Below are positions 1 to 64,000 of a stretch of 64,000 bases of DNA, in pieces. How positions within the stretch are numbered: the stretch's first letter is position 1; each line of letters opens with the position of its first letter. Below the pieces are notes generated by a model, which did no database searches, had not been told where the DNA came from, and saw nothing but the letters and a program-made list of their open reading frames with translations. The stretch is from Micromonospora sp. WMMD1120 (GTDB lineage: Bacteria > Actinomycetota > Actinomycetes > Mycobacteriales > Micromonosporaceae): NCBI RefSeq assembly GCF_029626235.1, contig NZ_JARUBO010000005.1, positions 124,001 through 188,000 of the forward strand, written 5' to 3'. A program made the translations under genes and the position numbers.

Positions 1-925
1 CCTGACCGAGGTGCGGCGGCATGGCGTGCGCCGCGTCGCCGAGCAGCACCACCCCACCCGGCCCGACCGGGAAGCCGTACGCCCGGGGCAGCGGGCGCAG
101 CTCGCGCACCTCCTGCTGCACCAGGTCGGCCGGATCGGTGGCGTCGAGCAGCGCGCCGACCGGGGCGGGCCAGCCCGCGTACCAGCGGCGCAGCAGCGCG
201 AGCTGGGTCTCCGGAGGTTCCGGGCGGGGCGCGCCGGCGGCGGTGGCCACCCAGTAGATGCCACCCCGGCTGGAACCACCGGAGGATCCCCGCTCGCCGA
301 GCGAGGCGGCCACGAACCGGTAGCCCGCGCCGAGGATCTCGCCGGCCAGCGGTTGGTCGTCGGGCAGTCGGGGCGCCTGGTACCAGGGGATGACGGCCCG
401 CCAGGCGGCGCACCCGGAGCTGACCACCCGGGACTCCGGGGCGAGTTGCCGGCGGATGCCGCTGTCCGTGCCGTCGGCGGCGACGACCAGGTCGGCCTCG
501 ATGGTGTGCCGCCCGTCGCTGACCCCCGGTCGGTGACCGGGCTCGACGCGGACGTGCCGCACCGTCACCCCGGTCCGCAGCTCGACCCGGTCGCCGAGAC
601 CGGCGATCAGGGCGTCGTGCAGGTCCTCCCGGTGCACCACGACCGGCATCCGGTCGGCCGGCACGGGCCGGGGTTGCACCAGCCAGTGCCCGTCCGGGCG
701 ACGGACCCCGCCGTCGGACAGCGGCGTGGCGATGGCGGCGAGGCCGGCGCCGAGGCCGAGAGCCTGGAGCGCCCGGACGCCGTTGGGCCAGAGCACCACG
801 GCGGTCGGCTCGGGACGGACCCGCTCGGCGCGTTCCAGCACCGTCACCTGCCAGCCGGAGCGGGCGAGCGCGCCGGCCACCGCGAGGCCACCGACCCCTG
901 CGCCGACCACCACCGCGCTTCGCAT
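1..925 (-). CDS. FAD-dependent monooxygenase (3' end outside the window)
   Basis: The minus strand is open from an ATG at 925 to the left edge, about 308 codons. The N-terminus has a Rossmann dinucleotide motif GAGVGG at residues 8-13, followed by a beta strand ending VLER, the usual site that binds the FAD ribose. Near the edge lies GDAAHAMPP, the second FAD motif of the PHBH/UbiH/salicylate-hydroxylase class of single-component flavin monooxygenases. Such enzymes use NAD(P)H and O2 to hydroxylate aromatic or polyketide substrates; the substrate here cannot be told. The missing part is probably the C-terminal helix region. The neighbour lgt is on the same strand 14 bp upstream but is unrelated in function. 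Confidence 0.85.
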   Translation of the reverse strand, partial: MRSAVVVGAGVGGLAVAGALARSGWQVTVLERAERVRPEPTAVVLWPNGVRALQALGLGAGLAAIATPLSDGGVRRPDGHWLVQPRPVPADRMPVVVHREDLHDALIAGLGDRVELRTGVTVRHVRVEPGHRPGVSDGRHTIEADLVVAADGTDSGIRRQLAPESRVVSSGCAAWRAVIPWYQAPRLPDDQPLAGEILGAGYRFVAASLGERGSSGGSSRGGIYWVATAAGAPRPEPPETQLALLRRWYAGWPAPVGALLDATDPADLVQQEVRELRPLPRAYGFPVGPGGVVLLGDAAHAMPPHLGQ

Positions 926-939
926 CGCCGTACCCCCGT

Positions 940-2118
940 TCAGCTGTCCCGGTCGGCCGGACGCGCGCCGGTGGCGTCGGCCCGGTCGGCGCGCGGCACC
1001 GGCGACCCGTCCGCCGGCTCCTCGGCGTCGGACGGCCCGTCGACGAGCGTGGTGTCCCCGGACGGCCCGTCGCCGGCCGGCCGGTCGTCGTCGGTTGCCG
1101 CCTCCGGGGGTACGACACCGGTGTCCCGCCAGGTCGCGTACTGCTCCTCGCTCACCACCCGGTAGCCCTCCGGCGCGGCGGCCCGGGTGGGGGTCTCCCG
1201 TTCGGAGAGGTCGACCTGGGACAGGTCGGACGCCGGCGGCGGGGTCGTCGCCGCGCCGAGCGGAATCAGGTAGTCCCGGGGGCCTCGCACCCGGACGAAG
1301 TAGATCAACCCGCCGAGGAAGACCAGCGCGGCCGTCCAGACGTTGAGCCGGACACCGAGGATCTGGTTGGCCTCGTCGGTGCGCATCAGCTCGATCCAGA
1401 AGCGACCGGCGGTGTAGCCCATCACGTAGACCGCGAACGCCCGACCCCGACCCAACCTGAGCCGGCGGTCGAGGAGCAGGACGAGCGCGACGACGCCGAG
1501 GTTCCACAGCAACTCGTAGAGAAACGTCGGCTGGTAGAGGCCCGGCTCGAGAATCGGCTGACCGGCGTCGTCGCGCAGCGCCCGGCCGGGGTTGTCCGGG
1601 TCCATCCGGTGGATCTCCAGGCCCCACGGCAGCGTGGTCCGGGCACCGAAGAGCTCGTTGTTGAACCAGTTGCCGAGCCGACCGACGGCCTGCGCCAGCG
1701 GCAACCCGGGCGCCAGCGCGTCGGCCACCACGCCGAACGGAATGCCGAGCTGTCGGGCGGCGATCCAGGCCCCGAGCGCGCCACCGGCGACCGCGCCCCA
1801 GATGCCGAGACCACCCTCCCAGATGGCGAACGCCTTCATCGGGTCCCCACCGGCGCCGAAATATTTCTCCGGCGAGGTGATCACGTGGTAGATCCGGGCG
1901 CCGATGATGCCCGCCGGCACCGCCCAGACGGCGATGTCGAGGACCGCGCCGGGCGCGACGCCGCGTTGCCGCAGCCGGCGCTCCGTCACCCAACAGGCCA
2001 GCACGATGCCGGCGATGATGCAGAGCGCGTACGCCCGGATCGGGACCGGCCCGAGCTGCCAGACCGCGGTGCTGGGACTGGGCAGGGCCGCCTGGGGGGA
2101 CAGCGAGGCGAGGGTCAC
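940..2118 (-). CDS. lgt: Prolipoprotein diacylglyceryl transferase
   Basis: Lgt moves diacylglycerol from phosphatidylglycerol to the lipobox cysteine of prelipoproteins in the membrane. The signature GRLGNWFNNELFG is present, with several hydrophobic segments around it and a helix beginning RAYALCIIAG near residue 30. The reading frame stays open far upstream (to 2568), but the Lgt homology begins just after a GTG at 2118 that reads VTLASLSPQ, giving 392 aa. A C-terminal tail of roughly 90 residues, rich in Asp, Pro and Gly, follows the membrane domain. Such tails are common in actinobacterial Lgt. It lies downstream of the trp genes, as is usual in this group, but the divergent Nudix-like gene separates it from trpA. 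Confidence 0.95.
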   Translation of the reverse strand: MTLASLSPQAALPSPSTAVWQLGPVPIRAYALCIIAGIVLACWVTERRLRQRGVAPGAVLDIAVWAVPAGIIGARIYHVITSPEKYFGAGGDPMKAFAIWEGGLGIWGAVAGGALGAWIAARQLGIPFGVVADALAPGLPLAQAVGRLGNWFNNELFGARTTLPWGLEIHRMDPDNPGRALRDDAGQPILEPGLYQPTFLYELLWNLGVVALVLLLDRRLRLGRGRAFAVYVMGYTAGRFWIELMRTDEANQILGVRLNVWTAALVFLGGLIYFVRVRGPRDYLIPLGAATTPPPASDLSQVDLSERETPTRAAAPEGYRVVSEEQYATWRDTGVVPPEAATDDDRPAGDGPSGDTTLVDGPSDAEEPADGSPVPRADRADATGARPADRDS

Positions 2119-2206
2119 GGGTGCACACGCTACCGCTGCACACCCCCACAGCGGCACCCCGGGCCACCGGAGCGGGCATCTCGGTGACTTCTGGTTTGCG
2201 CCACCG

Positions 2207-2212
2207 TAGGCT
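2207..2212 (+). promoter_or_regulatory. Candidate -10 (TAGGCT) for a leaderless Nudix-like gene
   Basis: TAGGCT fits the actinobacterial TANNNT -10 and lies 8 nt before the ATG at 2221, with no Shine-Dalgarno between them. Transcription would begin at or next to the start codon. No good -35 is seen. Confidence 0.4.
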
Positions 2213-2220
2213 CTTTGTCC

Positions 2221-2766
2221 ATGAGCGCGCTCACCTGGGCGGTCGCCGCGGTCGTGCTCGACGACGCCGGTCGGGTGCTGCTCTGCCGGCAGGGCCGGGG
2301 CACCCGCCGCCACGCGCTGCCCGGCGGGCGGCTGCGCCCGGCCGAGAGCCCGGCGCGGGCGGCGGTGCGGCACGTCCGCGCGGAGACCGGCTGGGACATC
2401 ACGGTGATCGACCTGGTCGGCGTCTACCACCTGACCGGCCCCGCCGGGGGCACCCGGGCCGGTCGCGCCGGGCCCCTGCCGGACGTCCTCGTGCACGTGT
2501 TCCGCGCTCGGGCCGCCGACCCCGGCCCGTCGGCCGACCCGTCGCCGGACTGCCGGTTGTCGTGGCACTCCCCGGCCGCGCTACCCGAGGCGGTCACCCC
2601 GTTGACCCGGGCCGCCGTTGTCGACGCGGCCGCCGGCCACTCCGGGGTGCTCCGCGAGGTTCCCTGGTCTACCGGCGCGACCGGCACCGGGGGCGCCGCG
2701 CCGACGGGAGCGAGGCAGCCACCGGCGCAACGCGGCGAAACCGAGGACCCGTCAGTGCGTCGCTGA
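2221..2766 (+). CDS. Nudix-fold protein with a degenerate Nudix box
   Basis: The 181-residue product has the beta-alpha-beta layout of Nudix hydrolases: AAVVLDDAGRVLL at the N-terminus, then a box-like stretch beginning GGRLRPAE. Against the consensus GX5EX7REUXEEXGU, the first Gly, the first Glu and the Arg are kept. The core then reads RHVRAETG, so the first catalytic Glu is His and one of the two metal-binding Glu is Ala. One Glu remains. Hydrolysis of nucleoside-diphosphate compounds is therefore doubtful; it may bind ligand or have altered activity. ATG at 2221 is chosen because a -10 lies just upstream; a TTG at 2215 is in frame. The gene stands alone, between lgt and trpA on the other strand. 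Confidence 0.8.
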   Translation: MSALTWAVAAVVLDDAGRVLLCRQGRGTRRHALPGGRLRPAESPARAAVRHVRAETGWDITVIDLVGVYHLTGPAGGTRAGRAGPLPDVLVHVFRARAADPGPSADPSPDCRLSWHSPAALPEAVTPLTRAAVVDAAAGHSGVLREVPWSTGATGTGGAAPTGARQPPAQRGETEDPSVRR

Positions 2767-2794
2767 CCCCTGTGTGCGCGGACCGGCGGATCGC

Positions 2795-3598
2795 TCAGCG
2801 GGTCGGGTTGCGGACGCCCTCGGCGAGCTCGGCGCTGAGGGTACGCAGAGCGTCCAGCCCCTCCGCCTCGGTGGAGGCGTCGAGCAGACACCGCACCAGC
2901 GCGCTCCCCACGATCACCCCGTCGGCGTAGCCGGCGACGGTGCCGGCCTGCGCGCCGGTGCCCACGCCCAGCCCGACCCCGACCGGCAGGTCGGTGACCT
3001 CCCGGACCCGGGAGACGAGCGTCGGCGCGGCGGCGGAGGTCTGCGCCCGCGCGCCGGTCACCCCCATCACGGCGGTCGCGTAGACGAAACCACGGCAGTG
3101 CCCGACCGTCATCGCCAGCCGCGCGTCGGTCGACGACGGCGAGACCAGGAACGTGCGGTCCAGGCCGTGCGCGTCCGAGGCGGCCAGCCACTCGTCCGCC
3201 TCGTCGGGAATCAGGTCGGGCGTGATCAGGCCGGTGCCCCCGGCGGCCGCCAGGTCACGGGCGAACACGTCCACGCCGTACCGCTCGACCGGGTTCCAGT
3301 AGGTCATGGTGACCACCGGCGCGCCGGTGGCGGCGACCGCCTCGACGATGCGCATCGTGTCCGCGGTGCGGACGCCCCCGGCCAGCGCGATGTCACTGGC
3401 CCGCTGGATGACCGGCCCGTCCATCACCGGGTCGGAGTAGGGGATCTCCACCTCGATCACGTCGACGCCGGCCTCGACCATCGCGGTCATCGCGGCGATG
3501 CTGCCCTCGACGGTGGGGAACCCGGCCGGCATGCAGCCGACCAGCAGCGCCCGCCCGTCGGCGCGGGCCTTGTCGAAGGCCACTCCGATCCGGCTCAT
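2795..3598 (-). CDS. trpA: Tryptophan synthase alpha subunit
   Basis: TrpA splits indole-3-glycerol phosphate into indole and glyceraldehyde 3-phosphate and passes indole to TrpB. The protein is a 267-aa TIM barrel. The catalytic Glu is at residue 51 in VEIPYSDP and the catalytic Asp at residue 60 in DPVMDGP, matching Glu49 and Asp60 of the enteric enzyme. The start is one base after the trpB stop, so translation is probably coupled. It is the last trp gene of this block. Confidence 0.97.
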   Translation of the reverse strand: MSRIGVAFDKARADGRALLVGCMPAGFPTVEGSIAAMTAMVEAGVDVIEVEIPYSDPVMDGPVIQRASDIALAGGVRTADTMRIVEAVAATGAPVVTMTYWNPVERYGVDVFARDLAAAGGTGLITPDLIPDEADEWLAASDAHGLDRTFLVSPSSTDARLAMTVGHCRGFVYATAVMGVTGARAQTSAAAPTLVSRVREVTDLPVGVGLGVGTGAQAGTVAGYADGVIVGSALVRCLLDASTEAEGLDALRTLSAELAEGVRNPTR

Positions 3599-3599
3599 C

Positions 3600-4838
3600 T
3601 CACCGCTCCTTGTCGAGGATGCCGAAGTAGTCGCCGGCGGTGTGGACGTCCTTGTCGCCCCGACCGGAGAGGTTGACCACGATGGTGGGCTCGCGACCCA
3701 GCTCGGCGGCGAGCTTCGGGGCCAGCGCGACGGTGCCGGCGAGAGCGTGCGAACTCTCGATCGCCGGGATGATGCCCTCGGTGCGGCAGAGCAGCTCGAA
3801 CGCGGCCATCGCCTCGTCGTCCGTGACCGGCAGATATTGTGCCCGGCCGGTGTCGTGCAGCCAGGCGTGCTCCGGCCCGACGCCCGGGTAGTCCAGGCCC
3901 GCCGAGATCGAGTGCGACTCCAGGGTCTGCCCGTCGGCGTCCTGGAGCACGTACGTCCGGGTGCCGTGCAGCACCCCGGCGGACCCGCCGGTGATGCTCG
4001 CCGCGTGCCGCCCGGTGGCCACCCCGTCGCCGCCGGCCTCGAAGCCGTACAGCCGCACCGCCTCGTCGCCGACGAACGCGTGGAAGATGCCCAGGGCGTT
4101 CGAGCCGCCCCCCACGCAGGCGCTGACCGCGTCCGGCAGCGCGCCGGTCAGGTCGAGGCACTGCTGACGAGCCTCGTCACCGATGCCCCGGACGAAGTCG
4201 CGGACCATCGCCGGGAACGGGTGCGGGCCGGCGGCGGTGCCGATCAGGTAGTGCGTCGCGTCGACGTTCGCCACCCAGTCGCGCATCGCCTCGTTCATCG
4301 CGTCCTTGAGCGTGCGCGAGCCGTTCGTCACCGGGACGACCGTGGCGCCGAGCATCCGCATCCGCGCCACGTTCAGCGCCTGCCGCTCGGTGTCGACCTC
4401 GCCCATGTAGACGACGCACTCCAGGTCGAACAGGGCGGCGGCGGTCGCGGTGGCCACGCCGTGCTGGCCGGCGCCCGTCTCGGCGATCACCCGGGTCTTG
4501 CCCATCCGCTTGGTGAGCAGCGCCTGACCGAGCACGTTGCGCACCTTGTGCGCGCCGGTGTGGTTGAGGTCCTCCCGCTTGAGCAGCACCCGCGCGCCGA
4601 CCTTGGCGGAGAACCGCCGGGCCTCGTACAGCAACGACGGCGTGCCCGCGTAGTCGCGCAGCAGCGCGGCGAACTCGGCCCGGAAGGAGTCGTCCGCCAT
4701 CGCCGTGCGCCACGCCCCGTCCAGCTCGTCCAGCGCGGCCACCAGGGCCTCCGGGACGAAGCGGCCGCCGAAGCGGCCGAAGTGACCGGCGGAGTCGGGC
4801 TGCGGGCCGGCCACCGGGGCCAGCGCGTCGGCGCTCAT
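3600..4838 (-). CDS. trpB: Tryptophan synthase beta subunit
   Basis: TrpB is the PLP enzyme that joins indole and serine to give tryptophan. At 412 aa it is of normal length. The PLP lysine lies in TGAHKVRN and the phosphate-binding loop is GGGSNALG. The C-terminus contains the usual LSGRGDKD before HTAG. The ATG at 4838 follows a GAGAGGAA Shine-Dalgarno. It lies 38 bp after trpC and directly before trpA on the same strand. No trpD, trpF or trpG is in the window. Confidence 0.97.
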
Positions 4839-4876
4839 GGGGATTCCTCTCGGTGGGACGTCACACCGGCGCGAAG

Positions 4877-5740
4877 TCAGCGCACCGGTCGGGGCGTTGC
4901 CGGGTGGTTGCCAGCGTTGACCAACTCGGCCACCGCCTCCCGGGGGCTCTTCTGCGTGACCAGGCCCTCGCCCACGAGGACCGCGTCGGCGCCGGCGGAG
5001 GCGTACCGGATCAGGTCGTGCGGGCCGCGCACACCGGACTCGGCGATCTTGACGACGCTGCTGGGCAGGCCGGGGGCGATGCGCTCGAACACGGACCGGT
5101 CGACCTCCAGGGTACGCAGGTCGCGGGCGTTGACCCCGATCACCTGCGCGCCGGCCTCCAGGGCGCGGTCGGCCTCCTCCTCGTCGTGCACCTCGACCAG
5201 AGCGGTCATGCCCAACGACTCGATCCGCTCCAGCAGGCCCATCAGCACGTTCTGTTCGAGCGCGGCGACGATCAACAGGACCAGGTCGGCACCGTGCGCG
5301 CGCGCCTCGTGCACCTGGTAGCTGGAGACCACGAAGTCCTTGCGCAGCACCGGCACGGTGACCGCGGCACGAACCGCAGCCAGGTCGTCCAGCGAGCCGC
5401 CGAACCAGCGCCCCTCGGTCAGCACGCTGATCGCCCGCGCCCCGCCGGCCGCGTAGTCGACGGCGAGGTCGGCCGGATCGGCGATCTCGGCCAGTCGACC
5501 CTTGGACGGTGACGAGCGCTTCACCTCGGCGATCACGGCGACGCCCGGCTTGCGCAGCGCCGCGTACGCGTCCATCGCCGGCGGCGCCGCCGCGGCCAGT
5601 TCGCGGATCCGCTCCAGCGGAACCTGCTCCTGGCGTCGGGCGACGTCCTCACGCACGCCAGCCAGGATCTCGTCGAGCACGCTTACGGACGCAGCCTGAC
5701 CGGCGTCGTCCCCCTCCGCGTGCGCATGCTCAGCAGTCAC
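4877..5740 (-). CDS. trpC: Indole-3-glycerol phosphate synthase
   Basis: TrpC closes the indole ring of CdRP to give indole-3-glycerol phosphate. Motifs [20 protein letters not shown] and IAESGVRG are those of the IGPS barrel. Two starts compete. The GTG at 5740 has a good AGGGGAG Shine-Dalgarno 7-8 nt upstream (287 aa). An ATG at 5767 lies 6 nt after a TAGCAT hexamer and could be a leaderless start (296 aa). Core homology begins at VLDEIL, so the N-terminal extension is not conserved either way. It heads the trpC-trpB-trpA run. No separate trpF is nearby, in keeping with the PriA-type HisA at 27.6 kb. Confidence 0.95.
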
Positions 5741-5767
5741 CAACGGACTCCCCTCTCCGGGCGTCAT

Positions 5768-6163
5768 GGGCCGATGCTAGGGGCAGCCGACCGACGGCAG
5801 ATGCCGGGGGTATGGCGCTGCTCACGAAAAGGGCTGCGGCATAATGGCCGACTTGCCGTGAACGGGGTGTCACGCAGCGCCACCTCCGGTATCGACGACC
5901 GTCAGAAGGTACGGAGTCTGTCGACCGCTGTAGACCACGGCCGATCCATCGATCATGCCACCAGTTCCCGGCCGCCGCCCGACGGCAGCGATCTCGGTCG
6001 ATGCTGTGAGCAAGCTCAAGGCGACCCGGACGGGCCTGGTCAGGAGCCCGGCGGGACAGTTGACCGGTCCGTCACGGCGGCGAAACGTCGGCCGGCCAGC
6101 ATCGTCCTCGGGCAGACTCGATGACGCGCCCGCTCCGACCGCCGCAACTCGTGCGAGGTGACC
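5768..6163. other. 396-bp intergenic region between trpC and a small divergent gene
   Basis: Apart from the trpC -10 candidate, I see no gene, RNA or convincing terminator here. Open frames on both strands have no ribosome site or recognisable product. A GAGGTG Shine-Dalgarno for the next gene sits at 6154-6159. The middle part (5830-5960) is less GC-rich than the flanking genes, so it may hold further control sites. Confidence 0.5.
5774..5779 (-). promoter_or_regulatory. Candidate -10 (TAGCAT) for trpCBA
   Basis: Read on the minus strand, TAGCAT is 6 nt before an in-frame ATG at 5767 and 33 nt before the GTG at 5740. It suggests that trpC-B-A have their own promoter in addition to any read-through from trpE. 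No clear -35 or attenuator-like Trp-codon leader was seen. Confidence 0.35.
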
Positions 6164-6433
6164 ATGAGCAATCCCGAGCCGCTTCCCACCATCGGACTGA
6201 CCACCATCTCACGGACGGTGGCGTCGCTCGCCGTCGGCGTGGTGCACACCGTGGAACGGGCCGTGGTGGGCGAGGGACGGATGCGCACCGCGCGGGGCAA
6301 CGCCTGGGAGGCGGTCTGCGCCGACCGGGCCCGCGCCGACCAACGCGCCGAGCTGAACCGCCTGGTCGCCGAGCTGACCGCCGCCCGCGCCGCCGACCGC
6401 CGCGCCGCGTGGGAGCGCCAGCCCGTCGGCTGA
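6164..6433 (+). CDS. Small hypothetical protein
   Basis: An 89-aa protein with no recognised family. The N-terminal half is mildly hydrophobic (TIGLTTISRTVASLAVGVV) and the C-terminal half is a charged Ala/Arg/Glu-rich helix that could form a coiled coil. The ATG at 6164 is chosen because GAGGTG lies 4 nt before it; a GTG two codons earlier is also in frame. Codon use is typical of real genes here, with GC at third positions. It lies inside the trp region, divergent from trpC and convergent with the trp membrane protein. Confidence 0.6.
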   Translation: MSNPEPLPTIGLTTISRTVASLAVGVVHTVERAVVGEGRMRTARGNAWEAVCADRARADQRAELNRLVAELTAARAADRRAAWERQPVG

Positions 6434-6446
6434 CCCGACACCGGCG

Positions 6447-7022
6447 TCAGTCGGCCGTCGGATCCTCGCCCCGGTCCAGCGCGTTCCACGCCTCGGTGGT
6501 GCGTCGCCCGGCGAGCGGCGTCGACGACCCCGCCGCCGTCGCGGCCTCCGGCACCCGGGCGGGACGCTCGTACCGCGCGCCCATCGCCGGCCAGTCGCCG
6601 CCCCGCAGCGCCGTCCATCCGCCCCCCACCGCCGCCGCCAGGCCACCGAGCAGGCAGAGCGCCGGCCACTGCCGACTGACCGGGCCACCCAGGTCGGCGC
6701 CGAGCGCGTACCCGCCGCCGCCGGCCACGACCAGACCCAGCGCGGCCAGCAGCACCCCGAGCACCCGCCGCACGCGGCCCCGGGTCGCCAGCACCGCGCC
6801 GGCGCCCGCCAGGGTCACCACCGCCAACGCCGGCAGCCAGGGCAGCAGGCTCGCGCCGGTACGGGTGCCCCGCACCGGCGGCAGCGGCGCCGGCCGCGCC
6901 GTCAACTCCACCGACCAGCCCCGCGTCGCGGCCCACAGCGCCAGGCCCGCGCCCGCCAGGCAGAGCAGCACGGCGTACGTCAGAGCCCGCCGACCCCCCG
7001 CGGAGCGCTCCCCGTCACTCAA
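6447..7022 (-). CDS. Trp-operon-associated membrane protein (TIGR02234-like)
   Basis: A 191-aa membrane protein with about four hydrophobic helices (for example YAVLLCLAGAGLALWAA and VLGVLLAALGLVVAGGG) and a charged C-terminal tail. Position right after trpE and the helix layout fit the family annotated as trp operon chromosome-region membrane protein; its function is unknown. The frame is open to 7127, but the codons before 7022 are the 59-bp repeat. A TTG at 7022 with AAAGG 8 nt upstream, supplied by the repeat edge, is the likeliest start. The protein is the second gene of the trpE transcript. Confidence 0.75.
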   Translation of the reverse strand: MSDGERSAGGRRALTYAVLLCLAGAGLALWAATRGWSVELTARPAPLPPVRGTRTGASLLPWLPALAVVTLAGAGAVLATRGRVRRVLGVLLAALGLVVAGGGGYALGADLGGPVSRQWPALCLLGGLAAAVGGGWTALRGGDWPAMGARYERPARVPEAATAAGSSTPLAGRRTTEAWNALDRGEDPTAD

Positions 7023-7198
7023 CGGGATGGCCTTTCGTTCGCGACTGCGGGGCTCCGCTGCGCTGCACTCCTCGCGCTCACCGGGATGGCCTTTCGTTCG
7101 CGACTGCGGGGCTCCGCTGCGCTGCACTCCTCGCGCTCACCGGGCCGGCCTTTCGTTCGCGACTGCGGGGCTCCGCTGCGCTGCACTCCTCGCGCTCA
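7022..7198 (-). repeat. Stop-to-Shine-Dalgarno repeat, three tandem copies of 59 bp
   Basis: Three near-identical 59-bp units lie head to tail (7022-7080, 7081-7139, 7140-7198). Read with the genes, the first unit starts on the trpE stop codon as TGAGCGCGAGGAGTGCAGC. Each unit contains the hairpin GCGG-AGCC-CCGC and ends with CGAAAGG, which serves as Shine-Dalgarno for the downstream gene. Other single copies are at 15.8, 29.5 and 52.7 kb. The units differ only near their ends, with AT in place of CG. Confidence 0.9.
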
Positions 7199-8749
7199 CC
7201 GGGCCGGCCTCAGTGTCTCGGCGGCGGCGATGGCCGCCAGCACGGCCCTGGCCTTGTTCCGCGTCTCCTCGTCCTCGGCCGTCGGGTCCGAGTCGGCGAC
7301 CACCCCCGCGCCGGCCTGGACGTAGGCGCGGCCGTCACGGATCAGCGCGGTACGGATGGCGATCGCCATGTCCAGGTCGCCGCCGAAACCGAAGTAACCG
7401 ACGGTGCCGCCGTAGACGCCCCGGCGTACCGGCTCCAGCTCCTCGATGATCTCCATGGCGCGCACCTTGGGCGCGCCGGAGAGGGTGCCTGCCGGGAAGG
7501 TCGCGGCGAGCGCGTCGAAGGCGGTCTGGTCGTCACGCAGGGTGCCGGTGACGGTGGAGACGATGTGCATCACGTGGCTGTACCGCTCGATGGTGGCGAA
7601 CTCCGGCACCTCCACGGTGCCCGGCCGACAGACCCGCCCGAGGTCGTTGCGGCCCAGGTCGACGAGCATCACGTGCTCGGCCCGCTCCTTCGGGTCCGCG
7701 AGCAGCTCGGCGGCGAGCGCGGCGTCGGCGGTGGGGGTGTCGCCGCGCGGCCGGGTGCCCGCGATCGGGTGCAGCAACGCCCGACGCCGCCCGTCCGGAG
7801 CGCCGGTCACCTTGAGGTGCGCCTCCGGGGACGAGCCGACGATGTCGAACCCGTCGAAGCGCAGCAGGTACATGTACGGGCTGGGATTGGTCGTGCGCAG
7901 CACCCGGTAGACGTCCAGCGGGTCGGCGTGGGTCGTGCGTTCGAAGCGCTGGGAGAGCACGATCTGGAAGCACTCGCCGGCCCGGATCGCCTCCTTCGCC
8001 GCCTCCACCGCCTTCGGGTAACCGCCCTCGGGCGTACGACAGAGGACCTCGCCGCTGGACGGACGCTCGACCGTGGAGATCATCGGTGGGATCGGCCGGG
8101 ACAGCGCCGTCGTCATCGCGTCCAGCCGGCCCACCGCGTTGTGGTACGCGGCGGCGACCTGCGGCGCGCGGTCCGGGGCGTCCAGCGGCGGCAGCACCGC
8201 GTTGGCGACCAGGATCGCCGAGCCGTCGTAGTGGTCGAGCACCACCAGATCGGTGGCGAGCATCATGCCCAGCTCCGGCACGCCCAGGTCGTCCTCGGTC
8301 AGGTCGGGCAACCGCTCGAAGCGCCGGACCAGGTCGTACCCGAGGTAGCCGACCATTCCCCCGGTCAGCGGCGGCAGGTCGCCGGACGGGTCCCCGGCCG
8401 GGCCGGCCAACGCCGTCACGGTCTCCCGCAGCATCCGCACCGGGTCACCCTCGGTGGGCAGCCCGGCCGGCGGCTGACCGAGCCAGGTCGCCACACCGTC
8501 GCGCTCGACGAGGGTCGCGCTGCTGCGGACACCGATGAACGAGTACCGCGACCACGCCATGCCGGCCGAGCCGACGCCCTGCTCGGCGGATTCCAACAGG
8601 AACGTGCCCGGTCCGCCGGCCAGCTTCCGGTAGACCCCCACCGGGGTCTCCGCGTCGGCCAGCAACCGCCTGGTGACCGGCACCACCCGCCACTCGGCGG
8701 CCAGCGCGGTGAAGCTCTCCAGGCTCGGGCTCAGGGCGCCGTCGGTCAT
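7196..8749 (-). CDS. trpE: Anthranilate synthase component I
   Basis: TrpE converts chorismate and ammonia (from the TrpG amidotransferase, which is not in this window) into anthranilate. The 517-aa protein has the feedback tryptophan site LLES in the N-terminal domain. The chorismate-binding motifs [18 protein letters not shown] and [12 protein letters not shown] are all in the C-terminal half. The start ATG overlaps the stop of the hisI-containing gene as ATGA. The stop codon at 7196 is part of the 59-bp repeat. Feedback control by Trp is expected from the LLES motif. Confidence 0.97.
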
Positions 8750-10062
8750 GGGAGTGCCTCCGGGGTCGTGACGGGCAGTTCGGTGAAGAAACAGGTGCGG
8801 TGGCCGGTGTGGCAGGCCGCGCCGACCTGGTCCACGCTGACCAGCAGCGCGTCCCCGTCACAGTCGAGGGCGACGGACCGGACGTACTGGTGGTGGCCGG
8901 AGGTGGCGCCCTTGACCCAGTATTCGCGGCGGCTGCGAGACCAGTAGGTGGCCCGGCCGGTGGTGAGGGTGCGGTGCAGCGCCTCGTCGTCCATCCAGGC
9001 GACCATCAGCACCTCGCCGGAGTCGTGCGCGCGGACCACCGCGGCGACCAGGCCGTCGGCGCTGCGCCGCAGCCGGGCCGCGATGGCCGGGTCGAGCCGG
9101 GACGGGCGAGCCGGCGGGACCGTCTCGGTCGAATCGCTGGGAACGCCGGTCACCGGCGGGTCAGGTACGGGCACAGTCGCCAATTCTCCCGCACGCGGCG
9201 CGGGCACGGGGAACCGCTCCCGCCGGGGCGCGGGCCGCGACCCGGCGGGCCGGGCCAACTGGGCGACGTAGCGACCCAGGCGACCGTCGACCAGGGCCGC
9301 CGCCAGGTCCGCGCCGGCCGCCTCGGCGATCTCCTCGGCGTACGGCCGGATCAGCGGCAACGTGCCGGCGACCAGCCGTACGGCGGCGGCCCAGAGCTGC
9401 CCGGTGGCACCCGGGCGCAGGCCGAGGCAGAGCAGCATGTCCGCCCGGTAGCCGGGCGGGGCCACCGGCAGGTCCAGGGCCGCCGCGAAGGCCGCCCGAC
9501 GGGAGTGGACCCGCACCGACGGGTTGGCCGGGCGCAGCACCGAGGGGCAGAGCCGGGCCAGGTCGGCGACCGCGAGCCGCATCCCGATACGGTCGCGCGT
9601 GGCGCGGGCGGAGGCGGCCTTACCCAGCGTGGCGATCAGCTCCTCGAGCCGGGGCGGTTCGGCGGGCTGGCAGAGCACCGGCAGGTCGATCCGGGGCCGC
9701 CAGTGCGGGTCGGCCCAGAGCAGTCGGGCGGGCGCGGTGACCGGCAGCCCGAACGCCCAGTCGGCCGGCTCGCCGAGGCGGTGCACCCAGGAGTGGACGT
9801 CGCGGGCGGCCACCGAGACGTGGGTGACCTGGCCCGCGGACTCCGCGAGGTAAGCCTGCCGCGCCGCGTACGGGGCGCCACCACCCACCAGCACGTCGAG
9901 GTCGACGTCGCTGTGTGCGGTGGCGGCGTGACGGGCGTGGCTGCCGCGTAACAGGATGCCGACGACCGGCCGCTCGGCGGCTTGCCGCAACCGCGCGGCC
10001 CAATCCTCGAGAAAACCGCTGTCCGGTAACGGAGCGTGACCCACCGCGCCATCGTGCCGCAC
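8746..10062 (-). CDS. hisI: Nucleotidyltransferase domain fused to phosphoribosyl-AMP cyclohydrolase
   Basis: One uninterrupted frame of 438 aa encodes two domains. The N-terminal part has a nucleotidyltransferase signature, G40-S41 followed by DVDLDV at 52-57, the metal site of minimal nucleotidyltransferases. The C-terminal part, from about residue 323, is HisI, which opens the ring of phosphoribosyl-AMP. It shows WMDDEAL, YWSRSR, the Mg site DCDGDALLV and the zinc site [10 protein letters not shown] Pro/Arg-rich linker of some 50 residues joins them. A separate HisI could start at a GTG at 9174 (142 aa; GGGAG 11 nt upstream), but there is no stop codon between the domains. The gene overlaps trpE by ATGA, as hisI does in many actinobacteria. 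Confidence 0.85.
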
Positions 10063-10171
10063 GTCCGATCAGCGCGCAATGCCCGTTGGCGGACTTCGTG
10101 TCCGGTCCGGAGCCTACTGCCCGTTCTCGCGCCACCTGCGACGCCCGACGGTCGGCCACCCGTCACGACCG

Positions 10172-10201
10172 TTGCGGTCCGCCGAAGATTTCATCTAGCG
10201 T
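10172..10201 (+). promoter_or_regulatory. Promoter of the ABC-2 exporter operon
   Basis: TTGCGG (10172-10177), 18-bp spacer and TAGCGT (10196-10201) form a fair sigma-70-type promoter. The predicted start at about 10208 leaves a 30-nt leader with a GGGAGG site at 10228-10232. Confidence 0.55.
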
Positions 10202-10216
10202 TGATTTCAACAGATG
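10192..10216 (+). promoter_or_regulatory. Inverted-repeat operator over the -10 of the ABC-2 operon
   Basis: Outer arms CATCT/AGATG (10192-10196, 10212-10216) enclose GTTGATTTCAAC (10200-10211), a near-complete palindrome of GTTGA and TCAAC. The site covers the -10 and transcription start and is the most AT-rich spot in the area. It would suit binding by the TetR protein encoded at 11929. Confidence 0.5.
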
Positions 10217-10238
10217 ATGAGTTCTTGGGAGGTGCGTG

Positions 10239-10997
10239 ATGGACGACGCGATAGCCGTCCAGAACCTGGTCGTGAACCGGGGTGGACGGCGGGTGCTGGA
10301 CGGGATCAGCTGCCGCGTGCCGCGCGGCGCCGTCACCGGGCTGCTCGGCCCGAGCGGCAGCGGCAAGACCACGTTCCTGCGGGCGGTGGTCGGGGTGCAG
10401 GTGGTCGCCGGTGGCACCGTCACCGTGCTCGGCCAACCTGCGGGCACCCCGGCGCTGCGGCACCGGGTGGGCTACCTGACCCAGGCGCCGAGCGTCTACG
10501 CCGACCTGACCGTCCGGGAGAACGTCCGCTACTTCGCTTCCCTCTACGGCCGTGGGCGGAGCGAGGCCGACCAGGCGGTCCAGGATGTCGGGCTGGCCGC
10601 GGCGGCCGGCCAGTTGGTCGCCACCCTCTCCGGTGGCCAACGCAGCCGGGCCTCGCTGGCCTGCGCCCTGGTCGGGGAGCCGGAACTGGTCATCCTCGAC
10701 GAGCCGACGGTCGGGCAGGACCCGGTGCTGCGCGCCGACCTGTGGGCCCGGTTCCACGCGATGGCCGCCGCCGGCACCACCCTCCTGGTGTCCAGCCACG
10801 TCATGGACGAGGCGGCCCGCTGCGACCGGCTGCTGCTGATCCGCCAGGGACGGCTGATCGCCGACGACAGCCCCGCCGCGATCCGCGCCGCCGCCGGGGT
10901 GGACGACCTCGACGAGGCGTTCCTGCGACTCATCCGCGCCGGCGAGGCCGCCGCCACCGGCACCGACACGACAGCCACCCGGGAGGCGACCGCGTGA
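10239..10997 (+). CDS. ABC transporter ATP-binding protein (ABC-2 type exporter)
   Basis: The 252-aa protein is a complete nucleotide-binding domain. Walker A GPSGSGKTT, Q-loop in YLTQAPS, signature LSGGQRSRASLA, Walker B LVILDEPTVGQDP and H-loop SSHVMDEA are all canonical. The DrrA/CcmA-like form and the permease partner that follows point to export of a drug or lipid-like substrate. ATG at 10239 follows GGGAGG by 6 nt; the GTG at 10236 is less well placed. The next gene overlaps by GTGA. Repression by the downstream TetR is likely. Confidence 0.93.
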   Translation: MDDAIAVQNLVVNRGGRRVLDGISCRVPRGAVTGLLGPSGSGKTTFLRAVVGVQVVAGGTVTVLGQPAGTPALRHRVGYLTQAPSVYADLTVRENVRYFASLYGRGRSEADQAVQDVGLAAAAGQLVATLSGGQRSRASLACALVGEPELVILDEPTVGQDPVLRADLWARFHAMAAAGTTLLVSSHVMDEAARCDRLLLIRQGRLIADDSPAAIRAAAGVDDLDEAFLRLIRAGEAAATGTDTTATREATA

Positions 10998-11749
10998 ACC
11001 CACGAATCCTGGCCGCCACCACCGGCCGCATCCTGCGTCAGCTCCGGCACGACCGGCGGACCATCGCGCTGCTCGTGGTGGTGCCGGCTGCGCTGCTCAC
11101 CCTGGTCTACTTCATGTACGCCGACCAGCCGACCCCACCGGGGCAGCCGAGCGCCTTCGACCGGATCGCGCTGGTGCTGCTGGGCATCTTCCCCTTCGTG
11201 ATCATGTTCCTGGTGACCAGCATCGCCATGCTGCGGGAACGCACCTCCGGCACCCTGGAACGGCTGCTCACCACGCCGCTGGGCAAGCTCGACCTGCTCT
11301 TCGGCTACGGCATCGCGTTCGGGCTGGCCGCCGCCGCGCAGGCCGCCGTCGCCGCCGCCGTGGCGTACTGGATCTTCGACCTGGACACCGCCGGCAGCAT
11401 CGGGCTGGTGCTCGGGATCGCCGTGCTCGACGCGGTGCTCGGCGTCGCGCTCGGGCTGCTGTGCAGTGCCTTCGCGCGCACCGAGTTCCAGGCAGTACAG
11501 TTCCTGCCAGTCGTGGTGGTCCCGCAACTGCTGCTCTGCGGGCTGTTCGTGGCCCGGGACCAGATGGCGGGCTGGCTCCAGGCGCTCAGTGACGCCCTTC
11601 CCCTGTCGTACGCCATCGAGGCGTTGCAGGAGGTCGGCGCGCACGCCGAGCCGACCGGCCGGACCTGGGCGGACGTGGCGGTGGTGTTCGGCGCGGTGGT
11701 GCTGGCGCTGGTGCTCGCGGCGGCCACCCTGCGCCGACGCACCGGCTGA
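10994..11749 (+). CDS. ABC-2 type transporter permease
   Basis: The 251-aa membrane protein has six predicted helices, beginning with IALLVVVPAALLTLVYF, and the ABC-2 permease motif RERTSGTLERLLTTPLG between helices 2 and 3. GTG at 10994 overlaps the stop of the ATPase gene, so the two are coupled. Together they should form an exporter with two ATPase and two permease subunits. The substrate is unknown; the family includes daunorubicin-type drug exporters and is often controlled by a local TetR. Confidence 0.92.
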   Translation: MNPRILAATTGRILRQLRHDRRTIALLVVVPAALLTLVYFMYADQPTPPGQPSAFDRIALVLLGIFPFVIMFLVTSIAMLRERTSGTLERLLTTPLGKLDLLFGYGIAFGLAAAAQAAVAAAVAYWIFDLDTAGSIGLVLGIAVLDAVLGVALGLLCSAFARTEFQAVQFLPVVVVPQLLLCGLFVARDQMAGWLQALSDALPLSYAIEALQEVGAHAEPTGRTWADVAVVFGAVVLALVLAAATLRRRTG

Positions 11750-11790
11750 CCGCCGGGGCCGGGCCAGTCGCCGGCGCGGGCCGGGCTGAC

Positions 11791-11888
11791 GACCTGGCGC
11801 GGGCCGGACGACCTGGCGCGGGCCGGACGACCTGGCGCGGGCCGGGCGACCTGGCGCGGGCCGGGCTGACGACCTGGCGCGGGTCCGG
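11791..11888. repeat. 19-bp direct tandem repeat, five copies
   Basis: Five copies of a unit beginning GACCTGGCGCGGGCCGG start at 11791, 11810, 11829, 11848 and 11871. Spacing is 19 bp except for the last (23 bp, with CTGAC inserted). The array fills the gap between the permease stop and the tetR ribosome site. It has no start codon or hairpin of note and may vary in copy number between strains. Confidence 0.85.
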
Positions 11889-11928
11889 TGATCCACGACA
11901 GGCCCGGGTGGACGAACGAGGGGCGGCG

Positions 11929-12525
11929 ATGACGCGGCGGACCGGCCGGCGACCCGGCAAACCGGGCACCCGGGAGGCGATTCTCGACGCGGCGCGCACG
12001 GCGTTCGCCGAGCGCGGCTTCGACAACGCCTCGATCCGCGCCATCGCCGCCGGCGCGGAGGTCGACCCCGCGCTGGTGCACCACTACTTCGGCAGCAAGG
12101 ACCAACTCTTCCTGGCCGCGATGAACTTCCCCGTCGATCCCAGTCAACTGGTGCCGAAGGTGCTCACCGGCGACCTGGACACCGTCGGCGAACGCATGGT
12201 GCGGATCTTCCTCGGTGTGTGGGACTCCCCGGCCGGCAGCGCCGGGGTGGCGCTGCTGCGCTCGGCGGTGAGCAACGAGTGGACCGCGCGGCTGCTGCGC
12301 GAGTTCATCACCACCCAGGTGCTGCGCCGGGTACTCGAACAACTCGACGTCGACCCGGCCCAACTGCCACTGCGGGGCTCCCTGGTCGCCACCCAGATGA
12401 TCGGCCTGGCCATGATGCGGCACGTGGTGCGCCTGGAGCCGGTCGCCTCCGCGGACGCGGAGACCCTGGCCGCCGCAGTGGGCCCGACCATCCAGCGCTA
12501 CCTCACCGGCCCCCTACCCCACTAA
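11929..12525 (+). CDS. TetR family transcriptional regulator
   Basis: The 198-aa regulator has the TetR helix-turn-helix from about residue 17: AILDAARTAFAERGF, then IRAIAAGAEVDPALVHHYFGSKDQLF. The C-terminal ligand domain resembles the TetR_C family found with drug-export genes. ATG at 11929 follows GAGGGG by 5 nt; a GTG at 11908 is in frame but lacks a ribosome site. The gene is on the same strand as the ABC-2 genes, 179 bp downstream, and probably represses them through the palindrome at 10192-10216. Confidence 0.92.
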   Translation: MTRRTGRRPGKPGTREAILDAARTAFAERGFDNASIRAIAAGAEVDPALVHHYFGSKDQLFLAAMNFPVDPSQLVPKVLTGDLDTVGERMVRIFLGVWDSPAGSAGVALLRSAVSNEWTARLLREFITTQVLRRVLEQLDVDPAQLPLRGSLVATQMIGLAMMRHVVRLEPVASADAETLAAAVGPTIQRYLTGPLPH

Positions 12526-12612
12526 CACCAACCCTCACACCCCACCGCCCCGCCCCGTCCCACCGCGCCCCGCCCCGCCCCCACCGCGCCCCGCCCCGCC
12601 CCCACCGCGCCC

Positions 12613-12685
12613 GTCGATCTTGCACTTTCTGCTGCGACTTAAAGGGCATACCGCGCGAATCAACGACCGAAAGCGCAAGATCGAC
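12613..12685. repeat. GATCTTGC inverted repeat, copy A
   Basis: Arms GTCGATCTTGCACTTTC (from 12613) and its complement ending at 12685 differ at one base. The 39-nt centre includes TGCTGCGACTTAAAGG. It is about 88 bp downstream of tetR, in a convergent gap. The long stem could stop transcription from either side. Confidence 0.85.
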
Positions 12686-12729
12686 GCTGGCAAGGGCGTG
12701 GCGCGAGGGTGCGCCCGGCCGCACTCCGC

Positions 12730-12796
12730 GATCTTGCGCTTTGTGCTGCGACTAAAGGTACAAAGTGCAAAGATCGTCGACCGAAAGTGCAAGATC
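12730..12796. repeat. GATCTTGC inverted repeat, copy B
   Basis: Left arm GATCTTGCGCTTTG (12730-12743) can pair with either of two right arms, CAAAGTGCAAAGATC (12761-12775) or GAAAGTGCAAGATC (12783-12796). The centre shares TGCTGCGACTAAAGG with copy A, so copies A and B form a subgroup. The doubled right arm suggests a local duplication or a decayed element. Confidence 0.8.
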
Positions 12797-12803
12797 GGCG
12801 GGC

Positions 12804-13131
12804 GCGGGAGCGCGGGAGCGCGGGAGCGCGGGAGCGCGGGAGCGCGGGAGCGCGGGAGCGCGGGAGCGCGGGAGCGCGGGAGCGCGGGAGCGCGGGAGCG
12901 CGGGAGCGCGGGAGCGCGGGAGCGCGGGAGCGCGGGAGCGCGGGAGCGCGGGAGCGCGGGAGCGCGGGAGCGCGGGAGCGCGGGAGCGCGGGAGCGCGGG
13001 AGCGCGGGAGCGCGGGAGCGCGGGAGCGCGGGAGCGCGGGAGCGCGGGAGCGCGGGAGCGCGGGAGCGCGGGAGCGCGGGAGCGCGGGAGCGCGGGAGCG
13101 CGGGAGCGCGGGAGCGCGGGAGCGCGGGAGC
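12804..13131. repeat. 8-bp tandem repeat GCGGGAGC, 41 exact copies
   Basis: 328 bp made of 41 uninterrupted, identical 8-bp units. It ends in GCGGCC just before the 3' end of the DUF2470 gene. The perfect identity implies recent expansion or active slippage. Confidence 0.95.
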
Positions 13132-13149
13132 GCGGCCTCGTTGATGAGG

Positions 13150-13899
13150 TCAGGTTGGTGGGTGGGCTTCGGCGGGCTGGCGTAGCGGCGGCAGCAACCA
13201 CGACAGCTCCGCCGGATCGGCCACCGGGCCGGGGAAGGCGAGCCGGATTCGCCGCCGGGCACCGGGGCGGCCGACAGCCACCACCAGACCGTAGCGGTCG
13301 ACGCGTACCACCCGGGGCGGCCCGTCGGGCGTCTGCTCGGTCAGGCCGAGCTGCCGGCGCAGGTACGCCGTCACCCGGGTGCTGTGGCGCTCGGCGAGGT
13401 CGGCGAGCAGGCGCGCCTCCACCGGGTGCACGGGGTCCGGCTCCGCCTCGGCGTACTCCCCGGGGTCGACCCGGCGCACGACGCCGGCCCGCTCCCAGCG
13501 GACCTCGACCACCTCGAAGCGGAACAGCCGGAACCGGGTGCCCAGGTCGAGCAGGTCGCCGGTCGGCTCCACGGCGGCGAAGTCGACGGCCGCGTGCCGG
13601 GCCTCGTCGCCGCGCAGCTCCGCCGCCCAGCCGGAGACCCAGGCGCGGCCCAGGCCGGGCGCGCCGGCGGCGGGTGGCAGGTCCAGCACGTCGAGCACCA
13701 CCGCGACGTCACTGCCGCCGGTGGCCGGTTGCAGGGCGGCGGCCAGGTGGCTGGCCACCGGCACCAACAGCAGCACCCGCCCGTCCGGGTCGGTCACGTG
13801 CCGGGCGTGGTGCGGGCCCGGCCGGTGGGCCAGGTGGACGAGACCGGGTAGGCGACCGGCGACGAGGGTACGGACGATCTCGGCGGGATTGGGCCGCAT
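13150..13899 (-). CDS. DUF2470 domain protein, iron-regulated
   Basis: The 249-aa protein has an N-terminal split-barrel-like region and, from about residue 155, a DUF2470 region (PVEARLLADLAERHSTRV, then VDRYGLVVAV and IRLAFPGPV). DUF2470 is found at the end of HugZ-type heme-degrading flavin proteins and in small actinobacterial proteins linked to iron use. A role in heme or iron handling is inferred. ATG at 13899 has AAGGAG 9 nt upstream. An almost perfect iron box lies 19-36 nt upstream, so repression by a DtxR/IdeR/DmdR protein with Fe2+ is strongly suggested. Its 3' end abuts the 8-bp repeat array. Confidence 0.8.
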   Translation of the reverse strand: MRPNPAEIVRTLVAGRLPGLVHLAHRPGPHHARHVTDPDGRVLLLVPVASHLAAALQPATGGSDVAVVLDVLDLPPAAGAPGLGRAWVSGWAAELRGDEARHAAVDFAAVEPTGDLLDLGTRFRLFRFEVVEVRWERAGVVRRVDPGEYAEAEPDPVHPVEARLLADLAERHSTRVTAYLRRQLGLTEQTPDGPPRVVRVDRYGLVVAVGRPGARRRIRLAFPGPVADPAELSWLLPPLRQPAEAHPPT

Positions 13900-13917
13900 G
13901 GGCGCGACTCCTTCAAA

Positions 13918-13935
13918 GGTTAGGCTTACCTAACC
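13918..13935 (-). promoter_or_regulatory. Iron box (DtxR/IdeR/DmdR operator)
   Basis: GGTTAGGCTTACCTAACC is a near-perfect inverted repeat that matches the TTAGGTTAGSCTAACCTAA consensus closely. It lies just before the Shine-Dalgarno of the DUF2470 gene, between the ABC exporter stop and that gene. Confidence 0.85.
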
Positions 13936-13985
13936 GGAGACTAGAGCACCCGCCCCGCGCCGTCCACCGACACCGCCACACCCGG

Positions 13986-15773
13986 TCACCGGGTCTGCTC
14001 CAGCCAGGAGGCGTAGAGCAGCGCGTAGACCGAGCCGGCCTCGCGGACCAGCTCGTCGTGCGGGCCACGCTGCACCACCCGACCCCGGTCCACGACGATG
14101 ACCTCGTCGGCGGCCTGCGCCGTGGAGAGCCGGTGCGCGATCGCGAGGGTTGTCCGACCCCGGGTGACCGCGTCCAGGGTGCGCTGCAACCGCACCTCCG
14201 TCGCCGGGTCGACAGCGCTCGTCGCCTCGTCGAGCACCAGCAGGTCCGGGTCGGCCACGTACGCCCGGGCCAACGCGACCAACTGCCGCTCGCCCACGCT
14301 CAGCGCCTCACCGCGCTCCCCGACCGGCGTGTCCAGGCCCGCCGGCAGACCCTCCAGCCAGTCCGACAGCCCCAGCTCGGTGAAGGCCGCGGTGAGCTGC
14401 TCGTCGGTCAGCTCCGGCCGGGCGAACCGGACATTTTCCCCCACCGTCGCGTCGAACAGGAAACCGTCCTGCGGCACCATCACGACCCGCGAACGCAGCG
14501 AGTCGAACCGGACGTCCGCCAGCGGCACCCCGGACAGCAGCACCGCCCCGGCCGACGGGTCCATCAGCCGGGTCAGCAACTTGGCGAACGTCGTCTTGCC
14601 GCTGCCGGTCTCGCCGACCACCGCCACCCGGCTCTTCGCCGCGATCTCCAGGTCGATGTCGTGCAGCACCGGCGGGCCACCCGGATAGGCGAACCGCACC
14701 CCGGAGAACCGGACGTCCAGCGGCCCACCCGGCAGCTCCCGCCCCTGCTCCCCCGGGTCGGCGACGTCCGGGGCGACGTCCAGCACGTCCAGCACGCGAC
14801 GCCAACCGGCGATCGCGTTCTGCGCCTCGTTGAGCACCTCCGTGGCGATCTGCACCGGCTGGATGAAGAGCGTGACCAGGAAGAGGAACGCGGTGAGCTG
14901 GCCGATCGACAGCGTGCCGTCCACCCCCAGCAACACGCCGAGCACCACCACGCCCGCCAGCGCCAACCCGGCCGCCAGCTCCCCCACCGAACTGCCCACG
15001 ATGCTGATCCGGATCGCCCGCTGCTGGGCCAGGCGCTGCGCGTCGATCGCCTCGTCCAGCCGACGCTCGGTGCGCCCAGCGATCCCGTACGCCCGGATCA
15101 CCGGCGCGCCCACCACACTCTCGCCGATCGCGCCGAGCAAGGTGCCGGTCCGCTGCCGTACCGTCGCGTACGCCGCGCCGAGGCGCCGTTGCAACTGCCT
15201 GATGATGAACACCGCCGGCAGGAACGCGGCCAACACCACGAGCGTCAACTGCCAGGAGTACGCCAGCATGACCGCCGTGGTGACCACCAGCTGACCCAGG
15301 TTGACCAGCAGGATCACGCCGCCCCACTGGAGGAACTGGGTGATCTGGTCGACGTCGCTGGTCACCCGCGACACCAGCGAGCCACGCCGCTCCGACTGCT
15401 GGTGCAACATCGACAGGTCGTGCACGTGCCGGAACGCCCTCGTCCGCACATTGGCCAGCGCCGTCTCGCTGACCGTGAACAGTCGACGCATCATCAGGTA
15501 ACCGCAGAGGGTCGTGACCGCCAGGATCGCCGCGGTGGCGGCGACCACCGTCCAGACCACCTCCAGGTCCAGGCCACCGACGATGCCCCGGTCGATGCCC
15601 TGCTGCACGGCCACCGGTACGGCCACCCGACCGACCATGTACACGAGCGCCAACGCCAACGTGCCGGCCAGTCCCGTCCGCAACTCCGGCGAGAGCGCCA
15701 GCCCTCGGCGCAGGGTCTGCCAGGTCGTCTCCTCCCGCTTGTCACTCGTTTCCGTGGCTGCGCTCGCGCTCAC
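13986..15773 (-). CDS. ABC exporter half-transporter, consensus-site Walker B subunit
   Basis: The 595-aa protein has an N-terminal six-helix exporter domain (from about residue 35) and a C-terminal ATPase domain. Walker A is GETGSGKTT and Walker B LLVLDEATSAVD, with the catalytic Glu. The signature is LSVGE instead of LSGGQ. In a heterodimer with the upstream gene product, this signature would face the partner's weak Walker B and form the degenerate ATP site. GTG at 15773 follows GGAAGG, the end of a dispersed repeat; its first codons (GTGAGCGCGAGCGCAGCC) are themselves a piece of that repeat. The substrate is unknown. Confidence 0.93.
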   Translation of the reverse strand: MSASAATETSDKREETTWQTLRRGLALSPELRTGLAGTLALALVYMVGRVAVPVAVQQGIDRGIVGGLDLEVVWTVVAATAAILAVTTLCGYLMMRRLFTVSETALANVRTRAFRHVHDLSMLHQQSERRGSLVSRVTSDVDQITQFLQWGGVILLVNLGQLVVTTAVMLAYSWQLTLVVLAAFLPAVFIIRQLQRRLGAAYATVRQRTGTLLGAIGESVVGAPVIRAYGIAGRTERRLDEAIDAQRLAQQRAIRISIVGSSVGELAAGLALAGVVVLGVLLGVDGTLSIGQLTAFLFLVTLFIQPVQIATEVLNEAQNAIAGWRRVLDVLDVAPDVADPGEQGRELPGGPLDVRFSGVRFAYPGGPPVLHDIDLEIAAKSRVAVVGETGSGKTTFAKLLTRLMDPSAGAVLLSGVPLADVRFDSLRSRVVMVPQDGFLFDATVGENVRFARPELTDEQLTAAFTELGLSDWLEGLPAGLDTPVGERGEALSVGERQLVALARAYVADPDLLVLDEATSAVDPATEVRLQRTLDAVTRGRTTLAIAHRLSTAQAADEVIVVDRGRVVQRGPHDELVREAGSVYALLYASWLEQTR

Positions 15774-15831
15774 CGGGCCCGCCTTCCGTTCACGACTGCG
15801 GGGCTCCGCTCCGCTGCACTCCTCGCGCTCA
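15774..15831 (-). repeat. Stop-to-Shine-Dalgarno repeat, single copy between two ABC genes
   Basis: One unit starts on the stop codon of the upstream ABC gene as TGAGCGCGAGGAGTGCAGC and ends in GGAAGG before the GTG of the next gene. A second partial copy (GTGAGCGCGAGC) forms the first codons of that gene. Same family as 7022-7198. Confidence 0.9.
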
Positions 15832-17736
15832 CCGGTCCACCTCGATTTCTAGGCCCGACGGCAACGGCGCGACCTCGTCGTCGTACGGGGTGTCCTGTGC
15901 GCGGTCGACCTCGGCCTGCTCGTAGGCGGTGACCAGGTCCACGTAACCGGGCACGGTGGCCAGCAGCTCGCTGTGGGTGCCCCGGGCGACCACCCGTCCC
16001 TGCTCCACGTAGATGACCTCGTCGGCGAGCGCGATGGTGGCCCGGCGGTACGCCACCACCAGGATCGACGCGACCGGCACCCCCGCCTCGGCGGTCGAGG
16101 AGCGCAGCCCCGCCAGGATGGCCGCCTCGACCCGCGGGTCCACGGCGCTCGTCGCGTCGTCGAGCACCAGCAGGCGGGGCCGGCCGGCCAACGCGCGGGC
16201 CAGGGTGAGCCGCTGCCGCTGGCCGCCGGAGAGCGAGGTGCCCCGCTCACCGACCATGGTGTCCAGCCCGTCGGGCAGCGCGGCGACGAACCCGTCCGCC
16301 TCGGCGAGCCGCAGCGCCGCCCAGACCACCTCGTCGTCGACGCCCGGCCGGTCCAGGGCGATGTTGGCGCGGACGGTGTCGTCGAAGATGAAGGGCACCT
16401 GCGCGACCAGGGCCACGGTGCCGGCCAGCGAGGCGGCGGTCAGCTCGCGCACGTCCACCCCGTCCACCGTCACCGAGCCGGCGTCCGGGTCGACCAGGCG
16501 CACCGCCAGCGAGGCGATCGTGGACTTTCCCGACCCGGTGGGCCCGACCAGGGCCACCGTCCGACCGGCCGGCACCGTGAAGCTGACCTCGCCGAGGACC
16601 CGCGCGCCGGGCTGGTGGGCCTCGGCCGGCGGATAGGAGTAGTGCACGTCGTCGAAGGCGAGAGTGGCCGGGCCGGCGTCCGTCGGGTCGAGCGCGCGCC
16701 GCCCGTACGGCATCTCGCCGGTGGCGTCGAGCACCCGGCGGACCCGGTCCCAGCCGGCGACGCTGCGCGGCAGCTCGGCCAGGACCCACCCGATGGCCCG
16801 CACGGGGAAGGCCAGCACGGTGAAGAGGAAGGCCACGCTGACCAGCTCGGCCACGCTGATCGCGCCCTGCCGCAGCCGGAACGCCCCGACCACGAGCACG
16901 GCGAGCGTGCCGAGGCTGGGCAGCGTCTCCAACAGCGGGTCGAAGACGCCGCGCAACCGACCGACGGCGATCAGCGAGTCGCGCAGCTCGCCGGCGCGGC
17001 CCGCGAACCGGGCGGTCTCCTGCGCCTCGCGGCCCATCGTCTTGACCACCAGCGCGCCGTCGAAACTCTCGTGGGCGATGCCGCTGACCTCGGCGCGCAG
17101 CCGCTGCGCCCGAGCCTGTCGAGGAGCCATCCGGCGGGAGTAGACGACGTTGAGCGCGAACAGCGCGGGAAAGACCGCGAGACCGACCAGGGCGAGCGCC
17201 CAGTCGGTGGCGAACAGCGACACCATCGCCCCGACCAGCATCACCAGCGTGCCGACGGCGAAGGGCAGCGGGGCGATCGGATACCACGCCGCCTCCACGT
17301 CCGAGTTGGCGTTGGACAGCAGGGTGCCGGTGGAGTTGCGGTGGTGCCAGGACAGCGGCAGTTCCAGGTAGCGACGGGTGACCCGGCGGCGGTAGGCCGC
17401 CTGGAGGCGGTACTGCATGTAGCCGGCGCCGAGCCGGCGGCCGAAGATGCCCGCCACCCGCAGCACGCTGATCCCGAACAACGCGGTCGCGGCCAGCGCC
17501 AGGGCGCCGGCGCCCACCTCGCCGCGCTCGATGGCGGGCAGCGCCACCCCGCCGACGACCGACCCGACGACCCGGGCGCTGACGATGATCATCCCGCCGA
17601 AGAGCACGCTGCCGACGACCGCCACCGTGAAGATCCGCGGCTGCTCCCGGATCGCCTGCCGCAGGACGCCCAGCCCTCGACTGAGAACGTCCCGACTTGT
17701 CCTGCTCGCCACGCTCTCCCCCGCCGTAAGCCGCAA
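15829..17736 (-). CDS. ABC exporter half-transporter, degenerate-site Walker B subunit
   Basis: The 635-aa half-transporter has six membrane helices (first IFTVAVVGSVLFGGMIIV) and an ATPase domain with Walker A GPTGSGKST and full signature LSGGQRQRLTLARA. Walker B reads LLVLDDATSAVD, so the catalytic Glu is Asp. The Asp and the partner's LSVGE signature fall in the same composite site, the usual layout of asymmetric heterodimeric exporters such as TM287/288 or BmrCD. TTG at 17736 follows GAGGGAG; a GTG eight codons later is the alternative. The two ABC genes are separated only by a dispersed repeat and are surely cotranscribed. Confidence 0.93.
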   Translation of the reverse strand: MRLTAGESVASRTSRDVLSRGLGVLRQAIREQPRIFTVAVVGSVLFGGMIIVSARVVGSVVGGVALPAIERGEVGAGALALAATALFGISVLRVAGIFGRRLGAGYMQYRLQAAYRRRVTRRYLELPLSWHHRNSTGTLLSNANSDVEAAWYPIAPLPFAVGTLVMLVGAMVSLFATDWALALVGLAVFPALFALNVVYSRRMAPRQARAQRLRAEVSGIAHESFDGALVVKTMGREAQETARFAGRAGELRDSLIAVGRLRGVFDPLLETLPSLGTLAVLVVGAFRLRQGAISVAELVSVAFLFTVLAFPVRAIGWVLAELPRSVAGWDRVRRVLDATGEMPYGRRALDPTDAGPATLAFDDVHYSYPPAEAHQPGARVLGEVSFTVPAGRTVALVGPTGSGKSTIASLAVRLVDPDAGSVTVDGVDVRELTAASLAGTVALVAQVPFIFDDTVRANIALDRPGVDDEVVWAALRLAEADGFVAALPDGLDTMVGERGTSLSGGQRQRLTLARALAGRPRLLVLDDATSAVDPRVEAAILAGLRSSTAEAGVPVASILVVAYRRATIALADEVIYVEQGRVVARGTHSELLATVPGYVDLVTAYEQAEVDRAQDTPYDDEVAPLPSGLEIEVDR

Positions 17737-17871
17737 TTATCTCCCTCATCCTTACCGTTCGCGGCCGGCACCGCCGACCCTGACCGGATATGTCGACCGT
17801 CACGTACCGGACGGGGGCCGGCGGCGTTGTCGACGGTCGCCCGCCGCCCAGCAGCGACCGCCCGCCCGGCC

Positions 17872-17877
17872 TACGAT
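17872..17877 (+). promoter_or_regulatory. Candidate -10 (TACGAT) for a leaderless TIGR03085 gene
   Basis: TACGAT lies 6 nt before the ATG at 17884, with no Shine-Dalgarno between them. Confidence 0.4.
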
Positions 17878-17883
17878 CGGGTC

Positions 17884-18513
17884 ATGCCGCGGTACGCCCG
17901 AGCCGAGCGCGAGGCGCTGGCCGATCTCCTGTTGGCCCTCGGGCCGGACGCCCCGACGATCAACGAGGGCTGGGCCACCCGCGACCTCGCCGCGCACCTG
18001 GTGCTCCGGGAGCGCCGACCGGACGCGGCGGGCGGGATCGTGCTGCCGCCGCTGCGCGGCCACGCCGAGCGGGTCCGCCGTCGGCTCGCCGACTCGCCCT
18101 ACGCCGAGCTGGTGGCCCGGGTGCGACGGCCGCCGCTGTGGAGCCCGATCAGCAACCCGCTGACCGACGAGGTCGCGAACCTGATGGAGTTCTTCATCCA
18201 TCACGAGGACGTCCGGCGGGCCGCCCCGGGGTGGCGGCCCCGCGACCTGCCCGCCGGCCTGCAACGCGCGCTCTGGAAGCGAGCGGCCCCGATGGCCCGG
18301 CTGGCCCTGCGCCGGTTTCCGGCGGACCTCTACGTGCAGGCGCCCGACCACGGCGAGGTCTCGGTCGGGCGTGGTGGCGAGCGGTTGCGCGTGGTCGGCC
18401 CACCGGGCGAGTTGGTGCTCTTCTTCTCCGGTCGGCAGCGGGTCGCCCGGGTGCAGGTGAATGGTGCGGTGGAGGCCGCACAGCGACTGCGCGCCGCCAG
18501 CCTGGGCTTCTGA
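17884..18513 (+). CDS. TIGR03085 family protein (DinB/maleylpyruvate isomerase-like)
   Basis: A 209-aa protein of the actinobacterial TIGR03085 group. The N-terminus has the GWATRDLAAHLVLRE stretch typical of the mycothiol-dependent maleylpyruvate isomerase/DinB fold. HHEDVRR near residue 103 supplies the other histidines of the expected metal site. Members are thought to be metal-binding and linked to mycothiol, but no reaction is established for this subgroup. The start follows a -10-like hexamer by 6 nt, so the mRNA may be leaderless. The gene is divergent from the ABC exporter pair and 128 bp before the terpene synthase. Confidence 0.85.
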   Translation: MPRYARAEREALADLLLALGPDAPTINEGWATRDLAAHLVLRERRPDAAGGIVLPPLRGHAERVRRRLADSPYAELVARVRRPPLWSPISNPLTDEVANLMEFFIHHEDVRRAAPGWRPRDLPAGLQRALWKRAAPMARLALRRFPADLYVQAPDHGEVSVGRGGERLRVVGPPGELVLFFSGRQRVARVQVNGAVEAAQRLRAASLGF

Positions 18514-18641
18514 CTCTCTGCGCCCAAACGGTCACGAAAACCCTGTGTCATTCCCCACACCCAGCGAAACACGCGGATGCGCCCTCCCGTACGCTTCACC
18601 GCGCCGCTCCGCGCCGGGCGGCACGAAAGTGGGGGCGCACT

Positions 18642-19589
18642 GTGCGTAGTTTCGCGATGTCGGCGCTGCGGGAACCCCCGTTTCCCACGCGCCGCCATAG
18701 CGCCACGGAGCAGGTGGCGAGCGAGAGCATCGAGTGGGCGCGGGCGTTCGGGCTGGTCGATTCCGGTCAGCGGGTGCATCGGCTGCTGCTGGCCGACGCC
18801 GCCGGCCTGGCCGGTCGCGCCTGCCCGGACGGGTCGGTGGACGGCCTGCGGCTGCTCACCGACCTGATCAGCTGGCTGTTCGTGATGGACGACGCGTGCG
18901 ACGAGGACGGTCTCGGCGCGGACCCGGTCCGCCTGGGGCCGGCGATCAGCACGCTGCTCGACGTGCTCGACCGGTGCGGCGACCCGGACATCGTGCCGCC
19001 CGCCGTCGGGCCGCTGGGGGACGCGCTGCACGACCTCTGCCGTCGGACCCGGCTGCACGACCACGCGGCGCTGCTGCTGCGGTTCGTCAGCCAGATGCGG
19101 GAGTACCTGCTGGCGTTGCTCTGGGAGGCGGGCAACCGGGAGCGTCACCGGGTGCCCGAGGTGGCGGAGTACCTCCAGTTGCGCCGGCACATCGGCGGCG
19201 TACACCCGTGCCTCACGCTCACCGACCTGGCCTCGACGCGACCCACCGGGCCGACCCAGCGCGCCGATCCCGGGCTGGTCGCCCTGGATCTGCTCGCCGT
19301 GGACCTGGTCTGCTGGTGCAACGACCTGTTCTCCTACGGCAAGGAGAGCCGGGCCGACCCGGACGCGCACAACCTGGTGACGGTGCTCGCCCAGGACGCC
19401 GCGGCGGACGAGGTCACCGCGCTGCGGACCGCCGCGCACCGGTTCAATGAGGGCCTGGCGACGTTCCTGGACGCCGAGGAGGCGATCCTGGCCGAGGGCG
19501 ACGACGTGATGCGGCAGGCGTTGGCCGCCCGGCGCAACTGGGTCCGGGCCACCTACGACTGGTCGGTGCTGGCCGCCCGGTACGCCTGA
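18642..19589 (+). CDS. Class I terpene synthase
   Basis: A 315-aa class I terpene cyclase. The Asp-rich Mg motif is MDDACDE at about residue 83, after WLFV. The second metal motif is NDLFSYGKE at about 227, a full NSE triad (N, S, E). RNWVRATYDW near the C-terminus supplies the conserved Arg and Tyr. The length and all-helical single domain fit a mono- or sesquiterpene synthase acting on GPP or FPP in the cytosol. The product cannot be told. GTG at 18642 follows GTGGGGG by 7 nt; an ATG five codons later is the alternative. No prenyltransferase, P450 or methyltransferase is next to it, so the product may be released unmodified. Confidence 0.9.
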   Translation: MRSFAMSALREPPFPTRRHSATEQVASESIEWARAFGLVDSGQRVHRLLLADAAGLAGRACPDGSVDGLRLLTDLISWLFVMDDACDEDGLGADPVRLGPAISTLLDVLDRCGDPDIVPPAVGPLGDALHDLCRRTRLHDHAALLLRFVSQMREYLLALLWEAGNRERHRVPEVAEYLQLRRHIGGVHPCLTLTDLASTRPTGPTQRADPGLVALDLLAVDLVCWCNDLFSYGKESRADPDAHNLVTVLAQDAAADEVTALRTAAHRFNEGLATFLDAEEAILAEGDDVMRQALAARRNWVRATYDWSVLAARYA

Positions 19590-19671
19590 TCCGCCCTACC
19601 GGCGGTCAGGAGGGGACGGCCGGACGATCACCAGGACTAGCCGATGCGCACCGCCAGGCAATACTCTTCGG

Positions 19672-19677
19672 TAACCA
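19672..19677 (+). promoter_or_regulatory. Candidate -10 (TAACCA) for a leaderless acyl-CoA ligase gene
   Basis: GGTAACC lies 8 nt before the GTG at 19685. The murT gene at 60607 has the same GGTAACC-N8-GTGACG arrangement, which supports both as leaderless promoters. Confidence 0.4.
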
Positions 19678-19684
19678 TCATGAC

Positions 19685-21553
<1,869 letters not shown>

Positions 21554-21619
21554 CGCGTCGCCGGTGGCCCCGTACCCGCCCGGGTGCGGGGCCACCGGCG
21601 TCCGCGCCCGGTCGGGGGC

Positions 21620-23074
21620 TCAGGCGATGACCGCCGGCTCCCGCCACCGCTGGCGACCGGCCCGGTCCAGGTCGTAGCGGACCGCCGCGATCCGCTCGAC
21701 GGCCTCCACGAGGTCCGCCGCGGGCCGGGTGAACGGCAGCCGCAGGAAACGCTCCAGGGTGCCGTCCAGGCCGAACCGGGGGCCGGGGGCCAGCCGTACG
21801 CCGACCTCCTCCGCGGCCCGTGCCAGCGCGCTGGAGACCGGCCCGTCCAACTCGGCCCAGAGCGTCACGCCACCCTGCGGCACGGTGACCCGCCACTCCG
21901 GCAGCCGCCGGGCGAGCGCGCCGAGCAGGGCGTCGCGCTGGGCGGCGAGTTGGACCCGACGCTCGGCGACGACCACGTCGGCGTCGGCGAGCAGACGCAC
22001 CGCCACCAGCTGGTCGAGCACCGGACTGGCCATGTCCACCCCGACCCGGACGGCGGCCAGCCGCTGCACCTGGGGCGCGGAGGCGCGCACCCAGCCGATC
22101 CGCAGACCGCCCCAGTAGAGCTTGCTCATTCCGCCGATGCTGACCACCCGGCTGTGCCGGTCGTAGGCGGCGACCGGAGGCGGCGGCGCGGCGCCGTCCA
22201 GCGCGAGGTCCACGAAGGACTCGTCGATGACGAGGTCGGTGCCGACCGCGTGGGCGGCGGCCACCACGCTCTCGCGGAGCGCCGCGGGCATCAGGTGCCC
22301 GGTCGGATTCTGGAACTCCGGTATCAGATAGGCCAGCTTGGGTCGGGTCTGCCGGAGGCTGCCGAGCAGCAGGTCGGGCTCCCAGCCGGCGTCGGCGGCC
22401 AGGCCGTGGGTGGTGATCCGGGCCCGCCGGCCGGCCAGCGCGGCGAGCGCGTTGGGGTAGGTCGGTGATTCCACCAGCACACTGCCGCCGGGGGCCAGGG
22501 CAAGCCGCAGCACCAGGTCGAGGGCGTGCTGGGTGCCGCTGGTCACCATGATCTGGTCGGCCGTGGTGGGCAGGCCCCGGGCGGCGTACGTGGCGGCCAC
22601 CGCCTCGCGCAGCTCGACGATGCCGGTCGGGTGGTAGCCGGCCCCGCCCAGGTAGCGGGGCAGGTCCTCGGTGGCGGCGCGGGCGGCCGCCAGCAGCTGG
22701 GGCGGCGCGGCCAGCGCGGCGACGCCGAGGTCGAGCATCTCCCGGTCGTCGGTCGGCGTCCACAGGCCCGTGCTGGCCACCCGGTGGTTGCCGGGCAGCA
22801 TCGTCCAGCTGCCGGCGCCCCGCCGGCTGGCCAGGTGCCCGGTCTCGCGCAGTTGCCGGTAAGCGGCGGTGACGGTGGTCCGGCTGATCCGCAGCGCTTC
22901 GGCCAGCTCCCGCTCGGCGGGCAGGCGGACCCCCAGCGGCAGTCGGCCATCGGCGAGCAGACCGCGCACCGCGCCGGCCAGGGCGGCGTAGTCGGGGCTG
23001 CGACGGCGCCCCGGCAGGGCATGCCACTGCCCGAGGAGACGTGCCAATTGGACGCCTCGCACCTGCCCCGTCAT
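21620..23074 (-). CDS. MocR-family regulator (GntR HTH plus aminotransferase-like domain), YczR type
   Basis: The 484-aa protein joins an N-terminal GntR winged helix (RLPAERELAEALRISRTTVTAAYRQL, about residues 50-80) to a fold-type I aminotransferase domain. The PLP lysine is in GGMSKLYWGGLRIGW. MocR proteins use PLP or an amine-PLP adduct as effector and do not usually transaminate. ATG at 23074 has GGAGGAG 6 nt upstream. The gene is divergent from a YczE-type membrane protein, the pairing that defines the YczR subgroup. ATTGGC direct repeats between the two are its likely binding sites. Confidence 0.88.
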   Translation of the reverse strand: MTGQVRGVQLARLLGQWHALPGRRRSPDYAALAGAVRGLLADGRLPLGVRLPAERELAEALRISRTTVTAAYRQLRETGHLASRRGAGSWTMLPGNHRVASTGLWTPTDDREMLDLGVAALAAPPQLLAAARAATEDLPRYLGGAGYHPTGIVELREAVAATYAARGLPTTADQIMVTSGTQHALDLVLRLALAPGGSVLVESPTYPNALAALAGRRARITTHGLAADAGWEPDLLLGSLRQTRPKLAYLIPEFQNPTGHLMPAALRESVVAAAHAVGTDLVIDESFVDLALDGAAPPPPVAAYDRHSRVVSIGGMSKLYWGGLRIGWVRASAPQVQRLAAVRVGVDMASPVLDQLVAVRLLADADVVVAERRVQLAAQRDALLGALARRLPEWRVTVPQGGVTLWAELDGPVSSALARAAEEVGVRLAPGPRFGLDGTLERFLRLPFTRPAADLVEAVERIAAVRYDLDRAGRQRWREPAVIA

Positions 23075-23089
23075 GGCCACTCCTCCGAT

Positions 23090-23148
23090 ATTGGCTTCTT
23101 CCTTGCCGAGGATTGGCACCTAGGGTGGCATGCATGGCACTGATTGGC
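23090..23148. promoter_or_regulatory. ATTGGC direct repeats in the MocR/yczE divergent region
   Basis: ATTGGC occurs in the same direction at 23090, 23112 and 23143. The first two are 22 bp apart (two helical turns). A reverse copy (GCCAAT) is at 23043-23048, inside the MocR gene. Pairs of spaced direct repeats are typical MocR sites. The second overlaps the region just upstream of the yczE -10. Confidence 0.5.
23121..23126 (+). promoter_or_regulatory. Candidate -10 (TAGGGT) of a leaderless yczE
   Basis: TAGGGT lies 7 nt before the ATG at 23134. No Shine-Dalgarno is present and no proper -35 is seen, which would fit an activator-dependent promoter. Confidence 0.45.
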
Positions 23149-23790
23149 AATCTGCGGCACCGGCCGCTCCGGCGGCTGTCCCAGCTGTACCTCGGGCTCG
23201 TGCTCTACGGGCTCAGCATGGCCCTGATGATCCGCTCCCACCTGGGCCTCGATCCGTGGGACGTGTTCCACCAGGGCGTCGCGGAGCGCACCGGGCTGTC
23301 CTTCGGCACCGTCACCATCGGCGTCGGCGCGCTGGTGCTGCTGCTCTGGATCCCGCTGCGGCAGCGACCGGGCCTCGGTACGGTCAGCAACGTCGTGGTG
23401 ATCGGCCTGGTCGTGGATGCCACCCTGGCCCTGATGCCCGCCACGGACCCGCTCGGCCTCCGGATCGCGCTGCTGGTCACCGGGATCGTGGCCAACGGCG
23501 CCGCCACCGCCCTCTACCTCGGCGCCCGGCTCGGGCCCGGCCCCCGCGACGGGCTGATGACCGGTCTCGTGGCCCGCCGGCCCGGCCTCTCGGTACGACT
23601 GGTCCGCACCGTCATCGAGGTCACCGTGCTGGCCCTGGGTTGGCTACTCGGCGGCACTGTCGGCGTGGGCACTGTCGCGTACGCGCTGGCCATCGGTCCA
23701 CTGACCCAGCTGTTCCTGCCGCCGTTCACGGTGTCCGACACCGTCGCGCCCGCGCCCGACGGCGCCGCGCCGGTCGCCCCCGTCGGCTGA
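23134..23790 (+). CDS. yczE: YczE/YitT-family integral membrane protein
   Basis: The 218-aa protein has five to six membrane helices. It starts with a short cytosolic segment (RRLSQLYLGLVLYGLSMALMI) and has the family motif HLGLDPWDVFHQG followed by a GTVTIGVGALVLLLWIPL helix. The GARLGPGPRDGLMTG loop in the middle is also conserved in YczE proteins. Transport substrate and function are unknown. Divergent pairing with a MocR gene is known from Bacillus (yczR-yczE) and implies PLP-related or amino-compound control. The mRNA is probably leaderless. Confidence 0.85.
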   Translation: MALIGNLRHRPLRRLSQLYLGLVLYGLSMALMIRSHLGLDPWDVFHQGVAERTGLSFGTVTIGVGALVLLLWIPLRQRPGLGTVSNVVVIGLVVDATLALMPATDPLGLRIALLVTGIVANGAATALYLGARLGPGPRDGLMTGLVARRPGLSVRLVRTVIEVTVLALGWLLGGTVGVGTVAYALAIGPLTQLFLPPFTVSDTVAPAPDGAAPVAPVG

Positions 23791-23819
23791 CCCTCACCGA
23801 CCGTTCGCGAACCGGTACG

Positions 23820-23843
23820 TCCTGGTGGTACGAGATACCAGGA
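23820..23843. promoter_or_regulatory. Inverted repeat upstream of a winged-helix gene
   Basis: TCCTGG (23820-23825) and CCAGGA (23838-23843) are complementary. They lie 30 bp after the yczE stop and 49 bp before the next ATG. It may be an operator for the winged-helix protein or a weak hairpin; there is no T-run to make it a clear terminator. Confidence 0.3.
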
Positions 23844-23891
23844 TGGAGAGTGGGTGTTCCCTTCCGCCACGCGCGCCGTCATCATCTCTGC

Positions 23892-24353
23892 ATGGGGGAG
23901 AACGGCTGGCACCGGACAGACGCCTGGATTTTCGTGTCGCTCGTCATCGCGAGTGGGGCCGGACGACACCGACGCTCGGCGACGAGTCGACGGCCGGAGG
24001 GGGTGCGCCTGGCCGACGTGCTCTCCACCGCCGACCACCTCAACCACTCGATCCCGCAGCGGCACGAGGTGGAGGCCGCGGTCCAGCGACTGGTCGGCGC
24101 CGGCCTGGTCAGCGTCGTGGACGGCTGGTTCCGGATCACACCCGAGGGTGAGCGGCTCTGGCGCACCCGTCCGCGCGCCGGGGTGGCCACCATGGTGGAC
24201 ACGGTCCAGGGGGTGCTGACCCGCCGGCACGCGCCCGGCCGGGCCGACTGGATCCTGGACGAGGCCGAGCACGCGGCCGCCGTTCAGGAATACGCGGTCC
24301 GCTCGATCCCCACGCCCCGGCGATCGCCGGAGGGGCACTCCGGGGAGCGCTGA
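23892..24353 (+). CDS. Hypothetical protein with a winged-helix-like domain
   Basis: A 153-aa protein of no named family. Residues 40-95 read like a small winged helix: ADVLSTADHLNHSIPQRHEVEAAVQRLVGAGLV, then the wing VDGWFRITPEG. This layout is seen in MarR/PadR-like DNA-binding proteins, but the N-terminus (GENGWHRTDAWIFVSLVIAS) is unusual. The C-terminus after residue 120 is charged and probably disordered. The ATG at 23892 lacks a clear ribosome site. It ends next to the duplicated 3' end of hisF, in convergent orientation. Confidence 0.65.
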   Translation: MGENGWHRTDAWIFVSLVIASGAGRHRRSATSRRPEGVRLADVLSTADHLNHSIPQRHEVEAAVQRLVGAGLVSVVDGWFRITPEGERLWRTRPRAGVATMVDTVQGVLTRRHAPGRADWILDEAEHAAAVQEYAVRSIPTPRRSPEGHSGER

Positions 24354-24356
24354 CCA

Positions 24357-24402
24357 GCTCAGCGCACCGGGTGGCCGCAGCGCTCAGCGCACCGGGTGGC
24401 CG
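24357..24402. repeat. Duplicated 3' end of hisF (25-bp tandem duplication)
   Basis: GCTCAGCGCACCGGGTGGCC occurs at 24357 and again at 24382, with the same following G. The second copy contains the hisF stop and last codons; the first is a non-coding copy just downstream of the stop. Confidence 0.85.
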
Positions 24403-25151
24403 TCGCGGCGCAGGGCGTCCTTGACCTCGGCAACGGTCAGCTCGCCGAAGTGGAAGACGCTGGCGGCGAGCACGGCGTCCGCACCGGCGCCGATCGCGGG
24501 CGGGAAGTGGCCCACCTGGCCCGCTCCGCCACTGGCCACCACCGGCACCTCCACCACCGCCCGCACGGCGGCGATCAGCTCCAGGTCGAAGCCCGCCCTG
24601 GTGCCGTCGGCGTCCATCGAGTTGAGCAGGATCTCCCCCGCGCCCAGCTCGGCGACCCGACGGGCCCACCAGACGGCGTCGATCCCGGTGCCGCGCCGGC
24701 CGCCGTGCGTGGTCACCTCGAAGCCACTGGGCGTGGCGTCGGTCGTGGCCCGGCGTACGTCGAGGGAGAGCACGAGCACCTGCCGACCGAACCGGTCGGC
24801 GATCTCGGCGATCAGCTCCGGCCGGGCGATGGCCGCGGTGTTGACACCGACCTTGTCCGCGCCGGCCCGCAGCAGCGTGTCGACGTCGCCGACCTGCCGG
24901 ACCCCGCCGCCGACGGTCAACGGGATGAACACCGACTCGGCGGTGCGGCGCACCACGTCGAGCATCGTGCCCCGGTCGCTGGAGGACGCGGTGACGTCGA
25001 GGAAGGTCAACTCGTCCGCGCCGGCCCGGTCGTACGCGGCGGCCAGCTCCACCGGGTCACCCGCGTCGCGCAGGTCGAGGAAGTTGACCCCCTTGACCAC
25101 CCGCCCGGCGTCCACGTCCAGACACGGGATCACCCGAACCGCCACCGTCAT
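24384..25151 (-). CDS. hisF: Imidazole glycerol phosphate synthase, cyclase subunit
   Basis: HisF is the cyclase half of the HisH-HisF enzyme, forming imidazole glycerol phosphate and AICAR. The 255-aa barrel has catalytic Asp11 in [14 protein letters not shown] and the second Asp in VLSLDVRR. The phosphate loops TVGGGVR and ASGGAG are intact. Its partner HisH is 4 kb away on the same strand, with a peroxide-response block between. The 3' end is duplicated downstream. Confidence 0.97.
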
Positions 25152-25227
25152 GCCGCGAGCCTATCCCCCGCCCACGCGGGGGTGACCGACCGGTGCGGCG
25201 GGTCACCCCCGTGCGGCGAGAGGGCAC

Positions 25228-26226
25228 TCACAGGCGGACGAGCATCTTGCCGAGGTTGTCGCCACGCAGCAGGCCGAGGAACGCCGCCGGGGCGTTCTCG
25301 ATGCCGTCCACGATCGTCTCGTCGTAGGACAGCGTGCCCTCGCGCAGCCAGCCGGCGACATCGCGCACGAACGCCGTACGCACGTCGTTGTGGTCGTTGA
25401 CCAGGAAGCCGCGCAGGGTGAGCCGCTTGCCGATGACCAGCGCCAGGTTGCGCGGCGCGGCCGGCGGCTCGGTGGCGTTGTACTGCGCGATCATGCCGCA
25501 GATGGCGATCCGGCCGTGCAGGTTCATGGCCGAGATCGCCGCCTCCAGGTGGTCGCCGCCGACGTTGTCGAAGTAGACGTCGACGCCGTCCGGCGCGGCC
25601 ACCCGCAGCGAGTCGCGGACCGGCCCGTCGTGGTAGTCGAACGCGGCGTCGAAGCCCAGCGCCCGCAGCCGCTCGACCTTCGCCGGGGAGCCGGCGCTGC
25701 CGATCACCCGCCCGGCGCCCTTGAGCTTGGCGATCTGGCCGACCAGGCTGCCGACCGCGCCGGCCGCGGCGGAGACGAAGACCGTCTCGCCGGGCTTCAT
25801 CGCGGCCACCTCCAGCAGCCCCGCGTACGCGGTCAGCCCGGTCATGCCCAGCACGCTCAGGTAGGCGCTGACCGGGGCGAGGGTCGGGTCGACCGGGCGG
25901 GCGGCGCCGGCGTCGAGCAGCGCGTACTCCCGCCAGCCCAGCCCGTGCAGGACCGTGGCCCCGACGGCAACGTCGTCCGACCCGCTGGCCACGACCTCGC
26001 CGATCGCGGCCCCGTCCAGCGGCGCGTCGAGCGCGAACGGCGCGACGTACGACTTGACGTCGTTCATCCGCCCGCGCATGTACGGGTCGACGGACATGTA
26101 CTGGTTACGGACCAGGATCTGGCCCGGTCCCGGGGTCGGGACGTCGGTCTCGACGAGCCGGAAGTTCTCCTCGGCCGGCCAGCCGTTCGGGCGGCTGGCC
26201 AGGTGGATCTCGCGGTTGCTGGTCAC
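25228..26226 (-). CDS. NADP-dependent medium-chain oxidoreductase (zinc-free, CurA/PTGR type)
   Basis: The 332-aa protein is a zinc-free MDR of the alkenal/one oxidoreductase or YncB/CurA group, which reduces C=C bonds of enals and enones with NADPH. The N-terminal motif MSVDPYMRGRM is diagnostic. The nucleotide-binding stretch is AAAGAVGSLVGQIAKLKGA, and YFDNVGGDHLEAA is also conserved. GTG at 26226 has GAGAGGAC upstream. It is 44 bp downstream of ohr on the same strand, so it may share the OhrR-controlled transcript and help to clear lipid peroxidation products. Confidence 0.9.
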   Translation of the reverse strand: MTSNREIHLASRPNGWPAEENFRLVETDVPTPGPGQILVRNQYMSVDPYMRGRMNDVKSYVAPFALDAPLDGAAIGEVVASGSDDVAVGATVLHGLGWREYALLDAGAARPVDPTLAPVSAYLSVLGMTGLTAYAGLLEVAAMKPGETVFVSAAAGAVGSLVGQIAKLKGAGRVIGSAGSPAKVERLRALGFDAAFDYHDGPVRDSLRVAAPDGVDVYFDNVGGDHLEAAISAMNLHGRIAICGMIAQYNATEPPAAPRNLALVIGKRLTLRGFLVNDHNDVRTAFVRDVAGWLREGTLSYDETIVDGIENAPAAFLGLLRGDNLGKMLVRL

Positions 26227-26270
26227 GGGGTGGTCGTCCTCTCGTCCGGGGTTCTGGCCGGCAGGGCTGG

Positions 26271-26702
26271 TCAGGCCGACAGGGTCTCGCGGACCGTCAA
26301 CGCGACGTCGATGTTGCCCCGGGTGGCGTTCGAGTAGGGGCACACCTGGTGGGCCTGCTCGACCAGCTGCTCGGCGGTCGCGCGGGGCACGGCGGGCAGG
26401 TCGACGACGAGCCGCACGGTGAGCCCGAAGCCGCCGCTGCCGTTCGGGCCGATGCCGACCTCGGCGCCGACGACGGAGCCGTTCACGTCGGCCTTGGCCC
26501 GGCGGGCCACCACCCGCAGCGCGCTGTGGAAGCAGGCGGCGTAGCCGGCGGCGAAGAGCTGCTCGGGGTTGGCCGCGCCGCCGGCGCCACCCATCTCCTT
26601 CGGCACGGCCAGGTCGAGCGCGAACGTGCCGTCGGAGGTCTCGACGTGGCCGTCCCGGCCGTCGCCGCTGGCGGTGGCGGACGCGGTGTAGAGAACCTGC
26701 AT
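26271..26702 (-). CDS. ohr: Organic hydroperoxide resistance protein
   Basis: Ohr is a thiol peroxidase that reduces organic hydroperoxides using two Cys residues. The 143-aa protein has both, in AACFHSALRVV and QVCPYSNATRGN, and begins with the standard MQVLYTASATA. The ATG at 26702 gives the canonical N-terminus; a GTG at 26711 overlaps the ohrR stop as GTGA and could also be used. It lies directly behind ohrR and should be induced when OhrR is oxidised. Confidence 0.95.
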   Translation of the reverse strand: MQVLYTASATASGDGRDGHVETSDGTFALDLAVPKEMGGAGGAANPEQLFAAGYAACFHSALRVVARRAKADVNGSVVGAEVGIGPNGSGGFGLTVRLVVDLPAVPRATAEQLVEQAHQVCPYSNATRGNIDVALTVRETLSA

Positions 26703-26707
26703 GATGG

Positions 26708-27154
26708 TCACTGCTCCTTCTGTCGGTGGATGGTGTCGGTGACCCGGGTGAGGGTGTCGCGCAGCGTGACCAACTCGTCGAGGTCCAGCCCGGTGGCCCG
26801 GGCGACGCACAGCGGGACGTGGTCGACCCGTTGCCGCAGGGCCCGACCCTGGTCGGTGAGCCCCACCTCGACCCGCCGCTCGTCGAGGGCCGACCGCCGC
26901 CGGACCACCAGGCCCGCCCCCTCCAGCCGCTTGAGCAGCGGGGAGAGGGTGCCGGAATCCAGTCGCAGCTCGGCGCCCAACTCGGACACGGTGCGGGCGT
27001 CGTCGGGGCGCTCCCAGAGCGCCAGCAGCACCAGGTACTGCGGGTAGGTCAGCCCGAACTCGTCGAGGAGCGGCCGGTAGACGTCGGTGAGCGCGCGCGA
27101 CGCGGTGTAGAGCGCGAAGCACACCTGCCGGCGCAGCACCAGGTCATCGGTCAC
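26708..27154 (-). CDS. ohrR: MarR-family organic peroxide sensor OhrR
   Basis: The 148-aa repressor has the reactive Cys near the N-terminus (RRQVCFALYTASRALT) and the Tyr residues that bind the sulfenate in OhrR (FGLTYPQYLVLLALWE). The winged helix follows as SELGAELRLDSGTLSPLLKRLEGAGLV. The frame is open to 27187, but that start lies inside an operator palindrome. GTG at 27154 is 6 nt downstream of a -10 and gives the usual length, so the mRNA is probably leaderless. The repressor should block its own promoter and the ohr gene behind it until organic peroxides oxidise the Cys. Confidence 0.92.
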   Translation of the reverse strand: MTDDLVLRRQVCFALYTASRALTDVYRPLLDEFGLTYPQYLVLLALWERPDDARTVSELGAELRLDSGTLSPLLKRLEGAGLVVRRRSALDERRVEVGLTDQGRALRQRVDHVPLCVARATGLDLDELVTLRDTLTRVTDTIHRQKEQ

Positions 27155-27160
27155 CGTTGA

Positions 27161-27189
27161 ACCGTAGCGCGCAATTAGGTTGTGCACAA
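27161..27189 (-). promoter_or_regulatory. Promoter of ohrR-ohr
   Basis: On the minus strand TTGTGC (27184-27189), 17-bp spacer and TACGGT (27161-27166) precede the GTG at 27154 by 6 nt. The -35 lies inside the OhrR palindrome. Confidence 0.65.
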
Positions 27190-27193
27190 CCTA
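27176..27193 (-). promoter_or_regulatory. OhrR operator, perfect 18-bp palindrome
   Basis: TAGGTTGTGCACAACCTA is a perfect palindrome that covers the -35 of the ohrR promoter. MarR-family sites are often of this TTGTGCACAA type, and its position would block RNA polymerase. Confidence 0.75.
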
Positions 27194-27224
27194 TCGGGCT
27201 GGGGCCGGGGTCGTCCGGCGTACC

Positions 27225-27614
27225 TCACCGGTCGCCGAGGTACGCCTCCAACTCCACCTCCACCAGGTGTTCCGGGTCCAGCAGGCCGGCGACCACCACA
27301 AGGGTCGCCGCCGGCCGGACCGCGCCGAAGACGACGTTGTGCGCCCGACCCACCTCGTCGGCGTGCAGTCGGTCCGTCACGTACATCCTGGTCCGGACCA
27401 CGTCACCGGGCTCCGCTCCCACCTCGGCGAGCGCCGCCAAGCCGATCCGCAGCGCCTGCGCGGTCTGCGCGGCGGCGTCACCCACGTGCGCCACCCGACC
27501 GTCCACCGTCGACGTGCAGCCGGCGGTGAAGACCCGGTCACCGGCCCGCACCACCCGGGCGTAGCCGTACCGCTGTTCCCAGGGACCGCCCGAGCCCAGC
27601 CGGGTGACGGTCAC
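27225..27614 (-). CDS. RidA/YjgF-family protein (enamine/imine deaminase)
   Basis: RidA proteins hydrolyse reactive 2-aminoacrylate made by PLP enzymes. The 129-aa protein has the typical ending [20 protein letters not shown], with the Glu of the active-site region, and the central [20 protein letters not shown] helix. The Arg that usually binds the carboxylate is not plain, so it may belong to a divergent RidA subgroup. GTG at 27614 overlaps the hisA stop as GTGA, so it is translated with hisA. A role in guarding his or trp metabolism against imines is an inference. Confidence 0.85.
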
Positions 27615-28336
27615 GCCTCGGCCAGCGTCCGCAGCGCCTCGGCCACCGTGAAGGCGCCCGCGTACAGCGCCTTGCCGGCGATCACGCCCTCCACCCCCAC
27701 CGACTCCAGACCCGCCAACGCCCGCAGGTCGTCCAGTGTGGACACCCCGCCGGAGGCGATCACCGGACGGTCGGTACGGCCACACACCTCGCGCAGCAGG
27801 TCCAGGTTCGGCCCGCGCATCGTGCCGTCCTTGGTGATGTCGGTGACCACATACCGGCTCGCGCCCGCCTTGTCCAGGCGCTCCAGCACCTCGTACAGGT
27901 CACCGCCGTCCCGGGTCCACCCCCGCGCGGAGAGGGTGCGACCCCGCACGTCCAGCCCGATCGCCACCCGGTCGCCGTACTCCCCGACCACCCGGTCACA
28001 CCAGACCGGGTCCTCCAACGCGGCGGTGCCGATGTTGACCCGGGCCGCTCCGGTGCCCAACGCGGCGCGCAGCGACTCGTCGTCCCGGATGCCACCGGAG
28101 AGCTCCACCTTCACGTCCAACTGCCGCACCACCTCGGCGAGCAGGTGCGCGTTGGTGCCCCGCCCGAAGGCCGCGTCCAGGTCGACGAGGTGGATCCACT
28201 CCGCGCCGTCCTGCTGCCACGCCAGTGCGGCCTCCAACGGGTCACCGTAGACGCTCTCGCTTCCGAGTGCGCCCTGCACGAGCCGGACGGCCCGGCCGTC
28301 GGCGACATCCACGGCGGGCAACAGGGTGAGGCTCAA
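27611..28336 (-). CDS. priA: Phosphoribosyl isomerase A (HisA, probably also TrpF activity)
   Basis: PriA isomerises ProFAR in histidine synthesis and, in actinobacteria without trpF, also phosphoribosylanthranilate in tryptophan synthesis. The 241-aa barrel has Asp10 in [13 protein letters not shown] and the second acid in [11 protein letters not shown]. The phosphate loops SGGIRDD and ASGGVST are present. No trpF is next to trpC, trpB or trpA, which fits dual use. It lies in the minus-strand his run between the 28.35 kb membrane gene and ridA. Confidence 0.94.
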
Positions 28337-28350
28337 CGTCTTCTCCTCGA

Positions 28351-28674
28351 TCAGGTACGACGGTCCAGTGCGATCACCACGATCGCCGGCAGTACGAGCA
28401 ACAAGAGCACGATCAGCGCGACACGCAACGCCAGATTGTCGACGAGCGTCCAGATCAGGATCAGCGCCGCGCCGGTGAGCAGCACGATCGCGGCCCGCTC
28501 ACCTCGGGTGTGCCGGGCCAACCGCCCGGAGCGGCCCCGCCGCAGCCGTGGCGTCAACCGGCGGAACACCGCGCGACGGCGCTCCCGACGGGCGACCCGG
28601 CGCTGCCGGACCGCCCGCTCCCGGGCCTGCTCCGCCTCCCGCTGGGCCCGGCGACGGGCGCGTTCCCGACTCAC
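28351..28674 (-). CDS. Small basic membrane protein in the his cluster
   Basis: A 107-aa protein of unknown function. The first 60 residues are extremely Arg-rich ([20 protein letters not shown], then [11 protein letters not shown]) and likely helical and cytosolic. Two membrane helices follow ([18 protein letters not shown] and [19 protein letters not shown]). It is 14 bp upstream of priA and 36 bp after hisH, and so is part of the his transcript. Similar small membrane genes are found in his operons of related genera but have no role in the pathway. Confidence 0.7.
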
Positions 28675-28710
28675 CGCGACACTCCACGACCGGACGTCGC
28701 GCGACGACGC

Positions 28711-29343
28711 TCACCCACCGCTGGGCAGTGTGGCCAACCAGTTGCGCAGCAGCGCGGCACCGGTGTCGGCGGACTTCTCCGGGTGGAACTGGGCCGCCGC
28801 GAGCGGCCCGCGCTCCACCGCGGCGACGAAGTCCTGGCCGTGGTGTGCGATGGTCACGGTGGCGCCGGCGGCGGCCAGCGCCGCCGGGTCGCCCACGGCG
28901 TACGAGTGCACGAAGTAGAACCGGCTCTGCTCGCCCAGCCCGGCGAAGAGCACCGACTCCCGGGGCGCCCGGACGGTGTTCCAGCCCATGTGCGGCAACC
29001 GGTCGGCGGCCAGCCGGGTCACCCCGCCGGGCAGCAACCCGAGCCCCTTGGTCACCACCCCGTGCTCGTCGCCGTGCTCGAAGAGCACCTGCATGCCCAC
29101 GCAGATGCCCAGCACCGGCCGGCCGGCGGCCACCCGCTCGGCGATCACCGGACCCGCACCGAGCGCCTCGATCCCGGCCATGCACGCGGCGTACGCCCCC
29201 ACGCCCGGCACCACCAGACCGTCGGCGGCAGCCGCGGCGGCCAGGTCGTCGGTCACCCGAACGTCCGCGCCGGCGGCGGCCAGGGCCCGCTCGGCCGAGC
29301 GCAGGTTGCCCGAACCGTAGTCGAGCACCACCACGTCGCTCAC
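28711..29343 (-). CDS. hisH: Imidazole glycerol phosphate synthase, glutaminase subunit
   Basis: HisH supplies ammonia to HisF by splitting glutamine. The 210-aa class I amidotransferase has the nucleophile in GICVGMQVLFE and the His-Glu pair in FHPEKS. GTG at 29343 has GGGGAG 5 nt upstream and overlaps the stop of the small membrane gene as GTGA. The frame is open further upstream, but the homology starts at VVVLDYGSGN. HisF is encoded 4 kb downstream. Confidence 0.96.
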   Translation of the reverse strand: MSDVVVLDYGSGNLRSAERALAAAGADVRVTDDLAAAAAADGLVVPGVGAYAACMAGIEALGAGPVIAERVAAGRPVLGICVGMQVLFEHGDEHGVVTKGLGLLPGGVTRLAADRLPHMGWNTVRAPRESVLFAGLGEQSRFYFVHSYAVGDPAALAAAGATVTIAHHGQDFVAAVERGPLAAAQFHPEKSADTGAALLRNWLATLPSGG

Positions 29344-29510
29344 GCGTTCTCCCCGGGCAGAAGCCACAACACCCCGCCGGCCGTGGCCAGCACGGCGAGC
29401 AGCGCGGTGATGATCACCGCTCCCTTCGGCGCGCCCTGCCGGTGCAGCGACCACGCCCCACCGACCAGCACCCCGGCCAGGATCAGCAACAACGTCGGCA
29501 ACGCGGTCAT
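29340..29510 (-). CDS. Very small membrane protein between hisB and hisH
   Basis: A 56-aa protein with two hydrophobic helices (LPTLLLILAGVLVGGAW and AVIITALLAVLATAGGVLWLL) joined by a short basic loop, SLHRQGAPKG. No family is recognised. ATG at 29510 follows GGAAGGTG at about 7 nt. The frame is open to 29579, but the upstream codons are the dispersed repeat. It overlaps hisH by GTGA and is likely translated with the his genes. Confidence 0.65.
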   Translation of the reverse strand: MTALPTLLLILAGVLVGGAWSLHRQGAPKGAVIITALLAVLATAGGVLWLLPGENA

Positions 29511-29516
29511 CAGCGA

Positions 29517-29568
29517 CACCTTCCATTCGCGACTGCGGGGCTCCGCTTCGCTGCACTCCTCGCGCTCA

Positions 29569-29571
<3 letters not shown>
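29517..29571 (-). repeat. Stop-to-Shine-Dalgarno repeat, single copy after hisB
   Basis: The unit begins right at the hisB stop (TGATGAGCGCGAGGAGTGC) and ends in GGAAGG, the ribosome site of the small membrane gene. It contains the GCGG-AGCC-CCGC hairpin. Same direction as transcription, as in the other copies. Confidence 0.9.
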
Positions 29572-32569
<2,998 letters not shown>

Positions 32570-32576
32570 CCTTGCG

Positions 32577-32582
32577 AGTCTA
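32577..32582 (-). promoter_or_regulatory. Candidate -10 (TAGACT) of the his operon
   Basis: TAGACT on the minus strand is 7 nt before the hisD GTG, with no Shine-Dalgarno. It suggests a leaderless his mRNA with no room for an attenuator. Confidence 0.5.
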
Positions 32583-32662
32583 GGCGGCCCACCCGGCGTC
32601 CACCCGGGCCGCCCGTACGCCGGGACGGTGAGCCGGGCCACGCCCGGCAGGGCGAGATTGGT

Positions 32663-32668
32663 TAGGCT
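32663..32668 (+). promoter_or_regulatory. Candidate -10 (TAGGCT) of the LON-domain gene
   Basis: TAGGCT is 7 nt before the GTG at 32676. With the hisD -10, two back-to-back leaderless promoters lie within the 106-bp divergent gap. Confidence 0.45.
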
Positions 32669-32675
32669 CGACCAT

Positions 32676-33380
32676 GTGACCGCACGGCTGCCGGTGTTCC
32701 CGCTCGCAACGGTGCTCTTTCCCGGTCTGGTGCTGCCGCTGCACATCTTCGAGGAGCGCTACCGGGCCCTGGTCCGACACCTGGTCGACCTGCCCGAGGG
32801 CGCCCCGCGCGAGTTCGGCGTGGTGGCCATCCAGGCCGGCTGGGAGGTCGCGCCCGCCGGCCCCGGCGAACGGGCGACGGCGGGCGTCGGCGACGTCACG
32901 CTGCACGAGGTGGGCTGCACCGCCGAGCTGCGCCAGGTGACCGAGCTGGCCGACGGCGGTTTCGACATCGTCACCGTCGGCCGGCGGCGGTTCCGGATCG
33001 CCGAGGTCGACGACAACGCCGCGCCCTACCTGACCGCCGACGTCGAGTGGCTGCCCGATCCGGGCGGGCCGGACGAGGTCGCCGATCTGCTGGCCGCCCG
33101 GGTGATCGCGGTGTTCCGGCAGTATCTCGGCCTGATCCGCGCCGACCCGGAGGAGATCTCCGAGCAGCTGCCGGAGGACCCGACGGTCCTCTCCCACCTG
33201 GTGGCGGCGACCGCGGCGCTCACCGTCGACGACCGGCAGCGCCTGCTGGCGATCGACGACACCGCCTCCCGGCTCCGCGCCGAGCTGCGGCTGCTCAACC
33301 GCGAGGCGGCTCTGTTGCGTCAGGTCCGGGCGGTTCCGGTGCCGCTGGCGGAGCTGGCGTCCCCACCGACACCCAACTGA
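32676..33380 (+). CDS. LON peptidase substrate-binding domain protein
   Basis: The 234-aa protein is a stand-alone LON N-terminal (LAN) domain with no ATPase or protease domain. It starts with the hallmark [26 protein letters not shown] and has [11 protein letters not shown] in the middle. Such proteins are common in actinobacteria; they may recognise unfolded substrates, but no partner is known. The 3' end overlaps the convergent membrane gene by 86 bp. Confidence 0.92.
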
Positions 33381-34188
33381 GCTGCGCCGGCTCGGGGCGC
33401 AGGTTGGGCCACCGGGACCAGCCGGCGAGCAGGGTGTACATGACGGCGGCGCCGAACGCCGGCAGCAGCAGGTTGCCGTGCGGCACCGGCAGCACCCCGA
33501 GCAGCCAGTCGACGCCGCCCGCCCGCAGGTCCGCGGGCTTGCCGAAGGACTGGCCGGCCGGCGCGGTGGCCAGCAACCGGTCGAAGGTGGCCAGGCCGAC
33601 GCGCCGCCCCACCTGCCACGCCACCGGCGCGGCGACCAGCGCGCCGAGCACCGCGGCCAGCAGTCCGACCGGGCCGCGCTGCCGACGCAGCACGAACCAG
33701 AGGGCGAACGCCGCGAGCAGCCCGAAGGCGAGACCGAGCAGGCTGAACCAGCCGTCCGCGGCGATCGGCTGCTCCGGTTGCGGCTCGGCGTAGATCGCCC
33801 CCTCGGCGGTCTTGAGCACCGGCGTGTCCGGCGCGAGCGCGGCCCAGAGCAACCCGAGCGGGATGCCCAGCGCGGCCAGCGCGAGCACCGCGCCGAGGAC
33901 CGTCGCCGCCGTGCGCAGCGGGCGACGAGGCTCGTCGAACCGCAGCTCCAACGAACTCTGGTACGCCGCCGAGGCGCCACCGTCCGGAAGGGGGCCGCCC
34001 ACCGACGGCGCGACCGGCGCGACAGGTCCGGGCGTCCCGTCCGCCGTGACCGCCTGTGGGGTGCCGGCGCCCGGTGGCGGGTCGGCCGGTGACCCGGCGG
34101 GCGGCGGTGTGGCGCCCGCCGGCTGGGCAGCGGCGGGTCGGTCGGGCTCGTCGACGGGGCGCGCGGGATCGGGGTTGTCCGGGCTCAC
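33295..34188 (-). CDS. Hypothetical membrane protein
   Basis: A 297-aa protein with a long Pro/Ala-rich N-terminus (residues 1-85) and four membrane helices: TAATVLGAVLALAALGI, FSLLGLAFGLLAAFALWFV, GLLAAVLGALVAAPVAW, and one near LLLPAFGAAVMYTLLAGW. No family is sure; it resembles DUF2567-type actinobacterial membrane proteins. ATG at 34188 is the only reasonable start. The last 28 codons overlap the LON-domain gene on the other strand. The MinD-like gene lies 56 bp upstream on the same strand, so the two may be cotranscribed. Confidence 0.75.
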   Translation of the reverse strand: MSPDNPDPARPVDEPDRPAAAQPAGATPPPAGSPADPPPGAGTPQAVTADGTPGPVAPVAPSVGGPLPDGGASAAYQSSLELRFDEPRRPLRTAATVLGAVLALAALGIPLGLLWAALAPDTPVLKTAEGAIYAEPQPEQPIAADGWFSLLGLAFGLLAAFALWFVLRRQRGPVGLLAAVLGALVAAPVAWQVGRRVGLATFDRLLATAPAGQSFGKPADLRAGGVDWLLGVLPVPHGNLLLPAFGAAVMYTLLAGWSRWPNLRPEPAQLSWVSVGTPAPPAAPEPPGPDATEPPRG

Positions 34189-34244
34189 CCGATGATCCTC
34201 TCAGGCCCGGTACCCGGCCGGGGCTCCGGTGGCGGCGGACCCGC

Positions 34245-35993
34245 TCACCGGGCGAACGGCTCCACCATCATGGCCGCCGCCCGCAGCCACGCCTGTCGGG
34301 TCTCCGGTTGGAGTTGGTGGTACTCGATCGACGAGCCGGTCTCCAGCGCCGGGTCGTACGGCACCACCGCCACACCCCGGGTGCGGGTCGCGAAGTGCCG
34401 CTCCAGGTCGTCCTGGAGGGGCGAGCGGCCCGGGGTCGGGCAGGAGATCAGGGTGATGGCGTTGTCCGCCAGCTCGCTCATGCCCTCCTCGTGCAGCAGG
34501 TCGAGCATCCAGTCCGCGCTGAACGCCGCGTCCTCGCGGGGAACCGTCGTCACCACCAGTTGGTCGGCGGCCTGCATCACGGTGCGCCAGTTGGGGCTCT
34601 CCACGTTGTTGCCGGTGTCCACGCAGACCACCTCGTGGGTGCGCCGCAGCAGCTCCAGCACCCGCCGGACGGTGAACTGGTCCAGTCGCTGCGCGAAGCG
34701 CGGGCTCTCCTCGCCGGCCAGCACGTCGTACGAGCCGTCGGAGGCGTGCCGGAGGTAGTCGTCGAGCCGGTCCAGAAGGGTCGCGCCCTCCAGGATCTCG
34801 ATCTGGGCCAGCTCGCTGACCAGGTGCCGGATCGTCCGGGCGTGCCGGGCGCTGCCGGCGCGCAGGCCGAGGGTGCCCCGTAGCTCGTTGTCGTCCCAGG
34901 CCAGTACGCCCTTGCCGCGCACGCTGCCGACGGTGGCGGCGGCGAGCACCGTGGCGGTCGTCTTGTGCACCCCACCCTTCGGGTTGGCGAAGGCGAACAC
35001 CCGGGGCGTGCCCAGGTCCCGGCGGAGCACCCCGTTGGCGCGCTCCTGCTCCTGGTCGACGCCCTGCGGGCGCCACTCGATCCGGGCCGGGTAGGAGCGC
35101 TCGGCGACCGCCGAGCCGACCGCCGGGGCGGGTGGCGTCGGCGGGACGGACGGCCGGGTGACCGGCGGCGCGGGAGGCGGGGCCACCGGCGGGGGTGGCG
35201 CGGCCACCGGATAGCCGGTCTCCGGCTGGTAGCCGGTCTCCAGCAGGGCGTAGCGCGACTCGACCGGCTGGTCGCCCGGCCGGTAGCCGTTGTCCAGCAG
35301 GGCGTAGCGCGACGGGACAGGTTCGGAGCCGCGCGGCGGCTCGGGCGCGGCCCGATAGTCCGGCTCGGGCGCGGCCCGATAGTCCGGCTCGGGCGCGGCC
35401 CGATAGTCCGGCTCGGGCGCGGCCCGGTAGTCCGGCGCGGCGCGGTAGCCCGGCTGCTCGGTGCGGTAACCCGGCTCGCTCCGGTAACCCGACTCGGCGC
35501 GGTAGTCCGGCCCGGCGCGGTAGTCCGGCTCGGACCGGTACGCCGGCTCCGCCTGGTACGCCGACTCGGACCGGTACGCCGGCTCACTCCGGTAGGCCGG
35601 CTCCGCCCGATAGGCCGGCTCGGACCGGTACGCCGGCTCGCCCCGGTAGTCCGGCTCGGACCGGTACGCCGGTTCGGCCCGGTAGTCCGGCTCGGCCCGG
35701 TAGGCGCTGTCGACGCGGTAGGTCCCCTCGGCCCGGTAACCGGGCTCCGCGCCGTACGACAGCTCGGAGGGGTGCCCGATGGCGGGGGCCCGGCCGGCGT
35801 AACCGTTGCCTGCCGCGCGCCGGGGCAGCGGGTCCGGCGGGGCCTCCTCGGCATGCCGGTCCGGTTCGGTCTGCTCGGCGCCGCGACCGCCCAACCGGGC
35901 ACGGTCCAACAGCGCGCGCCACCGCGGTGCTGGTTCGGCCGGCCGGCCCCAGCCGGTCTCACTGCCCTCCACGGCCCGCCCTCCCAGCGCCAT
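34245..35993 (-). CDS. MinD/ParA-like ATPase with a Tyr-Arg-Glu-Pro repeat domain
   Basis: The 582-aa protein has two parts. Residues 75-225 are tandem pentads such as YRAEP, YRSEP and DYRGE (about 20), followed by four DYRAAPEP octads. A Pro-rich linker follows. The C-terminal 270 residues form a SIMIBI ATPase with the deviant Walker A NPKGGVHKTT, a switch-like DDNELRGTLGL and VCVDTGNNVES. The nearest relatives by pattern are the MinD/ParA proteins linked to type VII secretion (EspI-like) and cell-pole functions. The Tyr/Arg-rich repeats look disordered and could bind partners or phase-separate. ATG at 35993 is preferred over the TTG just before it. The true role is unknown. Confidence 0.8.
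   Translation of the reverse strand: MALGGRAVEGSETGWGRPAEPAPRWRALLDRARLGGRGAEQTEPDRHAEEAPPDPLPRRAAGNGYAGRAPAIGHPSELSYGAEPGYRAEGTYRVDSAYRAEPDYRAEPAYRSEPDYRGEPAYRSEPAYRAEPAYRSEPAYRSESAYQAEPAYRSEPDYRAGPDYRAESGYRSEPGYRTEQPGYRAAPDYRAAPEPDYRAAPEPDYRAAPEPDYRAAPEPPRGSEPVPSRYALLDNGYRPGDQPVESRYALLETGYQPETGYPVAAPPPPVAPPPAPPVTRPSVPPTPPAPAVGSAVAERSYPARIEWRPQGVDQEQERANGVLRRDLGTPRVFAFANPKGGVHKTTATVLAAATVGSVRGKGVLAWDDNELRGTLGLRAGSARHARTIRHLVSELAQIEILEGATLLDRLDDYLRHASDGSYDVLAGEESPRFAQRLDQFTVRRVLELLRRTHEVVCVDTGNNVESPNWRTVMQAADQLVVTTVPREDAAFSADWMLDLLHEEGMSELADNAITLISCPTPGRSPLQDDLERHFATRTRGVAVVPYDPALETGSSIEYHQLQPETRQAWLRAAAMMVEPFAR
35337..35790 (-). repeat. In-frame repeats in the MinD-like gene
   Basis: Four 24-bp units (around 35337-35432) encode DYRAAPEP and are almost identical in DNA. 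About 20 degenerate 15-bp units up to 35790 encode YR-x-EP pentads. Units are multiples of 3, so copy changes would keep the frame. Confidence 0.85.
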
Positions 35994-36067
35994 CAATCTT
36001 CGTCTGACAGGCTACGAACCAAACCCTATTCGGACCACACCCGCACGCGCACACCAGCCGACGCACA

Positions 36068-37096
36068 TCACGACGACGTCGGGGTCGGCGGCTCGACGTC
36101 GAGGGTGTCCGGCGAGGTGGTGACGCCCGACGGCGTCGACAGGGTGGGTTCCGGTGTGAACGGCTCGGGTGACGGAATCGTCACGACCGGTGCTGATTCC
36201 GACGATTCGCCCAGCGTCGGCGAGGGCGACGTCGCGCTCGGCGTCGACGCCGGCCGCTCGGGCGCGGTCGGCTGCGGGGTGGGCCCGGTGTCGGCCGGCG
36301 GGCGCACCACGTCGCGCTGCTCGGGCAGCGGCGGCGTGAAGACCGTGCGGTCCAGCCGGTACACCTCGGGGGCGGGGTCGACCGCCCGCACGTCGGGTCG
36401 GGTCGCGACGCCGCGAAGGACCACCGGCGTCGCCCGCACCACCGCCGCGTAGACGCAGGAGCAGCCGAGGCGGTACGCGGCCGCCTCGGCGGCGGCCACC
36501 TCGGCGCCGCCGAGGTAGCGCTCCCGCAGCTCCCGCTCGCCCGCGTCGGCGCCCCGCACCGCGGCGGCCCGCGCCCGGTAGTCGGCGGCCTCGTCGTCCT
36601 TGCGGGTCGCCACCCTTGCCATCCCGGCGAGCACGTCGTCCGGCACCCGCAGGGCGGGAATCTTGACGATCTCGGTCTGCCGGCCGGGCAGCGGCACCCG
36701 CCCGAACACCGTCGAGACCGGCACGTCGCCGAGGACCTGCGCCAGCCGCTGCGGCGGCAGGTACGTGTCGAGTGTGACGAGCGCGTACGTCGTACCCTCG
36801 GCGGTTTGGGCGGACGCGTGGAGCGCGGCCAGGTCGGCCGCCGCGGACCGCAGGTAGCCGGGGACGGAGTCACCCTCGGAGACGCCGACCCGGGTCACCT
36901 CGCCCACCGTCCGGTCGCCGACCGGCGTGTCGTCGACGGCCCAGACCGCGGTGCCCAGCACCGCCGCCGCGGAGAGCACGGCGGCCCAGGTGAGCACCCC
37001 GGACCGCGCCGACCGGTCGCCCAACCGGGCGACGGTCCGGCTCAGCCGCGGCAGCAGCCGCTGGTCCAACTGCCGCAGCAGATCGCCGGCGCGCAC
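36068..37096 (-). CDS. Hypothetical single-pass membrane protein
   Basis: A 342-aa protein with one membrane helix (TWAAVLSAAAVLGTAVWAV, about 35-53). An extracytoplasmic domain follows that contains YALVTLDTYLPPQRLAQVLGD and a Cys pair in RLGCSCVYAAVV. The C-terminus from residue 255 is a Pro/Thr/Ser-rich tail (many PxPT and SPSP). No family is recognised. GTG at 37096 has GAGGGG 9 nt upstream. It lies between the MinD-like gene (71 bp) and the pseudouridine synthase gene (42 bp), all on the minus strand; a link with the MinD-like ATPase is possible but unproven. Confidence 0.7.
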   Translation of the reverse strand: MRAGDLLRQLDQRLLPRLSRTVARLGDRSARSGVLTWAAVLSAAAVLGTAVWAVDDTPVGDRTVGEVTRVGVSEGDSVPGYLRSAAADLAALHASAQTAEGTTYALVTLDTYLPPQRLAQVLGDVPVSTVFGRVPLPGRQTEIVKIPALRVPDDVLAGMARVATRKDDEAADYRARAAAVRGADAGERELRERYLGGAEVAAAEAAAYRLGCSCVYAAVVRATPVVLRGVATRPDVRAVDPAPEVYRLDRTVFTPPLPEQRDVVRPPADTGPTPQPTAPERPASTPSATSPSPTLGESSESAPVVTIPSPEPFTPEPTLSTPSGVTTSPDTLDVEPPTPTSS

Positions 37097-37138
37097 GGGC
37101 GGGATCCCCTCTGTGGATCGGTGTGGGGCGGTCGCCGC

Positions 37139-38083
37139 TCAGTCACGCAGGATCTGGAGCGCACGGTCCAGATCGTCAGGGTAGTCGCTGACGAACCGGA
37201 CCTCGTCCCCCGAACGGGGGTGCAGGAAGCTCAGTTCGCGGGCGTGCAGCCACTGTCGGGCCAGGCCGAGACGGGCCGAGAGGGTGGGATCGGCGCCGTA
37301 GGTGAGGTCACCCACACACGGGTGCCGCAGGGTGGAGAAGTGCACCCGGATCTGGTGGGTCCGGCCGGTCTCCAGCCGGACGTCGACCAGGCTGGCCGCC
37401 GGGAACGCCTCCAGGGTGTCGTAGTGGGTGACGCTCGGCTTGCCCCCGGAGACCACCGCCCACCGGTAGTCGTGCGTGGGGTGCCTGTCGATCGGCGCGT
37501 CGACGGTGCCGCGCAGCGGGTCGAGGTGGCCCTGCACCACCGCGTGGTAGCCCTTGTCCACCTCGCGGTACTTGAAGGCCCGCTTCAGCGCCGTGTACGC
37601 CTGCTCGCTCTTGGCCACCACCATGATCCCGGTGGTGCCCACGTCGAGCCGGTGCACCACGCCCTGCCGCTCGGCGGCGCCACTGGTCGAGATGCGGTGC
37701 CCGATCGCGGCGAGGCCGCCGATCACCGTCGGCCCGGTCCACCCCGGGCTCGGGTGCGCGGCCACGCCCACCGGCTTGTCGACCACGACGATGTCGTCGT
37801 CGGCGTAGACCACCCGCAGGCCCGGCACCGCCTGCGGCACCACCGTCGGCGGCGCGGCCGGGGCGGGCAGCGTGACCTCCAGCCAGGAGCCGGCCTTGAC
37901 CTTGTGGGAGTTGGGTCGGGCGGCCCCGTCGACGAGGGCGTCCCCGGCGTCGACCAGTGCCGCGGCGGCGGTGCGGGAGAGCCCGAACAGGCGGGCCACC
38001 GCCTGGTCCAGGCGCATGCCGTCGAGGCCGTCCGGCACCGGGAGGGAACGGTGGTCGCCGCCGGCGGCGAACGCGGCGGTCAC
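37139..38083 (-). CDS. Pseudouridine synthase, RluA/RluD family
   Basis: The 314-aa enzyme isomerises uridines in rRNA. It has an N-terminal S4 domain ([26 protein letters not shown]) and the catalytic Asp in [28 protein letters not shown] is also standard. Domain order and length point to RluD, which modifies helix 69 of 23S rRNA, though the target is inferred. GTG at 38083 overlaps the lspA stop as GTGA. The lspA-rluD pair is widespread in bacteria. Confidence 0.93.
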
Positions 38084-38694
38084 GCCCGCTCCCGCTGCTC
38101 GGCGCCCGACGCGGCACCGGTCGCGGCCGGCTCGCCGTCGCGCCCCACCCGCCGGCCGTCCCGCTGCCGGCCGGTCAGCTCCAACAGCACGGCCAGCAGC
38201 ACGCCGCTGACCAGCGAGCTGTCGGCCAGGTTGAACACCGGCCAGACCTGACCGTACGGGTCGAAGAGGCTGATCATGTCGACCACGTGACCGTGGAAGG
38301 GGGACGGCGCCCGGAAGATCCGGTCGACGAGGTTGCCCAGCGCCCCGCCCAACACCAGGCCGAGGGAGATCGCCCAGGGCAGCGAGCGCAGTCGCAGGGC
38401 CATCCAGACGATCCAGCCGACCACCCCGATGGTGATCAGCGGGAAGACCCAGGTGTGGTCGGCGCCGATGCTCCAGGCCGCGCCGCTGTTGCGGGTCAGG
38501 CTCAGGTAGACGAGCCCGCCGAGCAACCGGACCGGCTCCCGGTCGGTCAGCGCGGCGAGCGCGAGGTGCTTGGTGACCAGGTCGGCCAGCAGGGCCACCA
38601 CGGCGACGCCGGCGAGGATCGCCACGGCGCGGGGCCGGCGGGTGCCGCCCCCGGGGTCGGTGCGGTCAGGTTCGGCGGACGGTGCTGCGGTCAT
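38080..38694 (-). CDS. lspA: Lipoprotein signal peptidase (signal peptidase II)
   Basis: LspA cleaves signal peptides from lipid-modified prolipoproteins made by Lgt (encoded at 0.9 kb). The 204-aa protein has four membrane helices. The two catalytic Asp lie in FHGHVVDMI and FNLADSSL, and NSGAAWSIG and GALGNLVDR are conserved. A longer basic C-terminal tail is typical of actinobacteria. ATG at 38694 is followed directly by TAAP-type codons. Confidence 0.96.
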
Positions 38695-38758
38695 GCGCTC
38701 CCCATCGACAGTCTCGGCGGTGATCGCTCACCGTCTCATCGCCGCCGGGGAACGGGCC

Positions 38759-39178
38759 TCAGCGCCGCTCCTCCAGCTGCTTGCACGTCACACACTGGGT
38801 GGCCGACGGGAAGGCGGCGAGGCGCTCGACCGGGATCGGGTTGCCGCACCGCTCACACCAGCCGTAACCACCCTCGTCGAGGCGCTCCAGAGCGCGCTCG
38901 ACCTGCGTGATCCGTTCCAGGATGCTGTTGGCGAGAGAGATCTCCTGCTCGCGCTCCAGGGTCTTGGTGCCCGTGTCGGCCTGGTCGTCCCCGGCCGAGT
39001 CGGTCAACCGGTCGCGCTGCAGCTCGGTGATCTCACTCAGCGTCTGATCGTACTCGGCGCGAAGCTCGTCCCGCCGCGCCGCCAGCGCCGCCCGGATCTT
39101 CTCGGTCTCCGCCGCGCTGCGGGTGGCCTTGGCCACCGGCTTACGCCCGGCGGTTCTGGTGTCGGCTGGCTTCGCCAT
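38759..39178 (-). CDS. TraR/DksA family zinc-finger protein
   Basis: A 139-aa protein with a coiled-coil middle (RAALAARRDELRAEYDQTLSEI, about 28-50) and a C4 zinc finger, CERCGN ... CVTCKQ, near the end. DksA-type proteins enter the RNA polymerase secondary channel. The tip Asp-Ala pair of true DksA is not clear here, and the basic, Ala/Lys-rich N-terminus is more like CarD-free actinobacterial DksA paralogues. ATG at 39178 has GAGGGAG 7 nt upstream. It has its own promoter and a leader hairpin. Confidence 0.88.
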   Translation of the reverse strand: MAKPADTRTAGRKPVAKATRSAAETEKIRAALAARRDELRAEYDQTLSEITELQRDRLTDSAGDDQADTGTKTLEREQEISLANSILERITQVERALERLDEGGYGWCERCGNPIPVERLAAFPSATQCVTCKQLEERR

Positions 39179-39242
39179 GGTTCGCTCCCTCGGCCGGGGA
39201 GCCGCGCGGTCCGCGGCGCCTGGTCAGGGGGCGCCGACCAGG

Positions 39243-39269
39243 GCGTCCCCTATGGACAAAAAGGGGCGC
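39243..39269 (-). promoter_or_regulatory. Hairpin in the leader of the DksA-type gene
   Basis: On the minus strand GCGCCCCT and AGGGGACGC pair with one bulged A around a loop containing TTTTGTCC. It lies within the predicted 118-nt leader, some 65 nt before the ATG. It could act as an mRNA control element or as the terminator of the antiporter gene upstream. Confidence 0.45.
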
Positions 39270-39303
39270 ACGGCGACAAGGCCGCGCACTCCGGAGGTTG
39301 GCA

Positions 39304-39332
39304 AGAATACGGAACGTACAGGCGTCCGACAA
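39304..39332 (-). promoter_or_regulatory. Promoter of the DksA-type gene
   Basis: On the minus strand TTGTCG (39327-39332), a 17-bp spacer and TATTCT (39304-39309) form one of the best sigma-70-type promoters in the window. Predicted start is near 39297. Confidence 0.7.
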
Positions 39333-39402
39333 CGTGGCGCACCGTCGTACCGACTAACGACCCCTAGCTCTGCCTAACCGGGGCAAAAGGAACGCTAGCA
39401 GA

Positions 39403-40902
39403 TCAACCGGGTACCTCATCTCCGTACTCGCCAAACCATCGGGCCAGACGACCCCGCCGACTGACCGCCCGCAGCCGCCGTTCCGCGGCGTCGCGGACCC
39501 CGGCGGTCGCCACGATCAGCAGACTGTCGGCGGTCTTCAACCGGGTGTCCGGCGCCGGCACGAAGCCCACCCCGTCGCGCAGCACCAGGGTCACCGACGC
39601 GCCCACCGGAAGCCGCAACTCGTCGACGTGCACGCCCGCCAGCCGCGAGCCCGGCGGCACCTCCACCTGGAGCAGATCCGCCCGCATCCGCTCCAGCGGC
39701 GCGGTCTCCACGTGGATCTCGGCGGCCTCGGCCGGTGCGGTCACCCGCAGCCGACGGGCGAGCGGCCCCAGCGTCCCGGTCTGCACCAACGTGAAGATCA
39801 CCACCAGCACGAAGACCACGTCGAAGAGCCGCTCCGCGCCGGGCACCCGCTCGGACAGCGGGATGGTGGCCAGCACGATCGGCACCGCCCCGCGCAGCCC
39901 GGCCCAGGACAGGAACGCCTGCTCGCGGAGGCTGACCCAGAACGGCAGCGCCGAGGCGGCCACCGACAGCGGGCGGGCCAGCAGCACCAGGGCCAGCCCG
40001 GCGACAACGGCGGGCAGCACCGCCGCGTCCAGCCGGCCCGGTGAGGCCAGCAGCCCGAGCAGCACGAACAACCCGATCTGGGCGAGCCAGGCCAGCCCGT
40101 CGGCGAAGCCGAGGATCGCCTGCCGGTGCGACAGCCGGGCATTGCCCAGCAGCACCCCGGCCACGTAGACGGCGAGGAAGCCCGACGCGTGCAGCACCGC
40201 CCCCGCGGCGTACGCCAGCACCGTGATGCCCACCGCGGCGATCGGGTACAACCCGGCCGACGGCAGCGCGGCCCGGCGCAGCGCCCAGGTGCCGGCGACG
40301 CCCGCCCCCACCCCGACCGCCGCGCCGGCGCCCAGCTCGTAGCAGACCAGCGCGACCTCGTAGTACCACGGGTGCGACAGGCCCCGGTGGGACAGCAGCA
40401 CCACCAGCAGCACCACCGGCGCGTCGTTCATGCCCGACTCGGCCTCGAGGGTGGCCACCAGCCGGGGCGGCAGGCGGAGCCGGCGCAGGGTGGCGAAGAC
40501 GGCCGCCGCGTCGGTGGACGAGAGCACCGCCCCGTAGAGCAGCGCCAACCGCCAGTCCAGCCCCAGCAACAGGTGTACGGCGACGCCCACCACCACGATG
40601 CTGACGACCACCCCGACGGTGGAGAGCGCGGACGCCAGCCCGAGCACCGGACGCAACGTGCTCCAGCGCGCGGTGAGGCCCCCCTCCGCGATGATGACGA
40701 TGAGCGCGCAGAACCCGAGGGTCCGGGTCAGCTCGACGTCGTCGAAGCGGATACCCAGCCCGCTCTCCCCGATCGCCACGCCCAACGCCAGGTAGACCAG
40801 GAGGCTGGGCACGCCGAGCCGGGTGGAGAGCCGTACCGCGCCGACCGCCACCAGCAGCACGGCCGCACCGAGCAGCAGCGCGATGTCCAACCCCGGCGTC
40901 AC
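39403..40902 (-). CDS. Potassium/proton antiporter (CPA1/NhaP2-type) with TrkA_C domain
   Basis: The 499-aa membrane protein has about 12 helices. The ion-binding region is SSTDAAAVFATLR with ESGMNDAPVV on the next helices, as in NhaP-type antiporters. From about residue 400 a cytosolic TrkA_C domain follows (LLQVEVPPGSRLAGVHVDELRLP), which senses nucleotides or ions in NhaP2/CvrA. K+ rather than Na+ exchange is inferred from this domain. It is the last gene before a 224-bp gap and lies 22 bp after the DUF167 gene. Confidence 0.9.
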   Translation of the reverse strand: MTPGLDIALLLGAAVLLVAVGAVRLSTRLGVPSLLVYLALGVAIGESGLGIRFDDVELTRTLGFCALIVIIAEGGLTARWSTLRPVLGLASALSTVGVVVSIVVVGVAVHLLLGLDWRLALLYGAVLSSTDAAAVFATLRRLRLPPRLVATLEAESGMNDAPVVLLVVLLSHRGLSHPWYYEVALVCYELGAGAAVGVGAGVAGTWALRRAALPSAGLYPIAAVGITVLAYAAGAVLHASGFLAVYVAGVLLGNARLSHRQAILGFADGLAWLAQIGLFVLLGLLASPGRLDAAVLPAVVAGLALVLLARPLSVAASALPFWVSLREQAFLSWAGLRGAVPIVLATIPLSERVPGAERLFDVVFVLVVIFTLVQTGTLGPLARRLRVTAPAEAAEIHVETAPLERMRADLLQVEVPPGSRLAGVHVDELRLPVGASVTLVLRDGVGFVPAPDTRLKTADSLLIVATAGVRDAAERRLRAVSRRGRLARWFGEYGDEVPG

Positions 40903-40924
40903 GACCGCCGCGCCTGAGCTGTCC

Positions 40925-41230
40925 TCACCCGGCGGATCCGTCGCGCAGCCGACGCAGCAGCTCGGGCACCCGCGGACCGGGCCGATCGACGAGGAAGAGT
41001 TTGTCCCGGCTGGCCGCGCCGGCGCGCAGTGACACAGTCGCCGGACGCACGCCCAACGCCCCTGCCAGCGCCCGGCGGGCCGCCTCGGTCGCCCGGCCGT
41101 CGACGGCCGGATCGTGTACCGCGATCACGAGAGCGGGCCCGTGCGGGCCGTCGAAGCGGCCACCCACCCGGTTCCGGGAGGCGCCGGGCTTCACCCGCAC
41201 CGCCACGGTGAGCGTGTCCTGCGCGGGCAC
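40925..41230 (-). CDS. DUF167 (YggU) family protein
   Basis: A 101-aa protein with the DUF167 core VRVKPGASRNRV and LFLVDRPGP. The family has a known fold (YggU/MTH637) but no known function. GTG at 41230 gives the usual length; the frame is open to 41506 only as a shadow of the upstream gene. It sits 10 bp after the zinc-motif membrane gene, in the region downstream of divIVA, where yggU-like genes are often found in the dcw/yggS/yggT neighbourhood. Confidence 0.85.
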   Translation of the reverse strand: MPAQDTLTVAVRVKPGASRNRVGGRFDGPHGPALVIAVHDPAVDGRATEAARRALAGALGVRPATVSLRAGAASRDKLFLVDRPGPRVPELLRRLRDGSAG

Positions 41231-41240
41231 CGGTGCCGCT

Positions 41241-41975
41241 TCAGATCGGCCGGACGTCGGCGAGGAGGGCGGTCGCTGGCGCGCAGAGCGCGCACGGGGT
41301 GAAGCCGAGCTCCACCGCCTCGGCGACCGGCAACGTCTCGGGTTGCCGGCCGACCAGGTGTGGACAGGTGTCGAGGTGGTAGCGGGGTCGGCCGTCCACG
41401 ACCTCGACGTCGTCGAGGAGCCGTGCGACCCGGGCCGCCTCGGCGACGGTGACCGGCTGCTCGGCCGGCTCGTCGGCGAGCGACCCCCGGCCGTCGAACA
41501 CGTCACCGGCCGCGTCGGCGACCGGCGGCGCCGGGCTGACGGGCCGGGCGCGGGCAGGCGCCTCGTCGGTCACCGGCACGAACGGCGGGTCCTCGTCGAG
41601 CGGGGCCGCCTCGTCGACGCGCGGTGTCTGGTCGACCGGCGGCGCGGGCGGTTGCCGCCACCCGGTGCCGCCGGTACCGACCGTCGTGGGCACGTGCTGG
41701 ACCGGCACCTCCGGCTCGACCAGCGGCGGCCCGTACGCGACACCCGGGCTGGCCTGGCTGGCCGAGTGGGGAGCGTCGGGGTGCCGCCGGCCGGTCCGGC
41801 CGGAATCCACAGTGGCCCGGTTGGCAGCCGCCTGGCGGGCGCCCACCACCAACGCCACGGCGGCCAGCAGACTGGCCGCGATGGAGATGATCAACAGGAA
41901 GCTGGAGCCACTGGCCAGGCCGAGCACCAGGAGCACCACCGCGACGAGGATGAGCAGAAGACTTGCGACTATCAC
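41241..41975 (-). CDS. Two-helix membrane protein with an Ada-like zinc motif
   Basis: A 244-aa protein. Residues 2-45 form two membrane helices (VASLLLILVAVVLLVLGLA, FLLIISIAASLLAAVALVV). Residues 50-185 are Pro-rich and acidic, probably disordered. The C-terminus has YHLDTCPHL ... EAVELGFTPCALCAP, a His/Cys set with the spacing of the metal-binding domain of Ada and of similar domains in thermonuclease-type proteins. Zinc binding is inferred. It has no methyltransferase or HTH domain. GTG at 41975 follows GGGGGTGA. Its place just after divIVA hints at a role at the pole or envelope, but this is unknown. Confidence 0.7.
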   Translation of the reverse strand: MIVASLLLILVAVVLLVLGLASGSSFLLIISIAASLLAAVALVVGARQAAANRATVDSGRTGRRHPDAPHSASQASPGVAYGPPLVEPEVPVQHVPTTVGTGGTGWRQPPAPPVDQTPRVDEAAPLDEDPPFVPVTDEAPARARPVSPAPPVADAAGDVFDGRGSLADEPAEQPVTVAEAARVARLLDDVEVVDGRPRYHLDTCPHLVGRQPETLPVAEAVELGFTPCALCAPATALLADVRPI

Positions 41976-42058
41976 GGCTCACCCCCGCCGCGTCGTACCG
42001 TCCAGGCAGGGCCGGCGACCGTCACCATTGTTGGCGGACCGTGATCGCCGGCCGGTGC

Positions 42059-42865
42059 TCAGCGTCCGGCTTCGAGGGCGCCGGAACGCCCGCCGCCGCC
42101 GTACGAGCCGGCGAGACCCGCGGCGGCCAGCCCGTTGCCGCCCGTGACGCGGCCGGACTCGGAGCGGGTCATCTCGGCCTCGAGGCCCTGGCCGCGACCG
42201 TCGAGGTCACGCAGCTGGCTCTCCAGGTACGCCTTGAGCCGGGTGCGGTACTCGCGCTCGAACTGCTTGAGCTCCTCGATGTGCTTCTGCAGCGCCGTGC
42301 GCTTGGCGTCCAGGCCACCCATGGCCTCCTGGTGCCGCTGGCGGGCGTCCCGCTCCAGGGCATCGGCCTTGGCACGTGCCTCGCGGGTCACCTCCTCGGC
42401 CTTGCTGCGGGCCTCGGACAGCAGGCTGTCGGCCTCGCGGCGGGCGTCGGACACGTGGTCGTCGGCGGTGCGCTGGGCCATCATCAGCACGCGCAGGGCC
42501 TGCTGCTCGCCGTCACCGGTGACCCCCGCGGGACCGCCGGTGGCACGAACCTGCTCCAGCTCGGCCTGCATCGCGCGGGCCGCCTGCTCGGCTGCCGACT
42601 TGTCGCGCTGCACCCGGTCGAGCTGGGCCTTGACGTCGTTGAGCTCCGCCGCCAGTCGGGCGTCGCCGCCGGGGCCGGCGGGGGCACCGCCACGGCCGCC
42701 GCGCTCCACCTGGGCGCGCAGCTCGTTGTTCTCCTCGATGAGACGGGCGAGCTCGCGCTCGACCTCGTCCAGGAAGGCGTCGACCTCCTCCTCGTCATAC
42801 CCCCGCTTGCCGATCGGCGGCTTTTTGAAGGCGACGTTGTGGACGTCGGCCGGGGTCAGCGGCAT
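42059..42865 (-). CDS. divIVA: DivIVA/Wag31 polar scaffold protein
   Basis: DivIVA marks curved membrane at poles and septa and directs polar wall growth in actinobacteria. The 268-aa protein starts with the typical [12 protein letters not shown], then [15 protein letters not shown]. Two long coiled coils follow (about 25-60 and 85-235), split by a Gly/Pro-rich spacer. ATG at 42865 has GAGGAG 6 nt upstream; an earlier start at 42910 would add residues of no homology. The C-terminus is Gly-rich. It is the distal end of the dcw-linked run sepF-yggT-divIVA. Confidence 0.96.
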
Positions 42866-42909
42866 CGAAACTCCTCGGGTCAGTTGCGGCCGCGAAAGCG
42901 CGTCGGTCA

Positions 42910-43215
42910 TCAGGCAGATGCCCTGATCGACGGCCCTAACACGAACTCCATCAGCACGAACAGGATAACCAGGAGCACAAGGGAGGCCAGGTCGATGCTC
43001 ACGGTACCAATTCGCAGCGGAGGGATCACACGCCTCAACGCGTTGAGAGGGGGATCAGTGACGCTCCACACGGATTCCAATCCCGCTGATGCTCCGCGCC
43101 CCGGTTGCCAGCGGCGGCCGTACTGCAGGACGGCGCTCAACACGAACCGGGACAGAAGGAGGAGCAGGAAGACATAAAGGATCAGGTACAGCACTTGCAG
43201 TAAGATCGACAACAC
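42910..43215 (-). CDS. YggT family membrane protein
   Basis: A 101-aa protein with two helices ([22 protein letters not shown] and [19 protein letters not shown]) separated by a loop with the family motif [19 protein letters not shown]. YggT proteins are linked to division (FzlB/Ylm class) and ion balance. GTG at 43215 starts right after the sepF stop region (30 bp). Order sepF-yggT-divIVA is the standard Gram-positive arrangement. Confidence 0.93.
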
Positions 43216-43245
43216 GATCAGCGACGTCCCTCGGGTCGGGCGGTA

Positions 43246-43938
43246 TCAACTCAGACTGAAAAAGCCGCCCTCAGCGATCTTGGCCTTGTCCTCAGCGGTG
43301 ACCTGGACATTGGCCGGTGAGAGCAGGAACACCCGATTGGTCACGCGCTCGATCGTACCGCGCAGGCCGAACGCCAACCCGGCGGCGAAGTCCACCAGAC
43401 GGCGGGCATCGGCCTCATCCATCTCGGTGAGATTGATGATCACCGGGACGCCGTCGCGGAAGTGCTCGCCGATGGTGCGCGCCTCCCGGTAGGTGGTGGG
43501 GTGCAGCGTGGTGATCTGGTAGCGCTGCTCCTCCTCCGGCATGGCCCGCTCACGCGCTGTGACCTGCGGCGCGAGGGCCAGGTTGTCCCGCGTGTGGTAG
43601 GTCAACGCGCCCGAGGTCTCGCTCGCCGGCGACCGGGTGATCGACCGTACGCTGGACCGCTCGATCCGCTCCGGACGCTCACCGTCAGCGCGCTCGGAAT
43701 CGCCCAGCCGCCCGCTCGCGCGCTCGGAGAGCCGACCCCGCTCGCTGACCCGCGGCCGGGGAGCCGGCGGCTCCTCGGTGTCGTCGTCGTCCTCGTCGGC
43801 GAACTCCTCGGCATACCGGCTCTGCCGGTAACGCGAGTCGCGGTAGCCACCCTTGTCGTAGCCACCGTCGTCGTAGGCCCGCTCGTCGTCCTCTTCGACC
43901 AGACCGAGCCAGACCCCCGCCTTGCGCAGTGCACCCAT
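43246..43938 (-). CDS. sepF: Cell division protein SepF
   Basis: SepF anchors FtsZ to the membrane and replaces FtsA, which actinobacteria lack. The 230-aa protein starts with the amphipathic membrane helix [17 protein letters not shown]. An acidic Tyr/Arg-rich linker follows, and then the dimer-forming core ([55 protein letters not shown]). ATG at 43938 has GAAGGG 7 nt upstream. It is followed by yggT and divIVA; a 190-bp gap separates it from yggS. Confidence 0.95.
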
Positions 43939-44128
43939 CCCGCGCCCTTCCGTCCGCCGTGCGGCACGCGCCCCCGTGCCGTGTCGCCCGTCGCGAGTGG
44001 ACAACGATGCCCATCGGACCGGAACGGCAATCCCCCGGCACGCGATTCGCGTCGCGTGCCACGGCCCCCGACTGAGGACGCCCGCCCCTGAAACAACACT
44101 GATGTAATTTGCCTGTCTGGCGGTCAGG

Positions 44129-44872
44129 CTACCGCAGCGTGGGACGCATTCCGAGCAACGCGCTACCCACACGGACATGTGTCGCGCCGTATTGGATCGC
44201 GATCTCGAAATCTCCACTCATCCCCGCGGACAGCGCGGTGGCTCCCGGATGGACGGTGCGAAACACGCCGGTAACCTCGGCGAGTCGCGCGAAGGCCCGC
44301 TCCGGTTCCCAACCCAGCGGCGCGACCGCCATGAGACCGACCAGGCGCAGGCCCGACGCGTCGGCCACCGCCCCGGCCACCGGCTCCAGCCCGGCGTCCG
44401 GATCGGCCGAGCCGGGCAGCGCCCCGCCCCGGGCCCCGTCACCGTCGACGCTGACCTGGACCAGGACGTCGAGCGGCACCTCCCGGTCGGCGGTCGCGGT
44501 GGCCAGCGCACGGGCCAGCCGGACACTGTCGACGGAGTGCACCACGTCGGCGTAGCGGACCACCGAACGGGCCTTGTTGCGCTGCAACTGGCCGATGAAG
44601 TGCCAGCGGGGGCGTACCCCGGCGGCGGCGACCTCGGCGACCTTGCCGGCCGCCTCCTGGTCGCGGTTCTCCCCCACGTCGGCCACACCGAGCCCGGCCA
44701 GCGCCACCACGTCGCTGGCCGGGTACGTCTTCGTCACCGCGATCATCGTGACCTCGGCGGGGTCCCGGCCGGCCCGCGCGCAGGCGTCGTCGATCCGGGA
44801 CCGCACCCGGGCCAGCCCGTTGGCGAGTTCCGCACGCCGGTCCGGTCGTACCGTTGCTGAGCTGTCGGTCAT
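44129..44872 (-). CDS. PLP homeostasis protein YggS/PLPBP
   Basis: The 247-aa protein is a single-domain PLP barrel of the YggS family, which buffers free PLP and affects amino-acid and wall metabolism. The PLP lysine is in [34 protein letters not shown] and [13 protein letters not shown] are all present. It begins 9 bp after ftsZ; the pgeF gene usually found between them is missing. Typical dcw-linked order continues with sepF. Confidence 0.94.
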
Positions 44873-44881
44873 CGGCGGTGC

Positions 44882-45997
44882 TCAGGACCCGTTCTTGAGG
44901 AAGTCGGGAACGTCCACGTCGTCGAAGAGCACCCGACGGGGTGACTGGGCCGGAGCCGGGTTGGTCACCGGCGGCGGCACCGGGGTGCTCTGCGGCGCGG
45001 GCTGGTTGGTGTTGGTCTTGCGGGTCGGCTCGGCCGCCTTGTAGGCGGGCGTGCCGCCGTCGAAGCCCGCCGCGATGACGGTCACCCGCACCTCGTCACC
45101 GAGCGCGTCGTCGATGACCGCTCCGAAGATGATGTTCGCGTCCGGGTGGGCCGCGTCGGTGACCAGCTGCGCGGCGTCGTTGATCTCGAACAGGCCCAGG
45201 TCGGAGCCACCGGCGATGGAGAGCAGCACGCCACGCGCGCCGTCCATGCTCTGCTCCAGCAGCGGGCTGGAGATGGCCGCCTCGGCCGCCTCGACGGCGC
45301 GGTTCTCGCCCCGGGCGCTGCCGATGCCCATCAACGCGCTGCCGGCGCCGCTCATCACGCTCTTGACGTCGGCGAAGTCCAGGTTGATCAGACCCGGGGT
45401 GGTGATCAGGTCGGTGATGCCCTGCACACCGGAGAGCAGCACCTGGTCGGCGGTGCGGAACGCGTCCATCATGCTGATGTTGCGGTCGCCCAGGGCCAGC
45501 AGCCGGTCGTTCGGGATCACGATGAGGGTGTCGCACTGGTTGCGGAGTTCGTCTATTCCCGACTCGGCCTGCACCTGCCGGCGCTTGCCCTCGAACGAGA
45601 ACGGCCGGGTCACCACACCGATGGTCAGCGCGCCGAGCTTCCGGGCGATGTTGGCCACCACCGGCGCGCCACCGGTGCCGGTGCCGCCGCCCTCACCGCA
45701 GGTCACGAAGACCATGTCGGCGCCCTTGAGCACCTCCTCGATCTCGTCGCGGTGGTCTTCGGCGGCGTTCTTGCCGACATCCGGGTTGGCGCCGGCCCCC
45801 AGGCCACGGGTCAGCTCCCGGCCGACGTCGAGCTTGACGTCGGCGTCACTCATCAGCAGCGCCTGCGCATCGGTGTTGATCGCGATGAACTCGACGCCCT
45901 TGAGCCCAACCTCGATCATCCGGTTGACGGCGTTGACGCCGCCACCTCCGATGCCGACGACCTTGATGACCGCCAGGTAGTTGTGCGGAGGTGTCAT
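44882..45997 (-). CDS. ftsZ: Cell division protein FtsZ
   Basis: FtsZ is the tubulin-like GTPase of the division ring. The 371-aa protein has [14 protein letters not shown], the tubulin signature [10 protein letters not shown] and the T7 loop [11 protein letters not shown]. The C-terminus VPDFLKNGS is the conserved SepF-binding tail of actinobacteria. ATG at 45997 has GAAGGAAAGG upstream. It has its own promoter in the ftsQ-ftsZ gap, giving a leader of about 100 nt. Confidence 0.98.
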
Positions 45998-46103
45998 CTC
46001 CGGTCCTTTCCTTCGAGATTGGCTTCGGCCGACCGGGTACGGCGTGGCCAGCCCAGTGGCCGACGACAGCTGCCACCGGCGGGGATCAGGGGTGAACCCT
46101 CAC

Positions 46104-46132
46104 CCTCTACTAGAGGCTTACAGTTATGTCAA
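46104..46132 (-). promoter_or_regulatory. ftsZ promoter with palindromic -10
   Basis: TTGACA/A-type -35 (TTGACA, 46127-46132), 17-bp spacer and -10 TAGAGG (46104-46109) on the minus strand. The -10 is half of the palindrome CCTCTAGTAGAGG (46104-46116), which could bind a dimeric regulator. Confidence 0.75.
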
Positions 46133-46231
46133 CCACTGATGCTCTTCGGGGCAACGTAAGCGCCACCGCCCGATGAGCCAAGGACCCGAGCGGCGTGTCG
46201 CCGAGCGGAGCGCGACGGTTCACGTTCCGGG

Positions 46232-47050
46232 TCAACGGAAGGTCACCACGTCCGGCGCGCTCACGTCGATCCGATCGGGCTTCTCGTCGAGCAGCGCGGT
46301 CGCCACCCGGGCCTTGTCCGTACCCCGGCTCGCGTCCCCCCAGACCACCGTCCGGTCCCCCCGCAACCGCAGGCTGATCCGGGCCAGCCCCTCCACGTGC
46401 ACGTCCACCAGCTCCGCGCGCAGCTCCGGCGTCAGCGCGCCGAGCACCTCCAGCGCGGCCCGGGTGCCCGGGTCGTCGGCGGCCGGGCGCGCCACAGTCA
46501 CCTGCGGCAGGCCGGCGGGGCGCTGGTCCACGGTGCGGAACGCCGTCCCGCTGCGGTCGATCAGGGCGAACGCCTCCCCCTGCGGCACCACCGCCACCGG
46601 GGTCCGCTCGGTGACCCGCACCACGAGCGTGCCGGGCCAGTCCCGGGACACCGTCGCCCGCTCGACCGCCGGTAGCGCACCGACCCGACGGGCGGCGGCG
46701 GCCAGGTCCACCTGGGCCAGCGGCACCCCGTCCGGTACACCGACCGCGTCGTGCACCTGCACCGGAGTGACCAGGTCGGCGCCCTCCACGCGCACCTCCC
46801 GGACGCCGAACAGCCCGGTGCCCAGCACCGTCCAGGCGACCAGCCCGGCCACCGCGAGCACGCCGGCGGCCACCGCCCAGGGCAGCGCCGCACGCATCCG
46901 ACGCTGCCGGGCGCGGGCCATGAACCGGCGGGTCGAGGGCGGCACCGCGTCGCTGCCGGCCCGGACCAGCTGCCACCGCCGGGCCGGACCCCGACGCGTC
47001 GCGCCGCTGTCGGCGGCGGGGCCGCGCCCCCGGGTCGGGCCCTGACTCAT
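46232..47050 (-). CDS. ftsQ: Cell division protein FtsQ
   Basis: FtsQ links the early and late divisome through the FtsL/FtsB pair. The 272-aa protein has a basic cytosolic N-terminus, one helix (AALPWAVAAGVLAVAGLVAW, about 53-72) and a POTRA domain (FGVREVRVEGADLVTPVQV). The beta domain ends in VVTFR. ATG at 47050 overlaps the murC stop as ATGA. Confidence 0.94.
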   Translation of the reverse strand: MSQGPTRGRGPAADSGATRRGPARRWQLVRAGSDAVPPSTRRFMARARQRRMRAALPWAVAAGVLAVAGLVAWTVLGTGLFGVREVRVEGADLVTPVQVHDAVGVPDGVPLAQVDLAAAARRVGALPAVERATVSRDWPGTLVVRVTERTPVAVVPQGEAFALIDRSGTAFRTVDQRPAGLPQVTVARPAADDPGTRAALEVLGALTPELRAELVDVHVEGLARISLRLRGDRTVVWGDASRGTDKARVATALLDEKPDRIDVSAPDVVTFR

Positions 47051-48612
47051 CCGGCCGTGGGCGCCGAGCCGCCGGGTGCGGTGGTACGACCGAGAGCCGC
47101 GCCGTCGCCGCCGGCCGTGGCCCCGCCCGGCACCGGTTCGCCGACCGCCGGGGTGGTCGCCACCGGGTCCACTGTGGCGGTCGGCGTCGCACCGGCCGCC
47201 CGCGCGCCCAGTGCGGCCAGCAGTTCGTCACCCATCAGCGAGATCGGCGGCGCGCCCATGGTGACCACCACGTCCCCGGGGCGGGCCCGACGGGCCACCT
47301 CGACCGGCGCGGCCTCCCACGAGTCGACGAAGACCTTGCGCTCGTCGGGCAGCGGCACCGCCGCGATCAGGGCCGCCGAGCCCTCACCGGGCTGGCGCAA
47401 CTCACCCGGCCCGAAGACCTCCAGGAGCACCAGCTCGTCGGCGATGGCCAGCCCTTCGGCGATCTCCGCCTGGTTGTCCCGGGTGCGGTAGAGCCGGTAG
47501 GGCTGGAAGACCACGATCAGCCGACCGTCGCCGGCCACCTCACGCAACGTCTGCAACGCCAGGGTGATGGAGGTCGGGTGGTAGGCGTACTCGTCGTAGA
47601 CCAGCACGCCGTCCGCGACGCCCTTGCGCTCGAAGCGCCGTCGCACGCCGGGGAAGACCGCCAGCGCGGCCTCCGCCGCCTCCAGCGGCAGCTCCAGGAG
47701 GTACGCGGCCAGCACGGCGGACGCGCTGTTGAGCCCCATGTGCCGCCCCGGCACCGGCAGCCGGAACTCGCCCAGCGACCGGCCGTCGATCGCGGCCAGG
47801 TAGCGCACCCCCCGGGCGGAGGAGACGATCTCGGTCAACCGCAGGTCGGCGTCGACGGCCTCGCCGTAGGTGAACACCCGCCGCCCCTCGGACCGCAGGC
47901 TCTCGGCCAGCCGCCGACCGCCCGGGTCGTCGGCGCAGGTGATGATGAAACCGTCCGGGTCGGTGAGGCGGGCGAACTCCACGAACGCCGCCTCCAGCGT
48001 CGCGTAGTCGCCGTAGGTGTTGAGGTGGTCCGCCTCGACGTTCGTGATGATCGAGACGTACGGGCGGTAGATGAGGAACGAGCGGTCGCTCTCGTCCGCC
48101 TCGACCACGAAGTGCTCACCCGTGCCGTGGTGGGCCCCCGAGCCGACCTCGGAGATCTCCCCGCCGATCACGAACGACGGGTCCACACCGGCCTGCTGGA
48201 GCACCATCGTCACCATCGAGGTGGTGGTGGTCTTGCCGTGCGTGCCGGCCACCGCGATCGCCCGCCGGCCGGTCATCGCCGCCGCGAGGGCCTCGGAGCG
48301 GTGCAGCACCCGCAGGCCGCGCCGACGCGCCTCGACCAGCTCCAGGTGGTCCGCCGGGATGGCCGAGGAGTAGACGACGGTGTCCACCCCGTCGAGGTTC
48401 GTCGCCTCGTGGCTGAGGTAGATGGTGCCGCCCAGCGCCCGCAGCCCGGCCAGCGAGGGCCACTCCCGCAGGTCGCTGCCGGAGACCCGGATGCCCCGGG
48501 TGAGCAGCAGCCGGGCCACGCCGAGCATGCCCACCCCACCGACGCCGATCAGGTGCACGGCGCCCAGGTCCTCGGCGGTGAGGGTGCCGGCCGGGGTGAA
48601 CTGCGCGGTCAT
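47047..48612 (-). CDS. murC: UDP-N-acetylmuramate-L-alanine ligase
   Basis: MurC adds L-Ala to UDP-MurNAc, the first amino acid of the stem peptide. The 521-aa protein has the Rossmann start VHLIGVGGVGM, the ATP loop VAGTHGKTTTTSM and the HPTSI region of Mur ligases. The C-terminal 40 residues (Ala/Thr/Pro-rich) extend past the usual end. ATG at 48612 overlaps the murG stop as ATGA. Confidence 0.97.
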   Translation of the reverse strand: MTAQFTPAGTLTAEDLGAVHLIGVGGVGMLGVARLLLTRGIRVSGSDLREWPSLAGLRALGGTIYLSHEATNLDGVDTVVYSSAIPADHLELVEARRRGLRVLHRSEALAAAMTGRRAIAVAGTHGKTTTTSMVTMVLQQAGVDPSFVIGGEISEVGSGAHHGTGEHFVVEADESDRSFLIYRPYVSIITNVEADHLNTYGDYATLEAAFVEFARLTDPDGFIITCADDPGGRRLAESLRSEGRRVFTYGEAVDADLRLTEIVSSARGVRYLAAIDGRSLGEFRLPVPGRHMGLNSASAVLAAYLLELPLEAAEAALAVFPGVRRRFERKGVADGVLVYDEYAYHPTSITLALQTLREVAGDGRLIVVFQPYRLYRTRDNQAEIAEGLAIADELVLLEVFGPGELRQPGEGSAALIAAVPLPDERKVFVDSWEAAPVEVARRARPGDVVVTMGAPPISLMGDELLAALGARAAGATPTATVDPVATTPAVGEPVPGGATAGGDGAALGRTTAPGGSAPTAG

Positions 48613-49715
48613 CGGGCCACCGCCGCCATCACGAAGGAGCGCAGCGCCTCGTCACCGTCGCGCCGGCCGTACGCCGCGGCGGCGGCGCCCATCGCGTACA
48701 GCCGCTGGGGGTCGCGGATGAGCGGGATGACGGTGCGCTCCAGCCAGTCCGGGGTCAGCTCCGCGTCGTCGACCAGCAGACCGCCGCCGGCCTCCACCAC
48801 CGGCAACGCGTTGCGCCGCTGCTCCTGGTTGCTGTGCGGGTACGGCACGAAGATCGTCGGCTGCCCGATCGCGGCCACCTCGGCGACGGTCATCGCCCCG
48901 CCCCGGGCGAGCATCAGGTCGGCGGCCGCGTAGCCCAGCTCCATCTCCGACAGGTACGGCAGCGTCACGTACGGCACCGGCAGGTCGGAGGGGATCGGCA
49001 CCGGCTCGTTGCGGGCGCCCATCACGTGCAGCACCTGCACGCCGTTGCGGGCCAGCTCCTTGGCCGCCCCGGAGACCGCCAGGTTGATCGTCCGGGCGCC
49101 GGAGGAGCCGCCGGAGACGAAGAGCACCGGCAGGTCCGGGCGGAGCCCGAAGTGGGCGCGGGCGGCGTTGCGCAGCGCGTACCGGTCCAGGCTGGTGATG
49201 CTGCGCCGCAGCGGCACCCCGACCACCGTGGCGTCGCGCAGCGACTCGGCCTGGCTCGGCTGGTGCGGGAAGCCCACCGCGACGTTCTTGGTGAACTTCA
49301 TGCCCAACCGGTTGGCCACCCCCGGCGGCACGTTCACCTCGTGGATCACCATCGGCAGCTCCCGGCGCCACGCGGCCAGGTAGGCCGGCACCGAGACGTA
49401 CCCGCCGAAGCCGACCACCGCGTCGGCCCGCACCTCGTCGATCACCTTGCCCGCGGCGCGCGCCGCGGTCCACATCCGGCCCGGGGTACGGACCAGGTTC
49501 ATGTTCACCGAGCGGGGGAGCTGGTACGCCGGGATCTGTCGCAGGTCGTAGCCGTGCGGCGGGATCAGGTCGTTCTCCATGCCCCGGGGTGTGCCGAGGC
49601 AGGTGATCCGGACGCCCGGGTCGTGTCGGCGCAGGCAGTCGGCGAAGGCGAGCAGCGGGTAGACGTGCCCCCCGGTGCCCCCTCCCGCGAGCACCACCGA
49701 ACGCAGCGGACCCAT
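48609..49715 (-). CDS. murG: UDP-GlcNAc transferase of lipid II synthesis
   Basis: MurG adds GlcNAc to lipid I on the inner face of the membrane, giving lipid II. The 368-aa GT-B enzyme has GGGTGGHVYPLLAFAD, a typical FGGYVSVPAY loop, SGGSSGARTIN and RGGAMTVAEV. ATG at 49715 shares its A with the ftsW stop (TGATG), so both genes are coupled. Confidence 0.97.
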   Translation of the reverse strand: MGPLRSVVLAGGGTGGHVYPLLAFADCLRRHDPGVRITCLGTPRGMENDLIPPHGYDLRQIPAYQLPRSVNMNLVRTPGRMWTAARAAGKVIDEVRADAVVGFGGYVSVPAYLAAWRRELPMVIHEVNVPPGVANRLGMKFTKNVAVGFPHQPSQAESLRDATVVGVPLRRSITSLDRYALRNAARAHFGLRPDLPVLFVSGGSSGARTINLAVSGAAKELARNGVQVLHVMGARNEPVPIPSDLPVPYVTLPYLSEMELGYAAADLMLARGGAMTVAEVAAIGQPTIFVPYPHSNQEQRRNALPVVEAGGGLLVDDAELTPDWLERTVIPLIRDPQRLYAMGAAAAAYGRRDGDEALRSFVMAAVAR

Positions 49716-51325
49716 CAGCGTCTCCTCTCGCTCGCCGTACCCCTGCGGTCGCGGTCCTGTCGGACCCCGCGCGGCGCGGCCTGGTCGTCGTGGCGCCGCT
49801 CGCGGGACCGGGGCACTGACCCTCGGTCACCCGGCGGAGTCGCCGGGCGGCGACGCCGGCCGGGAAGCGGCGGCAACGGGGCCCAGAGTAGTCGGACCCA
49901 CCGGGCCGGCGGACGGGCATGCAGCGCTCTGGCCGCATCGGGTTCGGCGCGGGCGAAGGAGGCCAGCATGCCGATGCCGGCCAACGTCACCACCAGGGCG
50001 CTTCCGCCGTCGGAGATGAACGGCAGCGGCAGACCGGTGATCGGCAGCAGGCCGACCACCCCACCGATGTTGATCACGGCCTGGCTGACCAGCCAGGTGG
50101 TCACCGCGGCGGCGGCGAGCCGCCGGAACGGGTCGTCGACCCGCCGGGCGATCCGCAGACCGGTGTACGCGAGCACGGCGAACAGGCTGAGCACCACCGC
50201 GCAGCCGATCACGCCCAACTCCTCGGCGATGACGGCGAAGATGAAGTCGTTGTGCGCCTCGGGCAGCCAGTCCCACTTCAGGCTGCCCTTGCCCAGCCCG
50301 ACACCGAACCAGCCGCCGTGCTCGATGGCCAGTCGGCCCTGGTGGAACTGGTAGCAGGGGTCGCCGCACTCCTCCGGTGGCGGCGGATTGAGGAACAGGG
50401 TCAGCCGGGCCAGCCGGTAGTTGTCCGCGCCGCGCTCGCCGGAGCCGGCGCCGAGCGAGGCCACCGCGACGAGCAGACCGACGCCGAGCAGCCCGAGCAC
50501 CGTCAGCGCGCCGAACACCCGCATCCGCACGCCGGCCGCCCAGAGCAGACCGACCACGAGCGCCAGCAGGCAGAGCATGGTGCCCACGTCGTTGTAGCCG
50601 ACCAGGACGAACAGCAGACCCATCACCGGGAAGAGCGGGGTGGCCAGCTCCCGCCACCAGCCCAGCATGGCGCCCTTGCGGGCGATCAGGTGCGCGCCCC
50701 AGAGCACCAGCGCGAACTTGGCCAGCTCGGACGGCTGCACCTGGATCCCGCCGATGAACAGCCAGAGCAGCCGCGCCTCGACCGGGCCGACCCGGGCGGA
50801 CTCCTGGTCGGTGAGCCGGGCGTACGCCAGCAGCAGGTTGAGCACCAACAGCAGGGCGATCGCGGTGAACAGCAGCGGCCGGCCCAGCGAGCGGTAGGTG
50901 CTGGCGGGCAGGCGCTGGCAGACCCAGAACGCCCCGATGCCGATCACCGCGAAGATCGCCTGCTTGGTCACCGACGCGGAGGCGTTGCCGTCCTCGGCGT
51001 AGTCCTTCACGCTGGTCGCGGAGAAGACCATCGTCAGCCCGATCAGCAGCAGCAGGCCGGCGCTGGACAACAGCAGGTAGTAGCTGGCCAGCGGTCGGTC
51101 CAGCAGGCCCCGCAGCGCGGTGAGCCCGCTGGCCGCGTCGAACCCGCGCAGCGGCGCCGGCGCGCTCTCCCGGGCCGCCCCGCCGGGCTCCGGCCCGCGT
51201 ACGCCGTCCGGTGGCGCGGTCGCCTCGACGGTGCGCGCCGCGCCCGGTGACCGTCGCTGTCGACCGGCTGCCCTGTCGTCGGTGCCGAGTTCCTCCCCCA
51301 CACCCACATCATCACCGTTGAACAC
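49715..51325 (-). CDS. ftsW: Septal peptidoglycan polymerase FtsW
   Basis: FtsW is the SEDS glycosyltransferase that works with the class B PBP at the septum. The 536-aa protein has ten helices from about residue 78, the SEDS motifs VQPSELAKFALVLW and GWFGVGLGKGSLKW, the catalytic Asp region EAHNDFIFAV, and LPFISDGGSALV. The N-terminal 75 residues and C-terminal 60 residues are charged and disordered. GTG at 51325 has GGGGTG upstream. Upstream of it, where murD is usual, are only 200 bp with an inverted repeat. Confidence 0.95.
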   Translation of the reverse strand: MFNGDDVGVGEELGTDDRAAGRQRRSPGAARTVEATAPPDGVRGPEPGGAARESAPAPLRGFDAASGLTALRGLLDRPLASYYLLLSSAGLLLLIGLTMVFSATSVKDYAEDGNASASVTKQAIFAVIGIGAFWVCQRLPASTYRSLGRPLLFTAIALLLVLNLLLAYARLTDQESARVGPVEARLLWLFIGGIQVQPSELAKFALVLWGAHLIARKGAMLGWWRELATPLFPVMGLLFVLVGYNDVGTMLCLLALVVGLLWAAGVRMRVFGALTVLGLLGVGLLVAVASLGAGSGERGADNYRLARLTLFLNPPPPEECGDPCYQFHQGRLAIEHGGWFGVGLGKGSLKWDWLPEAHNDFIFAVIAEELGVIGCAVVLSLFAVLAYTGLRIARRVDDPFRRLAAAAVTTWLVSQAVINIGGVVGLLPITGLPLPFISDGGSALVVTLAGIGMLASFARAEPDAARALHARPPARWVRLLWAPLPPLPGRRRRPATPPGDRGSVPRSRERRHDDQAAPRGVRQDRDRRGTASERRR

Positions 51326-51403
51326 GCGCGAGCACCCCAGAACACCACCCCCGGCGTGTCGCCGCCCCCGCCCCCCGCGCGCCCCCGGCCCCCGGCCCCC
51401 GCT

Positions 51404-51471
51404 GATCTTGCACTTTCTGTCCCGGCGAAAACCCCGAAGCGGGACATTCCGGCGTACGAAAGTGCAAGATC
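51404..51471. repeat. GATCTTGC inverted repeat, copy C (in the murD slot)
   Basis: Perfect 14-bp arms GATCTTGCACTTTC (51404-51417) and GAAAGTGCAAGATC (51458-51471). An inner pair TGTCCCG/CGGGACA gives a long two-step stem. Flanks are C-rich on the left and G-rich on the right. It lies between mraY and ftsW and could end or weaken transcription there. Confidence 0.9.
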
Positions 51472-51525
51472 GACGGAGATCGGGGCGGGGCGCGCGGCGG
51501 GTGGGCTAGCGGGGGCGGGGGCGGG

Positions 51526-52650
51526 TCAGACCATGTTGGCGAGGAACTCGCTGTAGAACAGGCCCAGGGCGATGGCCACGCCGATGCCGGCGATGATCCA
51601 GAAGCGGACCACGATGTTGACCTCGCTCCAGCCGGCCAACTCGAAGTGGTGCTGGAGCGGGGACATCCGGAACACCCGTTTACCGGTGGTCTTGAAGGAG
51701 ATGATCTGGATCACCACGGACATCGTGATGATCACGAACAGCCCGCCGATGATGGGCAGCAGCAGGATCGTCCGGGTGGACATCGCCATGCCGGCGATCA
51801 GTCCGCCCAGACCCAGCGCACCGGTGTCACCCATGAAGATCCGCGCCGGTGACGTGTTCCACCACAGGAAGCCCACACAGGCCCCGGCCGCCGCCCCGGC
51901 GATCAGCGCGATCTCCAGCGGATCGCGCACCTCGTAGCAGTACGGCTGGGTGTAGCTCGGGTCGGCGCACCAGTGCCGGTACTGCCAGAAGGCGATGAGC
52001 GCGTACGCGCTCAGCACCATCACCGACGCGCCGGTGGCGAGACCGTCCAGGCCGTCGGTGAGGTTGACGCCGTTCGTCGCGGCCATCACCACGAAGATGA
52101 AGATGATCACCGCGCCGACCTTGCTGACCTCCAGGGCGTCGATGTCCCGGATGAAGCTCAGCGTCGTGCTGCCCACTGTCTGCGTGTTCGTCGCGTTGCC
52201 CGTGGCGTCGGTCATCGTGCTGGGGAACCACAGCGCGATGACCCCGAAGACCGCGCCGACCAGGATCTGGCCGAGCAGCTTGCCGCGCTTGTTCAGCCCG
52301 GCGCTGTTGCGCTTGCGCACCTTGAGGAAGTCGTCGAGGAAGCCCACCGCGCCGGAGAACACCATCAGCCCCAGCAGCACCAGCGCGGTGATCGTCGGCT
52401 CGACCTGCGCGATCTGCTGGTCCGGCAGGGTGGTCAGGGCCAGGTGCCCGGCCACGTACGCGATCACCGTGGCCAGGATGAAGACCACGCCACCCATGGT
52501 GGGGGTGCCCTTCTTGCCCTGGTGCATGGCCGGGCCGTCGGTACGGATCGGCTGACCGGCCTTGAGCCGGGTGAACACCTTGATCGCGATGGGGGTGCAG
52601 AACAGCGAGACGAGGAAGGCCACCCCCATGGCGACGATGACCGCCCTCAT
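51526..52650 (-). CDS. mraY: Phospho-MurNAc-pentapeptide translocase
   Basis: MraY joins phospho-MurNAc-pentapeptide to undecaprenyl phosphate, giving lipid I. The 374-aa protein has ten helices. Catalytic motifs are [34 protein letters not shown] and the histidine-rich HHFELAGW near the end. The extracytoplasmic loop with [10 protein letters not shown] is long, as in other actinobacteria. ATG at 52650 overlaps the murF stop as ATGA and uses a GAAGG Shine-Dalgarno at the edge of a dispersed repeat. Confidence 0.97.
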
Positions 52651-54098
52651 TCGGTGCCACCTTCAGTCGCGACTGCGGGGCTCGCAAGCTCGCTCCTCGC
52701 GCTCCGGACCGACTCCGCACCGGCGTCGGCGCGCAGGGCGTCGGCCACCTCCCAGGTCCGGTACCGGGAACCCTTGACCAGTACGACGTCACCCGGTCGT
52801 AGCTCGTCCCGCAGCACCTCGACGGCCGCCGCCTGATCGGTGAGCAGCACCGACTCTCCTCCCCAGTTCGCTACCGCTGTCGCGCCTTCGTGGATCGGCG
52901 CGGCCGGCTCGCCCACCACGAGCAGCCGGTCGACGCCCAACTCGGCCACGAGTCGGCCGATCTCGGCATGGCCGTCGTGCTCGAACGGGCCCAGCTCGGC
53001 CATGTAACCGAGCACCGCGACGGTACGCCGTCCCTGACCGATGCTCGCCAACGCCCGCACCGCCACCGCCATCGAGGCCGGGTTGGCGTTGTACGAGTCG
53101 TCGATGACGGTGACCCCGTCGGCGCGGTCGAAGACGTCCATCCGCCGGGTCGAGACCAACCCCAGCTCGCCGAGGGCCACGGCCAGCTCGGCCAGCGGCA
53201 TGCCCAGCTCCCGGGCGACCGCCGCCGCGGCGAGCGTGTTGCCGACCTGGTGCCGGCCGGTCACCGCGAGCCGCACCGGCGCGCGTCCCTCCGGCGTGAC
53301 AAGGGTGTACGACGCGCGCCCCCGCTCGTCGAGCGTGACGTCCTCGGCGCGCACGTCGGTAGACGGCGCCTCGCCGTACCGGACCACCCGGGCCCGGGTA
53401 CGGCTCGCCATCGCGTCCACCCGGGGGTCGTCGGCGTTCAGCACGGCGAGCCCGTCCGGCGGCAGCGCCTCGACCAGCTCGCCCTTGGCCTGGGCGATCG
53501 CGTCCTGCGAACCGAACTCGCCGATGTGCGACGTGCCGACGTTGAGCACCACGGAGATCCGGGGCGGCACCACCTCGCACAGGTACCGTACGTGCCCGAT
53601 CCCCCGCGCGCCCTTCTCCAGCACCAGGTAGCGGGTGTCCGGTCCGGCCTGCAACGCGGTGTACGGGTGTCCCAGCTCGTTGTTGAACGACCCGGGCGGC
53701 GCCACGGTGTCCCCGAGGCGGGCGGTGAGCTGACCGATCAGGTCCTTGGTGGTGGTCTTGCCGGAGGAGCCGGTGATGCCGACCACGGTCAGACCGGGCA
53801 GCCGGTCCACCGCGGCGCGGGCCAGCCGGCCCATCGCGGTCAGGGCGTCGTCGACCAGCACCATCGGCACCCCGGGCACCTCGCGGCTGCCGAGCACCGC
53901 CACCGCGCCGGCCTCGATCGCCGTCGCCGCGTAGTCGTGCCCGTCGACCTTCTCCCCGGGGAAGGCCACGAAGAGCGAACCGGGACCCACCTTGCGCGAG
54001 TCGAACTCCACAGTGCCGGTGACGGCGCTGGCCGGGTCGGCGGCCACCAGCCGCCCGTCGACCGCTTCGGCCACCTCGGCCAGGCTCAGCGCGATCAC
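52647..54098 (-). CDS. murF: UDP-MurNAc-tripeptide-D-Ala-D-Ala ligase
   Basis: MurF adds the D-Ala-D-Ala dipeptide. The 483-aa protein has the ATP loop [14 protein letters not shown], the NELG(H)P region of MurF and [10 protein letters not shown]. The last 22 residues come from a dispersed repeat that reads in frame here ([14 protein letters not shown]), so the tail is not conserved. ATG at 54098 overlaps the murE stop as ATGA. Confidence 0.97.
52661..52704 (-). repeat. Stop-to-Shine-Dalgarno repeat inside the murF 3' end
   Basis: A variant copy with GAGCGCGAGGAGCGAGC at one end and GAGCCCCGCAGTCGCGA at the other. The TGA that begins the other copies reads GGA here, so murF runs through the element and stops after the GAAGG ribosome site, in an ATGA overlap with mraY. 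Confidence 0.8.
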
Positions 54099-55618
54099 CG
54101 CTGACCCGCCAGGTTGCCGAAGCGGGCCCGCAGCGCGTCGGCCAACTCGATGCTGTCGTCGAACGGAAACACCTCGCCCGCCACCTCCTGGCCCCGCTCA
54201 TGCCCCTTGCCGAGCAGCGCGACCACGTCACCCGGCTCGGCCAGCCGGACCGCCTCGTCGATGGCGGCGCGACGGCCGGCCACCTCGATGATCCGCGCGG
54301 GCGTCCCCGCCCGGTACGCCCCGGCCAACACCTCGGCGCGGATCTCCGCCGGGTCCTCGGTCCGCGGGTTGTCGTCGGTCACCAGCACCACGTCGGCCCC
54401 CTGGGCGGCGGCGGCGCCCATCACCGGCCGTTTGCCCCGGTCCCGGTCCCCGCCGGCGCCGAGCACACAGATCAGCCGGCCGGCGCTCAGCTCACGCAGC
54501 GCGGCCAGCGCGGCCACTATCGCGTCCGACTTGTGCGCGTAGTCGACCACCCCGCGTACCGGCGCGGACACGTCGACGAGCTGCAACCGCCCCGGCACGC
54601 CGCCGCAGGCGGCCACGCCGTCCGCCGCGGTCGCCGGGTCCACCCCGGCGCCGACCAGCATGGCGATGGCCAGCAGCGCGTTCGCCACGTTGTGCCGGCC
54701 GGGCAGCGCGACCCCGGCGGGCACGGTCAGCCCGTCCGGGCCGTGGGCGGTGAACCGCTGGGCGTACCCCTCGCCGTTGACACCGTCGGCCCACCAGGTC
54801 GCGGCCTGGTCGCCGGCCGCCGAGTAGCTGACGGTGGCGGGCTTGAACAGCGGTGTCAACGCCGGGTCGTCGTGGTTGAGCACCTCGACCGCGCAGCGCC
54901 CGTCGAAGAGCTGCGCCTTCGCGGCGAAGTAGTCGTCGCTGTCGGCGTGGAAGTCCAGGTGGTCGGAGCCGAAGTTGGTGTAGCCGCCGACGGCGAACCG
55001 CACCCCGCCCACCCGGCCCATCGCCAGCGCGTGGCTGGAGACCTCCATGACCACCGCCGTGACGCCGCGCTCGCGGGCGGTGGCCAGCATGGCGTGCAGG
55101 TCGGTCGCCTCCGGGGTGGTGCGCACACTGTCGATCACCAGGTCACCGAGGCGGGTCTCCACGGTCCCGACCAGCCCGGTGGTGTGGCCGGCGGCCCGCA
55201 GCCCCGACTCGACCAGGTACGCCGTGGAGGTCTTGCCGGCGGTGCCGGTCACCCCGATCACGGTCAGGTCGGCGGTCGGGTCGCCGTAGACGGCCGAGGC
55301 CAGCTCGCCGAGCACCGCGCGCGGGTCGGGAACCACCAGCAGGGGCAGACCGCTCGCCGCCGCCAGCTCCGCGCCCGCCGGGTCGGTCAGCACCGCCACG
55401 GCACCCGCCTCGGCGGCCCCGACGGCGAACTCCGCGCCGTGCCGGCGGGCCCCGGGCAGTGCCGCGTACAGGTCGCCGGGGCGGACCTCCTGGCTGGCGT
55501 GGGTGGCCCCGGTGACGGTCACCGCGGCGGCGTCGAGCGGGAGGTCGACGGCGAGCCGGACGGCGAGATCACCGAGCCGGACTCCGGTCACGGTACGTGG
55601 ACGTGGATTGCCGGGCAC
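54095..55618 (-). CDS. murE: UDP-MurNAc-dipeptide-meso-diaminopimelate ligase
   Basis: MurE adds the third residue of the stem peptide. The 507-aa protein has the ATP loop GVTGTAGKTSTAYL, SSHALAMGR and the specificity motif DDNPR, which selects meso-diaminopimelate over lysine, as expected for Micromonosporaceae. The start is uncertain. GTG at 55618 lies 8 nt after a TAGGGT hexamer and is preferred. GTG at 55657 would add 13 residues. Overlaps murF by ATGA. Confidence 0.95.
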   Translation of the reverse strand: MPGNPRPRTVTGVRLGDLAVRLAVDLPLDAAAVTVTGATHASQEVRPGDLYAALPGARRHGAEFAVGAAEAGAVAVLTDPAGAELAAASGLPLLVVPDPRAVLGELASAVYGDPTADLTVIGVTGTAGKTSTAYLVESGLRAAGHTTGLVGTVETRLGDLVIDSVRTTPEATDLHAMLATARERGVTAVVMEVSSHALAMGRVGGVRFAVGGYTNFGSDHLDFHADSDDYFAAKAQLFDGRCAVEVLNHDDPALTPLFKPATVSYSAAGDQAATWWADGVNGEGYAQRFTAHGPDGLTVPAGVALPGRHNVANALLAIAMLVGAGVDPATAADGVAACGGVPGRLQLVDVSAPVRGVVDYAHKSDAIVAALAALRELSAGRLICVLGAGGDRDRGKRPVMGAAAAQGADVVLVTDDNPRTEDPAEIRAEVLAGAYRAGTPARIIEVAGRRAAIDEAVRLAEPGDVVALLGKGHERGQEVAGEVFPFDDSIELADALRARFGNLAGQR

Positions 55619-55626
55619 GGCGTCAG

Positions 55627-55632
55627 ACCCTA
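55627..55632 (-). promoter_or_regulatory. Candidate -10 (TAGGGT) before murE
   Basis: TAGGGT on the minus strand lies 8 nt before the GTG at 55618. It would give the murE-murF-mraY part of the cluster its own leaderless promoter. Confidence 0.4.
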
Positions 55633-55709
55633 CCCGGTCGTCCGGTTCCGGCCGCACAGCCGCCCCGGTGGTTCGTCGGCACTCACCGATGATGTCCCGC
55701 CGCCCCTGC

Positions 55710-57917
55710 TCAGCGCGGATAGACAGTGAACTTGGGCGCGGATCCGCTCGCGGACGGCGGCACCCGGTAGTGACGCAGGGTGAACTGCATCATGTCCCGA
55801 AACGCCGGATTGGCGATCGCCGCGCCTCCCCCGTTGGGCGTGTAGACGAAGACCGCGATCACGTACCGGGGATTCTCGGCGGGGGCCATGCCGATGAAGG
55901 AGGACACCTTGTCGGTCTCGATCTTCCCGTTGACCAGCCGCGATCCGGTGCCGGTCTTGCCGGCGACCCGGTAGCCGGGGACCGCGGCGGTGACGCCGGT
56001 GGCGCCGTCGACGGTGGTGACCGCCTCCAACATGGTGCGCAGGGCCGCCGCGTTCTGTGGGCTGAGCACGGACCGGGTGGTCGGAGTCGGCCCGGGGGTG
56101 CGCTTGCCGTCCGGGCCGATCACCTCTTTGACCAGGTGCGGCTGCACGTACGTGCCGTTGTTGGCGATGGCGGCGTACGCGGCGGCCATCTGTAGCGGCG
56201 TGGCGTCGACGCTGTGCCCGATCGGCACCGATCCCCGCGACGATTCGCTCCACTCGTCGGCCGGCAGCAGTCGCCCGCTGGCCTCCCCGGGCATCCCCTC
56301 ACCGGTCGGCTTACCCAGCCCGAACCGCTTCTGGTAGTCGATCAGCCGGTCCCGGCCGAGCTTCTCGGCGATCGTGATGGTGCCGACGTTCGACGAGTAG
56401 GCGAGCATTCCCGGCACGCTCATCCGCTTGCCGTTGGCCGGGTGCGTGTCGGAGAACCAGGTGTCACCCATCTTGATGCTGTTCGCGATGGGCAGCGTGG
56501 TGTCCGGCGTGATCACGCCCTCCTGCAACGCCGCGCCGTAGGTGATCGCCTTGTGCACCGAGCCCGGGTCGACGACGAAACTGGTCGCCGCGTCCTCCCG
56601 GGCGACCGGGTCGCTCGGCGTCGGCTTCGCCGCGTTGTAGGTGGGGTGGCTCGCCTGGGCCAGCACCGCGCCGGACGGGATCTCGATGATCACGGCCGCG
56701 CCGGTGCCGCCCCGCACCTTGGCCATGCCCGCGCTGAGAATCTGCTGGGTGCGGAACTGGAGGTCCCGGTTGATGGTGAGCACGAGGGAGCTGCCCGGCT
56801 TGGCCGGCGTCGTCCGGCTGTAGCCGCCCGGGATCGGGGCCGCCAGGTCACCGAGGCCGGCCTCGTACACCCGCTTGCCGTCCTGACCGGCGAGCACGTC
56901 CTCGTAGCGGGCCTCCAGCCCTTCCAGCCCAGCCATGTCCTGGCTGGTGAAGCCGATCAGGTTGGCCGCCAGGTCGCCGCCGGGCACGTCGCGACGCTCG
57001 TCGCGGTGCACCCCGATGCCGGGGAGGTCGAGCGCCTGCACCCGCTTGGCGGTGGGGATCTCCACGCCCCGGGCCAGGTAGGCGAACGTCGACTCGACGC
57101 CGTTCTCCAGCCGGCGCGGCTTCATCAACTCGAGCAGCTTCGACGCCGGGATGCCGAGCAGCGGGGAGAGCGCCTTCGCGGTGGCGGGCGGGTCCGTGAC
57201 CTCGGTCGGATCGGCGTACACGTAACGCGCCTCGACGCTGCGGGCCAACGGCGCGCCGGTGCTGTCGTAGATCGCGCCGCGCGGCGCGGGCAGCTCGACG
57301 GTGCGGGTGCGGTCGGCGACGCCGCCCCCGGCGTACGCCGGAGCGTCCACCGCCTGGAGGAAGACCAGCCGGATCCCGATGACGGCGAACAGGGTGAGGG
57401 CCAGCGCGGTGCCGAGCCGCAGCCGCAGCCGCGAGTCGGCGAGCTTCGGCGGACGTGGCGGCTTGCGCGACGGTCGACGCGCCGCCGGGCGGTCGCCCCG
57501 GCGCGGCGCGCGCGGGGTGGTCCGGCGGCGCGGCGGTGGCTCGTCCTGACCCGGATTGCGCGGGGTGCGCGGGGTGACGGTGCGCACCACGCCGCCACGC
57601 CCGGCGGCCGGGGCGTCGCGCCGGCCGGTCCGGGCGGCGGCCCGGCCGCCGTCGAGCACCTGCAACGCCGGCCGGAACGGGTCGCCCGAGCGGGTGCTGC
57701 GTGGGGTACGCCGCTGCTCGGCGCCACCGCCGCCGCGGGCGGCCGTGCCGCGCTCGTCGCGGACGGTCCGCCCTCTCGGGGTGTACGCGCGGGCGCCGGA
57801 GATGCCGCCGATGCCCGGCTCGCCGCGCGACTCCCCGTCACCGGGGCGGGCGTCTCGCGAAGAACCGCGCCGGGACCCAGCGGGGTCCCGGCGCGGCTCG
57901 TCCGACCGTGGTGGCAC
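55710..57917 (-). CDS. ftsI: Septal penicillin-binding protein (class B, FtsI/PbpB)
   Basis: The class B PBP cross-links septal peptidoglycan beside FtsW. The 735-aa protein has a long basic, Pro/Arg-rich cytosolic N-terminus of about 155 residues, then one helix (ALALTLFAVIGIRLVFLQ), the dimerisation domain and the transpeptidase domain. Catalytic motifs are SVHK (SxxK, with VVDPG before it), SSN in AYSSNVGT and KTGTG. No PASTA domains follow. The N-terminus is about twice the usual length. GTG at 57917 has GGGAGG 7 nt upstream and is 3 bp after the ftsL-like stop. Confidence 0.96.
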   Translation of the reverse strand: MPPRSDEPRRDPAGSRRGSSRDARPGDGESRGEPGIGGISGARAYTPRGRTVRDERGTAARGGGGAEQRRTPRSTRSGDPFRPALQVLDGGRAAARTGRRDAPAAGRGGVVRTVTPRTPRNPGQDEPPPRRRTTPRAPRRGDRPAARRPSRKPPRPPKLADSRLRLRLGTALALTLFAVIGIRLVFLQAVDAPAYAGGGVADRTRTVELPAPRGAIYDSTGAPLARSVEARYVYADPTEVTDPPATAKALSPLLGIPASKLLELMKPRRLENGVESTFAYLARGVEIPTAKRVQALDLPGIGVHRDERRDVPGGDLAANLIGFTSQDMAGLEGLEARYEDVLAGQDGKRVYEAGLGDLAAPIPGGYSRTTPAKPGSSLVLTINRDLQFRTQQILSAGMAKVRGGTGAAVIIEIPSGAVLAQASHPTYNAAKPTPSDPVAREDAATSFVVDPGSVHKAITYGAALQEGVITPDTTLPIANSIKMGDTWFSDTHPANGKRMSVPGMLAYSSNVGTITIAEKLGRDRLIDYQKRFGLGKPTGEGMPGEASGRLLPADEWSESSRGSVPIGHSVDATPLQMAAAYAAIANNGTYVQPHLVKEVIGPDGKRTPGPTPTTRSVLSPQNAAALRTMLEAVTTVDGATGVTAAVPGYRVAGKTGTGSRLVNGKIETDKVSSFIGMAPAENPRYVIAVFVYTPNGGGAAIANPAFRDMMQFTLRHYRVPPSASGSAPKFTVYPR

Positions 57918-57920
57918 TGC

Positions 57921-58529
57921 TCAGCCTCCCGCACCCTGGCTGGTCACCGACGGCTGACCGCTGGCCGGCTGCGGAATGCCCAGCGGCAGCTTGCCGTCGG
58001 GCAGCCGGATGTAACCGGGCTCGCCGGCGTCCACCAGCCCCAGCCGCCGCGCCTCGGCGGTCAGGTTGCCCGGCGCCTCGGCGTCGGCGATCTGCTTGTC
58101 CAGTTGCTGCTTCTCCAGGTCCAGTCGGGCCTGCTGCTGCTGCAGTCGCTCGAGCCGGAACGCGTTCTCATTGATCTTGGTGTTGACCGCCAGGATGCCC
58201 AGCACCCCACCGACCACCAGCACCACGATCAGCGCCGCGAACGGCGCGCGCGGCACCGACACCGGCGGCGGCGGGGCCACCCGCAGCCGAGGCGAACGGG
58301 CCTTGCCGGTGCTGCCGGCCTTCTCGACCGGCCGCAGCGCGGCGGCGCCCTGGGTGGGGAACTCGCGCGCCCCCCGGGCGCGAGTCTCCCCCTGCTTGTT
58401 CACTCGATCGATGCGTGGCGTACCGTTTCCGACGCGCGGAGCCCGCTCCGCCGCGGTCCGGCCCCCCGACCGCGGTGCGCGCTGCCCGCCGCCGGTGACG
58501 TCCCGGCGGTCGCGCTTGTCAATGCTCAT
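57921..58529 (-). CDS. FtsL-like divisome protein
   Basis: A 202-aa protein with a long basic N-terminus, one membrane helix (FAALIVVLVVGGVLGILAV, about 98-116) and a coiled coil after it (ERLQQQQARLDLEKQQLDKQ). The ending EPGYIRLPDGKLPLG is common in actinobacterial FtsL. It forms the FtsQ-FtsL-FtsB bridge. The place between rsmH and the class B PBP is standard for ftsL. ATG at 58529 has GGGGGAGGG just upstream. Confidence 0.88.
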   Translation of the reverse strand: MSIDKRDRRDVTGGGQRAPRSGGRTAAERAPRVGNGTPRIDRVNKQGETRARGAREFPTQGAAALRPVEKAGSTGKARSPRLRVAPPPPVSVPRAPFAALIVVLVVGGVLGILAVNTKINENAFRLERLQQQQARLDLEKQQLDKQIADAEAPGNLTAEARRLGLVDAGEPGYIRLPDGKLPLGIPQPASGQPSVTSQGAGG

Positions 58530-58588
58530 GTCCCTCCCCCTCAACGTCCGTCCCTCTGCCCGTCCCGGTGCCCCTGACCCCCCACGGA

Positions 58589-59629
58589 TCAGGCGGACCC
58601 CGTGCCCGGTTGGTGCATTCCCTTCACCCGTCGGCGGGACCGTTCGCGGTCGGTCCGCGCCTGTTCCGTCGCGTTCGGATCGAGTCGTTCCGCCGCCCGC
58701 AGCCGCACCGAGGCGGCGCGCGGGTTCGCGGCGACCTCCGCCTCCCCGGGCAGTTCGGCGCCCCGGCTGAGCAGCCGGAACGTCGGACCGGACCCGGGAA
58801 GCTCGACCGGGAGGTCGACCGGGCCCTTACTGCGTACCCGGTCCGCGAGCGCCGCCTTGGTGAGCCGGTCCTCCAGCGAGTGGTAGGACAGGACCACCAT
58901 GCGACCGCCCACGGTCAGTGCGTCGAGCGCGGACGGCAACGCTGTCTCCAGCGCTGCGAGTTCTCTGTTTACCTCGATCCGTAAAGCCTGAAACGTTCTC
59001 TTTGCCGGGTGCCCACCCGTTCGGCGGGCTGGTGCCGGAATGGCGTCCCGCACCAGCTCCGCCAGCAGCGCCGACGAGGTGATCCGGGCCCGTTCCCGCT
59101 GCCGGATGATCGCCGAGGCGATCCGACCGGCGAACTTCTCCTCGCCGTAGACCCGCAGCACCCGGGCCAGGTCCGGATGCGCGTACGTGTTGACCACCTC
59201 TTCGGCGGTCATCCCCCGGGTCTGGTCCATCCGCATGTCCAGCGGCGCGTCCTGGGCGTACGCGAACCCGCGGTCGGGCGCGTCCAACTGCAACGACGAG
59301 ACACCCAGGTCGAACAGGATCCCGTCGATGCCCGGATAGCCGAGCCGGTCCAGCACGTCCGGCAACTCGTCGTAGACGGCGTGCTCCAGGTGCACCCGGT
59401 CGGCGAACCTGGCCAGCCGGACCCGCGCGTGCGCGAGCGCCTCGGTGTCGCGGTCGAGCCCGACGAGGACCGCCCCCGGATGCGCCTCGAGCACCGCCTC
59501 CGCGTGCCCGGCCAGGCCGAGCGTCGCGTCGACGTAGACCGTCCGGTCGCCTCGACCCAGCGCGGGGGCCAGTAGCTCGAGACAGCGCTCGAGCAGCACC
59601 GGCACGTGCGTGCCGCGCAACTCCCCCAT
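58589..59629 (-). CDS. rsmH: 16S rRNA (cytosine1402-N4)-methyltransferase
   Basis: RsmH methylates C1402 in the ribosomal P site with SAM. The 346-aa protein begins [13 protein letters not shown] and has the SAM-binding [24 protein letters not shown], a normal [16 protein letters not shown] and SYHSLEDR near the end are also present. ATG at 59629 has GGGGG 6 nt upstream; the open frame upstream to 59767 lacks homology. The usual second gene of dcw, after mraZ. Confidence 0.96.
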
Positions 59630-59834
59630 GTCGACCCCCACTGGTTGAAACGTCCGTTCTCTTCGTGCGCCTGTCGTCGGACGGCGCTGCCGTCGTACCG
59701 CCAGATCCCCATCCGCTCCCGCCGGACACCGGACTCGCACCCGATGACTGGATCGTGCGCCTGGCACCGGGGAAGGGATGCCAGGAACTCGAAAGCGGCT
59801 GGAGATCTCGCAGTACGTCGGGCGCCGTTCCGCC

Positions 59835-60266
59835 CTACAGACCGCCGGGCAGCACCCCCTCCTCGATGTCGGCGAAGTCGTCTTCGCTCTCGGCGAGGTA
59901 GGTCTCCCAGGCGACCTGGTCCCAGATCTCCACCCGCGTGCTCGCGCCGATCACCACCAGATCGCGGTCCAGCCCGGCGTACGACCGCAGGTGAGCCGGA
60001 ATGGTCACCCGACCCTGCTTGTCCGGAACCTCGTCGTGCGCGCTGGCGAAGAAGACCCGGCTGTAGGCCCGGGCCGCCTTGTGTGTCATCGGCTGCGCGC
60101 GCAACTGGTCGGCGATGCGCTGGAACTCAGGGGTCGGGAAGACGTAGAGGCAGCGATCCTGCCCTTTGGTGACCACGACACCCCCCGCCAGCTCATCTCG
60201 AAACTTGGCCGGAAGGATCAACCGGCCCTTTTCGTCGAGACGCGGAGTGTGGGTGCCGAGAAACAT
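59835..60266 (-). CDS. mraZ: Transcriptional regulator MraZ
   Basis: MraZ represses its own operon. The 143-aa protein has two AbrB-like halves, each with the DXXXR motif: [18 protein letters not shown] near the start and [18 protein letters not shown] in the second half. It starts [14 protein letters not shown] at 60266 has GAGGGGG 9 nt upstream. Three GTGG direct repeats with 10-bp spacing lie over its promoter. A 205-bp gap separates it from rsmH. Confidence 0.96.
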
Positions 60267-60350
60267 CGGCCCAACCCCCTCGCCCCTGAGCGGCGTTCGC
60301 GGCGCCGCTGACCCCCCGGGCCGGTGAGCCCTCCCGGCCTCACCATCGGC

Positions 60351-60376
60351 CCCCACTCTACTCCACTTCCCTCCAC
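60351..60376 (-). promoter_or_regulatory. MraZ-binding boxes of the dcw promoter
   Basis: On the minus strand GTGGAG (60371-60376), GTGGAG (60361-60366) and GTGGGG (60351-60356) repeat every 10 bp, the spacing of known MraZ sites (TGG repeats with 5-nt gaps in E. coli). They cover the spacer and -10 of the promoter, in agreement with autorepression. Confidence 0.8.
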
Positions 60377-60382
60377 CCGCAA
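60355..60382 (-). promoter_or_regulatory. mraZ (dcw) promoter
   Basis: TTGCGG (60377-60382), a 16-bp spacer and TAGAGT (60355-60360) on the minus strand. The predicted leader is about 80 nt and carries the GAGGGGG site of mraZ. Confidence 0.6.
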
Positions 60383-60438
60383 GAAGATTCGCCCGCGTGG
60401 CGCGGTCAATCGGACGGCAAAACCGCACGTCACAGGGG

Positions 60439-60454
60439 GTGGAGCGGAGTGGAG
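60439..60454 (+). promoter_or_regulatory. MraZ-like boxes facing murT
   Basis: GTGGAG at 60439-60444 and 60449-60454 on the plus strand, again with a 10-bp period, 153 bp before the murT start. They match the boxes at mraZ in sequence and spacing but point the other way. Confidence 0.5.
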
Positions 60455-60593
60455 GGCCACGGCGGCCACCCGGCGTGGTCCGCTTTCCGACATTGATCGA
60501 CTCCGTCCGGGGGAGACCGCCCCGGCCGCGCGCCCGAGCGCCACGGCCGAACGGTTCGCCGTCGGCGGCGATCTGGTGGGGCGGGCGGTCCGG

Positions 60594-60599
60594 TAACCT
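60594..60599 (+). promoter_or_regulatory. Candidate -10 (TAACCT) of murT
   Basis: GGTAACCT is followed by 7 nt and GTG (60607). No Shine-Dalgarno is present, so murT is probably leaderless. Confidence 0.5.
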
Positions 60600-60606
60600 C
60601 GCTCGC

Positions 60607-61869
60607 GTGACGGACGCGAAAATGCCCCTACGGGCCAAGGTGGCCAGCTCCGTGTCACGGACCGCCGCGGCGCTCTCCCGGGCGGCCGGCCGTGGCGACG
60701 GTTCGGTGATCGGCGGGTGGATCGGCCTGAAGATCGACCCGGACCTGCTGGCCCACCTGTCGGCCGGGCGCGCCATCGCGCTCGTCTCCGGCACCAACGG
60801 CAAGACCACCACCACCCGGCTGACCTCCGCCGCCGTCGGCGTGCTCGGCCGGGTCGCCACCAACTCGTTCGGCGCCAACATGCCCACCGGGCACACCTCC
60901 GCGCTGGCCAAGGCCGGCAGCACCCCGTACGCGGTGCTGGAGGTCGACGAGCACTACCTGGCCCAGGTGCTGGAGGCGACCGAACCACACGTCGTCGCCC
61001 TGCTGAACCTCTCCCGCGACCAGCTGGACCGCGCCAAGGAGGTCGCCATGATGGCGCAGCTCTGGCGCGCGGCGCTGGTCCGGCACAGCGACGTACGGGT
61101 GGTGGCCAACGCCGACGACCCGATGGTGGTCTGGGCCGCGACCCCACCCGGCGATCCCGCCCGGGGCATCCGCCCACCGCACGTGACCTGGTTCAGCGCC
61201 GGCCAGCGCTGGCACGACGACTCCTGGGTCTGCCCGGAGTGCGGCTCCACGATCCAGCGCACGGGTGAGCAGTGGTGGTGCACCGGGTGCCCGCTGCGCC
61301 GCCCGGAACCGCAGTGGGTCGTCGAGGACGAGGGGGTGCTCGACCCCACCGGCGCCTGGCACAAGGTCTCCCTGCAACTGCCCGGTCGGGTCAACATCGG
61401 CAACGCCGCGACCGCGCTGGCGGTGGCCGCCGAGTTCGGCGTCCGCCCCGTCGACGCGGTGTCCCGCCTCGGCATCGTCACCTCGGTGGCCGGCCGCTAC
61501 GCGCAGGTCGACAGGGACGGGCGCAACATCCGGCTGTTGCTCGCCAAGAACCCGGCCAGTTGGCTGGAGGCGTTCGACATGGCCGACGAGGCGCCCACCC
61601 TGCTCTCCATCAACGCACGGGACCCAGACGGCCTGGACACCTCCTGGCTCTTCGACGTCGACTTCGCGCCGCTGCGCGGCCGTCAGGTGTTGATCACCGG
61701 TGACCGGGCATACGACCTGGCGGTACGACTGGACGTCAACGACGTGCCGTTCCAGCACGTCCGCACGTTCGACGACGCCGTCCGGTCGGTCCCGCCCGGC
61801 CGGCTGGAGGTCATCGCGAACTACACCGCGTTCCAGGACATCCGAGCGGAGTTGGACCGTGTCAACTGA
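60607..61869 (+). CDS. murT: Lipid II isoglutaminyl synthase, MurT subunit
   Basis: MurT, with GatD, amidates the D-Glu of lipid II to D-isoglutamine using ATP and ammonia. The 420-aa protein is a Mur-ligase relative with the ATP loop [13 protein letters not shown] and [11 protein letters not shown]4 zinc ribbon is inserted (CPECGSTIQ ... WWCTGC), and a DUF1727 domain ends the protein. GTG at 60607 is fixed by the -10 upstream. It overlaps gatD by 11 bp and is divergent from mraZ. Confidence 0.94.
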
Positions 61870-62578
61870 GAGCCTGCGCATCGTCTGGATCTACCCCGAC
61901 CTGCTCTCCACCTACGGCGACCGGGGCAACGCCCTGATCCTCGCCCGCCGGGCCCGGCAACGCGGGATGCCCGTCGAGGTGGTGGAGGTCCGCTCCGACC
62001 AGCCGCTGCCCGCGACCGCCGACATCTACCTGGTGGGCGGCGGCGAGGACGGGCCGCAGGCGCTGGGCGCGCAGCGGCTGCTCGCCGACGGCGGCCTGCA
62101 CCGGGCGGTCGCCCAGGGTTCGGTGGTGTTCGGCGTCTGCGCCGGCTACCAGTTGCTCGGCACCTCCTTCTTCGCGAAGGGTGTGCAGTGCCGTGGGCTG
62201 GAGCTGCTCGACCTCCAGTCCGACCGCGGCCCGAGCCGCGCGGTGGGCGAGCTGGCCGGTGAGATCGACCCACGACTGGGCCTGCCCCCGCTGACCGGCT
62301 TCGAGAACCACGGTGGCCGCACCCACCTCGGCCCGGAGGTCTCCCCGCTGGCCCGGGTCACCGCCGGGGTCGGCAACGACGGCGCCACCGAGGGCGCGTG
62401 GCGCGGCAAGCTCCTGGGCACGTACTCGCACGGCCCGGCCCTGGCCCGCAACCCGGCCCTGGCCGACCTGCTGCTGCGCTGGGCCACCGGAGCGCACCAG
62501 CTCCCACCACTCGACGACACCTGGTCGGACCGGCTCCGCAACGAGCGCCGCTCCGCGGTGGCCGCCGCCCGGGCATGA
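61859..62578 (+). CDS. gatD: Lipid II isoglutaminyl synthase, GatD glutaminase subunit
   Basis: GatD is the CobB/CobQ-like amidotransferase that feeds ammonia to MurT. The 239-aa protein begins RIVWIYPDLLSTYGDRGN, has the nucleophile Cys in FGVCAGYQLLG and the catalytic His in GTYSHGP. GTG at 61859 lies inside the murT 3' end (11-bp overlap). The stop overlaps the next start as ATGA. Confidence 0.95.
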   Translation: MSTESLRIVWIYPDLLSTYGDRGNALILARRARQRGMPVEVVEVRSDQPLPATADIYLVGGGEDGPQALGAQRLLADGGLHRAVAQGSVVFGVCAGYQLLGTSFFAKGVQCRGLELLDLQSDRGPSRAVGELAGEIDPRLGLPPLTGFENHGGRTHLGPEVSPLARVTAGVGNDGATEGAWRGKLLGTYSHGPALARNPALADLLLRWATGAHQLPPLDDTWSDRLRNERRSAVAAARA

Positions 62579-63258
62579 TCCACGCCGTCCGGCGGTTGCT
62601 CCGGCAGCCGTCGGCCGCCCGGTTCGCCCTGCTCCTGCTGCTGATCGGTGGCTGCGGGCTGCTGCTGCTCCTGGTGCCCCGGCCGGACCCGGAGCAGCTA
62701 CCGCTGCTGGCCGACCGGCTGGGTGACCTCGCTCCGGTGGCGGCGATCCTCGGCGGCGCGCTGCTGCTGGTCGCGCTGGTGCCCCGGACCTTCATCACGC
62801 TCGCCGCGGGGGCGATCTTCGGTCCCCTGGAGGGCGCCGCGTACGCCCTGGGCGCCGCGCTGGTCGCCGCGGCCATCGGCTTCACCGTCGGTCGGTTGCT
62901 CGGCCGGGAGTTCGTGGCCGAACGGGTCCGTGGCCGGCTGGCCCGCCTGGACGGCTGGTTCGCCCGGCAGAGCGTGCTCGGTGTGATCACCGTACGACTG
63001 CTGCCCATCGCCGGGTTCGGGCTGGTCAGCTACGGCTACGGCACGACCGGGGCGCGGGTGCTGCCGTTCCTGGCCGGCAGTGTGCTCGCGTCCGCGCCGA
63101 CCGCCTTCGGGTACGCGGCGCTCGGCGCGGCGGTCAGCTCCCCCGGCCACGTCAACTGGTACGCCGCCGCCCCCGCCAGCCTCGGCCTGATCGCCAGCCT
63201 GGTGCTGATCCACCAGTGGTGGCGCGCCGAGCGCCGCCGCCGAATCCCACACCCCTAA
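62575..63258 (+). CDS. VTT/TVP38 (DedA-like) membrane protein
   Basis: A 227-aa protein with about five helices. The VTT domain motif GAIFGPLEGAAYALGAALVAAAIGF and the conserved RLLPIAGFGLVSYGYG are present. VTT proteins are related to DedA and scramblases and are often tied to membrane-lipid or undecaprenyl-phosphate recycling, which would suit its place after murT-gatD. The link is an inference. ATG at 62575 overlaps the gatD stop. The gene ends in a C-rich stretch before an inverted repeat. Confidence 0.88.
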   Translation: MIHAVRRLLRQPSAARFALLLLLIGGCGLLLLLVPRPDPEQLPLLADRLGDLAPVAAILGGALLLVALVPRTFITLAAGAIFGPLEGAAYALGAALVAAAIGFTVGRLLGREFVAERVRGRLARLDGWFARQSVLGVITVRLLPIAGFGLVSYGYGTTGARVLPFLAGSVLASAPTAFGYAALGAAVSSPGHVNWYAAAPASLGLIASLVLIHQWWRAERRRRIPHP

Positions 63259-63335
63259 CCCCACCCACCCCCACCCCGCCCCCAAACCCCCGCGCCCCCG
63301 CGCCCCGCCCCCACACCCCCGCCCCACACGCCCAC

Positions 63336-63403
63336 GATCTTGCAGTTCCTGTCCCGACGAACCGCCCCTCAAGGGGCGAATCGGCAACCGAAACTGCAAG
63401 ATC
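63336..63403. repeat. GATCTTGC inverted repeat, copy D
   Basis: Arms GATCTTGCAGTTCC (63336-63349) and GAAACTGCAAGATC (63390-63403) differ at one base. The centre has GCCCCT-CA-AGGGGC and shares TGTCCCG with copy C. It lies between convergent genes (VTT protein and leuS) and may stop transcription from both. Confidence 0.88.
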
Positions 63404-63404
63404 G

Positions 63405-63454
63405 GCGAGGCGCGGAGCGCCGCGAGGCGCGGAGCGCCGCGAGGCGCGGAGCGC
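63405..63454. repeat. 17-bp tandem repeat, three copies
   Basis: The unit GCGAGGCGCGGAGCGCC begins at 63405, 63422 and 63439 (the last lacks one base). It directly follows inverted repeat D, much as the 8-bp array follows copy B. Confidence 0.85.
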
Positions 63455-63506
63455 GCGCGGCCGCGCCCCGCGGCCGGGCGCGGGGCGCGGGGCGCGGCGT
63501 GACGGG

Positions 63507-64000
63507 TTAGGCGACCACGGAGACCATTCGGCCCTTCACGACGATGACCTTGCGCGGTGCCTTGCCGGCCAGCGACGCGGCCACCGCGTCCAGGGCCGCC
63601 GCGCGGACGGTCTCCTCGGCGGCGTCGGCGGGGACCTCGACGCGCCCCCGGACCTTGCCGTTGACCTGCACCGGGTAGGTCACCGTCTCGGCCACCAGCA
63701 GCGCCGGGTCGGCGGTCGGAAAGTCCACGTACGTCAGCGAGGTGTCGTGGCCCAGCCTGCGCCACAGCTCCTCGGCCAGGTGCGGAGCGAACGGCGCCAC
63801 CATCAGCACCAGCGGCTCGGCCACCTCGCGGGGCGTCGCCGACAGCCCGGTCAGCCCGTTGGTCAGCTGGATCAGCTTGGCGATGGCGGTGTTGAACCGG
63901 ATGCCGTCCATGTCGCCGCGCACACCGTCGATGACCTTGTGCAGCAGCCGGCGGGTCGCCTCGTCGGCCGGGTCCTCGGTGACCCGCAGCGCGCCGGTCT
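63507..64000 (-). CDS. leuS: Leucyl-tRNA synthetase, C-terminal part (5' end outside the window)
   Basis: The minus strand is open from the right edge to a TAA at 63507 (164 codons). It reads ATRRLLHKVIDGV, FNTAIAKLIQLTN and VLMVAPFAPHLAEELWRRLGH, the anticodon-binding domain of LeuRS. The end has PVQVNGKVRGRVEVP and the C-terminal basic stretch APRKVIVVKGRMVSVV, both typical of bacterial LeuRS. The catalytic HIGH and KMSKS motifs are beyond the edge. Confidence 0.95.
   Translation of the reverse strand, partial: TGALRVTEDPADEATRRLLHKVIDGVRGDMDGIRFNTAIAKLIQLTNGLTGLSATPREVAEPLVLMVAPFAPHLAEELWRRLGHDTSLTYVDFPTADPALLVAETVTYPVQVNGKVRGRVEVPADAAEETVRAAALDAVAASLAGKAPRKVIVVKGRMVSVVA

Follow-up and report, generated by a model that had tools for sequence, protein, structure and literature searches.

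A short dispersed repeat at stop-start junctions of Micromonospora genes, MIRU-like in anatomy and with the predicted geometry of a translational relay

Among the short repeats of bacterial genomes, the mycobacterial MIRUs are described as elements of 40-100 bp that occur both dispersed and in tandem. According to a 2025 review (PMC12548453, citing Supply et al. 1997), they are apparently mobile, insert at start codons, and contain an internal ORF whose coupling with the gene is at -4 nt. Two other groups come close: the REPs, palindromes of 20-40 bp (PMC3733652), and the enterobacterial RU elements, which are MITE-like and 103-168 bp long (PMC2759123).

Here, we describe a repeat in a 64-kb window (the whole stretch of DNA analysed) of a Micromonospora genome, which resembles the MIRUs in anatomy. 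The typical unit is 59 bp long, within the MIRU range, and occurs dispersed and in tandem; it is placed at start codons (35/38 loci in the genome of the window and 59/60 in a second set); and its internal ORF, as read from the sequence, reaches the next gene at -4 or -1 in 77/106 junctions. With REPs, so far as the source describes them, the units share their shortness, dispersal and large copy number, but they do not fold as stem-loops (z -0.29 to +1.20) and they occupy stop-start junctions. They are also like the RU elements, which PMC2759123 presents as small, mobile and intergenic and which were examined for reading frames. In the open-licence literature, no title among the best matches listed describes the Micromonospora repeat, and we found no paper joining Micromonospora with MIRUs, which is weak evidence of absence. 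We consider, with a probability of about 0.8, that the repeat is a short mobile element that preserves translational coupling, a reading drawn from sequence comparison.

Units in the window and across its genome

Six units were identified at four loci of the window, every one of them on the minus strand, as are the flanking genes:

7141..7199, minus strand: first of three units, subtype B, 59 bp, at the junction of trpE (upstream ORF 7196-8749) and the gene of a Trp-associated membrane protein
7082..7140, minus strand: second of the three units, in tandem, same junction
7023..7081, minus strand: third of the three units, in tandem; the next gene starts with TTG at 7022 (TTGA)
15774..15832, minus strand: one 59-bp unit of subtype B that separates two ABC exporter genes
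29511..29569, minus strand: single unit, subtype B, opening with ATGA, at the junction of hisB and a 56-codon ORF
52651..52704, minus strand: one 54-bp unit of the short subtype, its first GTGA cut to G, at the murF/mraY junction

The gene starting at 7022 encodes the Trp-associated membrane protein (PF09534 Trp_oprn_chp, 9.5e-30). Between the exporter genes, the upstream stop lies inside the GTGA at 15832-15829 and the downstream gene starts with the GTGA at 15773, while the hisB stop TGA occupies 29571-29569 and the 56-codon ORF starts with ATG at 29510. At the fourth locus, the frame of murF runs through the unit as far as the mraY ATGA, where it stops (ATG at 52650), and this read-through gives the MurF of this genome an extra C-terminal tail compared with its relatives. 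It is a third mode of keeping the junction functional, beside relay and N-terminal fusion. The 54-bp unit looks as if two bases of GTGA had been lost.

The first-pass annotation of this DNA had recognized four copies in the direction of transcription, which agrees with the common minus strand of units and neighbours and lies above chance: an 18-letter pattern with no more than three mismatches has 5 matches in the window against 0.35 expected in window shuffles, and a 19-letter pattern under the same limit has 6 against 0.20. The four loci stand, although the copy at 7022-7198 resolves into three tandem 59-bp units, so that six units are present. The shared TGAGCGCGAGGAGTGCAGC occurs in five of the six units, but not at the fourth locus, which has the shorter subtype GAGCGCGAGGAGCGAGCTTGCGAGCC, without the TG of the first GTGA. 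Likewise, three of the four loci, but not murF, have their upstream stop where the unit begins, and the unit end proposed as a ribosome site is indeed SD-like and followed by a start at all four.

The whole genome (7.15 Mb) was searched with a sequence model, R1, built from 33 of its own units, accepting E values up to 0.01. The search yielded 56 units at 38 loci, 50 of the units having E values below 1e-8. The core with two mismatches gave 51 matches versus 4 for the reversed pattern, and an earlier pattern scan gave 15 real matches versus 3 for the reversed-pattern control; one chance match with 2 mismatches (L060) is excluded from the 38 loci. The window itself is unit-dense, since 0.9 percent of the genome holds 6/56 units, and it was chosen by a reader who had noticed them.

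Gene starts and stops were assigned with our own simple codon-usage caller. A gene start on the same strand follows within 70 nt of the unit at 35/38 loci, comprising 33 found by script as same-strand open frames, 31 of them within 10 nt of the unit, and two short genes, of 171 and 300 bp, known from a previous call. The three other loci are 1613239 (a degenerate pair) and two weak model matches, 2365284 (E 8.7e-4) and 3142507 (E 9.3e-5). Upstream, a coding frame enters the unit at 28/38 loci. It ends exactly at the first GTGA in 23 cases, at TG/A in one (his) and at the second GTGA in one; two frames continue through the unit and stop at the downstream DTGA, and one fuses with the downstream frame. 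Among the ten loci outside these 28 are 3560265, where a putative coding frame stops at the first GTGA, and 2365284, whose upstream frame stops at the weak match with no gene following downstream; at the rest the frame ends earlier, is uncertain or is degenerate.

Most copies lying far from junctions, or in random direction, had been named as the outcome that would speak against the first-pass reading, and the genome-wide count of sense starts (35/38) is the reverse of it. In its wording that the element lands only where translation keeps working, "only" is too strong, as 3/38 loci have no downstream start and 10/38 have no demonstrable entering frame. In sampled DNA of the same genome outside element junctions, a 4-nt overlap occurs in only 53 of 196 same-strand gene pairs (a 1-nt overlap in 7), and 55 further pairs are opposite in orientation; therefore, the preference of the units for -4 overlaps is not background.

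The exact 17-letter core is present in all 61 sampled genomes of the genus, the window genome included, in 5 to 65 copies each, and its reversed pattern in none. Across 298 genomes of the order, it was found in 44/44 of the genus, in 2/10 of the rest of the family and in 1/244 outside the family, the last with a single match. When R1 was run on 15 genomes outside the genus, one (G121) gave 11 matches, another (G280) gave 2, four gave one weak match each, and nine gave none, including two (G163 and G177) that carry a MIRU-like core. The 80 records among the matches listed comprise 76 from Micromonospora, 3 from Plantactinospora and 1 from an unclassified member of Micromonosporaceae. From these named loci (at least 80 records), 74 arrays were usable, those near locus ends being skipped, and in 54/74 among the named records listed both the strict upstream and the strict downstream arrangement were found. 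At four further loci (L164, L168, L212 and L213), an upstream frame ending at the unit was read by eye but missed by the caller; in one array (L215), the units run antisense to the called genes on either side. Four genomes (G004 and G034 with 20 loci each, G021 with 18 and G020 with 2) supplied a second set of 60 loci. This set, for which the tests were fixed beforehand, overlaps some named loci and is consequently not wholly independent of the first; here the upstream stop lies at the first GTGA in 49/60 and a sense start follows within 45 nt in 59/60.

Unit anatomy and translation geometry

The consensus unit is GTGAGCGCGAGGAGTGAGCCGGnnTTGCGAGCCCCGCAGTCGCGAACGAAnGnnGnnCCn, followed by DTG. 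Classified over 105 junctions, 75 belong to subtype A, 18 to subtype B and 12 to others, and arrays reach 5 units. The typical 59-bp unit opens with GTGA, whose TGA is the stop of the upstream gene and whose GTG opens a frame of about 19 codons with no stop before the TGA overlapping the downstream start. The conserved 3' half encodes LRAPQSRT in subtype A and SPAVANE in the short and B subtypes. Since this half is read in two frames among the subtypes, the peptide is probably without function, and it seems, from these alignments, that DNA rather than peptide is conserved; a conserved relay peptide was accordingly set aside as unlikely. A second repeat seen in one locus (L291) was also dropped: its exact pattern occurs in 1/360 loci and nowhere in the window, and a similar pattern has 3 matches in the window genome versus 2 control matches.

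For 106 independent junctions, all pre-filtered to have their upstream stop at the unit or close to it and freed of repeats by downstream protein, the stop-start overlaps were followed from the GTG of the unit to the downstream start. That start is reached at -4 or -1 in 77/106, by one frame in 57 and by a chain of two to five in 20, and a further 19/106 are in-frame fusions with the downstream gene. The others comprise 2 that run past the start out of frame, 4 that stop within the gene, 11-13 nt from its start, and 4 without an edge start. It should be noted that relay and fusion make up two of the three length classes, so that the fair yardstick for the 77 is one third and for the 96 two thirds; raw counts overstate the frame rule because of this coverage and because most units share the 59-bp length by descent. 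In the control, dropping 2 tail letters turned 79 junctions into fusions, and dropping 1 still left 12 relays. The murF/mraY unit of the window, and the one at 813966, act as extension or fusion, not as relay. This geometry fits the coupling that the first-pass annotation had suspected.

Length modulo 3 points the same way. The last unit has remainders 2/0/1 in 45/9/6 of 60 junctions of the first set and in 45/9/2 of 56 of the second, and the array periods are distributed as 20/17/1 and 19/11/3, the last three coming from one 61-bp array. The duplex energy with a generic anti-SD is -8.31 kcal/mol before the downstream start, -7.10 before the 5' GTG, -8.04 at native -4 overlaps and -3.78 at random positions in genes; the SD-like unit end is therefore as strong as at native coupled starts (-8.31 vs -8.04 kcal/mol).

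In the proposed mechanism, the element would insert directly 5' of a DTG start, in gene direction and chiefly at starts that overlap the preceding gene's stop. Ribosomes terminating at the first TGA would re-initiate on the GTG that overlaps it, make the relay peptide and then re-initiate once more at the downstream gene. Such insertions would disturb the translation of the operon little, because the ribosomes would be relayed through the unit, and copies elsewhere or of the wrong length would be lost. Tandem units would act as a relay chain (period 3n-1) or as a single longer frame (period 3n). That ribosomes actively pass through the relay in vivo is a narrower proposition, and on the strength of this geometry we lean towards it with some reserve.

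The same observations may be explained, though we think it doubtful, by a unit that provides just a spacer with a strong SD, the downstream start being independent and the relay frame a by-product of insertion at DTGA with an inherited length of 59 bp. The SD before the downstream start, equal to that of native coupled starts, agrees with this explanation, as does 59 bp as the commonest length. However, lengths other than 59 still favour 3n-1 or 3n, array periods of 3n+1 make up just 1/38 and 3/33 (one array), and just 7/35 loci with a downstream start are without a shown entering upstream frame, although starts without an overlapping stop are common (44/97 DTGA starts).

Empty and filled junctions

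Mobility is supported because orthologous junctions are empty in some relatives and filled in others, a comparison that the first-pass annotation had suggested. At all seven junctions examined, sites are exactly empty or filled, with the break point directly before the DTG start codon; for example, an empty junction reads GGGGCGGATC then ATGACC (L309), and a filled one GGGGCGGATC, 59 nt, then ATGACT (L302). For the window loci, six relatives were compared. The murF/mraY junction is empty in 6/6 and the hisB junction in 2; the exporter junction is empty in 1 and has one unit in 2, two units in 1 and three units in 2; the trpE junction lacks the element in 2, has it in 3 and could not be located in 1. 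Classing by eye in the 30 best-matching of 61 genomes covered the hisB junction (window genome included) and three more junctions of the window genome. At hisB, 14 have the element, 2 a diverged element, 7 are exactly empty and 7 have another spacer. Two junctions lie in L051, whose genes were taken, by eye, as nuo genes: the first has the element in 14, is exactly empty in 15 and has three extra nt in 1, and the second has the element or a diverged one in 9, is exactly empty in 11 and has other spacers in 10. The junction in L071 has the element in 7, is exactly empty in 15, shows other short differences in 7 and is not alignable in 1.

The distribution could also have arisen without mobility, if an old feature of coupled junctions were lost by deletion between short direct repeats and tandem copies were made by slippage. 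The hisB junction, filled in 14/30 genomes, could indeed be ancestral with clean losses, and the tandem number varies. We consider this very improbable, however, in view of the murF/mraY junction, filled in the window genome and empty in 6/6 relatives, of near-identical cores at dozens of unrelated junctions, and of 5 to 65 exact core copies per genome.

As a mobile element, the repeat is apparently non-autonomous, and no terminal inverted repeats, which together with a target duplication characterize MITEs, were seen by eye in the unit alignment. Its 5' end is GTGA in 55/60 junctions of the first set and 53/56 of the second, although the downstream start is ATGA in 13/60 and 14/56; therefore, the element probably brings its own GTGA, an assumption that his-type sites with ATGA fit poorly. 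In 60 junctions, the nucleotides preceding the 5' GTGA match those preceding the downstream start at 2.70 of 6 positions, versus 2.06 (sd 0.13) between sites. In 32 new junctions of the second set, repeats again being removed by downstream protein, 2.09 of 4 positions agree versus 1.38 (sd 0.15) between sites. This site-specific agreement is clearest at -1 and -2 and would fit a short, imperfect target duplication of 2-4 nt; a long duplication spanning the SD, suggested by single examples, was rejected, as only 2-4 nt held up. It is conceivable, but unlikely, that the element itself chooses stop-start overlaps with an SD, perhaps via the mRNA or the ribosome, and would thus be a translation-guided mobile element.

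The least probable account makes the unit an RNA element whose hairpin would process or stabilise the mRNA at junctions of an operon: the units are nearly always sense and within operons, but the folding of seven of them is no better than that of shuffled sequences (z -0.29 to +1.20) and into differing shapes, the subtypes differ in the supposed stem, and no Rfam family matches the window at its gathering score. On these grounds (folding of seven units, Rfam in the window) we found no support for the GCGG-AGCC-CCGC hairpin of the first-pass annotation, which the commonest subtype does not contain, or for its RNA processing reading; of the alternatives offered there, a mobile element and an mRNA element for coupling may both hold for one and the same element.

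Relation to MIRUs and implications

The MIRU comparison rests on loci found with a 22-letter MIRU-like core. This core occurs in 7/10 Mycobacterium-family genomes, and its reversed pattern in none. Among 30 loci so obtained, half have no complete unit; the other 15 have complete units between two DTG codons, of length 3n-1 in 11/15 and most commonly of 53 bp, compared with mostly 59 bp in Micromonospora. By our caller, some loci lie away from sense junctions, among them L331 and L341, which are antisense, and L336, inside an ORF. One MIRU-like unit lies between genes of a histidine kinase and an OmpR-type regulator, the placement expected for the senX3-regX3 MIRU. Frame use is not a clean difference, since 13/15 MIRU-like copies use one peptide frame and 2 another. 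Against 1000 shuffles, the similarity of the unit to MIRU-like sequence has a local p of 0.38 for subtype A and 0.056 for subtype B, and a global p of 0.18 and 0.011, respectively. Because this sequence kinship is not convincing, the Micromonospora unit is kept apart from the MIRU sequence family and may be called MIRU-like by anatomy.

For annotation, the unit changes predicted protein ends, such as the C-terminus of MurF, and an N-terminal extension of the downstream gene is allowed at 19/106 junctions. If the choice of target is true, the mycobacterial MIRUs would be another instance of it, either of separate evolutionary origin or strongly diverged. The Micromonospora repeat suggests that translational-relay repeats extend beyond the mycobacteria. 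Since numerous species have been sequenced, empty sites are clean and each genome sampled has 5 to 65 exact copies, Micromonospora is suited to ask whether re-initiation at -4 passes through the relay, and what moves MIRU-type elements.

Array period and other tandem repeats

An array of four units with a period of 61, that is, of the length class 3n+1, is located at G021:C1:5099006-5099205 (locus L415), and it is the sole 3n+1 array within the second set of 60 loci. In the window, the 8-mer GCGCGGGA forms a perfect tandem array of 41.8 copies at 12802-13135, and about 400 bp of imperfect tandem repeats, 24 and 18 bp in length, are present at 35337-35738.

A different repeat-like spacer

In another species (L291), the second junction of the own-genome locus L051 carries a longer, different repeat-like spacer near 3477-3495. 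When the own genome was searched, a pattern similar to this spacer gave 3 matches versus 2 control matches.

Partial and read-through units

The ABC exporter gene that follows the unit begins with GTGAGCGCGAGCGCAGCC (window 15752-15773); this start is similar to the 5' end of the repeat and may represent an incomplete second unit that has become part of the gene. At L069, adjoining G000:C5:5280641-5280692 in the own genome, a partial unit, GTGAGCGCGAGGAAGGG, lies between the full unit and the downstream ATGA. The L048 unit (G000:C5:813966-814009) is read through in frame, and two genes have apparently been joined into one ORF via this unit.
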